Part shown: piece by piece, positions 1 to 64,000 of the stretch
How positions within the stretch are numbered: the first letter of the stretch is position 1
How the letters are laid out: the number at the start of each line of letters is the position of its first letter
Origin: Sipunculus nudus
Lineage: Eukaryota; Annelida; Sipuncula; Golfingiida; Sipunculidae
Reading direction: 5' to 3'
NCBI GenBank assembly: GCA_026874595.1
Contig: CM049306.1
Coordinates: 30,495,519 to 30,559,518, forward strand
DNA: 64,000 bases
Notes under the pieces: model-generated
The model's database searches: none
What the model saw: only the letters and a program-made list of their open reading frames with translations
Told to the model about the DNA's origin: nothing
Program-made: the position numbers and the translations under genes

Positions 1-3000
1 TGAGAGAAAGCATGTGCTACTGCCCTGTCACATGGTCCAAACCATAATGGAATTCTGCAGATGTACATACTAAGTTAAGCTAGCATTAAAGAAAAGAGGC
101 AGTTACCTAAAAATAAAAAAACTTTTTTATCACCAAAAAAAGTAGATACAGATGTGTGCTGAAATCTGAATAAGATTTTAGATATTCATTTCAGTTTAAA
201 ATTTAAAAAAAAACCTGTGCAGTGTGTACCAGTGAACATATATAATGTGTAATATATACTTTAAATATCAGAAAATTTAATAAAGAGTCTAAGAGTGACT
301 CTTTAGAACACATGTATTATTCCTCATTGCAGGTTTAAATGTATGGTGTGATGGTCAGATTATGTTGTATATGTTGCGTCCTGAGGCTTTAGGCGTTCAG
401 AGATTATGTCTGTTTACTGTATGATGCTCATCTTGCTCATCCTAGCTTGATACACATATCTTGTACTTAACTATGTGGAGATGTGCCAAGTCATGGGATA
501 TGTGCAGCACACCATGTACTGTAGCTGAGGCTGCTGCTTGTGGTGGCTGCCAGTAATCTTGTCATCTACTGTACATTTAATTGATGGGAATATGCATGTT
601 TCCTATCTATACTCTATTATAGATATAATGGCTGGAATATCATATTGTGTGGACTACCAGTATAATTTTGACAACAAATTTATTAAATAGTGATATAAAT
701 TATGATCTAGATGGAATAATGATCTGAAAAATGAAATAATTTATCTACATTTTGAGTTAATATATTCTTTAATGTAAACTACCAGAGATTATGTACATAC
801 TACAATTATACTGCTTTGAATAACCTTACTATAAATGTATAATCTTTCTAGCATGATAATTTCTACAAATTTTGGACATTAGCATCAGTTGTTAATATAT
901 ATTCAAATCATAGTGTTCTCTTGGTGCTTAAAATTATAGTCCAAGGCACCATGACAGGGTTAGTAATGATGGAGTACCGGTACTCATACAGTAATGTAGG
1001 GTTATTACTATATAACTACCCTCCGGGTAGACCCTGGAATTTCCTGTAAGCCAGGCCATACAGATATCACCACCAGGAGGCTGTACCTAGGGCATCATGG
1101 GGCACGGCTGACACATGTCAGGACCTGTTAACATGTTCAGGAGACCTCAGGGTGTGACTGTGGGCAGGCACAGCTGTCCAGCTATTTCAGGACCAATTGA
1201 CCTACCTGAACTGACTGCTTAACCAAAATCCACCAGCCATCAGTCATAATAAGTGACCCTTCATGTGTTTTATAGGTAACATAGTCTTGTAACAAGAAAT
1301 GCTACCCACTTCATCACACCACCTCTCTGCTGAGTGTCATAAACACAGACTCTTGATGTGCTGAACAGATTTATTATGCTTGTAGATTTATTCATTATGG
1401 GCATTGGAGGTCATTATTTGATCTGTTGAGAATGTCAACTAAGAAATAATGATTTTGGAAACATTGGTATCAACAAAAATGGATGATTTTGTAGTTCAAA
1501 CATATTCTTTCTTACTTATGGTTGTACCCAGGCAGTAACAGTTAGGTATAATATTACATGTGATGTTTTATTTACCAGGGAGACCTTTGTCCGATCTTGC
1601 CAGTGTTGTGGTTATTTGTCACATGATGGTTAAGTTTCATTCAGTTTGTAATGAAAATAATTGGTAAATGACAGCAATACATCCCGGTCAACCCCTGGGA
1701 TTGTGTCTGTTATGAGTTGGTAAGACATTGAAAACAGCACCACCTAACACCCAACAGCTGAACTAAAGGTGTTTCCTCAGTGGCAGTTTGGATCTAAGTT
1801 TCCCCCCAAGTTCAGTCATGGTACATTGCTGCCAGTCATCTTGAACCATCATCTGGTAGGCCTATTCTTACAAGCATTGGTCATCATTGCCATCTGTCAC
1901 AATCTCAGGTGTTTCATGAAGTAGAAATAGGCAGGTGTCTATGACATTTTGTGTAAGAAAGCTAGTTGCAGTATTACTCAAAGTTCTAGTGGAGTGGTGC
2001 CCATGAGCCTTAGTGATGGTTTTGTTTTACATAATCAAAAACCAAATGACAAATGACTTGGCAGGTTTTGATATGGTTTGCCATATTTTATTGTGCCATT
2101 GTCTGTTATATAGTAAATGCATATTCAAACAATAACCTTCGTCATATGCCTACAACATTGTGCCAAAATGCCCTACATATCTTACTTCAGTGTATAAAGA
2201 TATATATGGAAAAAGTTGACCACAGACAGTGAGGCCTTGAATTTATGTCCTTGAGGTAATATTTTCCTGACAGATGTTCCCTTGTGTGATGTTGTCCAGA
2301 CTGATTTCTTAACCTGTTTGTCGAGGTATCTACCTTCAGTCGGGGATGTATGTTGGTTGTTCATCCCTGAATACAAGACAAACCTTTTGGATTCATTAAT
2401 CATACATGGTCAAACACCACAGTGTCATGGCATTACTTCCAGAAGAGATGTTCCTAACCTGCAGGCTCTGGCAAAGTCATTAATCTTTTAGTGCTGGTTC
2501 TCTCATGTTTTGTTGCAAGGTATGTGTAGAGGTACGTATAATTTAATATTATTTTCCATGAGTTATATGTATAATGAATATATAAAATGTACAGACCTTT
2601 GACTTGGCTGTAATAAACACTATACTAGAAATTTTCATGAGGGAGACATCTCATTTATTATTAATTTATTTCATTATATTTATTTTTAGGGCTTGCTATT
2701 GGGAGAAATAATATTTATGATTGATGTGGTTTGGGCTATTTAATATTACAGACATCATAACTGAGTATCAAAGGAAATATTGGTATTGACTATCATCCCT
2801 GGATTATTGATGAAGCATTGATATTTTTATGACAAGAAGGCTGCCTGGTAATAAGAGTTATTCAGATAACAGTAAAGTAGTGTGATAATAGACTTGATAA
2901 AACAGGCTGCATGTTTAACAGCTCTTTATTTCTTTTTATTCCACTGTGATACAAATCAAGAATGATAATAATTCTTGTCATACCCACCCATAATCATATT

Positions 3001-5034
3001 GCATCTTCTCACTGGCATCATTAATCATATTAGATCTTGTCAGAGCCATTGATAATTGTTATAGTTCTTGTTTATTGAACCATAAATATATTTATATAGA
3101 GAGAGAGAGAGAAAGAGAGAGAGAGTTACATCTTGCCAGCTTTATTTATGTTTTGTTGCAAAAACAAGTTATCATCATCATGCCAGTTCACCATTGGGTC
3201 AGACATGTGATTGGTTTAGTCTGTTGGTTACTTGTGACATAACAGTGATTGACATAAAGAGTACATGGGGCATTTCAGAATGCCTGCCATGGCTTAGTCA
3301 ATTAGTTAAACAACTGGATGGTGTGAGTCTCAGGCTTGAACTTGATCCCAGTGTAACAAGAACTTGATCCAAGCACTTGAATGGACATGTTTGTGCAGGC
3401 ACTACAATATATAGTTTGTGTCTACCGTACATGCCAGGCTATGTCATTTATACTAGTAATTACCCAGATATAAATTAGGTCTGTGAGAGTGGCACAAACA
3501 GTGTCAAGAGCATCTGCCACACTGCTAGTATAATTTTGCATAGGCCTGGTACACAATTATCTTTAATCACAGATTTTCATGCAAATTATGTGGCAAATGT
3601 GAACTTTGTAGGAAATTCTACCACAATAGTAACACAGATGCAGGGGTTGAAATGTACAATATCCTGGTTCCCTGAGAGAGCAAGTTTCACATGTGAGTCC
3701 CTGCTTTATAACCTGGTACAAAAAACTTAGAATTAACATAAATTCCCACAGACTCTTACCAAAATATATCAATTTATCAAGAATATTATTTGTTTCTTGT
3801 CATTGGCACTGTCATTGTTAATAATATCACAAGAGTAATGTCTGTTCGAAGTTAGGAGTATGAACCAATCGGTGTGAAACTGTTTAATTTCTGGCAGATG
3901 ATTAAATCTGAGGGAAAGTAAAATGCAATGAGGGAGAGTAAAATATGATGCTCAAGGGAAAGACACCCAAAAGTTATTTTCCCTCCAAGGAACTTCAGCA
4001 GATTATATATCAATTCTTGCAACCTGCATAGGATTGGCACTTGTGATGGATGGTTTCATTATCTGTAGACTTTACATATCTCGGAGTTGACAGATGCTTC
4101 TGTGTATCTTCCAGGAGCAAGCTGCACTAGAGTTGTAGCTTTTTATAGAGACAATAGATGAAGATGATCAACTATCATGATGATATACCATGCCTGACAC
4201 AGGAGTAATTATTATATCACAGTTATAAATAGCCCCAAGCTTCAGAAAATCCCTTAGTCCATGTGAATGTGGTGATGAGATGATAACATACGGCATGATG
4301 AGTTAATTATCTGTGGTGGATGATAGGTCAACACCAGTATGATGTATTAATCCTGTATGTTAACTGTAAGGCTGGGGGCTGCTGTGTCAGAGGCTGGCAG
4401 TCAGGAAGGGTGGCTTGGTGACCTCATTACCCAGCCAATGATCATCAGCAGAACCTACATGCTGCACATGTGCTAGCAGAGACCACCACAGTTCAAACAG
4501 TGGTGTACAGTGAGTAGAAATAACAATAGGGACTAAGTACAAGTGACATCACCCACAGCCTGGTGGTGTACACACTATAATTGTACAGGGATTGATCAGC
4601 GAACATGCATTGGACCTATTATATTTGAGTATTGCACCATACACACACGCAGGGCTCTTCAAACCGGATGTGATGTGGGTCCTGTGTTAGATAGCACTAA
4701 GGATCTGGCAGTGTGCCTCTAGTGATTCAGAGCATGTTGTATATACTGTATTAGAGTTACTTACATAGGGTAACTCAAGTTTATGTGTACAGAGCTTACA
4801 TTCTGTGGAACTGAAAAAGCAGCCAGCCACTTGTCATGGTGGCTCACCTGTTAGGATATACATAGAAGCCACCACCTGTGATGTGCATTGTTGCTACAGT
4901 TAGGTAGCCAGCCAAGAAGGTCTGCCATAATGGATAAGTAACCATGCTAAACTTCATGGCGGGAGCCAGTTACAGGAAGAAAGGCAATATGTCACACATT
5001 GCTGGATTTACTTTGTGAACCTAACATCTGAAGA
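1..5034. other. Non-coding DNA, probably 5' intron of the RASSF gene
   Basis: No exon that I recognise and no long open frame. It holds AT-rich sequence and a (GA)n microsatellite near 3099. I searched both strands for the first half of the C1 zinc finger expected upstream of the exon at 15244 and did not find it, so this is probably intron of a transcript that starts left of the window. That is inference; it could also be intergenic. Confidence 0.5.
3099..3125. repeat. (GA)n microsatellite
   Basis: About 13 GA units with one interruption (GAAAGA). Simple sequence; no other role seen. Confidence 0.9.
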
Positions 5035-5089
5035 ATGGCCACTGTTATAGAAGCCTTTGGTGCCCTCTACGGGTACCTGTTTGGGAAAG
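5035..5089 (+). CDS. Possible short ATG exon, phase 1 (weak candidate RASSF first exon)
   Basis: Reads MATVIEAFGALYGYLFGK plus one G before a GTATAC donor. The ATG sits in a good start context (AAGAATGG) with an in-frame TGA just upstream, as a first coding exon would. The exon ends in phase 1, the phase needed by the C1 half-finger exon at 15244, where G+AT would make Asp. It has no cysteines or histidines and therefore cannot complete the C1 zinc finger. Short open stretches next to a GT are common by chance, so this is only a candidate. Confidence 0.15.
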
Positions 5090-6463
5090 GTATACCAGTA
5101 ACATTCCATATTTAATATATTGACATAGCACAAAGTCCAGTAACGAGAATATATTTTATAGTAGTATTATAGTAACAGTACTTTTTAATGTATGATGCAA
5201 GATGGTTCTTGTAAGTAGGTCAGGATTCCTATAAACATTTAGGGGAATGTTGTGGGGTAAATATAAATACCTGACACGTGACTAGCGGAGAGAGTTGCGA
5301 AGCAGAAACTTTGATCACATATCGTTTGACCTAATGTGTAGCGTAACAACTGGTGCCCCACCTGTCTCAACTTGATAGATAACCACAGTGTTTAACAAAC
5401 TATAGTGGAGGTCTTCCTGAGATTAGTTTTATATCATATTGTATTACAAAGGCAAGGTTGTTCATCTTTAGATGGTTCATTATAAACCTTGGTCTTACCT
5501 ACTAGCAAGATAAACTTATTTTGTTGTAACCTTCCAATTAGTGCTACTTCTATTGGTATATTTGCAGCATGTATGAAAACACTGTCTATTTTTAGATGCT
5601 CTGTCCATCAGATCAAGATGAAGTGAGGACTGTGTATGCCTGCTTTTATGTTTTTACACAATAGCCAGCTGAGATCCTTTGTCAGGTATAAATAGAAGGC
5701 ATGGTTAAGTGAAAGAGCCTCAGGAAATGGATCCTGATAACTGTTCCCTCAGAGGATGCCATTTAGTGAGGGTAGTGGCCTATTGTGTAGAAAATGACTG
5801 TTGAGTCTGCTAACATGTAGCATTATCATTGGCAGGGTGAGGGTTGCCATGGTGCAGTAGCACTGTTCAATGTTAAGAGTAATTCCCCCCCCCCCCCCCA
5901 GTCTTCAGTCACTGCTCCCTCTACCGTGACTGGCATATCCTGTAAGATCTACAAAACGCTGCCCCTTGTTTGTACACATTGTGGTCTCCTTTTTGTGAGG
6001 CTAGCTATTGTATGTCTGTTTGCAGTAGACTGTTTGCAGGTAGGTTATGCGCAAGACGCCACCATTATTATTTCTACCAGGAAATAGACATAAATTGTCC
6101 TCTCTTTACTCAAAGCAAGCAACCAATCAGAATCAGTTTCCTGAGAGGAAGTAGAATGATTCTCAACAGATGACACTTGGTATTTAGTATGAACATTCAG
6201 AAACATTTTGTACTGTTCAATAAGATTCATTGATTGCTGTCATTGATAGATATGACAACAAGAGCAGTTGTTAAATATGACAGCAGTTGTTAATACAAGT
6301 GGAAGATTAAGTTCAAAGCAGACCTGTGCATTATATATAGTGGTTCTTTGCCTCCAGAATAACCAAAGATTGTGTTATTTAACAGACCAGTCTCCAGACA
6401 AGGTTTTAGGTGCACAGAAAAGAGTACAGTAAGGCTCAATCTAATTCTGTGGTTCCTTTGGTA
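5090..6463. other. Non-coding stretch with a poly-C tract
   Basis: No gene seen. A run of about 15 C at 5885-5899 stands out in AT-rich sequence. Short open frames here have no family resemblance. Confidence 0.5.
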
Positions 6464-6934
6464 TTAAAGGCCCAATCACCTATCTGACCTTTATAAACTA
6501 AAGGTAATCCCTTGGAGGTTTTATAAAAATAGGCCAATAAACTTGGATATCAGCGCACACAGGCTGCTTGTTTTTTTTTTTTTTATATCGTGTTTATAAT
6601 ATGTGGGTGCCCGCCAAAAAATCAAAACAAATTCAACAAAAGCATCAGGCGACAAGTCAGATAAGCCAGAGCTTAGCAAATGGCCTTTTTGCAATAAGTG
6701 ACCTTTCCACCTCCGCATATATGCAACCTTCCACCTTAGTAACATGTTTTCCTGTTTGTCAACAAGCCATGTTTACAAACATTTTGTTGATAAACAAGTC
6801 CATATGTCCTTTACAGAGGCTTTATAAGAACTGTTCATATCCAGAATTCCCCTTAGATCATTAATATATACACAGAGGAAGCCAGAAATCACATAATTCT
6901 TTTTTCAAAAAGGTAGGTGAATGGGCACCTTTAA
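6464..6934 (+). mobile_element. TTAA-flanked MITE, copy 1 (463 bp)
   Basis: The body 6468-6930 is flanked by TTAA on both sides (6464-6467 and 6931-6934). The ends are inverted: left AGGCCCAATCACCT, right AGGTGAATGGGCACCT. The same 463-bp element recurs at 17182, and a decayed copy lies at 9836. It has no transposase frame; the 98-codon frame inside is not conserved between copies. TTAA target duplications are known for piggyBac and Kolobok transposons, so this is a non-autonomous relative of one of them. Which superfamily cannot be settled from the ends alone. Confidence 0.85.
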
Positions 6935-7935
6935 GTTAATTTTTACGATATCAGGTGCTTACATTTCCTTAGGCAGCCAGGCATGTTCATGTGTATTTTC
7001 AAACAGGGAAGTATTAGGCAAGACCTTTCAGTCCATGCACCCTCTCTTCTACAGTTGTATATGCCCATTTATATTTATTACCTCCACAAATTAGTCCAAA
7101 ATAAATGTTGGCAACAGCATTTTTGCTAGGTTTTTCTATTTAATGTTAATCAATTAATCATGTTAAATCATTGAAATTACTGCTATTTGGCCCAGGAAAA
7201 TTAGAATTTAATTAATTATTGAATATATTTTTCATTATTTGGATTTTGGATAAATCAGAATGGTTAAAATTTTGGTTATCAGTTTTCAGGTTCGGATAAA
7301 CAGTTTTCTGATGAGCTATGTTTGGATAAGCAATGCTTTACTGTACTAAACCAGTTTCCACAGGAGTTGGTAGATTTGGACAAGGGAAGAACTTAATCTG
7401 GTTTGGTGTGGATCCAGGTAAATCTGAGTGAATCCAGTTGTTTTGCCTTGGCGGAGGTATGTGCATTACTGAGTGCCATGCTGCAGTGCCTTTAAATTGG
7501 TATCATTCTTCTGATGCTGCCACAGTTATAATAAAACTGTTTGATTTGTAATTCATTTCAACTTCCATTACCCAACTTCATTGAACAGTGAGCTGTCACT
7601 CTCTTCTGAGCATATACCAGTGAAGTTCAGAAATATAAATCAGTAGAGCAAACCCTGGAAAGCTTGTCCTGTATGACAGACATTGTTAAATATGGTCTAG
7701 TAGTACTCAGATCAGGTGATATCAAAGATGCCACAGGTTGTGACTGATCCAGGATACTTTTACAGCCTGCTGTTGATCAAGTCTTTACAATTTAAGGCCA
7801 CTAGTTTACAAATATGCTTAGGAATAAAGATATGACAGGGTCAATTTAAGTATCTCCTGTTCATTCATACTTTCTGTGTGTCAAAAGGGCTTGTAAATTT
7901 ATCCTCTGTGCTGTCTACAAAGTGAATGTAATTTG
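6935..7935. other. Non-coding stretch
   Basis: AT-rich sequence with no gene, RNA or clear repeat recognised. Confidence 0.5.
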
Positions 7936-8215
7936 GCAAAAGACTGTCAGTACCCAGTGGATGAGGTATTTACATCTTCTGTTCTTGCAGAGACAGTACC
8001 TTGACATTGGCAGGTTCTGTTCAACCAGGGACTGTGGCTAGTGTGAGTAGATTTGAGATTGGCCAGTTCTGTTCAGTCATGGACTCTATAGGCTTGACAT
8101 TGACACCTGTTCAAACAGGGACTGTCACTTGATTGACATCATATGTTAAACTAGGGACTGTCAGTAGATTTCACATTGACACTGTCATTACATCCCAGAA
8201 CTGTCAGTACTCAGT
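7936..8215. repeat. Degenerate tandem repeat, unit about 55-65 bp
   Basis: About four or five diverged units share the core GACATTG-ACA, then TGTTCAA-CAGGGACTGTCA. Units are clearly related but only partly aligned, so this is an old minisatellite. Confidence 0.55.
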
Positions 8216-9831
8216 AGGCCTTACAAGCCTGTCTTAGATTATACATCTGTAGTTCATACCTAACTTAGGCTAACTGTAATCCTTTTTGCTCAATATGATA
8301 TACAATAATACACACTATTTTTTAGCCTAGATATTACTTATTCAATCAGCAGAGTGAACTTGTCTGGCAAAACACTTGCATTAGACATGCTTAAAAGGTG
8401 TTCACAACTGTTAACAGTTAATGTTTAACCATGTGACATTCACAGTTCCGTTCACTCCAAAAAAAGAGGAACTGATGATGTAGCCAGATGCATCAAACAG
8501 TACACCCTGATTGTAAGGTACAGGTTAATCAGCAGGTATATCTTAATTTATTTTTCTGGACTTGTTGTTCCCTGAACAGCAGCACAGTTTACCTGTAAAA
8601 TACTAAACTTGTGCTTTTGTTAATGACAGCCATTCCTGACCTTTTAATATTCCCTCTTCATATTTATATATGAATGATATTCTTTTTCTCAGAATCTCTC
8701 TTATTCTCTTTATACAAAAGATCAAGATATAGTGCACATATTTGTACAACTATTGTGTCATTCACAGACTATCTCAAAATATTTGCCTAATCACTGTGAC
8801 ATATTCTTTATATAAGAAAATATAAAAATCTGTTTCCCTTGTGAGCTGATAGAGAAATATCTTTACATTTATGCCAGATTACTAGTGGGGATGGAGCTTA
8901 GGTTTGTACGTCAAAAAGGGAAGTGAACATGTGTTGTCATAATCAGCAGGTCATTCTGGTTAAATACCACATCCTTTGATCTTAGCTTTTATGAGTAGCA
9001 TCATTCAACTGTACATGTGTGGTACTGTTAACTCATAATTAGTAATTACTTGTATGTAACAAGACCCTTACATTGTCAGATGCATCAGTGCACTGCATTA
9101 TTCTGGAGGTTTATACTGTATGACCCAACTTGATGGCCCAGTTGTCTGACACCATCCTCTCTTATTCTCATTTCATCACATTTGTCTGACCTTTTGTTAT
9201 ATTTGGATATATGTAGAATTTTAAAGAGTTTTTATTGTTCCTTCACTGTAAATCTAGTAAATATACTGTGATGCCTTATGTATATATTTCACCACATAGC
9301 TCAGCATTTCAGTATTAAAGTTAAACTGGTATTAATGCCAAATGTTGAAATTCCCCTTTCTCTTGACTCATTTTAACTCATTAAAGCATATTTTTGCTCT
9401 GTATTGTATATTTCCAGTTAGTTCTTTTTTATAATATATCCTAACCTTCCCTGTAATAGACTATTATATTTAACTTGTTTTTATGTAAGCAGTTAATATA
9501 CATGACCCTTGATACCTTTTACAAGTTGTGGGTAAACTTATCAACCTGGCCAGTGTTAGGACAAATACATTCTGACCTACAAGTGATGTCTTGTACACAT
9601 GTACTGTACATAACTGGAAAAACCATGCTGCTGTTTAGCTCTGTGTTACTGTCATTATGGCGGTTACTGAAAATGTACAGATGCTGGTTCCTCAACACCA
9701 TAAGATAAATATGAATATGTAAAGAGAGGAAACATCTGACCAGTCAGGACTCAAGGGATTGCTTTGATATTACAAAACTAGATTGTGTAGTCAAAGCCTA
9801 CAAACCTCTGCCAAAATCTTCTAATCAGACT
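8216..9831. other. Non-coding stretch
   Basis: No gene or clear repeat seen. Several 60-80 codon open frames exist on both strands but lack splice context or any recognisable domain. Confidence 0.5.
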
Positions 9832-10296
9832 TTAAGGAGCCCAGTCACCTATCTGACCTTTATAAACCAATGATAATCCCCTTGAGCTTTCATAAAAATA
9901 TGGCAAAAACATTGATATCACTGCACATAGGCTGCTTGTTTTGTTTATATCAGCGTGTTTATAATATGTGGGGGCCTGCCAAAATAATCAAAACAAATTC
10001 AACAAGAGCATTTGACAGCAAGTCAGATAAGCCACAGCTTTGCAAATGGCATTTTGCAACAGGTGACCTTTCTACCTCTGCATATATGCAACCTTCCACC
10101 TCAGGTTACATGTTTTTCCTGTTTGTCAATATTGCTATGTTTACTACATGTTGTTGATAAACAAGTTCACACATTCTTTACCAAGGCCTTATAAGAACTT
10201 TTTACAACCAAAATTAGCCTTAGATCATTAATATAAACACAGAGGGAGACCAGAAATCACATAAATTCTTTTTCAAAAGGTAGATAATTGGTAGTA
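9832..10296 (+). mobile_element. TTAA-flanked MITE, copy 2 (right end decayed)
   Basis: TTAA at 9832-9835 is followed by GGAGCCCAGTCACCT, then the same interior as the copies at 6468 and 17182, including GCATATATGCAACCT. The right end diverges after AAAAGGTAGAT; the terminal GGGCACCT and right TTAA are lost. It is in the same orientation as the other two. Confidence 0.8.
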
Positions 10297-11010
10297 TCCA
10301 GTGCAGTGTGCAGCCCTGTACACTTCCACACAGATTCACCTGCTGCCACTAATACCTATGAATTAGTGATTTCTGTGAAGCACAAAGGAATTGCATTGTG
10401 CTACATTGGTGTTTGATTCTTCGACTTAAAAATATATTATTTATTCACTTCCCACAAGAGGTATAATTAATTTTGCCAAATTGGGTAATAAGGAATGGTG
10501 TACAGGATCAATACAACTCCGTCATATTGGCTGAACTGTTATGAAGTGTTAATGGCTTGCGTCTCTCTCACCCTGTGTTACTAGTGCAACACTCACAAAA
10601 TCACCTTATTACAGAACTACACAGACACTTGTGTTATGAGACCACCTATCAGACTGGCCAAATGTTTTCTTAAAGGTAGGTGCTCTTTTTAGACAAATCG
10701 GTTATAACTAATGTGAATGCTTTTGGTTCCCTCAAGGGTGGTCTTTAGATACAGCTAGGCTTATCTTTATAAGACAGGTTGTCTATCAGAAACTTCCACT
10801 TAGCAGGTGACAGTAATCATTGCACGTAATATAGAAAAGAGCTGATAAACCATGTTTATTTAAGGGTTGTCCATTGTATCTTACTTAATTTTGTCTTACA
10901 ATAACTGTTCATTTGTGGCTGATTTTATAACAGACACTAATAAAAGTGGATATCATAATGAAAGGTCAAGTTTAAAGCTGGAATGTTCACATTTTTTATT
11001 CCCCTTCTGT
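10297..11010. other. Non-coding stretch
   Basis: No gene recognised; AT-rich with short chance open frames only. Confidence 0.5.
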
Positions 11011-11309
11011 GATGGGACGTATTATGGTATACCCATTGTCTGTCTTTCCGTCTGTTACCTTTTAGTGTCACCTTAATAACTTACCAGGGATCTGATGCAT
11101 TTTCACTAAACTCATCATAACTTCCAACCAATAGATTATCTCACCTGAGTTCAATGATAGGCACAATCCATGCATATTTAATGAGGTCAGAGGTCATGAA
11201 GCTCTCTTATTGTGTATTAAATTCTCTGCAAAATTCAGGCATATTTAATTAGGTCAGAGGTCATAAGACATAAGACGGGCATATCAAGCACGTTTGCGTG
11301 CTCTTGATC
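11011..11309 (+). mobile_element. Dispersed repeat with AGGTCA pairs and terminal hairpin
   Basis: Starts near GGGACGTATTATGGTATAC, runs through a CTGTCTTTCCGTCTG stretch, then two related units each containing GCATATTTAAT followed by AGGTCAGAGGTCA (11184-11196 and 11251-11263). It ends in a hairpin around 11283-11309 (ATCAAGCACG...CGTGCTCTTGAT). A reverse-strand relative lies at about 63128-63625, sharing the GGTATACC end and the ATTTAATGAGGTCAGAG core. The layout (microsatellite, tandem units, 3' hairpin) resembles non-autonomous Helitron/helentron elements; this is inference. Confidence 0.6.
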
Positions 11310-11439
11310 CACCCATCATGTTCAAGGTTCTGTGTTAACATTGTTTGCAAGCTTCTTTTTGTCCCTCCTGTGTGATAGATTTAAAAGATTTTCAAAATGA
11401 TACAACGACTTTACGACTGCTATACATGTAACATTGGTG

Positions 11440-12082
11440 ATTGATCACAAGAAAATGCAACCAATGTAATCAGTTATAAAGAAAAATGACTGATCATCTG
11501 TGTGATCAGTTGGTCAACAGACTGGACAAGAAAATGCAGCCAATGTAATCAGTTATAAAGAAAAAATGACTGATCATCTGTGTGATCAGTTGGTCAACAG
11601 ACTGGACAAGAAAATGCAGCCAATGTAATCAATTATAAAGAAAAATGACTGATCATCTGTGTGATCAGTTGGTCAACAGACTGGACAAGAAAATGCAGCC
11701 AATGTAATCAGTTATAAAGAAAAAATGACCGATCATCTGTGTGATCAGTTGGTCAACAGACTGGACAAGAAAATGCAGCCAATGTAATCAATTATAAAGA
11801 AAAATGACTGATCATCTGTGTGATCAATTGGTCAGCAGACTGGACAAGAAAATGCAACCAATGTAATCAGTTATAAAGAAAAATGACTGATCATCTGTGT
11901 GATCAGTTGGTCAGCTGACTGGACAAGAAAAAGCAACCAATGTAATCAGTTATAAAGAAAAATGATCATCTGTGTGATCAGTTGGTCAGCATACTGGACA
12001 AGAAAATGCAACCAATGTAATCTTATAAAGAAAAATGACTGATCATCTGTGTGATCACTTGGTCAGCAGACTGGGCACAGCA
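11440..12082 (+). repeat. 79-bp tandem satellite, about 8 copies, each with a hairpin
   Basis: CCAATGTAATCAGTTATAAAG starts units at 11461, 11540, 11620, 11699, 11779, 11858, 11937 and 12012. Spacing is 79-80 bp except for one 75-bp unit with a small deletion. Units are almost identical. Each full unit carries an inverted repeat ACTGATCA, 6 nt, TGATCAGT. The left edge is a partial unit. Low divergence suggests recent expansion or homogenisation. Confidence 0.95.
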
Positions 12083-14572
12083 CAAGCTGACAAAGTATGC
12101 CCACTGTCCTTGCTGTCCAGGTACATTGCTGCTTCCTTGCTGTTAACCAGTAATCACTTTAAATAGTTTGTAAAACATATCACAGTTAGTGTGAAGTACA
12201 TGTACAAAGGAACAAGATAAGTAACAAGCCACTGTGATATAAGAGTGCCTGGAGAAAATAAAGCAGGTTTAATTGACCTTCCACCAGGCACCAGTGGCAA
12301 ACTTGTGAGAATTTTTTTTCACAGCATCTTACAGAAGGTCAGGTAGTACAATTTAAAAACAAAAACCTTATCACCAACAGAATAAAATAAGATGGTGATT
12401 TATACCAGTGCGGTTAGTGTTATTAAAGTGCTTCAGAATCACAACAAAATGTAAGTAAAAAGAATGTTTCACTTTAGTAACATTACTTGTCCTTACAGCA
12501 CACATACCAGCTTACAAGGATGTTATCTACCCTTGAATCAAGTGTACATTAACATACCTTATCATTAGTATCAGTGTTTTATCAACTGAAGAACACAAGT
12601 TACCTGAACAAATTATAGCTGGCAGTGAATGCTATCTATTCTGAAGCAAGTGTTCATCTTTACTTGTAAAAACCAGGATCTGATACTGTCTCAAATGGCC
12701 ATGATGATCAAGTCATTGTATTTTGATTACAATGCTGAAACCTGGGAGAAGACAGGTTCCATAGATCCTTAATTGTACCTGGTTTTGCTTAATGGGAACC
12801 TGAGCTATATTCACTTGGCTGCATCAGTCTGTTCTATACATAGTCTATCACAGGAGGGGTATGTCTAGTTGCATGATAAACTGAGATTCACAGAGCATGT
12901 TGAACAGATCTGTATGGTTCTTGCTTGCCGCAGTACAAGATTTTGCAAGTATACTGGTCACTTCTGTATGTTTGTCTGTTTGTTTGTATCAGTCATTGTT
13001 TGTGTCTCATTCTTCAAGTTTTACTGAAGGTAGATCTCAGTAAACGCTTGATGTCTAGTTTTCATCATATAGGTCAAAGGTCACTGTCAACCTTGGAATT
13101 TTTGTTTTCTCATAATTTGGCCAAAATTGATTTCATCTACAAAAACTAGCTCATAATTTACTGCTGGTTCGGTAAGATGGATGTTGATTTGACCAAATGG
13201 GCTAAAGGTCATGGGCTGCTTGACCTTGTATTCCAGAAAGTACCTTACCTATGGTTATTTGGTCTGTTTGTTCTGTCTGCAGGGTCCACAGGTTGTGCCA
13301 ATCTGAACATGTTGGGCCAGTCATTGTAAAAATTTGACCAAAGGTTGATATCAGTAGATATCGGTTTGTTTATTTTTCTTCCAAATTGGTCAAGTTTAGG
13401 ATCAACGAAAAGCTGAGGACCATTACTGGTAAGCATGCCACAATGCAGTGACATCAGGTCATCTAATTATGCTTTCAGGTTATATACTCAGGTATTTTAT
13501 CGACTGATCAGGCAACTTGAGCTTGACAGGACTTGGTGTACCATGTTCGCATTTACTGTTTAGTGATAAAAAAGACTTTTTATTTACATTTAGAAGGTGT
13601 CATTTTATGATTTAGAGACATTCAGATCCAGGGTATCTTTAATAAGGTAAAGATAATTTTTTATTCAAATTTAATCTTTTTAATGAACAGCCACTCAGCA
13701 GGAGAGGTTATGTACTTTATTGGTTTATTACATTTCCCAGGGCAATGCTAGTTATGAAGTTTTTAAGAACGTGTCAGGTGGCAGTTTTACTGTTGATTCA
13801 AGCTCACAAGATACTTGGTTGAAATCAGATATTGCTGATTAAATGTTCACAGTGTATGTCAGCTGGGTGCTAACAGACACAATGCAAGTGGTATGTCTAT
13901 CTCCAGAGGCAGATAGCTATAATTAATCAGTGTTATGGTCAAGAGGGGAGGTCAGATGGCCAGGCAGCATTCCCTGTGTGTTCAGCCCTGAGTGGTTATG
14001 TGCTGAGGGGGGTGTCATCAACATGGAGAACTCTTCCTGGGAGAATCAGGTTTGACTCACACAGCAGCTGTAGCAGCAAACTCCCAGGCTAGGGTAACTT
14101 GATAGCAGCAGCATGCTTCCCAGGCTTATACCAGGCTGATGAAGTGCTGCCGGCAGATGTAATGCTGTTATGAAGTGAAGGAAAACTTGCTGTGTGTACT
14201 TCTATGCTCGCCCCAGGGTTGTGTTAGTCTAATGTAGGGAGCTGGAGATAATGTGGAGTGTTACATCCCCACAGACCTTGAGATGATAAACTATTTACAG
14301 GTAGAATACAGGCAAGGATTACCTTATGTGTAACTGCACAACTGATGGAGGCATTTAAGGAGTAAATAGGTAAATATGATGGTTTACCCATAGATGAGGC
14401 TTTGTCTGAGCTAGAGGATAGGTGCAATACCTAACCGTAGTCCCAGTGATAGGACGCCTTTATGTATGCAGAGGCACAGGCACAATGATAAGATGTTATT
14501 CAGCCACATGTTTTGTTACATAGATTATTTAGGGGACTAGGCTACTAGTGTGCGAGTCTGGGTTGATTTCAG
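12083..14572. other. Non-coding stretch with an old AGGTCA-type repeat
   Basis: No gene recognised. About 12925-13450 carries a decayed repeat with GGTCAAAGGTCACTGTCA and related half-sites, like the repeat at 54840-55934. The remainder leads to the long exon at 14573. Confidence 0.5.
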
Positions 14573-15198
14573 ATGGGGACCAAACTGACAGTCAAGACCT
14601 GGCAGGTACTCCTGATAAACAAAGCTTCACCGATGACAACAGAGCACACCTTCTGATGTCTGAGATGGCTTCAAAGGCAGAAAAAGGTTACAGTCCCGGT
14701 GGATATGAGGCAGAAAGTAGATTACCAGATGCTGGAAAAGGAAAAAGCACAAATTATGATGAAACTCCGTTTCATACAGCAAGGGATGTACAGATCCCCC
14801 TACAGAGGGTTCCACCAGGAACTTTGGAGTATGTGGCACACAAAGCCCTTGATTATAGGCGTTCACATTCAGGGGTCCCCATTGATTTCTCTGATAAATT
14901 GTTTTCAGACCTTCTAGATGATGTGGATGCAATTACGGAAAACCAAGCATCCATACGTCGCAGGAGGAGGGCCCGAACTTTATTTTCAGAATGGCTTTTT
15001 AACCCAGAACACTCTTCTCCTATAGAGAAGAAAGAAAAGAGGAAAAGTAAGCAGAGTTTCGAGGAATTCACCAGTGCTTTTCAGGAAGAGCAGGTCGCTG
15101 AGCAGAGGGACGTTTCGACCAACAAATATGATCGCATTCACCCTGGCCAGTTCTTTCAGTGGCGCCCAGATGTGTCTAGTTCGAGACTATCAACTGAG
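14573..15198 (+). CDS. RASSF: Long 5' exon of the RASSF gene (alternative N-terminus)
   Basis: An open frame runs from a TAG at 14545 to a strong donor (GAG|GTGAGT, 15198/15199). The first ATG is 14656; the next, at 14665, has the better start context (GAGATGG) and would give about 178 residues. The encoded part is charged and probably disordered: an acidic stretch (LLDDVDAITE), a run of five Arg followed by ARTLFSEWLF, then Lys/Glu-rich sequence. ARTLF is reminiscent of the TARTSF motif near the start of vertebrate RASSF1C and RASSF3, which is only suggestive. The exon ends in phase 0 and joins the common exon at 46985 in frame (428 residues from 14656). It cannot join the C1 exon at 15244 in frame, though an AG at 15250-15251 would allow it. 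A TTGATTTCAG at 14563-14572 is a possible acceptor, so it may be a first or an internal exon. Confidence 0.6.
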
Positions 15199-15243
15199 GT
15201 GAGTTGAATTGTATTTTATCGGTTTCTTGCTTCTGCTTTTCAG

Positions 15244-15389
15244 ATTGTCAGTATACTTGTCACACAAAATGTCGACCGCTTGTGATGCTCGACTGCAAGA
15301 GTATCTCGCCGGAGAACCGGTCGGGACCACCAAAGAGCACCAGCATGCTGTTTGATGATCCCCCCTCTCCTCCCACACGGAGCAGTAAA
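15244..15389 (+). CDS. RASSF: RASSF exon: second half of the C1 zinc finger
   Basis: Follows TTTTCAG (15237-15243) and ends before GTAAGA. The first two bases complete an Asp codon, then CQYTCHTKCRPLVMLDC. The Cys and His spacing is C-x4-H-x2-C-x7-C, the C-terminal half of a C1 domain, and it matches CKFTCHYRC...LDC in vertebrate RASSF1A and NORE1A. These domains are atypical (non-phorbol-ester-binding) in that family. The tail (residues after LDC) is Ser/Pro-rich with a DDPPSPP motif. Phase is 1 in, 0 out; it joins the exon at 46985 without a shift. The first half of the finger (H-x12-C-x2-C-x-C) must come from an upstream phase-1 exon, not found and probably left of the window. This is the exon of the long, C1-containing isoform. 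Confidence 0.9.
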
Positions 15390-17177
15390 GTAAGACAATG
15401 CCCACATCTTCAGGTATAAAGCTGTGTTTACAAGTGTGTCTATGCGTATTTATGTATATGTGTGTCAAAAAATCCTTAGGTAACCCATGTGTGTGTATGT
15501 GTGCATATATGTGAACTAGCAGAATTGGTACACAGGTACAGGGGATCTTGCAGGTCTGAGGTTGCTGGAGTGACATTATTTTACTGAGATTTTCCCAGTT
15601 CACGCAGACCTTTTGCTGAAAATTACTCTTTTGGCAATGCATATATGCACATATACTTATGGACACAGCACAGTTACAAAATCATATGAGCCATTTTGAT
15701 GCATATACATGCACATGAAAACACAGCTTTAAGATGTTTTGTTCTCTTATTTTGTTCATGCTTTGTTAGCATAATTAAATCAGTATCAGTTTATGTTTCC
15801 CCTGCCTGCGCAGATACTTTGTCTGTATTAGTAATAATAACCTTCCGTAAACATTTCATGTAGTACTGGATATCTCAAAAACAGTGACTATAGCTATATC
15901 TACTTCTAATTTAAATGACAGGTGCCTATTAAAGGTATCCCCACCTGATCAGGTTTGGTTGCACATGGTTGACATTGTTGGATTTTTCACGAATTTTCCC
16001 AAAAACACATATTTTGGGTCCATCAAATTATCAAGGCCCCATGATAAACTGTGAACATATGTAGGACCAAGCATAAACAAATTTATGTGAAGTTGTCAAG
16101 ATGTTTATTGCACCTTACATGTGTCCTTGGTGTATGCATCTACAACACAGGCAGAATCTTAGACCTTTATTTTCTTGAATTCTTCACACCTAAAATGACA
16201 CCTACAGTGAAAAAACTAATGTATTAATGTGTACAGATTGCATTACCCTTCCTCCTTCATACTCAATTTTAACCTGCTCCAGTGAAAAAAATACAAAACA
16301 CCATTTGAAATCCTTCTGCCTATTGTCAGGGTTGGGTTTATATTTCAAAACAGTTATATCTGCTTGACATTCCTCATGGTGAGAACCTTTGGTGGTTAAC
16401 TTAATACCTAATACCCGAATTACAGATTATGTTACATAAAAATAACATAATTTTATACAATCTTGATACCTTGGCCAATCTTCAGTGCTTCTCAATCTCC
16501 ATTTGGTCTGTCAACTTTATCATACGGTCAGGCAGTGTAAGACCTCTACCTTCTGTAGTAAATATATGTAATTCATATCTGGAAGAAAATCTAGTTTCAT
16601 AAGCAGCATACCGTGAGAATATTAGGCATTGGGCCATAAGCTATAATAAATATGCATGTATCTACAGGAACTTGTTTAAGGATATACAGTTATACATATC
16701 TATACACCTTTAGACAGTATTTTGTCTTAGTCTCACCCTGGTGTCTTTTCTTTGCATGCCTGTTCTGTGCAGTGATGTGTCACACTGAATGTTTGGACAA
16801 ATATCTTGTATGGTACCAGTGGGGTTAGTCAGTAACATTGGAAATTGGGTTGCAGATGAATCAGTTAGGAATGTCAATAGGAAATGTGGATGACATTAGA
16901 AAAAAATTTAATAAAGAGATTCTGTTTTGAGGTCTTTTGTGCCTTCTATAGTCTGCACTTGCATTACCCACCATGAGTCCACCATGAAATATACTAAACA
17001 CCTCCCTGAATTCTTACAGATGACACCTTTGGTACACAGGAGATAAAGTAGAATGTTTTACTGGTATGTAAATTTATTTTATTTGTTTAAAAGTAACACA
17101 TAAGGATACAGCTTATCATTTTCGTAAGCATTAAGTATAGTTACTTTATGTAATGGTCCCTTGGGTTTATTCAACTT

Positions 17178-17648
17178 TTAAAGGGGCCGAATCACCTTTC
17201 TGACCTTTATAAACTGAAGGTAATCCCTTGAAGCTTTATAAAAAAAAGCCAGAAAACCTGGATATCACCACACTCAGGCTGCTTGATTTGTTTTTTATCA
17301 ACTTGTCTTTAATATGTGGAGGCCTGCAGTAATAATCAAAACAAATTCAACAAGGGCATCCTGCAGCAAGTCAGATAAGCAAGAGCTTTGCAAATAGTGT
17401 TTTACAACAAGTGACATTTCTACCTCTGCATATATGCAACCTACCACCTTAGGTTACAAGTTGTTCCCATTTGTCAGCATTGTGGTGTTTACAAACAAGT
17501 TGTATATAAATAAGTTCATACATCCTTTACGAAGGCCTTATAAAAATTTTTCAAAACCAAAATTACCTTAGATCATTAATATGTACCAAGAGGAAGCCAG
17601 AAATCACATAAATTCTTTTTCAAAAGGTAGGTGAATGGGCACCTTTAA
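17178..17648 (+). mobile_element. TTAA-flanked MITE, copy 3 (463 bp)
   Basis: TTAA at 17178-17181 and 17645-17648 flank a 463-bp body (17182-17644), exactly the length of copy 1 at 6468. Ends are AGGGGCCGAATCACCT on the left and AGGTGAATGGGCACCT on the right. No transposase frame. Same orientation as the other two copies. Confidence 0.88.
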
Positions 17649-18403
17649 GGGTCTCTGGCAGACAGTTTTTAATGGTCAATCTTTATGAATGACAATGATG
17701 GTAAGGGTTTATACACAAGTGAGTATTGTCATGAATAGACATACAGCCTTCCTACAAGTATTATTAAGATAACTGAGTGAACTTACTGAACTGCAGGCCG
17801 GTACATGTGGTATAATAAATATTATGTCATGGCACAAACATGTATAACCCTTATGTCAGGGCTTCATAGCTTTATGGGACTCGCAGGGATGTGGGGCATG
17901 TACTGGTGTCAATCATGATTAGATTTGTCTTTTGAGCCTGAAATACAATCCTTAGGCCTTCTACTATATCATGTTGATGTGCTGTATTGCACGAACACTT
18001 GATTTCATTGTTTATTATACTGTTGTGAGTCATATAATACTGTAACTTGGTTTTACAGTACCCCCTCTTCATTATTGGATAGATCGTAATTTTTGCTTCT
18101 CTTTGTTAATTTACTATAAACCATGTGGATGTAATGTGAATTTATTTCTTATGTTTAACATAACCATGAGCATTCATTTGAGGTTCAATGCTGTAATGCA
18201 GTACTTCATAGAGTTCCCTCTTTTCAAGTACATAAAATCACCTTTGAAAATTTTATTCTGATTATTAGCTCATCTGACTTAAAAAATAAACTAAGGTGAT
18301 AACCCTATCCATTGGTCCTTCTGTCTGTTGATGACACTGTTTAACCTATGAATTTAAAATTCAGCACCACGTTAGCTGTATATCAGTTCACACAATTATT
18401 GTA

Positions 18404-19358
18404 TCCCCAGACAAAGTCATTGGATACTATGTTATCATACCGGTCCCGCTGCCGCCGCCACATATAAATCTTGTTGGCGCGATAACTCAAAAAATATTTC
18501 ACGGATCTTTACCAAACTTATTATATGTATAGATATGGGTGAGAGGACGACGCCTATTTAAAATGAGGTCATGACCTTGACTAGGAGAGTGTCCTTGACC
18601 TTGAATAGGTCCAATTTTGGGGAAAATCACACAAATTCTTAAATATCTCAAGAAATCTTGCATGGATTGATCCCAAAATCAAGTTGATGGAAGATCATGG
18701 ATAGGGCTGTCATGTTCCAGAAACTGGTGGCGCCACCTATTATTCTTTACTTGTTTTCGTGCCGTTTAATACCCCCAAAATTGCTCCTTGACAGTACTGT
18801 GAGCATTTTAAGTAAAAAACTAATGGACAGATTTCTTTCATATTATGCATATACATAGATATGGGTTATGGGATGATGTTTATTTAAATTGGGGTCATGA
18901 CCTTTCCTATGAGAGTGGCCTTGACCTTGAATATTGCCATATATGGTGAAAATCACACAAAATCATTAATATCTCAATAAGGGATCCATTGATTGGTCCA
19001 AAAATCAACTTGACCGAAAATCTTGGATAGTGTTGTCATGTACTGGAAACTGATAGCGCCACCTGTTATTCTTTTACTTGTTTTTGTGCCGTTTAATACC
19101 CCATCATTGCCACTTGACAGTACTGTGAACATTATAAGTAAAAACTAATGGACAGATTTCTTTCATATTATGCATATACATAGACATGGGTTAGGGGATG
19201 ATGTATATTGAAATTGGGGTCATGACCTTTTCTATGAGAGTGACCTTTGTGGTCTGATATTAATTGTTGCTGAAGATAGGGGGCCTATTCTTAAAATGGG
19301 GGAGGGGGGTTAATTGTCTGGGGATACTAAGGCACCTGCAGTGCCCAGAAATGTCTAG
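18404..19358 (+). mobile_element. Helitron-like composite element with a 327-bp tandem core
   Basis: Left end A|TCCCCAGAC; near the right end is the inverted match GTCTGGGGATAC (19316-19327). After that comes a hairpin GGCACCTGCAGTGCC (19331-19345), then CTAG (19355-19358) followed by T. A hairpin shortly before CTRR|T and a TC start after A are the known ends of Helitrons. The interior has a GCCGCCGCC run and about 2.3 units of 327 bp (GTGCCGTTTAATACC at 18759 and 19086), each ending in or near GGTGGCGCCACCT or a decayed form. No Rep/helicase frame, so it is non-autonomous. The helentron subgroup is an alternative reading. Confidence 0.65.
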
Positions 19359-21003
19359 TTTTAAAATGGCAAAGTTTATTATTTATGACAGTCATGTCTG
19401 TTTTAGTTCAGCTTTCATATATTTGTATTAGTATATAAACAAATGTTAAAATTCTTGAATGAATGTTATTGATTGAATAAGTGTCAGTCTGACTTTAGAT
19501 ATTTATATTTATTGTTCTTGATATAACCAGAGTGATAGTCCAGTAGATGGTCCAAACACTGTTACCTCAGTGCTGTGTAACTGTATCACACTGATTGACA
19601 TCTTCAGTAAGGGGGAATGTCAAGTCACAAGTGTATTTAGGCCAGGTCTAGCATAAATTATGTTTATTATTTTCATCAAACATTCTATAAATATATGCAG
19701 TAAAATATTTACATTAAGAAGTTGTAAAAAATGCCATGATTGTAAATTGTACAATAAATTAGAATAGTTTACCTTTGTACAAGACCAGATGAAATCTTTG
19801 GCTTTTAAAGGTATACCAAAAATTTAGGCATTTTGGAGTAATATGACAAGCTGAAATGGTGTTGCATGTTTTAAAACAATTTTAATACAAAACTTTATCA
19901 TAACTTTGATATGCAATAAATAATCATATTTATCAAATAAGCAGATTAAGGTTAGACTATTATGATTGCTCAATTTCACTGACTGTTTTTTGACCAGCTT
20001 AATAAACACTTATATTGTATCTAAAATATCTTTGATTTCAAATATTTATAGTTAATGCCTTGACCAGCTGCATGGTATGGAACTGGAATATTTCCTACAG
20101 ATTACACAGCAAGGGGTAAGGGGATAAGGGGTGTGGAGATGCTTTTGGTTACATATACAGGAAGATGAGGGAGGCCTGAAATTTGATTGGGAGGTTCCTA
20201 ACCACATGCTGGCGAACAAAAAACTCACTGTTAATGCACTGAGAGCTTCCTTTAACAATCAAGGCAGGCGCTGTACCAGGATGTACAGAGAGTAACTGGG
20301 TTATTACACCAGCCTCATGTGTACATCCAGCAAGATTTGAATTCTGAACAAGGTGGACACATGCCATGAGTTCTGCACAATCATATAGATCATGGCTCAC
20401 TAGTTTTGTTTGGAGGCAGGTAGGCAAGGCCTAGGCTTGACCAGTCTTTACTTGGTTCACTCCTGTTTTCAGTTAATTCTGTGCATTCAGTACACACATC
20501 AGTTTCTGGTTTATTTATGTAAGGGTATATGCCTCTTCCTGATCAACTGTTACTGAAGTTTTCACATGTTTCAATTCAGAAAGGTCCTTCAGTATACACA
20601 TGCAAAAATTCATGCTGCATAGGATTTTGTTAAAAGTGCTCTTTGACGTTGTGTATCATCCTGAAAATCACCTCTATTAAATTCACCATTGATATCCTTG
20701 ATCCTCAAACTACCCAAAAACTTATTTGATCAACAGTGATAAATTTAAAAAAACAGTGACTCTAGTTTCAATGAAACAAGCTGATAATGTCTTTATCAGA
20801 AATTTGTTTAAAATAGACCATTGAAAAACTGTAGACACATTATAAAATTTGAATTGAACATATGTTTGTATGCCTGTGAAGCTTTAACATTCCTGTGGGG
20901 TTGGTAAGCATTAAGCAGGTATATAGGCAGGAAATGTTTCCTCAATATTTGCATTATTGCAATATCATGTTATTGATTTTCATTTTCTCACACACAAAAA
21001 GGG

Positions 21004-21015
21004 CCCCCCCCCCCC
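21004..21015. repeat. Poly-C tract (12)
   Basis: Homopolymer flanked by GGG and a short (AC)n run. Confidence 0.9.
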
Positions 21016-24000
21016 AACACACACACACATTTTTCTTAAAAGCTGTGGTATTTTGAGACTTACAAAGATTAAAATAACAGAGCCCTTGAATTATTTATAT
21101 TGACAGATGTGGTATGCAACCTTTGTCAGACAAAGGATGACCCATCTGGCTTATGTAGAGCACACCCTAATTTGAATTTCAAATGATATAACCATGAATA
21201 GCTCTCTTATGTGACTCCTGTATAGATTTTACTTGATCCTGTTTGCTGCAGTGTTGGTTTTGCAACTGCTGTCAAGCTGGTCTTTGTTACAGATTTGTGA
21301 TTAGGTCAAAGATGATCTTTTTATAAACTGAACAAAAGTGTTCTGATTCATCCAAATGATAACAGTCCATGTTTTAAATACACTTAAAATAAATAGGACC
21401 AGTGGTGTATGTATATTGTCTTATTTCTTCAGAAATGTATAGAGCAGTTAAGTTGAATTTTTTTTAACTTATAACATTTGCACAACAACTTTCCTTGACT
21501 ATCCTTGTCATTGAACTGCTTTTTTTGTTAAAACTTATTAGATATGATACCTTGCACTTGGTTAATGCAAAACATACTGAACCGTATTTTGTATTACCCA
21601 TATATATTTTTACTCTGGTTAATGAGTCATTCATGGTGCAGACCACTCGTACAAATTTTAAATTGAGAAATCAAGATTTAAGGAAACATCCCACCATTAG
21701 TTAAACCTTAGTAAAACCCTTTACTGCCCACACTGAGAGGATCCTTCACAATCTGTTGACATTGACTATCTCTGTTTGATTATCTAAGGCTATATAGGTG
21801 GCATATTTATTTTCAGTTCTGAATATTCCCATTGACCAATGGCAAACTGTCTCTGTATTACATTTTGAAAATATGGTAAAGCCAAAGGAAAATGCAATGT
21901 GATGTAAAATAGAAAAGGTGTCAGTATGTGTTAGAAATCAACTAAAGTTAATTTGCTCAGTTACAATTCAAGTAATGCTGAAGCAGTACAGTGAGAGATC
22001 ATACATAAAGAGTTGGAAATGAACATTTTACAAGATCCCAATCAACAGCCAAGCCTAATAAAATATATGTTGCACCAGGTTATAGTGTGAAGCTGTGAAT
22101 TAGTGGAAGATGAACAATAGAATCTGTGTGTGATCGGCTTTGTGTATAATGGTATTGACTTAGGGTTCATTGTGTGAGTTGACATAGGTTTACATAGGTA
22201 CACAGACTATGTTGATTATGTGACTAGAAGCACATATAATGCATGATGAGCTTGTTATATGCAGGCAGGAAGGAACAAAGAAAAGGAGGGCCATATACAA
22301 GGCTTGATGAAAGCAGTGTGTCTGTGTATTAAATGTATTAACACTCAGAAAACCTCTGTAATTTTAATCAAGTTTGACTGTCTTTGCACTTTTGGTTACA
22401 GTTTGTTGTTGTTGTTCTTCTATATCCATTACAGAGTGTTTGTAAATTATGTATCCATTTTAAGTCCAAGTAGGACATTCATTTTGAAATATGCTGGCAG
22501 TCCTTGGTCAATCTTCATTGATTCCTGGGTCAGAAGGGCATAGCTTTGTGGTTAAGATCTTGGGTATCACAACAGATATTATCAGTTCAGAGAGAACATG
22601 AACTCGTAACACTCATAATTCCCAGTCCTGCCACCAAAACTGTTACATTATGTGATTATAAATAGATTCTTTAGTTCAGTGTTCCAGGTATGCAGTCTGA
22701 ATGATCAGAGATGAACAGCACTGGTATAAAGAAGATTTATTATACCTTGCAAATTCAGTTACCTTGAATGCAGTTTGTTCCAATGGGGATGTGATTGTTT
22801 TCCTTAGGATAGATCTAGGCATGTCTGTGATACTGCGTCAGCCTGAAAAAAAAACATACCTGAGAATTATATTATTACTATATTATGAATTTATGCTCTT
22901 TGTTCATTTGCCCATACCACTTGTTCGTGTCACCTGGTGAAGTAACATGTTAAGTTAACAGCTTTAATGTAGATAATGGGAAATAATGTCAGAGTCCTCA
23001 GCATTAATGGGAAATTATGGAAAATGACCCACTTAGGACATATAAGGTATCATTCCAGACACTTCCATTTAAAAAAAGATCAAGACAAAAAAATGGGCAT
23101 CTATTCTAGGCGTGTCCACAGAGAAGTTGAATGACAGGATTTAGTGCCACCATCAGTTGTAACATAGATGTACAGTTTGTACAGGTCTTCATTTCACAGA
23201 GTATCATAGCCCCTGGACCACCAGTTCTCATTTGCTTTGTCATGACATTTGTTGTGTTCAGTGAAACTGCCTTTATCCCCTTGTCAGTGTGTACATATAT
23301 AACCTAGCTGTGGGTGCATCAGTTGAACAGTCCTGCTGGTACACTGATTACATTACAGCCAGTGTGATAGCAAAATAAAATGATGCACACATGCTGTTTT
23401 CATAAGAGATCTGTATATCAGTTGTCACAGCTCTGGGCTTAACCTTCCATTCATGGTATACTATATTTATCTCAGTATTGTAATATGTTACTCTCCCCTC
23501 AGACAGCAACCTAACAACAGCCGGTCTTTCTAACACCTTTGTAACTTACAAGTACACAATTTTTTTTTTAAAGAAAATCTGTTTTGCTGCATTGCAATAA
23601 ATATGGGATCGTTATCATCCCTGAATCTGTACAACATTGATGAAAAAATTTTATAACCTGATTCAACATGACATTTTTCCTTTTAAAGTAGTCTCTCAGT
23701 TTCCAAGTCTCTTGGGCAAATGTGGTCAATAGTCAGAAAAAAGTTGAATGGCATTTTGAGTGGCTGCTCACCACGCTCACCACTCACCAGCAATAAAACT
23801 GGCTTTTTCAGATGAAATTTTCCTTCCATAAATACACAGATGAACATTGGATTCTATTTATTTTTTCATATGGAAAAAAAAACATTATGAGATGTTTAGT
23901 CATATATTAAAAGGGAATAGCATTGGTTTGTAATCTGAGCTATAATATTTATTGATGTTTCACATCATGTATCAGATCCTGATCAAAAGGGAAATATCAC

Positions 24001-25748
24001 AATTTCTGTCTTATCATGTATGATACAATACCATTACAGCCCTAGTGAATAATATTACTGTGTCACAGTATAAACACCTAGGGCTGGTTTAATTTTTAAA
24101 AGTACCAGCCAAATTTTACAGAAATTGAATTTTTTTATTCAACGCCAGTGACAGAAAGTTCTCATTTCATATTTGTTTTTTTTTATAAGCTCTCACTTAA
24201 TATGTTATACTGGATGTGGTAATATTAGACAAACCAAAGTTCTGTTGTCATCTCCGAACCAACAGTAAACTGTGATAAGCCTCTGTTTTATCACCTTCTT
24301 GCCAAAAATAATTTAGGGCTGCCAGATATTTCTTTCTTGATGATCTACTTTCCTGCTTAAATCCTGTGCCAGTAAGTACATACCTTGTCCAGGGTCAGTT
24401 TTTGCTCTATTCTTACGGATTATTGATTATAATTTATGTTACCTGTAACTTTATATTTAAGTAACATCAGTTATTTCACATTTTATGACATCTGATTCTC
24501 CCAGTGAAGATTTTATGTACAATCTTTTGATATTTGCAGTGATATTGTATACTTCATGATCAAGTGATTTAGTTCCCCCTCCCCTTGGCATGCAAACCAT
24601 AAGGGCACTTCCTCAGCATTCTTTAATGACAGGTTTTTAGTCTTTAACAGCAAAGCTAGTGATGGCTTTTAAATTTTGTAACTTTGATCCTTTTTGACAC
24701 ACTGCATGTTATTTTGGAAAATTTAATGCCATAACATAAATTACAGTAAGGTTTTACTCATGAAACTTACATGTTAATACATTTGGTAGTAGGTAGGGAA
24801 GGGGTGCCTTTGTTTCACTGTGATATACATAATACTATAATGGTATAATGATTTGTTTGCTGCTGACTTTAACCAAACATCTGCACAGTGTGAGTGTGAA
24901 CCTGTGTCTGGACATTATTGTAATAACAGGGTTATTTTCATGTAGGTAGGACATACCTGTGTAAAAATAATTAATGTGTGCTCACATTTTATGTATTGAA
25001 ACTGTAGAATTCACTCATTATAATAGGATATAATACACCAGATTCTTATCCTTTAAACAGTAGGGGATCACCTTCTATTTTTCAAAGGGATTTTATTAAT
25101 CAAATTTTATTAGGATTTTGTATCATTTCTCCTACAGAAACTTTTGTTTAAGATTGTCCTAAATTTCCAAACATCACCAAAACACCCTCCTGAAAGTTTG
25201 TTTTATAACTCCCAAGCAGTACATACATCTGATCAATATGCAGATCTATATTGTGCTCATGCACATGTACCTTGGGAAGAAAACATTCTTTGCATTTCAT
25301 TTTACATTTTACTGAGTTTGAGAAAATATTTAGTTGTCTTGTTGAACATGTAGATATTTACTTGGTATTGGCTCTTTTATTTACACTCTGTGCTTCATTA
25401 CAGTCAGTTATTATTCAGGATCATACTATGGGTGGCTACGTTTTTACAGGGTAATGTTTAGCGATACACTTTTTCATTGTTTTGTGAGGGTTCAGTTTTT
25501 GTAATCTTACTGTACAGTAATCTACACAGAGTATATCTAGGATAACATGATAATATGTATGCACCTTTCTTTTCCTGCCTTGAGAACAAAGCCTTTTGTT
25601 CCATAAATAAAATATATAGATAAACAACAAGGTAGTGGTGGAAAGGACTACCGGTACACATTGTTTGTGCGTGTACTCACTTGGTTTTGAATGAGGAAAG
25701 AGCTCGCACCAGATCTGCCCCTTGTGGGTGATATATGAAGCATCTATG

Positions 25749-25750
<2 letters not shown>

Positions 25751-25797
<47 letters not shown>
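25751..25797. repeat. (AT)n microsatellite
   Basis: About 23 uninterrupted AT units, self-complementary and so able to form a hairpin or cruciform. Confidence 0.95.
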
Positions 25798-25801
<4 letters not shown>

Positions 25802-26221
25802 ATATTAATTACCTTATTATGGCTTATCATTGTATTCTTTATAAAAACTGGTTGTTTTTCACCTGGTAAACATTGTCATTGACAGTCAAAATATCTGATA
25901 TATGGGACAGGATATAGTGACAATGTCCCCAAGCAAAAAGTGTTCCCCAATAAAAAATAATTATCAGTTGGACTTGAATCAGTGCATACCTCATGTGATT
26001 GTTTTCTGACCTGTAAACAGGCACTTTGTGGTTGCGTGTGTTACTTTTCTCTTTATGTGATTTATTTCCACTGCTTTTTAAACAACCACACCTTGTGTCA
26101 CACCTGAAAAATATGTCTCTGGTATTTGGTATCTGGTAACAGTGTTTACGGATATTATAAATAAAATTTGTCTGGAGTAAATTCACAGACATTTATGATG
26201 TCCAATGGCCAGTCTTTTTCA

Positions 26222-26310
26222 GGGCTCAACAATAACCCAGACGGGCAAGTAACATATAGCTTTTACTTGCCCTGCATGAATTTTTACTTGCCCTACAAAA
26301 ATTATTGTTC
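26222..26310. repeat. Short repeat fragment with duplicated TTTTACTTGCCCT
   Basis: TTTTACTTGCCCTGCATGAA is followed at once by TTTTTACTTGCCCTACAAAA, near GGGCAAGTAA. Likely a fragment of a dispersed repeat; family not recognised. Confidence 0.35.
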
Positions 26311-27198
26311 ACAGCCATAAACCCAAGGTGTGTTCACATGATTTTATAGGTATTGCATGTGTCATTGTTTTGAAAATAAGCTAAAAAAAAATGATTAAAT
26401 GTTAGTTTGTTATATTTCTCTTTAGTATATGTGTAGATTAACATAAGCACTGTAAATTTAAGTCAAAGAAGTATTATCAGAATGATTGAATTTATTCAAG
26501 AAAGAAAATGGCTAACTGAATATTATATTCTCATAAAGTGATGCTATTGATGCTATGTATATTGTTTCTGTAATCAGTAAAGAAATACTTGCTGTTGCCT
26601 TGAGCTGGGAATTATGTAGTTGTGTGAATATAGAAAGAATATTAGTAATTTAAAATATTATTCCCAGCAAGGTGGTGTGAAAATCTACTGTCTACTAAAC
26701 ATGACAATGGAATACACTTATTGTAGCCCAGCATTTGTTTCCTACAATTATGTGTCTAAAAAATGACATGCCAAGAGAATTTAATCCATTTGATCCTGGT
26801 TATTCTCCTCCAGAATTGATTACATTTACAATAACTTTCACATGAGACCCCAGTCAGGGTCAGGCAGAATATGGTGATAATAGGGGCACTTTGTAAAATC
26901 ACCAGACAGGCAAATGCCTAGGATGTTAAATCAAACTTTTTCAAAGCGGGAAGAAACAGAAACAGCTTCCGGAGTAGACCAGTTAAAAAATGCCTAACTT
27001 GTTTGTTTTTGTTGATGTGTACATTTGTCAGCGTCCTTCGCCAGTGACTTCATGAGTTGCTTGGATTAACTTTCTTCCCACCAAAATCAGGTGTCACCTG
27101 AAAACCAGCAAATGTTTCAATACAAACACTGTTGTTTACCCCAAAAGAATAAAGCCATTTTAGTGTTGGTAGATGGCCTTGAATGCACAGAAATTCTC

Positions 27199-27214
27199 GG
27201 GGGGGGGGGGGGGG
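27199..27214. repeat. Poly-G tract (16)
   Basis: Uninterrupted G run in AT-rich intron. Confidence 0.9.
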
Positions 27215-29936
27215 ATATGTTTGAAAAAAAAATCCAAATTAATTGACATCGTTTTTCATCACTCAGAAATAGATATGACGAGACTACCAACATGATTAGA
27301 GGGAAAATTATTCACAACAGATGATTTATTAGATTTTTGTGCATATTCTAAGCATATATTTTACAACATAGCAAATTGTAATATGTACCAGTTCACTTGC
27401 AGTATAACAGACTTTAGTGACCCCCGTGAGAGCACATTGCGGGACACGCAGCATGGCGTTCATTTATGAACCTCCATCTTGAAGTGTGTTCTACAGAGTT
27501 AAGAAGCAGATTGTAGTGGCACTAATACCCTGTAGTTTTAAATATTTAAATACTATGACTGTATTACTTATTACAGGTATCTGAAAGCTTTTTCTTTGGG
27601 ATATATAGTAATCCAACTGGATATTACAGCGCGTCCACAGGGACTTTGTTTTTCTTAGCTAGGTTGCATACTGTTCACAAAGATCATTTTTCTGGCCTTT
27701 GGGATAAGGTTTGTGTTGTTACTTGTACCCACTTGTCCAGTTGGTCAAGTAATAGATAATAGTAATGCCATACCACCATTTTCTGGAACTTTGACTTGGC
27801 CCAGGCAAGCAGTTATTGTCGAGCCTTGTTCTTCATACATGACAGACATCTGCCCTTTGTCATTGATTCTATTCACCTAGCGTTTTGCTTCATCAAAAGG
27901 TTAATATAAACTGAATATCCCTGTGCAGGCAACAAATGCATCTTAATTGGAATAGAAAATGATTTGACACTCCCTGGGGGTCAGAGCACCAGTGGTTGGC
28001 AGCCTAGCATCTGTTGTTTTTACAGCTAGCCATATGGTCAGATTTCTACATCAATGGATCCCGTGCCTGGTTACCAGATGGAATGGTTAAAAAACAGACA
28101 CAGGAGGGACTGTTTTTGCCATTGTTGCAACAGGAGTAGCAGGGGAGAATTTTAGCAATTCTGTGATCTGTGTTAAGTTCATATTATAATATTAGGGTTC
28201 TCTTCGGAAAGGTTTCTTTTCATAATACAAGCAAAATGATAACATGTCTTTAAACACAAACCCTTCACATGTAAAATGTAATATCCTGCCCTAGGATAAG
28301 GTTAGGAGGATAACTGATACCCAGGATTGTTTCAAAATCTGACATATGTATTTTTCCTATGGTTAACTTCCCTATTATTGTGAAATCATGAAATGTGTTT
28401 TTGTCCATAGTTCTGGTTCATAAACATGTCCTTTAAGGATTATCAGCTAAAGATTATGGCATCAACAGGGTATTTCTGTGTTCAGAAAATCATTTATGTT
28501 CAAGGATAATATTTATTTTAATGAATTACATGAAATTCTGTAAAGATTGATATCCATTCTATATAGATATAAATTTTGTATTTTGGTATGTTCAAAATAA
28601 GGGTGTTAAAAAAACTAAAGACTCGCGTTCTCCCTTGGCATGCTTCTAGGTATCCCTCAAAACATTGCAGAGGGTACTGACAATTTGAATAAAATGCTGG
28701 AGTTCTTGTGCTAGATACTGATAAAACCATATCAAATTTTATATCACCATAATATAAAAATCTTATATCATCCCAGCCCTACCCTGGAATCAGTTTATAG
28801 TAGAATCGTCCAACCCCCGCAAACATCTGATGCAAACAGGACTGCGAACATAGCCTGCTACAGAATTGGTACTCTTTAAGTGGAGGAGGTTAGCCTGTAT
28901 TGTGCTTAAGAAATAAAGTTAGCATTCTGATTTGCTGCACAAGATTATAATTTATATACACCGTGATCAACACCAGTCACAGATCTGTTGTGTTTGGTGA
29001 CTTACTGCCAACTTTCAAGAAAGTAGCACTTAATGTAATGCCATTTTCTTCTATGATGTCAGAAATCTAGATCCATAGATGGCAATATGATCATGTGATA
29101 TAACCCTTAGTGGTAACATTAGGCTGCAAAAACTCACAAAACACTCATCCATGGGTAAGTTACACAAGGATTTTAAGGAGTACACTAAGATTTAATCACT
29201 TTGAGATGTTCACACACTTGGGCAAATCAACATGTCAACTTTCAGTCAAATCCTTTAAATATTCTTCAGATATTTACAGACACACCAAAATCAATTACTG
29301 ATCTATCACTTGCTAATTATGAACAAAGAAACCAGTTGTTTAATCATGTTTTGCTTGTTTGGGTTACTGCACCCTCAAGATACCCTCAGTATACATACTT
29401 TTATTTGTAGGCATAACACTCTCGGATTGGGGAAATCATTGGAAATTTTGTAGGGTTAGGAACATGTATTGTTAAACATAGCTTATCAGTGTAGTGCCAA
29501 GTTTGATTTGGATCTAGTGTACAGGTCTGCTGACAGATGGCAGCAGCAGAGTAGTGCCAAGAAAATGGTGCCTCCTGTGGTTCAGTTGTGGTTTAAACCT
29601 CTGTACTTGTTTCACATGTTGTCTTACAAACATACACAGCATCATGCAATAATCTTGACTAATCAATCTGTCCCAACAATAAGATGTAACTCTGCACTCA
29701 TATCAATTTGTTGACAAACTAGAATTTCCCAGTGGTAAGTGGTAACAAGGTAAATGGCTGCACGTGGTGTCTGTTCCATGGACCCCCAGGCTTTGAAAAT
29801 TAACATTGCAGCTTTTTTCCATCACAAAAGTCTTAACAAAATGAACATTTCTCAGGTTTCCACAGGAGTTATATAAAAAGTACATAACTAGCTTTTAAAT
29901 ATTGGTTTCTATATTGGTTGGGTGAAATACAGACTA

Positions 29937-30180
29937 ATTTTTAGCTCAGCTGACTTTAAGTCATCTGAGCTCTAGTCGTGGTCCATTGTCTGTCATCTGT
30001 CTGTCCGTCCGTCCATCTGTACATAGAAGTGGCACGTTTTGAAACTGTAAGACCTAGGAATCCAAAATTCGGCATAATGTTAGATGTCCCCAAGATCTCC
30101 TACCAAGCCAAAAACTGGGTCTTTGCGACTTTGTTCCTTTGAGAAATTAAGGAAAAACTTCAATTTTTTATTAAAAACCT
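29937..30180 (+). mobile_element. Dispersed repeat starting with an AGCTCAG hairpin
   Basis: Begins TTTTTAGCTCAGCTGACTT and folds back with AAGTCATCTGAGCT, a 14-bp stem with one mismatch. This is followed by a CTGTCTGTCCGTCCGTCC stretch and a degenerate body. A second copy starts at 54411, and a decayed relative near 18267. It abuts the Helitron-like element at 30190. Read on the reverse strand the hairpin ends CTAA, which would fit a Helitron 3' end; that is inference. Confidence 0.55.
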
Positions 30181-30189
30181 ATTTTTGTA

Positions 30190-31900
30190 TCCGCCAAAAC
30201 AGAGTTTTGCGGATACTATGTTTTCAGCTGGTCGCCGCCGCCGCCGCCGCCGCCGCCGCGTAGGTGTCCGGAGAACTCCTCCGTAACCGCTGGGCGGAAT
30301 TTTCCGAAACCCGGGATTATGTTCGGGTCACATGTGAACTGCTGCGCCCCGATTTTGTTTTGACCTCTGACCTTTCCTCTGCGCTCTGCGTCCGTTTGTG
30401 CGTCTGTTTCCACACATAAACCCACATATCTCGGGAACCGTTTGACCGATCAGGAAAATTTTTTTGCACAAATGTAGCCCTCGGAGAGCTTTATAACATA
30501 CACCAAAAATGGTGGCGCCACCTGCAACCATGTTTGCACAGTGTCCATCTGTTCGTCTGCCTTGGGTTAAAATCACTCATATCTCTGCAGTGACTTGACT
30601 AATTCACCTGAAATTCGGCATGCGCAAACATCCTGGATAGCTTTTCTGATTTTATGACAGGTGGCGCCACCTACATTCACGTTGACGCTGCAGACATCCA
30701 AGCTCATATCTCGGGAACCGTTTGACCGATCAGGAAAATTCTTTTGCACAAATGTAGCCCTTGGAGAGCTTTATAACATACACCAAAAATGGTGGCGCCA
30801 CCTGCAACCATGTTTGCACAGTGTCCATCTGTTCGTCTGCCTTGGGTTAAAATCACTCATATCTCTGCAGTGACTTGACTAATTCACCTGAAATTTGGCA
30901 TGCGTATACATCCTGGATAGCTTATCTGATTTTATGACAGGTGGCGCCACCTACATTCACGTTTATGCTGCAGACATCCAAGCTCATATCTCGGGAACCG
31001 TTTGACCGATCAGGAAAATTCTTTTGCACAAATGTAGCCCTTGGAGAGCTTTATAACATACACCAAAAATGGTGCCGCTACCTGCAACCATGTTTGTACA
31101 GTGTCCATCTGTTTGTCTGCCTTGGGTTAAAATCACTCATATCTCTGCAGTGACTTGACTAATTCACCTGAAATTTGGCATGCGTATACATCCTGGATAG
31201 CTTTTCTGATTTTATGACAGGTGGCGCAACCTACATTCATGTTTACGCTGCAGACATCCAAGCTCATATCTCAGGAACCGTTTGATTGATCAGGAAAATT
31301 TTTTTGCACAAATGTAGCCCTTGGAGAGCTTTATAACATACACAAAAAATGGTGGCGCCACCTGCAACCATGTTTGCACAGTGTCCAGCTGTTCGTCTGC
31401 CTTGGGTTAAAATCACTCATATCTCTGCAGTGGTTTGACTAATTCACCTGAAATTCTGCATGCTTATACATCCTGGATAGCTTTTCTGATTTTATGACAG
31501 GTGGCGCCACCTACAATCAAGTTTACGCTGCAGACATCCAAGCTCATATCTAGGGAACCGTTTGACCAATTGGGCCAAAATTTTGCATGTGTATAGTTCT
31601 CACAAAGCTCTTTATCATACGCTAAACTGGTGGTGCCACCTGCAACCCTTTTTTGCACAGCGTCCATCTGTTTGTCTGCCAAGGGCAAAAATCACTCATA
31701 TACAATATAGTGGTTTGACTTATCTGCCTTAAATTTTGCATATGTATACAACTTGGACGGCTTTCTGGATTTTTTGGTAGGTAGCGCAACCTACATACAC
31801 AATTTGGCTGCAGACATCCATGCTGATATGCAACACTTCACCCGTTCCACTCTGATTTAGGCGGATACAAGTAGTCGCTTGTCGACTACCCGTATTCTAG
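30190..31900 (+). mobile_element. Helitron-like composite element with a 280-bp tandem core (5 units)
   Basis: Left end A|TCCGCCAAAACAG with a hairpin (CCGCCAAAAC...GTTTTGCGG), then a (GCC)n run at about 30232-30258. Five tandem units start at ATATCTCGGGAACCG: 30426, 30706, 30986, 31266 and 31546, period exactly 280. Units 1-4 look nearly identical; unit 5 is diverged. Near the right end GGCGGATACAA (31860-31870) matches the left TTGTATCCGCC inverted. A 3' hairpin GTAGTCGCTTGTCGACTAC (31871-31889) is followed by CTAG (31897-31900) and a T, as in Helitrons. No Rep/helicase frame. The 70-codon open frames inside are products of the repeat, not genes. Confidence 0.75.
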
Positions 31901-32540
31901 TTACAATTCAGGACTGTTTAATATCAAAACCACTCATCTGTTTTTCCTCATATTTACCATGAATATTCCTCTATATAGTTCCTATGTACATGCCAGAAAT
32001 TAAGCCTGTTAAGTATAATTTCTTTAAGTTATGGGCCCGAACATAATGGACTTAGTAAAAAATCAGGAAAAACATTTACTCACTTAACATGAAAAATTTA
32101 TATTGAGTCTATTTTCCCAAGTATATAACTATATTTTATTAAGATTCAATTGTTTACCAAAAATTTGATCTGAATTTTGTAAATTTTTTAAGTTATTAGC
32201 ATAAAAATAAATCAGAACCTTAAATTTTGCCCAACTTTGACCATGGCACATTTTTTTCCTGTAAGTACTATAGATTTAATTTTCACAGCATGTAAACATA
32301 AGTATTTAATTTGTTTAAATCTGAAATTTGAAATAAAAGCTTGAAAATTAGGCTAGCTATTGATTTTTATCTTGAGGCTCTGTTGTAGTCATTTGCTTTG
32401 ATTACAGATTACAGATGCAGGGTCCCACTCCAGGTCACTGGAAGTCAGCAATGCCAGGGTTTCTGATTTGTTACAGTCACTTGGGGAGATCCCCTGCTGT
32501 GACAGGTGTACAGTTATTCTTATATCACCACCACCCCAAA

Positions 32541-32554
32541 CCCCCCCCCCCCCC
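32541..32554. repeat. Poly-C tract (14)
   Basis: Homopolymer within a C-rich CCACCCCAAAC...CAACCCAACCC stretch. Confidence 0.9.
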
Positions 32555-34597
32555 AACCCAACCCACCAAGTGTTATGCAGTAATTGTTATTGTTTTCACT
32601 GTATCTCCTTAATTGCAATGCTGTTTCTTCTCCAATATACAAAAACTTTACTTGTGAAAGTAATTCAAGGTGTAATCCAGAAGATGCCATGTTGTGTTAA
32701 TGCAGCATTTTAAAAGAAATCAGTTTTCTTTTAAATGATTTTAACAAATATAATTAAACCCATCAGTTAGCTTTAATTTAAAAAATATGAAGCACATTAT
32801 GGATAAATAAAGACACAATTTAAAATTATGAAATCTAAATCAGGTATTATTTTTATATATTTTTTGTTTTGCAGATTTGAAAGATATATTTTTGTGTTAA
32901 AAAATAAATAAACATTTGTATGCATGTTGTGGTGTTATCTGACAAGATTAAGATTTATGATGATGCAATTGAGAATTATGAATCAACTTTTATATTCAGA
33001 TATATATGTTATATTGGAAATGTATAGAAATATAAATTTATAATAAAAAAAATTGATGTGATAAAAAATGAGGATATAATTCAATCATTTGTTCATTATT
33101 TTCCTGCCTCAGCAGAATTGGAGATCAGGCTTTGTTTGCCCTGTATGTATGTTAATAAGTTAAATTTCAACTGTATAGATTTCATAAAATAATAAAATAC
33201 ATATATATTTAATAATATATATTATACAAAAAAAATAGATTCAATTGAACAAATGTGTAAACTACTGAAATGTCAACAGTTAATCTAAAAGCCATCTAAT
33301 GATGATGGTATTTTACAAAAGAATAGTAAAGATCATTTGTTCACAAACTGCTCACATGCTTCAGTTTTAACATTAGGAAACACATGGTCAGGTCACAAAA
33401 TATTATTTTCAACAATTTCTTGCTTATCAATACAAACAAATCATATAAACCAACCATGGCCTATATTACCTCTTCCTTTTACACTTTATTTCCATTTGAT
33501 ATTCTTTTAGATTTTTACCTTCAAGGTCAACTTCAGCTGAGCACAGTGACCCATGGGTCTCTTGTTGTTAAAGAGAAAATGATGTCTGCAGACATGCAGC
33601 CTTAGCTATTGCTAAAAATCAGTTATTATCATATATACAATATAAATATAGAGCAGGATGTTATGCATAAATGCAGTGAATTATAGGGTATTACCATTAA
33701 ACATGAAATATTATATGATAGAAACTTGACATGAAGATTTATTAAAGAAGAATGGGGAAAATACAGTTTGTGTAGCGTATCTTAATGTAGGGTGTGTCTG
33801 TCTTGAGATTTTACTAACATATGTGATGAATTATATGATACTCAGTCAGTTTTGCCCTGAACTGTCAGTCTGACCTCAATATGGGAGTTTGTCTTTCAGT
33901 GGATGTCTTGTAAATCATAAAGGCTGACTGTTCCATTTTATTTACACAGAAGAAACATTATGGGGATTCAACTCAGCTGTTTTCAATTTCTGGTCCGCTG
34001 AAGGGAATTCTTTCTAGATTACAGGAGGGACTAAATGTGAATGTAAATGGTTTTTGGGAGAGACAGTATTGTGTTATAGGCACCAGAGGTCAGAGCAGGA
34101 GGATTTGCTTCAAATCCAGATGTGTAATCTAATTATAACCTGATGTTGGTTTTTGAAACTGTCCCATGGCCAGAGAGATTGACTTTATATGTTCATTATA
34201 TGTACACCTGTTTAATATCTGAAGGCTTGTGAGATATTTATAGAAACAGACACTAGTATGTAAAATGTGTTTGCAGCCTTCAGTTAAGGCTATGAAATGT
34301 ACATTTCCAGCTTATGTTTCCAACCTCACCAGACTGAAGGATAAACTGGTTTGAGCAAATGAATCACTAACAAAAAGTTTAATGCTGAAAAAGAAAATTG
34401 AACAAATCTCTGAAAGCCCTGAGGCCTCAATAAACTTAGGAACATCAGACCAATATTCAGAATACAGTTAGAGCCCAAGTACATAATCTTGTTACACTCC
34501 ATGTTGCCCAGTAATGCCCTCTGGTGTTAGTAGTAGAACCCGGCCTTTGACACATCACACTACACAGAATCAGACTCAAAAGACTACATCTTGTTAG

Positions 34598-34687
34598 GGT
34601 TCGTGGGCTTTGAAATTCAGATCCCACAATGCACTGCAGTTGGGTTCATGGGCTTTGAAATTCAGGTCCCACAATGCACTGCAGTTC
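34598..34687. repeat. 45-bp tandem duplication
   Basis: Two units starting GGTTCGTGGGC and GGTTCATGGGC, 45 bp each, differing at about three positions. Because 45 is divisible by three, the reverse strand reads a repeated 15-residue peptide in a chance open frame. Confidence 0.9.
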
Positions 34688-36092
34688 CTGTGACACCAGC
34701 GGCATAGGTGTAAAATTAAAGTTTGACAGTTGAGACATGTAGTCCTTGCTGTTCCACAGTGCCTAACTAACTGAAAGAGGTTCTTTTTTAAAAGAAACAA
34801 CCTCTGGCAGATGTTTGTTAACACATGCATCTTTGGTACCATAGTTCTTTATGTAAAATTTTGAATTTAGGGAGTAAAGGTTTATTTCATATAAATATAT
34901 TTCTTTTGTAAACATTTCAAAGTGATTTTGTGACATTTGCCCTACATGCTTGTCACATATGGTAAATGTGATCATGTTGAAATAAATATAGTGGTCAATG
35001 GAAAGGATGGATCTTCAGTCACTAGACAGAGCTATGTTTTGGCCATGGTTTTAACCCTTAAAAAGGAAAGTAAATTAACTAAATAAATCTGATAAGCATG
35101 AAGATATGGTATCCTCTCAATCCCCCATCTCCTGACAGAGATTATTTATATATCCCTCAAAGTTTATGCTTCCAGATTACAGATGGAGATTTTGCTTCCC
35201 TCTGAGCATGTTAAGCTCAACAGTATATTTATAAATCACATATAACACCAGTGGTGTAACCTATAATATATCATGTGGATACAGTACTCAGAATGAGACC
35301 CCAGCAGGCATTTAGTAACCAGCTGTACAGTATAAACATGAAACCACTGGGTTTTGTTTATTTTGATGAGATACAAAGCACAGATGTGTGGTTTTGGCAG
35401 GAGTGTCATGTACAATAGAGCAAACAACAGGAATAGTTACTGTGTTCAGGAAGAGTTACAGTGTCCAGATAATAGAGACGATTTATTATAAAGCATGTAT
35501 ATGTGATGCTGGGATATGGTTTTATGATGTGGTTGTGATGTCATTGATGGTCAACCACGGGACCTTAGATGTTTCATCATACAAGGATTACAAGTGTAGT
35601 ACACAACAAACACTGTCCATTATTACAGTGAATCCTTTTCATGAGGTGTTATGTTAAAGTTTACATCATCATAGTATTTATAAGGACACATATCAGGACA
35701 CTCATTAATTTAACTCATGAATTAGTTAATTCATATCATGGAAACAAATTCAATCACCCAGTGACCAGTATTATGGAAATGGGCGACAATTCTTTTTAGG
35801 GCATATGTTTATTTTTACACTTTGACATGTGCATGGGATCCATATTAGAACCTATTTTAAACAATGCACATTTGTTTGGAGGTCACATGATAGTTGAGAT
35901 CTAATCACCATTTATCTGATAGTGGCTGTCACCATGGATTCTGGCAGTCCCAGTGCTCACTCCAATATGACCTTTTATCAGTACTGGGAGTTGGCTCCTC
36001 TTTTAGTCAGTTCACAAATTGTACTGTGTAATAGTCCGTTCATAATCAGGTATTGTTATGTTTAGTGACAGTCTGGGAGGGATTTAGCTAAA

Positions 36093-36103
36093 GGGGGGGG
36101 GGG
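36093..36103. repeat. Poly-G tract (11)
   Basis: G homopolymer followed by GCAGGG. Confidence 0.85.
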
Positions 36104-37852
36104 CAGGGTATACCGTTTGTGCCCCTTCTTTTTTGGCTTAAAAATAGAAAAATATACATCATCAAAAATGCTGCTGGATATTTCCTCTTGCACTGTTTAC
36201 TTCCCAATGCCTCTGCGTGTGAGAGTTATGTATAAGGTCCTGCACACTTTTACCTGGCCAAGGTGTTGAACTGTGTTTAGGTTTTGGTTGCAGTACAGGA
36301 TAATACAGAAGAGTAAAGCTTCCATTCTGTATAAATCATGAACGCATCATGGAACATATATTTACTGATACAGCTGTCTTGAAGACATTAGCTGGTAAAA
36401 TTTATAAAGTAGATGAGATCAAAATCACCCCACATAATGATCCTGTGGTATCAGCAAATAAACAGCAGAATAAATGGCTGCTGGTTACAAAGAGCTTATT
36501 GACTGTCCAGGCATTGTTTCCAAAAAATAGAACAAACGTGTTCATAAGTATGACAGATGTCACCACTAGTACCCAGCTGCATGGTTTTCTTTCATGCATG
36601 GCTAGCAGTGTCTGATGTAGTTTTTGTCTTATAATATATTAACCAGGTTAAGCTTATGTTCTGTTAAATTGTTGTGGCAACTACTTCCTGTCTCAGGGCA
36701 CTGCCTTCTTATACAAATTCAGCATATATTTGAAAGCAGTTCAGTATCCTTATAACTTCAGACTTTTTTGTGTGCACTGGCAAACATTATAATTATAGTA
36801 TATATCATACACTGTTGTCAACCTGACTTATATGGCACTTTGCACTGTGTGAAATAGTGCAAGAAAGAAAAATGAAATTATAACATTCGTGCAAACAGCA
36901 TATTCAGGTATCATTCAGATTTGTATGATGGCAGGTTTGGTGTGGCTGACTTGACCTTGTTGTTGGTTGTGTATTGTAGCTATACACACTGACAGTGATC
37001 ACATACAGCTATTTGTAAAACGTGGGCATTAGGTGGTCCCCATGGGTATGGGTATGTAACAACAGTTGAGGGGTCAGAGAATAATTGCCGTAGCCTTGAG
37101 TGGACAGTTTGACACTCCAGGGAGCTCGATTGTCAGGTGAGCAATTACCTCACACGCCCCAGTGCCCCCAGTCAAGGTTTAATAGTGCTCACTGGATCTG
37201 CAGTTAGACATTTGAAATGATGTTTGTTAGAGTTGATAGGATAGGTTGTAGGTCAACATGAGCAGCCTAGATACAGACAGCTTAATGTGCATAATGTGTG
37301 AGCAGTGAATCAGAGGCCAGTCCATGATACTGCGAACAAAGCCCCACAAACCCATCAGTACACATTCAGTGAGCACTAATTACACTGCACCATCGCAGCA
37401 GCACGGGAGCTCCAGCTGAATGTGTTTGATCCAGCTACTGAGCAACTGAACAAAACAGCCACCAGAGGGAAGGCTCACATTATCAGTAGCGGAACTTTAA
37501 GGTGGGATCTCGAGCAGGATTCAGGGTCAGAGCGAGGGGCACACAAGAGCTTCCATATCACATGAAATGGGCCACAGCCTGCTCGGCACACCTCATTCTG
37601 TGTAACCCAGGCACATAACATGGGGTGCTAGTCAAGCACACTGGGATCCGTGGATTTTTGTTTGTGTGAATTATACCAGCAATCACATGGGCTGCTGTAA
37701 TGTGTCAATATAAATGGCTTGGTAGCCAGTCTATGGAGATCTTACGCTGTTTAGCACGGCCCAGGTTGGCCGTAGCTCTGAACTGATTGAACAGAATTGA
37801 TTTAAGGAGCTGAGAGGTTATCTGGAGTACGGGTACATTAATTCAAGTGGAT

Positions 37853-37975
37853 ATGCCACGGAGTCGTGCAAACCGACACTGTTTGGTGGGCAGTGAAGTC
37901 ATGACTATATGTCTGGCGGACAGTTACTTGTTCAGGGAGGCGATAGAGGACGCCTTAAACAGGCTGGATCTGGAG
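37853..37975 (+). CDS. RASSF: Alternative first coding exon of the RASSF gene (short isoform)
   Basis: ATG at 37853 with an in-frame TGA upstream (37811). The exon encodes 41 residues, from MPRSRANRHC to a helical, charged end (FREAIEDALNRLDLE), and stops at a near-perfect donor, GAG|GTAAGC. It ends in phase 0, exactly what the common exon at 46985 needs, and the joined protein is 288 residues, close to vertebrate RASSF1C and RAPL (about 265-270). The surrounding 37.1-38.0 kb is richer in CpG than the rest of the intron, as an internal promoter would be. It lacks the C1 finger, so this isoform would have only RA and SARAH domains. No homologous N-terminus is recognised, so the call rests on frame, splice site and context. 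Confidence 0.6.
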
Positions 37976-40900
37976 GTAAGCATGCGGTCTCAGCAAGGTG
38001 TCACAGACCTGGTGACCTCTGTCTTGAACCCCACCACGTCCTTGACCTCTAGATATAGATCTCTGTGTATTGTCAGGCTTATAGATCTTACTCCCTTTGA
38101 CATTAGTAATCAAAAGACTGTAGATGATTTTTGAGTTAAATAAAAATGGAGTGTTCTACTTTAATAAACAGATTCTCATGTCAGGCTGTAGTTAATGATT
38201 AAATGAGGGAAATGTTCACCAGAAAACACCTATGTGGTGATTACAGATATGAAGTTCTTGTTTCAATAAGATATTAGTGTATCATTCAATCCCAAATACA
38301 GCAGAGATATGCTGCTTGGGACATTCTCTGATACATAGGCAGTGGGATATCACAAAGAAGAAAATCCACAAATAAAAATGGACACTGATAAAGAACAGGA
38401 AGTATTACTAACCTAAATCTTACACGAGGCCAACCCAATCGATCAAAGCTGGATTTTTTCTGTTGTTTATTTATCTGAAGGCTGTGCATTTGAGTACACA
38501 CTTAGTGTCATTCAAGTGTTATATAATAACCCTTTGTGTCCTAATGCCTTTCCAGATCCTATTCATCTAATAATACTCTCAGCTATATTTCTGCATGTAC
38601 ACTTCAGTCATACACCATACTGTCAGTTCTTGAAATTCTGCGCAATGCTTCTTGCTTACAGCAAAATTTAAATATAAATTTTAAATATTCAATATCATAT
38701 CCATCCAATTAAAATTAATTTATGTGAAACGGGATTTTGTTTACATAGCTGCATAATATGAAAGAGAAACAAGACATGATGTCCAAAAACCATTTTAACC
38801 TAATTAATTATAAGTAATTTTTGTGGTCCTCCCTTTGGCTACTTTACAACAGTTGCTTTCACAGCAGTAATATCATCAGTATTATGCTTAGCTATTAGAC
38901 AACTGGGTTGTAAATTCACTTAGTTTACACCATAGCAGGTAAGAGAATGAAGACCATGAATCATTCAGTTGGTAAAAGCTAATTAATAATAATTAATACT
39001 AGATGGGTGTTTCCTCTTGTTACTTTGACCACTGGGAAAACAGTGACAAGTTCCTGAGCTTTACAAGTTTGAGGCTCAGACTTGCCTGGCATGCTCAGTC
39101 ATGTTTGTATTATGATGAGTGGTCAACCAGGGTTATGTAATCATTAATCAACATGAGTAAACATAATACACCACCCTCAATAAGCCTATAAGGCCAGGGC
39201 CAGAAACTAATTAGTATAGTACACAACCAGCCAGCAGTTCAGTAAGACAAGTTCAGTTACACTGAGAGCACAGAGGTCACAGCTACTTGAGATGTTCATC
39301 ATTCGCAGTCCATGGAATTTTTTCAGGTTTCTCAAGGTACATTTATTTAATTTTTAAGTTTGTCTGTGATAAGAAAATAGGATATTATTGTATATCTGGT
39401 CATTGTTATAAGGGACAGGTAGTTATTAATGAAAGTATGATTCTCACAACAGAACATTTATTCAGTATTCATATGGCAGTGCTGGGCCATTATGTGGTGT
39501 TATTGTATGTAAGTATGGTCATTGCTATCAGGTACAGGTCATTGACATTTAAGTAAGCACTCACCATAGATATATCATGGAAGCACATGTGTTGTATACC
39601 ATTAATCATGTCAGAATGGTTTAACTGACAGTTTCCTCATTATCTTTATCAGGTAACAAATTTACCTGGCACAGTATCAGTTTAATGACATACAGATACA
39701 TTAAATATAATGCAATAGTGATGGATATGGTGGTAATATTGTTGAATGTGTGAAACAGAAGGACAGACATAATTATCAAAAGTTTATCCAATATTAATAC
39801 CATCTTCAGCTGTCATCATAATAATGACTCACAGCCAGCGAATTTTTAATCTTTCTACCATGGAAAGCTTAGTAATAAAGAATTTGATAGTCTGTCAGTG
39901 TATTTTAAGACAAGTGACAGCATTAGAAACAATTACCTCCATTGTTAATGTTATAATGATTCATAATAATAGTAATGAAATGGTAATAGTAATTTAACTC
40001 AAAATGACCCTTGTCAAAATGAGTCATAAAGCAATATCAAAGCTAGTCTTGTCCATCATAAAAACTCAACCACAAGCTAATATATCTTATCTGAGCTGCT
40101 TTATTTGTTTATCATTATTATACTTAATAATTCAGAAACTTTCAAATTTTCTGTGGTATTTGTAATATTTAATTTATTTGTCCAAACCTGGATTATAATG
40201 TAGATTTATCTTAGACAAATGGCCAATATCTCAGAATATTCTCCCATTAGTACCATTGTGATCATCCATCTACCAATACTTTTATTGCCCAGTACCGGTA
40301 TTTGGATTTGTACTGTCAGTGATTGCACACATTAGTGAAATTAATTCCTTTGCATTTACTTGAGTTTCCTGGTAAACATTGCCCCATAACCACAAAAAAA
40401 TTATTTTGTGCAGTTAATATTGGTACATGGTGATCAATTTATCATGATGCTCACTTCTCTACACTGATTAATAAAAATCCTGGTAGAGCTGTTCAACATT
40501 GATTTCCCAGAGAAAAATCCCTTTCTTTAGTTACCTGTTACAAATGGCTAATGTCCTTTCTTTTGTGCAGACTGGATCGTATACTATAATCCAGCTTGTT
40601 GTTGTGTATAAATATTTAATTTATGCTCTTCCAGTAAATGCAAGCCTTTATTTCAAACCATGAAAGAGAGGCAACATGACACAGCCCCTAAAACTACTCT
40701 GATGGGGTAAGGTCAGCTGGGCTCTGACTCACAGCCTGTAAAGCACAGTCTTATCACCAGCACTGTCCAGCTCAACATCCTTATCTCAAGACACAGCGTC
40801 CTCCTGGACTCTTTGAAAACATTTGAGCCAAGTACTTTGTTCAGGTCAAAGGTCAATTTAGGTCAGGTCTGCTTCCAGCACAGCTCTGTTTACAAAGCAA

Positions 40901-43900
40901 AGATGCTGGAGAATTTAGAACATGTTTGTTTATCTATTAGGTCCTTTCTTGTTCTCCAGAAAGGAAATGGACTAAATTGATATTATGACTGGTCTCATGA
41001 CATTGTGTTTAAAAAGTTGTTTTCCCTATGACCTGGCTACGGACTGATGAATTGTAGTGTTTCATGTGTAAAATAAACATGTTCCCAAATTGTATTGCAC
41101 ATTTGTACTCATTGTCTTTTCTTTTTCACCTCAGAACATTTTGAGAAGGACATGCTCCCTGACAACAGGTTAAGACTCCCTATAATTAATGTTATCATGC
41201 AATATTTTACTGAGCATGCTAAAGTGATGCAGCTCTGATCCCTTGTGACAGAGAGATGTCTTATAATTTAGTGGTAATGTCTTTAATGTATGCTTCCTCT
41301 TTCCTTATTTGATATTGAGGTCAGATATGTGACATAGACAACTTTCACTGTCACCTTTGCATACTAATAAGCCCTGTCTGCATGGTTCTTATGTCAGACA
41401 GTTCTCTTTGATCTGTCAATGTATGCAGACTCATATTTAGTTGTAGAATCAGACAAACTTTTATGTAGTTTGTGCATATTCATTCATAAGCTTAACTGTA
41501 TAATGTTAATCCAAACGTTCATATCAAACCTGTTACCTTGAAAATAAAAGGTAATCACTATGTACTGAGATGGTATTACCTGTGATCACTGTTTTTCATT
41601 AATATTTACTCAGTATAAAACAACATGGATATAGTGCTTGAACTAGTTGTCTGCCTTGCTATTTACACAGGCGCTGTGCTGTGATTATAGGGATAAACCA
41701 GGACCATTTGCTTCCTAGCCCTGTTGACCCTATCAGTAGAAGGGGTGCTCCAGACTGATAGCCAAAATAAGGGTCATTCAGTGTGTTTAGTAACGGGGAT
41801 ATGCCCTATTTTCCCTCTGCATGTGACTGCCATATGTGTTAATCACAGGGTACACATACATCAAAACGTCAGGTTATACATAACAACTTGTAAAACAAAA
41901 AAACGTTTATTATCGGCTCCATTATTTCACCAAGTTGGTTCATGAACAGTCATACCCATATGCATTTATTCAAAGACTCCCTACGGATCTTGAAAATACT
42001 AGCAAGAGTTCATTTCAAAGAATAAATTCTGTAATTAACTGTTCAATTTACATTCTTAACTTTTTAAAGGGAATTGGTATTTCTGCTTCTTTTGTTTCAG
42101 TAATTCAGGGTTTGAAGTAAAATAAGAATAGTAAATACCAATCATTGTTTAAAAACAAGGCTTGATTGACATTATGGCTTGATAAATAGATCCTGTACTA
42201 CAGTAGCCATACACTGTGGCACATGAGAAAAAATGTTGAATTAGCTGTAAAATATAGGAATAAAATGTCAGTGAAAAAGTTCAACTTGCTGACACCAGCA
42301 TTCATCAGGTGACTGTTTTTGCTGGTTTATATTACCATGAAGACTGTGCTATAAACAAATCATGAACATAAAAAAAAGCTATCGTAAAACATAAAACTAT
42401 TAGGACCTGCATAGTTTCTTTCTTATGACAGCAAGTGCTGCCGAGTTGGCAGACTTTTTTTGCTACAACAGACAGAATGAAAGTATCATCTGCAAGTAGT
42501 GGTATCAATAAATCTTGGCTGGCACTAACTTGGTCAGCTGAATCATGGAAATCTGTTTATTATTTTTTTCTCTTTTGCTCTTATGCAACAAATACACAAA
42601 CACAAATGCATATCCCTCAACTCCTGAAGGAAGCACTTAAATATTTAGTGTATTCTACTGGAAATGCCATTAATAAATCTGTAGGCCTTCTGCTTCTGAG
42701 TACATGATTCCTAACTACCATGAGTAATGATCAGTAATATGTGAAGTCAAACTCCCATAGTGAGAAAGTGACACAGACTGATGGCCCATTCTAACCAGTG
42801 CTGGAAAGCTATGGCAACAGGCAGATGTAATCAATGTAGCAGCCATCATCAGTACTCTCCCATCCATCACCTGGCTGTCTGATTGATTCTACAGAGTGGC
42901 TTAGACTGTCCAGATTACCTGACCAAACAGTCTCTGTGGGCTGGCTACACCTGCTGGGCTGCCAGCAGTAAGGACATACAGCACTGCTGGACCCTGGTAG
43001 CATGTTACCTGAATATACATGTTTCAGGTAGATATCTGTCATATTCCATGCATTTCCATTTGTGCAAGGTCAAGCACATTCTGATGAATTACCTGTTACT
43101 GATGTATTATGTTTTGATTATTCTGGAGGCACATTACCTTAGGCATATATTTTACATAACCAAATCTGTATTGCATGCGTATGGTTTTCAGATTTATTCA
43201 GCACTTGTGACATCCAAGCTAAACACTAGCTCATGAATAAATTTCTTCACCATGATGTCACACCTGAAATTGAAAAATCACTTTAAATCATGATTGATAT
43301 ATGATCATGTTGCAGTCCACAAAATGAAATAGTAGTATCTGGGGTTTTTTTTTCAGATGAAGTTATGTCCAGAGTAGTATGATTCACCATTTATTATTTA
43401 TTATGGAATGGTTGCTTGCTGCTTAGTTACATATTATTAATTATTTTGTTCCCTTGTATTTGGCTGATAATAAAGCAAGTTGGTTGGAGCTGAATTAAAG
43501 AAAACAAATTAAATAATAATATTGCAGTAGTTAGCATCACTATCACAGTGTGAAAGCTAAAAATATGAAGTAAATAATCATGAGACCTACCGTTAACAGT
43601 TCTCAGTGAAGTGAACCTTGGGGTACATCATGATTTTAAATACCACCACCTGAGGAGCTGTGCAGGTTAATGGTAAATAATGGCAAGTAAAAATTGGAAA
43701 GTAAAAAGGGAAAGTGTGATGCAATAGGAGTGGTAAATCTGAACTATGTTTGCTCTCATTTAGTACTGGTAATTAAGCTTCATTTCATATTAATCTAATG
43801 ACTTATATATTGCTGGTTATAAAAAATGTCTAGTATGACTGTAATGTGAACAGAGCTGTTCAGAATTCCATTTTTGCCCCTGGCAAATTGAGATTAATGC

Positions 43901-44534
43901 AGATTTTATTTATAAAGTGTAAACTAGTGGTCCTGCCAACTTTTGAATTTGTATATCATTATGTATAAAACAAACACCAGAAGAAGGTACATTCATTTTA
44001 GCTGAAAGACATTTGATGGTTACAAATGGATTGGACAGTAGATAATGGCATAATCCATAAAATGAACAGGTTTATGATATGTAGAGCCAGCTTTATGGAT
44101 ACAAACCTATACATTACATTTTATGCAGGGAATATTTGTATTTGTGCCACATACAAAACCAGGATCTACCTGTGATCATTGTATACCTGCTTATTCAATA
44201 TGCATCGTTAATCCTTCCTTATCAGTCGACTGGTTACTCGGGGCACTTGAGTAAGCAGGTATACTTCGCTTATAAATAACTGCAGACCAAAGTCCTCTCA
44301 ACAAGATACACTTGTGCAAGTTCATTATTAACTGTAGGAGAGGGTGTCTTGTCTAACCATGCAGTTAAATAGGAGTCCCAATGGGAGTAAGAGCAGAACT
44401 CAGTCTAAAACTGCTGCAGTTAAGTTGTAATTATATATGGGTGAGTAAATCATATTAAATGATCTATTATTGGTTAAATCTTTCCATCAGTGGATATAAT
44501 CATTCTTTGCCTTTTGATGGTAATTTTTCATGGA

Positions 44535-44605
44535 TCATGTGACTCTTATAAGATCATGTGACTTCATAAGTGAAGGGTCATGTGACTTGATAAAGGTCAT
44601 GTTAC
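44535..44605. promoter_or_regulatory. Cluster of four TCATGTGAC-type E-boxes
   Basis: TCATGTGAC at 44535, 44554 and 44578, and TCATGTTAC at 44597, spaced 19-24 bp. Two lie in GATCATGTGAC and two in GGTCATGT. GTCATGTGAC is the M-box/CLEAR-like site bound by MITF/TFEB-family bHLH-Zip proteins. It sits in the RASSF intron, 2.4 kb before the common exon. It may be an enhancer or only a decayed short tandem repeat. Confidence 0.3.
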
Positions 44606-46984
44606 AAAATTTTTTACCAATAGCTAAAAAACAAGAACCCCTAAACTGATCAAAGCATTTGATGAGTTGAAAATAAGTGTTATTTGTTCTGTTGTGTTGA
44701 ATATTTAGACAATTTATTGTGTTTATGTTTGGGGAGTAAGGCAGATGAGTACATTCACATGATGATTTAAATACAATTTAGATTTATATGTGAAGGCTTT
44801 ATATCATAACCACAGTTAGATAGAACATTATAAAACATTAAAAAAATCAGCTTTAGCATACTTCCTGATTACATAACTGATACATCATGTGGATTAATTA
44901 CTAAAAAGATAATCACATCAGTCTATTGTGATTTGATACATGTGGCAACAAAACATTCCTACCTGGAGTTGTACATTTTTATTTACACACCATGGTGTTA
45001 ATATTCAGGGCTGACAGCAGAGCTCAGTTAACTAATTGCTATAGAGCTACTAGTCAGGGGCTTGAATTGGACAGTGATATAGAGGACAGTGACTCACTAG
45101 CAGTCTGAGTTGTGAAGGATTACTTTTGATGAATTAAATATGCAGCTCTCATGGCTGGCCTGGGACTACCATAGTGGTCCTTTTGATTAGTGGACAGCTG
45201 TAATAACCCAAGTCATGCCAGCACTTATGGCAGACTGTTCAGCATAGCATGCAGTCTGTAGCTGTTGTTAATAAAGCTGATTATTCAGTCTAATGTTATT
45301 ATACTGAAATCTAGCAGCAGGGTAGAAAACATGGCATGTGTTATGTTTTGAGAATATGCATGTCTAGTTTTTGTCCTTCTAATTTATAGCTGTTTTTCCA
45401 TGAACTTAATTTAATGACTAACTTGACATTGGTTGTACATGTAACTATCTGTAAATTCCAAGTCTCCTGTATTTAGTAATAGTGTTAACCCTTCTAGATT
45501 AGTACTGAGTTAGAAAGCCAAGGCTTTGATGAAAACCCATTAGTAACAGCCATGTATGTGTTAAATTCCTATAAATAATGTTATAAATTATATCAGCTCC
45601 ATGCACAAAAAACTTGAATTCAGATGGCTTCATGATAATATGTAAAGTGGTAAGAACCTCTGTTAGCTTATAGAACATTTACATTTATATATATGGTTGA
45701 AAACCCATGTGGCATGTGTTAATATGCATTTAATCAGTTTGATTGACATAATTTCCCAGTAGTACAGAAAGTGAACAAATCAAGTGTGCACTCTTCCCCA
45801 AATCTGCACTGGACTTACATCATTTTGCCAAAATTTCCGTAGCTCATGTAGACCCCAAGTGTGAAGACTTGGTGGTTATCAAATCTCCATCTTTATTCTG
45901 TGAGCAGTGCTATGAGCAGACCTTGGTCTACAGATAAAGAGAATCTTGTGTCTGTGGCTTCAGCACAGGCTTGTCCTGGTCTGCTTGTTTATGGGCTTCC
46001 CTGAATTACTTCCTGGAATGATCACCCTCCAGGGGTCATAACCCTGGATCCTTGTGCAGAGACAAATTCATCAGTGGGAGAACAGGAGAATTTCACATAA
46101 AACTTACCATGTTTCTCAGTGCTCTTTACAATTTCTTTGTCCTTGCCTTTCAGTGGTAGAAATTTTTATACAGAATATATATTCATGTATAATCTGCATA
46201 AATATAATTTATCAAACACATTATTATCATTGGTTGATATTGGTATAAAACATAAAACCCTGTGAACCAGGGTTCTGTCTAAAATTTCTGTTGTATGAAA
46301 TGCAGAAACTATTTGAATCAAACATATCTGTCATGTGTTGAGTTTGAGACAATCCACTTTTTGGGGCAGTTAAAATACACAACTTTGCTGCTCGATACAT
46401 ATCACAATACTTAACGCACAATATGATACACATTTTATACATAATCATTTAGATCCCAAGCTGAAGTGTCCTTTGGAAAGAAATGTAAAAATGCTTCCTA
46501 TCATAATTGTTGCTTCCAAACCATAAATAAAATTTATTTAAAATGAGCAGCCAATCAGATGCCATTCAGCTCATTTCTTAACAGTGACATTCCACCCTTA
46601 ATGCCTTATATGGTACTGAGAGACTATTATAAATTCTGGATGTTGCTTCCTATCAGATGATCAAATATTACAATGTATCAATACAGGTGATGATACCAAT
46701 ACAATGTTTGGCTTCGAATCAAAATATATCAGTGCACTAGTGAATTCTTACAGCCTTAACTCTGTTAGTATAATATATATTATATATTATTTTGGTTTTT
46801 TTTTATTTTTATAAATATAAAAATTGTTTATTATAATTGTAGTATAATACTTTGATATTTTAAATATATTGTCTATATTATACCTGAGGGGAGACTGAAA
46901 ACTGATGCATTTACATGGGATGATATATTAGCTGATTACTTTATTAGGTTACCATGGTAACAGTTTGTACTGGTTTGCTTGTAG

Positions 46985-47125
46985 GATGATGCTGATTCAG
47001 GATACAACAGTGGTCGGCTTTCCTCGACACAGCCACCGCCAGGGGAGAGGACGCTCACCCGCGAAGATCTCAGGAAGCAGATCGATGCTTTCAACACAAA
47101 CCAGCATGGCCTTCTCATGACCCTG
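46985..47125 (+). CDS. RASSF: RASSF common exon: SGYNSG linker before the RA domain
   Basis: Follows TTGCTTGTAG and ends CTG|GTAGGT; 47 codons, phase 0 at both ends. Starts DDADSGYNSGRLSST, resembling the SSGYCS motif at the start of RAPL and in RASSF1C. Then ERTLTREDLRKQIDAFN aligns with the helix before the RA domain of RASSF1 (the segment that includes its ATM-site region) and of NORE1 (LQEIKQKIDSYN). It is the acceptor for each of the alternative 5' exons (15198, 15389 and 37975), all phase 0, so the long and short isoforms share everything from here on. Confidence 0.92.
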
Positions 47126-47600
47126 GTAGGTAAAAGCTGGTTAGTCCTAAGCTGTTTATACTGGAAGGCCGTTTATACTGTACATGCAAATGTATAATCA
47201 AAAGCATGCACATCTCTTCTCTATAATGACCGCCATCATTTCCTGCAGGCTTCAGTTGTCAGTCATTGAGTTTTTGAAATTCATGCTTGAATGTGGAAGT
47301 GTTACACCCAGATCTTTCTCAACTAGTGGGAGACTTAACCAACACAATTAATGGCTGGTCATGTGACAAGTTTCTTTTTCAATGGCAAGGCTATGTAAAA
47401 GATTAGGAAATAATTTAATTTCCTCATTGAGATTTTTATCACAGTTTTCCACATAGCATGTAGTACCACTCTGACATCGAAGCAGACTCCTAAGTCACAG
47501 GGGTAAAAGTGCTGATGGTATCATAGTCCATGAAAGCGCTATAACCTGATTATTATCCTCAGTAATGGTTTTTATCATTTTCTTATTTATTTTTTTGCAG

Positions 47601-47806
47601 CACGAAAATGATGTCACATTCCAGGGCTTCATCAGAGTACACATGAACCTGATTCGTCCGATCAGCATGTCCATATCCACGCGGCCGCCTTCCATCTACG
47701 AGGTCCTCACGCATGAGGACCAGGACACGTTAAATGATGACACGGGCACCCAAACAACCTCCTTCTATCTGCCCAAGGACACCACCAAGGTCATCCATAT
47801 CAAGAG
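47601..47806 (+). CDS. RASSF: RASSF exon: start of the RA domain
   Basis: Follows TTTTTTTGCAG and ends AAGAG|GTCAGT; phase 0 in, 2 out. Encodes FQGFIRVHMNLIRPISM, matching YTGFIKVQLKLVRPVSV of RASSF1, and then TSFYLPKDTTKVIHIK, matching the highly conserved TSFYLPKDAVKHLHV. These are the first strands of the Ras-association ubiquitin-like fold, which binds Ras/Rap GTPases in NORE1/RAPL and RASSF1. A 15-25 residue acidic insert (HEDQDTLNDD) sits between them where vertebrate proteins vary. Residues about 89-157 of the 288-residue isoform. Confidence 0.96.
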
Positions 47807-48365
47807 GTCAGTAGCTCCAGTATGAAGGCGCACAGTTAAAAAGTACCTCATTTTCTTATTTTTATGAAAAGAATGTATCCCAAGATTCGGATGGGAAGTT
47901 TTTTGCATGTTGAGTAGCTTCCATATATTTGCAAGGCCACTTGAAGTCATGTGACTGCCTTTAATTTTGTTGCACTAAATATGTACCTTCATTTAATTTA
48001 TGCAGTTATAGGATCACTGATGATGATTTATAGTGTCTTAAACCCTTTTAGATATAAAAAGTGACAAATGTTTGTAAAATTGTAACCCTTTGTTATTAAG
48101 TTTAAGATAATAAAATCATAGGTCCTTGTCAACATATGCCCAATTTGGTCAGCAAGAAACACTGGTGAAAACATAACCCCCGTGGCTGAGGATATTGAAT
48201 AAACTTGATATGATGGATATAGTAGTTAACGCTTATCAAAATACTTACTAACCCTCTGTAGCAAAGTTCATGATGGTGAAGTCCCAAAAAACTCATGAAT
48301 GTTTTAGTTTTGGTGTATCAGTGTATACAAAACCACACTTATTGAGTCTTTTTTAAATGTTTCAG

Positions 48366-48466
48366 TGAAACAACAACTCAGGAACTGATCCGGGCCTTGT
48401 TACAGAAGTTTAAGATCACAGATAATCCTCGAAAGTTTGCCTTGTATGAAAAAGCTGTGAAAGATG
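48366..48466 (+). CDS. RASSF: RASSF exon: middle of the RA domain
   Basis: Follows TGTTTCAG and ends GATG|GTAAGT; phase 2 in, 1 out (101 nt). Completes the Ser codon after HIK and reads ETTTQELIRALLQKF, the RA-domain helix (REVIEALLRKF in RASSF1), and then NPRKFALYEKAVKDG, matching DPRKFALFERAERHG. Intron positions coincide with those of vertebrate RASSF1/5. Confidence 0.96.
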
Positions 48467-49564
48467 GTAAGTGGTTTTTTAGAAAATAAATTATGAGTTC
48501 TTATGACTATTTATCAAGCTGCTTGAAGGAATTCTAGTCCAAAATAATGCAAGATTCACCGATTAATACTCAAGAAGATCAGTTTAAAATTTTGATCATT
48601 TCCTTTGTATTGAAGTGCTTTTGCCTATTTAGCAAAAAAATTTTATTTTTATGCTTTTCCCAGATCAAAAGACATTTTTATCGAAACATGCTAAAAAGGT
48701 AAAAAAAATAAAATATTGCCCGCCCACACTGCTTTATAAAAAAAGTGCCTTAATATTTTATTTTTTAAACTGACTTGACAAGCATACTTGTGTGTAAAGG
48801 CAGTTTTAAACCGGATGCGTCTGAATGATTTTATGTTGGAATGGAAGTTTACTGTAAAAACAAAAAAATAAAACCCTTTGTGTCATATTGGTGCATACAA
48901 ATCTAATCCAAACAATCATATCCAAACAAAAGAAAAAATAGAAAATGTTTTTGTCATTCACATCAGATAAGAATAGCTTCTTTCTGCCTTCAACACAGAA
49001 GAGCTTGAACTTGCACTACAACTGGTTTATTTGTAGATCACCTATACATGGTATATAATCTTTCATAACAATGCATCAGGTATGTAAGACATGGCTTTTC
49101 CTTGATCACTGTTTGCGGAAAAATATGCTTACATAAAATATAACAAACAAAATTTCAATCAGATTTATTTGATCTGAATAAGTTTTTATTACTTTTTCAC
49201 TGGCTCCAAATCTGTCACCTCTGCATGTACCTAGCTATAACCTGGTACCTAAGCTAAGTGACCCAAATATTTTCAAACACCTTGATGCGTATATATTTTT
49301 TAAACATAAATTTTTACACAATTTACATTATTAAGAATATAAAATGGAACAAAAATCAAGATTTTTTAGCTGATTTTAATCATAACTTTTATTCAGTGAT
49401 TAAAATCATGTCATTTAAATCAGCTATTGCTGCCTCAAGCTAGTCACCATTATATTTGCAAGGCATGATATAAATAAATTATTTTCAAGAGATTTCTGTG
49501 TGTGGACTTGAAAATACAGTACAATCAGAGAGATAACTTTAAATGAATGAGGAGAACATATAAG

Positions 49565-49792
49565 TTAAGAAAATAGAAGCAAGTAGGCCTTTGCCATTTT
49601 TCTGTATTGTTCATTAAACCTGTATGGTAGTGCATCCAATATATTGCTCATATAGTTGTCAAATACAAATTTCCAGTCTGATGTGAATGATAATTTAAGA
49701 TGCAACCGAATTTTGGTCAAATCCACAGAAATATTTGTTCGTGTCATATTCGTTCGCACGCATCGGCAGTGCCTTTTCCCTGCTGCTGTTAC
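49565..49792 (-). CDS. Unrecognised possible exon on the reverse strand (75 codons)
   Basis: On the reverse strand a good acceptor (TGTCTTATTGCAG) is followed by an open frame of 75 codons ending in TAA. It has amino-acid composition like a real protein (WKFVFDNYMSNILDALPYRF) and an unusually CpG-rich start. I do not recognise the family, and no partner exon was found. It lies in the RASSF intron between 48466 and 50847. Alternatives are a relic of a transposon protein or a chance frame. Confidence 0.2.
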   Translation of the reverse strand, partial: VTAAGKRHCRCVRTNMTRTNISVDLTKIRLHLKLSFTSDWKFVFDNYMSNILDALPYRFNEQYRKMAKAYLLLFS

Positions 49793-50186
49793 CTGCAATA
49801 AGACACAAACTGCTAGATTATATAAGGACCAGTTGGTGCATTTCCTAAAGTGGTTCACTCCCGCTGTCAGCTTACACTATTTCCCCTGGGGCAGGCAGAT
49901 ACAATTAATGCATCCTCGTACAACACAATGTAACACCAGGGACAGAAACTGAAGCAGGCATGTTGCAAATATGGGGACAGTTGTTACAAGTTTTGTCAGC
50001 CATCTTTGGATATTGGATTCACAGGCTCTGTATGGGCAACAATGGGGAACATTTATGGAAATAATTCTTGGAGTTAACACAGCCCTGAGGTCATTCTGTA
50101 TTGTGACTTCATTTAAATGCCATGTTAAACTAGCCTGTCCCAAGCCAAAAAAAAATAATCAGAGATGCCAGCAATCAGAGCCCCCT

Positions 50187-50201
50187 CCCCCCCCCCCCCC
50201 C
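50187..50201. repeat. Poly-C tract with flanking CCAAT-bearing duplication
   Basis: About 15 C with one T near each end. Right after it TACAGGCCAGCCAATCAG occurs twice (50210-50227 and 50237-50254), 27 bp apart, each with a CCAAT box. Probably a small local duplication. Confidence 0.7.
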
Positions 50202-50846
50202 TCCCCTTGTACAGGCCAGCCAATCAGTCCCCCTTATACAGGCCAGCCAATCAGAGCCTCCCTGTCACAGGTTGTTTGGGAATCTACCGTTGCAATTGCA
50301 TTTCTGGGCAGAGCTCACCGCCAGGACTCTTGGCAGGCTTTCACATGAAATAAGAAATACTGGATGTATATACTGATAGAGACAATCATGAAACAACAGA
50401 TGAAATAGATGTTGGCTTGTGGTGGTATAAAGTGATTGTTAGCTCTTCTAATGCCCTTCAGGTCTGGTACAGACTCCTACATGAAGGTCTCAAATAAAGC
50501 ACTTATATGCCATATGATAATATGCTGATTTACAAAATGAAGAGGCATATTTTGTGGCTCCCCTGTTGGTAGTTGTCTGCACTCAAGGGTACTTTTCAGT
50601 CATGCTGCTCCTGTCAATTTATCAGAGTGTAGCAAATGTAACTGTACTGACAGTTAGTGAAGGGGGTATATAATAGCTACATGCCTAGCCCTCTTCAGCA
50701 ATAACAGCAGTTTTACATATTTTAATAAAGTTACTCTCCATGAGTGACACAGGGTATCCACATGTTAAAATAGTCTAAAATGAATTTTAAAAATGGGATA
50801 ATAGAGATTACTTAGAGACCTAAAAATTGACTTTGTTCATCAACAG

Positions 50847-50965
50847 GCAAGATGAGGAAGTTGGGTGATGCAGAAAGGCCGTTGCCGCTGTGCCTTACCT
50901 GGACAGCAGAGGGTTTGAACCAGCACCGCTTTGTACTCCAGGAGAACGATACGATGGAGATACAG
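50847..50965 (+). CDS. RASSF: RASSF exon: end of the RA domain
   Basis: Follows TTCATCAACAG and ends ATACAG|GTGAGC; phase 1 in, 0 out (119 nt). Reads ERPLPLCLTWTAEGLNQHRF, then VLQENDTMEIQ, matching QPLRLRLLAGPSDKALSF and VLKENDSGEVN of RASSF1. It completes the RA fold and leads directly into the SARAH exon. Confidence 0.96.
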
Positions 50966-51353
50966 GTGAGCTGTACATAAGTCATTAAAGACAAATCAGT
51001 GACATAACATTATAAAGCTCATACGGGTCAACATCTGCTGAACAAGTGAGATGTCCAGACTGTTAAGTCATGTTGGCAATTACATTCAGAGTGTGAGCAT
51101 GAGGTTTTAATAAATATGTCAATGAATCGATTAAATTTATTCAGTATTCAAGGTTTACTAAGTACTACCCATACACTTTTACAAAAAAAAAGAAATAATA
51201 ATATTATTAAGTATTTTATACCAGTCAAGTGGATGAAAAACTTTTTAGAGCATCTGTATCTGTTTACCAATATATTTTGCACACATCTTCTAAAAAAGGA
51301 TATTGTGATTGTTATAATTATAACAGTGTTAAATTTGGTCTTGTTTCTTTCAG

Positions 51354-51530
51354 TGGGAGGCATTCAGTTTACCAGAGTTGGAGAATTTCTTGCGGATCTT
51401 GGATCGAGAAGAAGCAGAATATGTAGATCAGGTGAAAGCCAAATACGGACTGATGAAGATCCATGTCCAGCAGAGACTGAAAGACATGGGTCTGGTCCAC
51501 TCAGATCAGCGCCAGCCAGTCTTTGTATGA
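51354..51530 (+). CDS. RASSF: RASSF last coding exon: SARAH domain and stop
   Basis: Follows TTGTTTCTTTCAG; 58 codons then TGA. WEAFSLPELENFLRIL matches WDAFSMPELHNFLRIL of RASSF1, the start of the SARAH helix. It continues as a charged amphipathic helix (DREEAEYVDQVKAKY) with a tail of about 15 residues ending QPVFV. SARAH domains of RASSF1-6 bind the SARAH domains of Hippo kinases MST1/2, linking Ras-type GTPases to Hippo and apoptosis signalling. The gene is of the C-terminal RASSF class; RASSF1, 3 and 5 are the nearest vertebrate members, and it may descend from their common ancestor. Confidence 0.96.
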   Translation, partial: WEAFSLPELENFLRILDREEAEYVDQVKAKYGLMKIHVQQRLKDMGLVHSDQRQPVFV

Positions 51531-53014
51531 CCTTGACCTGTCTGTGTGTGGTCTTGATGTCTTTAGAGAGCCTGCTGACCTGGCAGAACAGGTGATGCCT
51601 GCAGTATACTGATGTTACCTCAAGGGTTCTCATTTATTGATGAGTTCAGAACTTGTTATTGACTTTCGTTTTGAGGACTCTGAGATAACTCCAGTAAGAT
51701 TATACTGTTGATATATATATTTCGAATGCTGCACAGTGGAGAAGCTGTGTGGAGCAGCTGTGTGGAGGTGTGGAGTGTTGAGGGTCCAGCAGCTGTGCTG
51801 GCACTCCTTTTCCACCTGCCAGCTGACTGGAGGAGTCTGTGGTGAGGACGTTGTGGTCAGGTGGACTTCTGTGTGTGCAAAACTGATCAGGCAACATGTA
51901 CACAAGCTTCTCTGAATAATCTTTAATGTGTATAGAATGTTTCACCCAAATCATAATATGATGTAAGCCCAGATTAAGTCAGTATATGGCTAAAAGGCTG
52001 GTGAGACAGCACTGAAGTCCTGTCAGAGCCAGAGACAGCAGTCTGTACAGCAGCAGCGTACCAGATCATGTTGTAGCTGACCAGTGTTACTAGCAGCAGC
52101 TGTAAGGGTATCAGTATCCAACTTCGTGAGATGTGATATATTGTGAAGTACAGAGGCGGTGGTGTAGCTTGTTACGGTAGCTATCTAATTGGGGATGGGG
52201 GGTTGCATATTTTGTCAAATTTGATGTTTTCACCATGGAACAGTTTGGATCCTGCAAAAAGTGTCAGTCAGATTTTTTCTGACAAAATTCAAGAAGACTC
52301 AGTAAATGTATATATCACGGTGTAACCTCAGTATAATGTTGCCAGGTGTATATGCCGTGACTACATGTCAATTTTTATTGTAAAAATAGCACCAGGTCAA
52401 CCTGATGCTTTATGTTAATACAAGTACACTTTGCAAATAAGTTACAAAGTTACTGTATTTGGTTGGAGTTCACGTTAGGTGTACACAGCTTGTAGACTGT
52501 ATTGATCTTGCTTCTGCTGACAGCTATATCACTTATAAATAAAATGCTGAATATAGCACACAGCATTCTTGAGGCAAGAAATTACCGCCAGCATATTGCC
52601 AGTTTTGAATATAAACCAGCAATGCTCAATGGCTAGGTTAGCTATATTATGTGTGAAGATGCTATATATATTGTACATCAGAAAATAGATAGTGTGTTCA
52701 TAGATATATAATATACAGTATCCCATGAAAAAAATGCAACATGATGTATTCTTATTGTACACACTAATTATTTGATATAACTGAAAATAACTTTATTATA
52801 ATAAAACCAGAAAAAAAAATATAAAAATATGGGAAAGCATGCAAAAAGTGTGTACAAATGTGATTTGTATTACTGTAGAACTGCATGGTGAGACTGGGCT
52901 TATATGAGAGTGTACATGTATAAGAGATTTACTCAAGGCATTTGACAATAATTTGTATTATATGCAAATGATCAAAGCAATTTTACAGACAGATGTTCTT
53001 AACTTTTAACCACT

Positions 53015-53035
53015 CCCCCCCCCCCCCCCCCCCCC
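53015..53035. repeat. Poly-C tract (21)
   Basis: The longest C run in the window, inside the probable RASSF 3' UTR. Confidence 0.9.
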
Positions 53036-53872
53036 AATTAAGCTTCAGTGTTTTAATATACACCATAATGGTGTCTTCATGTGCCATCTGTTTTCTAATA
53101 CAGGTAAAATAAGTTTTTAAATTAAAATTTTAAAGTTAAATAAATTTTAATTTTAAAGTTATTAAATTATTTTATTTTACTGGTACATATGGATGGAACT
53201 TCAAAAAGCTTTTTTGTTAAGAATGAAAGTAGAACCACTGCATGTGGATTTACTTGAGTTAGGAGTTAAAGTACACTTACAGTTCTTGTTTATTAAGATT
53301 ATAAACTGTAACAACATGTTATTATCTGCTAGTAATTCTGTACGATCAGATATTAGTTATATAACTGTGTGGTAAAGTAATGTTCAATTCACAGATGGCC
53401 TCCTTATCCATAAAGAAAAGGTTTCCATACTAATCAGAACTACAAAATTGATCATTGCATCTCTCTTTATATTTGAATACATAATCTGTGAAGGATTTTT
53501 TTTTTCATGTGTAACTAATGGTTGCACTAGAAAATATTATTAATATGGAATTAATATGTATGGAAATATATGCAGAATTGCAGAAATGGAACCTAGGTAT
53601 CACATTCTCTCCTTCTCTGTCTCTTAACTAATACACATCTATATATAGCAGGTATTTTGTCAGGGGCTTATAATGATGATGATTATAAATAATGTATTGT
53701 ATGAAACCTGTGTAATGTACCATGTAACATTTGTGGCATTAAAGGTTTGACAGTTGGTTTTAGAAATACTGTTATTTTGCACAGTTTAAGAATGTTACAA
53801 ACATGTACAACTTTGTCTCGTTGCCACAAAGCAATGCTCTTACATCAGTTGCATGACACCTAGTCAAAACCA

Positions 53873-53878
53873 AATAAA
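53873..53878 (+). terminator. RASSF: Candidate distal poly(A) signal AATAAA
   Basis: AATAAA followed about 30 bp later by T/G-rich sequence. The best-looking cleavage site after the RASSF stop; AATAAA at 52538 is an alternative. Confidence 0.45.
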
Positions 53879-54410
53879 GAATGTATCCCAATTTACCTTA
53901 CATTTGTTTTATGTTTGACCCACCAGTGATGTAGTCAGCTGATTTAAGACTGAGGCCCGTCACCATGGGATCTGATCAGAGCCCAGAACTAAGAGATTAG
54001 ATATTGAGACTTTTCTAAACCTTTTTTTATGCGTAATCTGAAAGTTAGGCCACAATAGAGGAGACCCTTTTTGCTGCAAAATCATGAGCCCCCACCTACT
54101 GCTACATGCAATAATCAGTGCTTAACTCCTTTGCCCAGGTTGTGTTCATGGATGCCTGATATTTGGTGAATTCAAGTTTGTTTGCAGTAATTTCCATCTG
54201 AAAGAATGGGAGAATCATGGGTAAGGGAAGACCCCAATAAATTTTGGTGTGGACCCAGATGAAGGGGTATGATGGCTGAGGTATTCACTTCAGTGACATA
54301 CTAGCTGAACAATGTAAGATGTATCTGGAGGAAACTCCCCATTCTGGTCTTAATAATTGTCTCATCACCTTATGAATGTGGAAACTTTGGGAATGAAATA
54401 TGACCATGTT

Positions 54411-54780
54411 TTTTAGCTCAGCTGACTGTATGTCAACTGAGGTATAGGAATGGTGCCGACGGCCGTCCGTAAGCAGGACACAAATCGTAACTGCTGGACC
54501 TAGAAACTTCTAAGTGAATATCCAGGGAGGTCAATAAAAAATCTCCTTGGAAACCTGAAATTAGGTCACTGCGACCGATATCCTCCGAGCTATGGGGCTT
54601 GAAAGTTCCCCCAGAATAATCAAAAATATAATACAAAACCTCCAATATCTTGATAATTAATGCATAGATTGTCATGAATCTTGCCTTGAATATTGATCAT
54701 GACTAGTTTTGTAAGTTCACAAAAAGTGGTGGTGCCACCTGTAATTTTTGTTATTTTAACGAATATTTTAAAATTTTTTT
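54411..54780 (+). mobile_element. Dispersed repeat with AGCTCAG hairpin, second copy
   Basis: Starts TTTTAGCTCAGCTGAC and folds back with GTCAACTGAG, like the copy at 29937. The body ends with AATATCTTGATAATTAATGC, then 70 bp later GTGGTGGTGCCACCTG, which is the unit seen in the Helitron-like elements at 18404 and 30190. Confidence 0.6.
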
Positions 54781-54839
54781 TTACTATAAAATGACAACAG
54801 TCATGTCAGTTTATCAGCTTTAATTACATCTAGTGTCCC

Positions 54840-54889
54840 AAAACCTGGTGTGTTTTTTTATCACAAGTGGATGCCATATAGTTATCACC

Positions 54890-54930
<41 letters not shown>

Positions 54931-55934
54931 CATCCATCCATCCACACAAATTTGTTTCCAGATGATAACTCCAGGTTGTATTGACACATGGATTTCAAAC
55001 TTGACTTACATATGGCCCACTACTAAAGCAAGAACATATATGATTTTGGGGTCATGAGGTCAAAGGACAAGGTCACAGGACTCATTTTTTAAAAAAGACT
55101 GTGAATGCATTTTAAGCCAAGCTTTTCATCCCAAACTTTCCATTTTGCACATTTAGCCGACTTGCCAGTATGGGGAGAGAATAAATGAATTTTTGGGTCA
55201 CATGGTCAAAGGTCAAGGTCACAGGGGCCATCTGTTCACAAATTAGTTTCCAGATGATAACTCCAGTTTAGTTTGACATATTGGTTTCAAACTTAACTTA
55301 TATATGACTCACCACTAAAGTAAGAACTGTGTGGATTTTGGGGTCCAACGGCCAAAGGTCATGGTCACAGAACTCATTTCTTTAAAAAGAATGCATATGC
55401 ATTTGAAACCAAACTTTTCATCCCAAACCTTCCATCTTCGAGATATTGCTAACCTGCAGAGGGGAAGATCCTGTTCAATTTTGGGGTCATAAAGTCAAAG
55501 GTCACAGTAACCACTTATTAAGAAAGAATGTGGATTCATTTTAAGCCAAACTTTTCATCCAAAACCTTCCATCTTGCACATATGGCTGAGCTGCCAATAG
55601 GGGAAGAAACTGATTCATTTGGGGGTCACAAGGTCAAAGGTCATTGTCACAGGGGCCCATCTGTCCACATATTTGTTTCTGGATGATAACTCCAGTTTGG
55701 ATTGACATATTGGTTTCAATTTTGACTTATATATGACCCACCAATAATGAAAGAACCATTTAATTTTTAGGTCATAAGGCTAAAGGTCAAGGTCACAGGA
55801 CCATCCATTCACAAGTTAGTTTATGGATGATAACTCCAGTTTGGGTAGACAGGTTGGCTTCAAACTGATCACAGGACCAATATTTTGGAAAACCTCAAAG
55901 ACATATATCCTTGCAGCTGTGCGTCGAGACCTAT
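54840..55934 (+). mobile_element. Helitron-like repeat with (TGTC)n, AGGTCA-rich tandem units and 3' hairpin
   Basis: Contains a (CTGT)n run followed by CCATCCATCCATCC (about 54890-54943), then four degenerate units, each starting GATGATAACTCCAG (54961, 55252, 55683, 55826), and most including GGTCAAAGGTCAAGGTCACAGG or a variant. The right end has GAGACCTATGGGTCC then CTAG (55931-55934) followed by T, a Helitron-like 3' end. The left boundary is uncertain. No protein frame. Confidence 0.55.
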
Positions 55935-55959
55935 GGGTCCCTAGTATGAGTATATACAT

Positions 55960-56250
55960 CTAGAATGATATATGGTCCATCAGTTGGACAAAATTTTGTT
56001 AACAAGAGTGCCCTCATAACAGTAAAAACTTGTGTATGTACTTCAGTTTTAACAAGCATCCCTTGTATATGTACTTCGGGAATGATATATGACTATCAAG
56101 TCAAAGTTTTGTTAACAAGAGTGCTCTTGTGCGAGTATATACTTCAGGAAGGATATGACTATCAAGTCAAAATTTTGTTGACAAGAGTGCCCTTGTGGGA
56201 GTATGAACTTCAGGAATGATATATGACTGCCAACTCACAATTTTGCAGAT
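55960..56250 (+). repeat. Degenerate tandem repeat, unit about 60-70 bp
   Basis: Four diverged units carry GATATATGACTATCAAGTCA, AATTTTGTTAACAAGAGTGC and TGTACTTCAGGAATG. It directly follows the Helitron-like repeat. The frame stays open across units (an 84-codon open frame), which I regard as a repeat effect. Confidence 0.7.
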
Positions 56251-58955
56251 CAATTAGCCACCATGATTGTTACCTGGCCCAGAACCATTAATGGCAGAAA
56301 TTAAAATACCTGAAAGTACTTGTAGGTTGATAGTGCTTATAAAATATTCCCATATATATCCAGGTAGTCTTAACCATGGTACAAATGTATAAAAGGTTAT
56401 AGGTGCAGTGCTGCAAGAACAAGTAAATTATACAATTGGCAAAATGAAAAATTCATTCTTATGTTTTAAAATTACAAGTACTCCAATATTTGCTCTCATA
56501 ATACATTCTAGTTAAAGGCCTGTCTGAAACAGGGAAAGAATCTTTCTTTTGAGTGAATGTATGGTATTGTCAGCTTTAAAAGAACCCATCAACATCCAAG
56601 TAAAGGTCATGGTTGCTCAGACTTACTCTCTGGCAAACATACAATCTTCAGTGGTTACTGGACCCCATACTACACTCGCTGTTACATACAAGCAATTTCA
56701 CAAAAAAAACATACCAAGGTGGTTCAACATTCCTGCCATTTTATTTTGAACTGGTGACTTTCAAGGTGAAAAGACTCTGAAGTATATAAATGATGAACTT
56801 AATGAAAGTAAAAATGTGAATATACAAGATATATCATAATACTGAGGAGGCCAACAGCTGTTAGTTCACACTATAACCAGCTAAACTAGGACTTCATCCA
56901 ATACCCCTAAACATTATTAAGCAATATGCTTATACAATATGTATCCTCTGATTAGTGTTCGGCCAAAAAATGCTACTGACCGGTGCATTTAGTTATAACA
57001 CATTTCCAACTCATTTGCAAAAGAATCAAGATCTATAACACTCATTATAGCTAAGTATCCCAACTACATGATAATTATGGTTTATTAATTAAAATTCATT
57101 ATTACATTCCTTTTTCAAATAATGGGTGTATTTCCTGGTCTTTTGAGTACCAACATGTACTCCCAGGCTGATTGGACCTTTTAGCTATCATTTCTGCTGG
57201 TCATTTGTGTAACAAAGTATGATCCTGTCGTTAATGTAACTCACATATTAACAGGACTCATGTTTTAACAGAGATAAACAAAAATATTACATATATTTAT
57301 AAATTTAAATATGCAATTTTGTATATTTCGCTAAGTTCCTGCTTGGGCTTATGATGATGCTGAAAGGTTTGTCAGTAACAAAGATTAGAGTGACCTCTGG
57401 TGGGCAAAGATGACATCACATACAATGGTTCCCTGAACCAGCCAAGTAACTCCAACACTCAAACTTTTCAGTTACATCATCAATTGACTTTGATGATCAT
57501 AATCAGTAAGGACATACAAAAAAAATATTGTTCCACCAATAAGCTGTTTCCATTTTTCCATAGATCATATTTTTGTTTGCAAATGAACACCAGGTCCTGG
57601 CTAATGTTGCTAATTTGCGTAATTTCACACATAACCTAAAGAATTTTTTAAAGTATGGGAAATTGACTAAATTTGTCTATGTGTCTATCATACACACCAT
57701 TTCAAGAACTGGCGCAAATTTTTGTATTTCCAAGGCATGCAAGCAAAATTCCACTTATTGTGTTTCAACCAGTAAAAAGAGAAAATTGCCTGCTAACACC
57801 ATATTTTTTGTTCCCAGAGTCTGTAGAGTAATAACGTTTGTTTGTGTGGCCTAAAACTAAATTCACTGGTCACCCACTAGACTAATAATAATGTATTATG
57901 CATCATTTTATTACTTACTGTCAATGATGATGCGTGGAAAACCCACCTAAGTTAATATTTATATTAACCAACACCAAATCAACACAACAAAGAGATATTG
58001 ATAATAACACCATCATGTATGCAGTTTGTACAGTTATAACCATGTCCAGTCCCAGGCACACCTTATATACAAGTAGCGTTGAGCTGATTTTCCACAAGTA
58101 CTAGTATGTAATCTGCATGCTTAATCCATATATCAGTATCCAGTCAGATTTCCATAGGTACTTGGGAGTGGTCCATTTGATTTTTTTTTATAATTCAGTA
58201 ATAAGAGCCTGGTTAAATCATTATCTATTATAATAATAATAATTTCAAATATGAATTGTATTAATAAATAAGGAAACCAATTCAACTGTGTAAGACTTCC
58301 AAAAGACTGATAATCAAAAATTTCATATTTATACTATTTAGAAATAGACAATATTCATATGTCAGGGCTCAATTTGGAAATTCCATGCCAAAAACAGAAA
58401 CTGACTTAGTGACAGGTATGCAATTAGTGACAGGTATACAAGGTGTGCATAAATAACACAGCATTTTGCAGATGTACACATATGGACTATACTTGGGATT
58501 ATGTAGACAGATTAATGGTATGAACTGAGTTAAAATCTGCACAAGGCAATACTGATCATTGTGGACTATGCGTTCCATCTATGTACTTATGGAAAACCAA
58601 TATAACAACAATGTTAACATGGCTTCCTGGTCAGTGAAATGGCCAAAATACACCTGACCTGGAAACATTAAAAGCCACATGATTCAAGCAGAAACATTTA
58701 TAATATACAAAATACAGTTTTCACAATCTCCTGATATACCCATGTATCATAAAAAACTGAGAATCTGGCTGGTTTATTTCCTTAATTTGTTTATTTTTCT
58801 GTACCTGTAACTGTAACATATCCCTCTACTTAAAGAAATCAACCATCATCACTCATTTGTGCTTTATCCCCAAAGGTCATGACTATCTGTGAATATCAAA
58901 ACATCCTCCTCAGAGTCTATATTATATTGTTTTATAATGCCCTATAATAACATTT

Positions 58956-58988
<33 letters not shown>

Positions 58989-59479
58989 ACAGATTGTTTT
59001 CTCATACGTTTCATACAAAAACCATATATATGAGAAGTCTAGGGCGAAATAGTCACAAATACATAAATCTACAGTTTTGACAGCACTTATACAGAAAACT
59101 GCACTGCAATGTCAATCCATCCTCTATTGCATTTACATTACTGTACGCAGCTTAAAACCTTACCATTAAACTGAGTGAGGAATATACAAAATTTGAAAGC
59201 CTGTGAATGTGCAAAGTGTAAAATCACACTTTTATAGTGACCACTAATAATTTCCTACTCTTTGCATTACTTTGCAGTCATTTTTCACAAACTTGACAGA
59301 CTCTTTCCTCATGTGGTGGGTGTATAAATTAACTACATGTATAAACAGTTAGTCCAATTTATCCTAACTGACATATTTGTAAATGGTAAAGTCTTGCAAA
59401 AAAAAAAATGATGTAAACATTTAATGGAATCCCTGAACTTGTTGCACATGACTGTAGGAATTAATATCTAATACTTATA
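56251..59479. other. Intergenic, no gene recognised; (TA)n microsatellite at 58961
   Basis: AT-rich sequence between the RASSF and TUSC2 genes. It holds only short open frames without domains or good splice context, and a (TA)n run of about 14 units at 58961-58989. Confidence 0.55.
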
Positions 59480-60360
59480 AAAGGGATTCAGTTCACGTTT
59501 GTTCGCGGTGTTCTCTTTAACCGCGTTGTGTACAATATTGTGCCATACATCATTTTAAAGGTGATTATCCCCGCAGTGACATAGGCGATATGAAAATAAA
59601 TAAATTTTAATATACACATAATTTTGAGTAATTTTTCGGTTTTTTTACCGAGCACAGCCTACTTGCCTTCGGCAATCACCGGAATGCGTGCATCGTGGTC
59701 ACTTAACCTCTAACACTAAGGACTATTGTTCATATGAATAACGCTTGCTTTCAATGAGGGATTTGACCCACGTGCGTGGTCAGTAAAAGAGAAAAACACA
59801 TGTTTCTCGCTTTATGAAATGGAGAGTTCAACCCAGGAGGATTAATGACAAAACCTAATTCAAGGTCCCGAATTCAGGAACAGGGCTGGGGTGGTGTCGG
59901 CGGTCTGAAAATGGGATACGGACCCACTGCATGGAGTCTTGCTGGGTCCGCTTCTGCTACTTACGATGTATGTATATTTCTGTTTCCTTCTTCAGGAACA
60001 GTTTCCTTGCAACGTACATATAATTAATCTAATGTGTTCCTCACATCAACCTATTCTCTATACGTCCAACGATAGAAACCAGTCAAATATCAACGAAACA
60101 CTGTATGCCTCTGCGTCTCATTCCGGTTCGCAATGTAAACCATCACTGACCAGGTCTTTAAGGTAAACATACCGGGATATGATTTTTGCTACGAGCATAG
60201 CGCCACAAAATAACAGTAAAAAATTATTTGTACATATTGTATTCCGAGAGTATCCCACTAAAAATCTATATTTTCTTTTAACTTTTATAATAAAAAATGA
60301 GCCAACATTCAATATCTCAGTTAATATATCTCCCAAACCGCGGTGAAAAGCCTGGTATAC
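59480..60360. promoter_or_regulatory. CpG-enriched block, possible promoter
   Basis: CpG dinucleotides are frequent here (for example GTTCGCGGTG, AACCGCGTTG, GTCGGCGGTC, AACCGCGGTG) whereas flanking sequence has very few. It also has a CACGTG E-box (59770). Such blocks in animal genomes usually mark unmethylated promoters. It lies about 730 bp from the 3' end of the TUSC2 homologue. Confidence 0.4.
59845..59967 (+). CDS. Possible first coding exon of an unrecognised gene
   Basis: ATG at 59845 opens 41 codons ending TACGAT|GTATGT, phase 0. It reads MTKPNSRSRIQEQGWG, then a Gly- and Ser-rich stretch (GVGGLKMGYGPTAW). It lies in the CpG-rich block, as a first exon would. I do not recognise the protein, and no downstream + strand exon is visible before 64000; any such gene would overlap the TUSC2 homologue in antisense. 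Could be a non-coding transcript or chance. Confidence 0.25.
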
Positions 60361-61090
60361 CGGGTTAATCAGCTAGTGTTTCAATAAAAAAGAAGTCAAT
60401 ATCGGTTAATCTTTGAAGATGGACTGGTCATGTGCAACACTGACACCTGTTTTTAAATCTGATTTATGATAGTGAGCACCATATATTGTACTAAACTATA
60501 ACTGCATGTATAATGAAATCTGTGTTAAAACTTAAAAGCTAAATTCTGTAAATTAAATTAACAAATACCAATGTACTGTGATGTAAGGAGGGATTAAGTT
60601 AATTTGTAGTGAGTGTACATAGCAATACAAATTAAATAATTAACATATATTTCATGGTCAGGGAATGAATGATTCATAATTTAATTATATTTATTTTTAT
60701 ATTATCACATCTTGGAACAGGATTATTAATCACCTGAGCAGGAATCAATTAATGTTTATTTACACCAAACACTACTATAATTTATGTTGTCACTTTACAT
60801 CAAAAGCTTATAAAGGTCCCTACATCTTTAATAAATACTACAGACCTGTATCTATTTGGTCTTAATATTCTAGCTGGCCATTTGTTATATAAATCTGGCA
60901 TCCCCTACATTCTTCTCACTCTTAATTACATAAGATTTGCAGGTGTTCTGAAGAGCTGAAACTAGTTCTTCACAAGTACAGAGCCAGACCATCTGCCTCA
61001 CTGTCTCTCATTCCTATATCATTGCACATCATACCACCCCATTCTTTATCACACATCACGGGAAATAGTTCTACTTCCAAACACCAGATG

Positions 61091-61162
61091 TCACCTTGGT
61101 GCTTCACACAAGACAATGGGCAGATCGATGTGAAGTCTTGGTACTGGAAGGTCCACTTCACC
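61091..61162 (-). CDS. TUSC2: TUSC2 last coding exon
   Basis: On the reverse strand, follows TTTGTTTACAG; 23 codons then TGA, phase 0. Reads GEVDLPVPRLHIDLPIVL and ends CEAPR, matching the human C-terminus, where VKLDHPRIHVDFPVILYEV is conserved. TUSC2 (FUS1) is a small protein reported in vertebrates to be N-myristoylated, mitochondrial and involved in calcium handling and kinase restraint. A longer open frame in another reading frame of the same exon (60970-61191) is a shadow. Candidate poly(A) signals on this strand are at 60755-60760 and 60690-60695. Confidence 0.93.
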   Translation of the reverse strand, partial: GEVDLPVPRLHIDLPIVLCEAPR

Positions 61163-61840
61163 CTGTAAACAAAACCACAAATATATAACAAGTGCTGGAC
61201 AGTTAAACCAGGTTCTCCTGCAATTCATGAAAGCCAAATTCCCTGATGTTCCTTGAATTCCTCCTGATTGATATTAAAATGCCAGTATAGAAATATATAT
61301 ATACTATATTTATTTTACATGGATTTACAACTAGTTATAATGACTAACATGAGGCACTCTCCATGGTATTTCTTAGTCTTTGGAGGTGGATGAGACCTTA
61401 GGACACAGAGAAAACCATCAACCTTGGATGGGAAAACTACAACCCACTCTTATAGCCACACAGGTGATTAACCAGCATTTTACCACCTGACTGTCCAGAC
61501 CCCAGGACAATCATACCCAGATCTACAGATTGTAATGTTGCTAAAGTGAACACAAAGAAACAAAAGAAAAGACTGGCACGTATAGTACAAATGTACACTA
61601 GTATCTACTGTGACATCAAGCCAAAATAGCCTATAATCCAGGGAAATCCAATAAGTCAAAGTGATAAAAAATTGGACAGGCAAATCATCAAATGCTGATT
61701 TTCCATGATAAATTTATCAATTGATCAAATTCTAACCAATCATATCATGTCAGAAGTCTTCCAGAATTTTCCAGATAGATTCCCTATATTTAAGGAATTC
61801 CGCAGAGCACAATAATTTTTAAACAGATCTGTAAAGTTAC

Positions 61841-61967
61841 CTGTGGTGTGAGATTATTTGTGATGCGTTTCCATTTTCTTCGCCGCCCCTTCTTTCCATG
61901 TTTCTGTGCAGGAACTTGTTCATAAAATTCATGGGCCAAGTCTCCATCTTCATCGAAGTATTGAGAC
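61841..61967 (-). CDS. TUSC2: TUSC2 middle exon
   Basis: On the reverse strand, follows ACATATTGTAG and ends CCACAG|GTAACT; one nucleotide to finish a codon, then 42 codons, phase 0 out. Reads SQYFDEDGDLAHEFYEQ, nearly identical to human SMFYDEDGDLAHEFYEE, then a Lys/Arg-rich stretch (KHGKKGRRRKWKR) and ITNNLTPQ, matching HKNLIPQ. The first exon (with the expected myristoylation start MGxxxS) must lie beyond 64000, so the gene is partial here. It faces the RASSF gene; stop codons are about 9.6 kb apart. Confidence 0.95.
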
Positions 61968-63127
61968 CTACAATATGTTTATAAAATTATAAAGTAATAT
62001 CTGATATTTAAAAATATACAACAATACAATTTATATGTCTATATGAACCTGTGAACTGAGAGTATGTGATGAAGGACAATGCAGAGTGAATATATCAATC
62101 CCATATACAGTGGAACCTGTATTATATGACCAGCTGTCTATTAAGACCACTTTTAGCCAGTCCAGGTGATCTCATAACACAGGTTTCACTGTATATCAAT
62201 ACCCTTATACATTTCCATGAAGGAACAATCGTTCAAAAGCCATTTGTATATAATATCTAATTAAAACACTGAAAAAAATCAGAAAATATTTATCTTTATA
62301 TCCTCATAGTAATTAATTTCTATGTGGTTTAGTTAGCTTCTTGAATTATTTATATAAACTAGAAATGTTTAGCCTAAGTAATACTACTGTATCCCCAGAC
62401 CCTGAGAAGAACCCCCCTGCAGTTTACAGACCCATACCTATGGACATTCTTTATTTCAAATAAACCCCAAGGCAATTCTTTTCAATATGTCCACTAAAAA
62501 GAGATATAAAGATCTGTACTTCATAGGCAGGGGTTAATACTACCAACAATAAATTACTGAACAGTGGACCTTGTTTCAAGTATTAGAATAACCAATCCAG
62601 CTTTACAGATGTGTTAACCAATGCAGTCACTGTTAAGGACTGTCCACCTGGGCTTGTGCTGTGCCTTATTGTCTGCACCAGGAAGGTAAGCACTCATTCC
62701 TGTTTGTGTGTGTTTGTTTGTTCATAATAAAACTCAGGCAATCTGATGCAATCATGAATGACATCTCATGAAAATTTCAGGGCATTTTTGGAATAGACCA
62801 ATGAAGAATCAGTTAAATTTTGGTGTGGATCTGTGTGTGGTCTGGATTCAGGAATGTCATCAAAGAAATTGGAAAACAAGATCAAGGTCAACTAGAAAAT
62901 GACCAGAGGACTGTATCTCCTGCCAAACAGGGATGTGAGAAATGTGTACACACACCATCACACACACATCCTCACTGTCACAGAACTGACCAAAAACACT
63001 TTGTGCACGCTTAATCAGAGAACCTAACCACTGCCAATATGGAAAGTGACTTATAGGATGCACCTACTATTATAATTAGAAGCAGTATAAAACAATTCAT
63101 AACAAATGCACCACAAATGTGCATAAT
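61968..63127 (-). other. TUSC2: TUSC2 intron 1, first part
   Basis: No exon seen. A short match to the left end of the 18404 element (TGTATCCCCAGAC) occurs at 62389, possibly an old fragment. Confidence 0.6.
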
Positions 63128-63625
63128 ACCCCCGTTGTGTATCTGGTGACCTCTGACCCCAATTGTGAATTTTGAAGAGAATGTAATTCAGATGAGAAAC
63201 TCAACTGGTAAATATGTTTATTGAGTTTCATGAAAATTTATAAGATTTTTGGTAAGTCACCATGGTGCCACCAAAGTTGAGCAACATCTGTCCGTATTAA
63301 ATATGCGTGGATTTTGCTGGAAATTGAAATCACGGGAGATATTATATTGATTAATATTTCTGCCAAGTTTGATAAAAATCCATCGCTTTCCTCATAAGTT
63401 ATTGCAGCGACACCACAAAGTAGCCTTGTGAACTCTGACCTCATTAAATATGCAGGGATTTTGCCTATAATCAAACTCTTGTAAGATAATCTATTGTTAA
63501 GTAGTAATGGTATGTTTCATGAAAACCAAAGTCCTGGTTAGTTAGCGTGGTGACATTAACAATTAACGGACAGACAGACAGATGGATGAACGGATGGACT
63601 TTGGGTATACCATAAAACATCTAGG
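63128..63625 (-). mobile_element. Dispersed repeat, reverse-strand relative of 11011-11309
   Basis: Shares, in reverse, the GGTATACC-type end (near 63604), a (CAGA)n-like stretch at 63568-63595 and the ATTTAATGAGGTCAGAG core (at 63440 on the reverse strand). Two internal units are about 148 bp apart (ATTAAATATGCGTGG and ATTAAATATGCAGGG). CACCATGGTGCCACC at 63259 recalls the palindrome in other families. Confidence 0.55.
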
Positions 63626-63725
63626 ACGTTAAAAAAATCTAAAATTCCCTCAAGTGTGACCAAAACCTAATCTATTCTAGAGACCTGTTAGATGCACCTG
63701 CTACTCGAATAAAAAGTAGATTCCA

Positions 63726-64000
63726 GTAAAAACTAGAATAAGGGTGGTCAACAAGCAACTACGTGATCCGCCACAATAAGAGTAGGACGGGTGAAGTGAG
63801 GCATGGATTGAGTGGCAAGGGGAAATAGAGTTACATGTGTTACATATTAGAATGGATCTGTGCAACGTAAACATGATTATAGGTGGCACCACCTGTTATT
63901 TGAACAAGAAACTATCCAAGATGTATACACATGCAAAATTTCAGGTGGAAAAGTCAAACCACTGCAGAGATATGAGTGATTTTAACCCAAGGCAGACAAA
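63726..64000 (-). mobile_element. Reverse-strand relative of the 30190-31900 Helitron-like element (cut by window edge)
   Basis: Read on the reverse strand, it ends with the same 3' structure: GGCGGATCACGTAGTTGC, an imperfect hairpin, then CTTATTCTAG followed by T. Inside it has AGGTGGTGCCACCT (63882), TTGACTTTTCCACC and ATATCTCTGCAGTGG, all present in the 280-bp unit. Confirms the 3' boundary at CTAG|T seen at 31900. Confidence 0.75.

Follow-up and report, generated by a model that had tools for sequence, protein, structure and literature searches.

The locus described here raises the question of whether a RASSF gene and a TUSC2 gene that lie next to each other in this animal are the survivors of a gene order older than the vertebrates, or whether two relatives of genes from the human 3p21.3 tumour-suppressor region have met by chance. 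RASSF proteins are Ras-binding scaffolds that meet the Hippo/MST kinases through the SARAH domain, and TUSC2 is a myristoylated mitochondrial calcium protein. In the vertebrates, RASSF was duplicated into RASSF1, 3 and 5, and TUSC2 remained beside RASSF1. For the gene names of the human cluster, we take 101F6 to be CYB561D2 and PL6 to be TMEM115, and we further assume that IFRD2 is a human 3p21.3 gene located near the cluster and that human RASSF1 and TUSC2 occupy the same strand. The human order, as given in a review, is HYAL2, FUS1 (TUSC2), RASSF1, BLU/ZMYND10, NPR2L, 101F6, PL6 and CACNA2D2 (PMC9576590). Our comparison covers two species, the genome examined here and human, with the human order taken from that paper.

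The window, i.e., the whole stretch of 64,000 bases that was analysed, comprises bases 30,495,519-30,559,518 of contig C1 (110.9 Mb), in an assembly of 1.43 Gb in 153 contigs. Positions are given in window coordinates, which are counted on into the flanks as zero and negative numbers on one side and as numbers above 64,000 on the other. The coding sequences of both RASSF and TUSC2 extend past the edges of the window.

The RASSF and TUSC2 genes

The RASSF gene consists of seven coding exons on the + strand (Table 1), which can be joined across six introns, all six with GT/AG ends, into a single uninterrupted reading frame (449 aa). Its coding sequence runs from -15,693 to 51,530, with the start codon 15.7 kb upstream of base 1 of the window, and its exons are spread over 67 kb, with a first intron of 30.5 kb and a second of 31.6 kb. 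From the N- to the C-terminus, Pfam recognises in the joined protein a C1_1 domain (9.2e-12) that spans the junction of exons 1 and 2, an RA domain (2.2e-19) and a Nore1-SARAH domain (6.6e-16). Single exons on the + strand were matched as well, by Nore1-SARAH at 3.1e-17 and by RA at 9.2e-8, and the last exon of this gene is the one match to PF16517 (Nore1-SARAH) in the 1.43-Gb genome. The two halves of the C1 zinc finger were located by pattern search, the second in the exon at 15,244 and the first in the flank, near -15.3 kb. Among solved chains the best match is RASSF5 (1.5e-27, with a query that carried one extra residue). According to PMC4695899, the N-terminal C1 zinc finger is confined, among the C-RASSF proteins, to RASSF1A and RASSF5. 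As judged from its domain models (C1, RA and SARAH) and from the ranking of solved chains, the gene is of the RASSF1/3/5 type, a label that we give it because it is predicted to encode both Nore1-SARAH and the C1 finger, a combination that puts it in the branch of RASSF1 and RASSF5.

This gene model moves the start of RASSF. The sequence-only reading had the gene begin at 37,853, and that position is ruled out as the sole start by the C1 exons upstream (at -15,693 and 15,244), which join in frame to exon 3; the coding sequence instead starts at -15,693, and 37,853 is at most the beginning of an alternative first exon.

The TUSC2 gene has three coding exons on the - strand, with a coding sequence that extends from 65,930 to 61,091 and joins to a protein of 112 aa starting with MGQTGS. 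The joined protein matches the Pfam TUSC2 family at 6.2e-30, over profile positions 30-111 of 111. Taken singly, one exon was matched at 1.3e-12 and the last exon at 1.4e-4 (22.6 bits, below the cut-off of 25 by itself), and the one match to PF15000 (TUSC2) in the genome is the middle exon. The N-terminal glycine for predicted myristoylation is present in the MGQTGS of exon 1.

Table 1 Features of the RASSF-TUSC2 locus and places of relatives of the human 3p21.3 neighbours
Feature	Position	Strand	Remarks
RASSF exon 1, coding part	-15693..-15234	+	first half of C1 zinc finger; before the window
Candidate alternative first exon, 480 aa	ATG at -6,572, donor after -5,132	+	fits the frame of exon 2 but not of exon 3
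Candidate alternative first exon B, 181 aa	14656..15198	+	donor of phase 0; fits the frame of exon 3 but not of exon 2
RASSF exon 2	15244..15389	+	second C1 half, CH..C pattern; phase-1 join in frame; GT/AG ends
Candidate alternative first exon C, 41 aa	37853..37975	+	donor of phase 0; fits the frame of exon 3; short, so weak evidence
RASSF exon 3	46985..47125	+	SGYNS motif, start of RA region; splice join; donor GTAGGT
RASSF exon 4	47601..47806	+	RA region, TSFYLPKD; splice join and joined-protein Pfam
RASSF exon 5	48366..48466	+	RA domain, PF00788 9.2e-8 on the ORF
RASSF exon 6	50847..50965	+	end of RA domain; splice join and joined-protein Pfam
RASSF last coding exon	51354..51530	+	SARAH domain and stop codon; PF16517 3.1e-17
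Gap between stop codons	51531..61090	.	9,560 bases; no gene recognised; tandem array at ~54.9-55.9 kb
TUSC2 last coding exon and stop codon	61091..61162	-	Pfam; splice join
TUSC2 middle coding exon (YFDEDGDLAHEFYE)	61841..61967	-	sole PF15000 place found; Pfam; splice join
TUSC2 exon 1	65930..65791	-	beyond the window end
NPR2/NPRL2	contig C1, 3.47 Mb		27 Mb from the pair, nearest placed cluster gene
Cytochrome b561 (CYB561D2-like)	contig C1, 84.9 Mb; second locus on C13		
IFRD	contig C1, 92.6 Mb		
DUF1751/TMEM115	contig C1, 101.1 Mb		
HYAL	C15 only		another contig than the pair

The gap between the two genes

The sequence-only reading had recognised exons of both genes, had described the genes as adjacent and convergent and had seen no other gene between them. 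The exons are borne out by Pfam, singly and in the joined genes; the genes lie on the + and - strands with their stop codons facing each other, as described; and the space between them is without a recognised gene as far as the Pfam-scanned ORFs and the Rfam and tRNA searches reach. The Pfam scan covered 14 ORFs of the gap, namely all ten that are at least 75 aa long and lie wholly inside it and four of the shorter ones; none scored above cut-off, two giving weak matches with E values of 0.12 and 0.039. The tRNA and Rfam searches returned no match anywhere in the window. The gap does contain a diverged tandem array with a unit of about 146 bases, and such an array is a place where a contig might have been falsely joined between RASSF and TUSC2. 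We consider an artefact of this kind hardly credible, given that the 214 kb around the gap are free of N, that the gene models are complete on both sides and that the relatives of human neighbours described below, which share the contig, lead one to expect both genes on C1.

Beyond the two genes, where a Pfam scan was made of chosen ORFs only, the right flank holds, at 88.3 kb, a BTG gene that is read from the + strand and matches PF07742 at 1.6e-41. The left flank, within at most 84 kb of the RASSF start, holds on the - strand an F-box gene (1.2e-10) and two exons of a tentative APMAP-like gene, named by eye, whose matches to NHL (0.0095) and SSL_N (0.013) are both below the cut-offs.

Candidate alternative first exons of RASSF

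Two long ORFs lie inside the RASSF introns on the same strand as the gene, one of 534 aa (-6,689..-5,088) and one of 224 aa (14,533..15,204). When the + strand of the 67-kb RASSF locus was simulated in 60 runs, the longest ORF had a mean length of 129 aa and a maximum of 182 aa. In the 214 kb, on both strands, there are five ORFs of at least 200 aa, namely these two, the F-box exon, a transposase recognised by Pfam and an ORF in a second frame that overlaps the one of 534 aa. Pfam matched no family in the 534-aa or the 224-aa ORF. The pieces of 480 and 181 aa that extend from an ATG to a donor site were each found at a single place in the genome, so that by genome search they are not repeats. 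A third and much shorter candidate, the open stretch at 37,853..37,975, has exon 3 downstream and exon 2 upstream, so exon 3 is its only partner of the two.

All three candidates fit the frame of a RASSF exon (Table 1), and these fits are weak evidence, because a random donor would fit in two-thirds of cases for the 480-aa and 181-aa exons (with exon 2 or exon 3) and in one-third for the 41-aa exon (with exon 3). The lengths of the ORFs outweigh them and are the stronger part of the case. A codon score intended to separate real from chance ORFs, the training set of which contained one broken TUSC2 frame, was dropped when it rated the BTG exon at least as highly in one shifted frame as in the correct one.

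Human RASSF1 occurs as forms A, B and C that arise from different promoters (PMC3170651). The three open exons in the introns may serve RASSF as alternative first exons, in a layout reminiscent of RASSF1A/B/C: as in the human gene, a C1-coding first exon is located far upstream, and the inner open exons are frame-compatible with forms that would lack an intact C1, the 480-aa exon together with exon 2 being predicted to yield half a C1 domain only. Unlike the human isoforms, the exons described here are predictions, and the likeness is one of layout only. We can entertain, tentatively and with more doubt than confidence, the idea that this is a RASSF1-type multi-promoter gene outside the vertebrates, with a long C1 form and inner-exon forms (480, 181 and 41 aa) without an intact C1.

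The ratio of observed to expected CpG is near the median at the four starts of RASSF first exons (percentiles 0.56-0.59) and has a percentile of 0.43 at the TUSC2 start; CpG content being ordinary at these places, promoters of the CpG type find no support there. This result also bears on a functional explanation for the neighbourhood of the two genes, in which control elements of TUSC2 would reside in the long RASSF introns and breaks within such a regulatory block would be selected against. Long introns in a neighbour gene are typical of regulatory blocks, and the RASSF introns, at 30.5 and 31.6 kb in a gene with exons over 67 kb, are very long. Against such a block are the ordinary CpG content just described, the apparent inversion of one gene relative to human and the broad expression of RASSF and TUSC2, which are not typical developmental targets. 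That the genes lie tail to tail argues against a promoter common to both and is silent on intronic enhancers. All told, we regard a regulatory block as a quite improbable cause of the adjacency.

Relatives of the human 3p21.3 neighbours

Seven families of human neighbours were searched for in the genome, of which five gave a usable place; zf-MYND and CACNA2D are left out of the counts that follow. NPRL2, CYB561D2-like, TMEM115 and IFRD genes are all located on the same 111-Mb chromosome as the RASSF-TUSC2 pair, at distances of 27 to 71 Mb from it (Table 1). Some of the matches for HYAL, cytochrome b561 and IFRD read through one stop codon, possibly at intron borders, and translations inspected by eye fit NPRL2, TMEM115 and, for the cytochrome b561 copy on contig C1, CYB561D2 when set against residues of the human proteins; that copy is presumed to be CYB561D2 on the basis of those residues. 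With four of the five placed families on a contig that makes up 7.8% of the assembly, the binomial probability is 1.7e-4, and if cytochrome b561 is set aside, as its label is presumptive, three of four families give about 1.8e-3 (same formula, by hand).

MYND domains were found at 18 places in the genome, one of them on contig C1, and neither the window nor the flanking sequence retrieved contained any. ZMYND10 was not recognised by eye at any of the 18, although the search may overlook MYND domains that an intron interrupts. The MYND at 13.83 Mb of contig C1 was rejected as ZMYND10, its best solved matches being DEAF1 and CBFA2T1 and its E values to ZMYND10 being 0.19 and 0.28. The genome search for CACNA2D, made without a positive control, returned no match, and neither did one for mollusc haemocyanin, which also lacked such a control.

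Where both members of a human-adjacent pair could be placed, one pair in four has been kept, TUSC2-RASSF1, and HYAL2-TUSC2, NPRL2-CYB561D2 and CYB561D2-TMEM115 have not. The proposal of the sequence-only reading that the locus shows microsynteny with 3p21.3 therefore stands for the RASSF-TUSC2 pair and falls for the cluster: NPRL2, which was to be sought beyond the window edges, is 27 Mb away and no neighbour, HYAL is elsewhere, and the flanks hold the tentative APMAP-like gene, the F-box gene and BTG. The 3p21.3 cluster itself is not conserved in this animal; linkage has been kept, the order has been scrambled and one adjacency is left. Compared with the human 3p21.3 (LUCA) cluster, the locus is alike in that a RASSF1/3/5-type gene adjoins TUSC2 and several members share the chromosome. 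It differs in that the pair is tail to tail here and on the same strand in human, and in that the other placed members are 27-71 Mb off or, in the case of HYAL, on another contig. Bilaterian chromosomes are known to keep their linkage while the order of genes is scrambled (PMC7269912). Like the linkage groups of that account, genes that are linked in human have relatives here on one chromosome but in a different order; unlike in such scrambled groups, one pair is still immediately adjacent.

Origin of the RASSF-TUSC2 pair

Against this background of a scrambled chromosome the adjacency stands out. On the assumption of 1,500-2,700 genes, the probability that a named pair residing on one chromosome would be adjacent by chance is 0.07-0.13%. 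In our judgment the pair is probably a surviving remnant of an ancestral arrangement, an ancestry that we infer from the comparison of two species. The ancestor that this animal shares with the vertebrates would have had one gene of the RASSF1/3/5 type beside one TUSC2, on a chromosome that would also have borne NPRL2, CYB561D2, TMEM115 and IFRD. Either rearrangement within that chromosome would have put these other genes tens of megabases off in this animal, or they would have been gathered in the human line. As the strands of the two genes differ from those in human, one gene of the pair would have been turned over in one lineage, by an inversion that would account for their lying tail to tail here. 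Passive retention would be the simplest mechanism, in that only breaks falling between RASSF and TUSC2 would part them.

Both genes are complete with consistent splice frames and have one genome place each by model, and these observations we count in favour of an ancestral pair. Counted on the other side are the difference in orientation from human and the post-hoc recognition of the pair during a scan, which makes a coincidental pair likelier. These last two points are shared by the explanation that ranks next after ancestral retention, in which the two genes were shuffled within one ancestral chromosome and met again, or the human pair was formed later. The remaining four genes of the cluster type, which lie 27 to 71 Mb away and in an order far from the human one, agree with such shuffling. 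Against it stands the probability of about 0.1%, calculated with an assumed gene number, that two named genes of one chromosome would be adjacent; we hold a chance meeting to be unlikely.

Ancestral retention, the reading that we prefer, has precedents in kind. Ancient microsyntenic gene pairs of animals were reportedly described by Irimia et al. in 2012, and the RASSF-TUSC2 pair resembles such pairs in that two unrelated genes would have been neighbours since before the major animal lineages split. As a very old gene order that survives, the pair is plausible and not exceptional, and it would be unsurprising by itself. Among the matches listed in a literature search, the order of RASSF and TUSC2 in invertebrates is absent from the titles and the beginnings of the abstracts.

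Implications

If the adjacency is ancestral, the pairing of RASSF1 and TUSC2 in the 3p21.3 tumour-suppressor region predates the vertebrates, and the rest of the 3p21.3 cluster is no block in this animal; RASSF-TUSC2 thereby offers one concrete pair for testing shared regulation. If the candidate first exons are real, the A/B/C isoform switch that is relevant in human tumours would predate the vertebrate duplications that led to RASSF1, 3 and 5, and the long intronic territory needed by the promoters would be one reason for RASSF and TUSC2 staying together. Forms of RASSF with and without C1 that existed before the vertebrates would mean that differently acting isoforms of a Ras/Hippo scaffold were no vertebrate invention.

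Sequence features in and around the RASSF-TUSC2 interval

The start region of TUSC2 exon 1 has a near-copy in tandem upstream of it: the two align without gaps over 117 bases, and in the near-copy an in-frame stop codon is read shortly past the ATG. The TUSC2 start codon itself is directly preceded by a four-codon upstream ORF (ATGTACAGAAGTTAG), and conserved upstream ORFs are likewise present in the human TUSC2 mRNA (PMC9576590).

Each of the two long candidate first exons of RASSF has a single place in the genome by genome search. Between the two genes, the units of a diverged tandem array, perhaps a dispersed repeat, carry AGGTCAAAGGTCA-like motifs, which are nuclear-receptor DR1-like.

Features by window position (negative or > 64,000, flanks; L numbers, flank stretches)
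Feature	Position	Strand	Basis
Candidate alternative first exon, RASSF (480 aa, largest of three)	-6572..-5132 (L009:3428-4868)	+	predicted
Candidate alternative first exon, RASSF	14656-15198	+	predicted
Candidate alternative first exon, RASSF	37853-37975	+	predicted
Diverged tandem array, unit about 146 bases	54932-55866		repeat analysis
TUSC2 exon 1 start region and upstream tandem near-copy	65894-66128 (L004)	-	alignment
Four-codon upstream ORF	about 65940-65953 (L004)	-	sequence reading
BTG family gene	88341-88910 (L006:4341-4910)	+	Pfam match
F-box gene exon	-98899..-97742 (L041)	-	ORF scan
Tc5-type transposase ORF	-96800..-96099 (L041)	+	ORF scan

Flanking genes

In the left flank, the F-box gene, perhaps FBH1 as judged by eye from its sequence, has an exon that neighbours the oppositely oriented transposase ORF. 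On the far side of TUSC2 lies a BTG family gene; in human, BTG2 shares a chromosome with RASSF5, and BTG1 with RASSF3, as would be expected of an old linkage.
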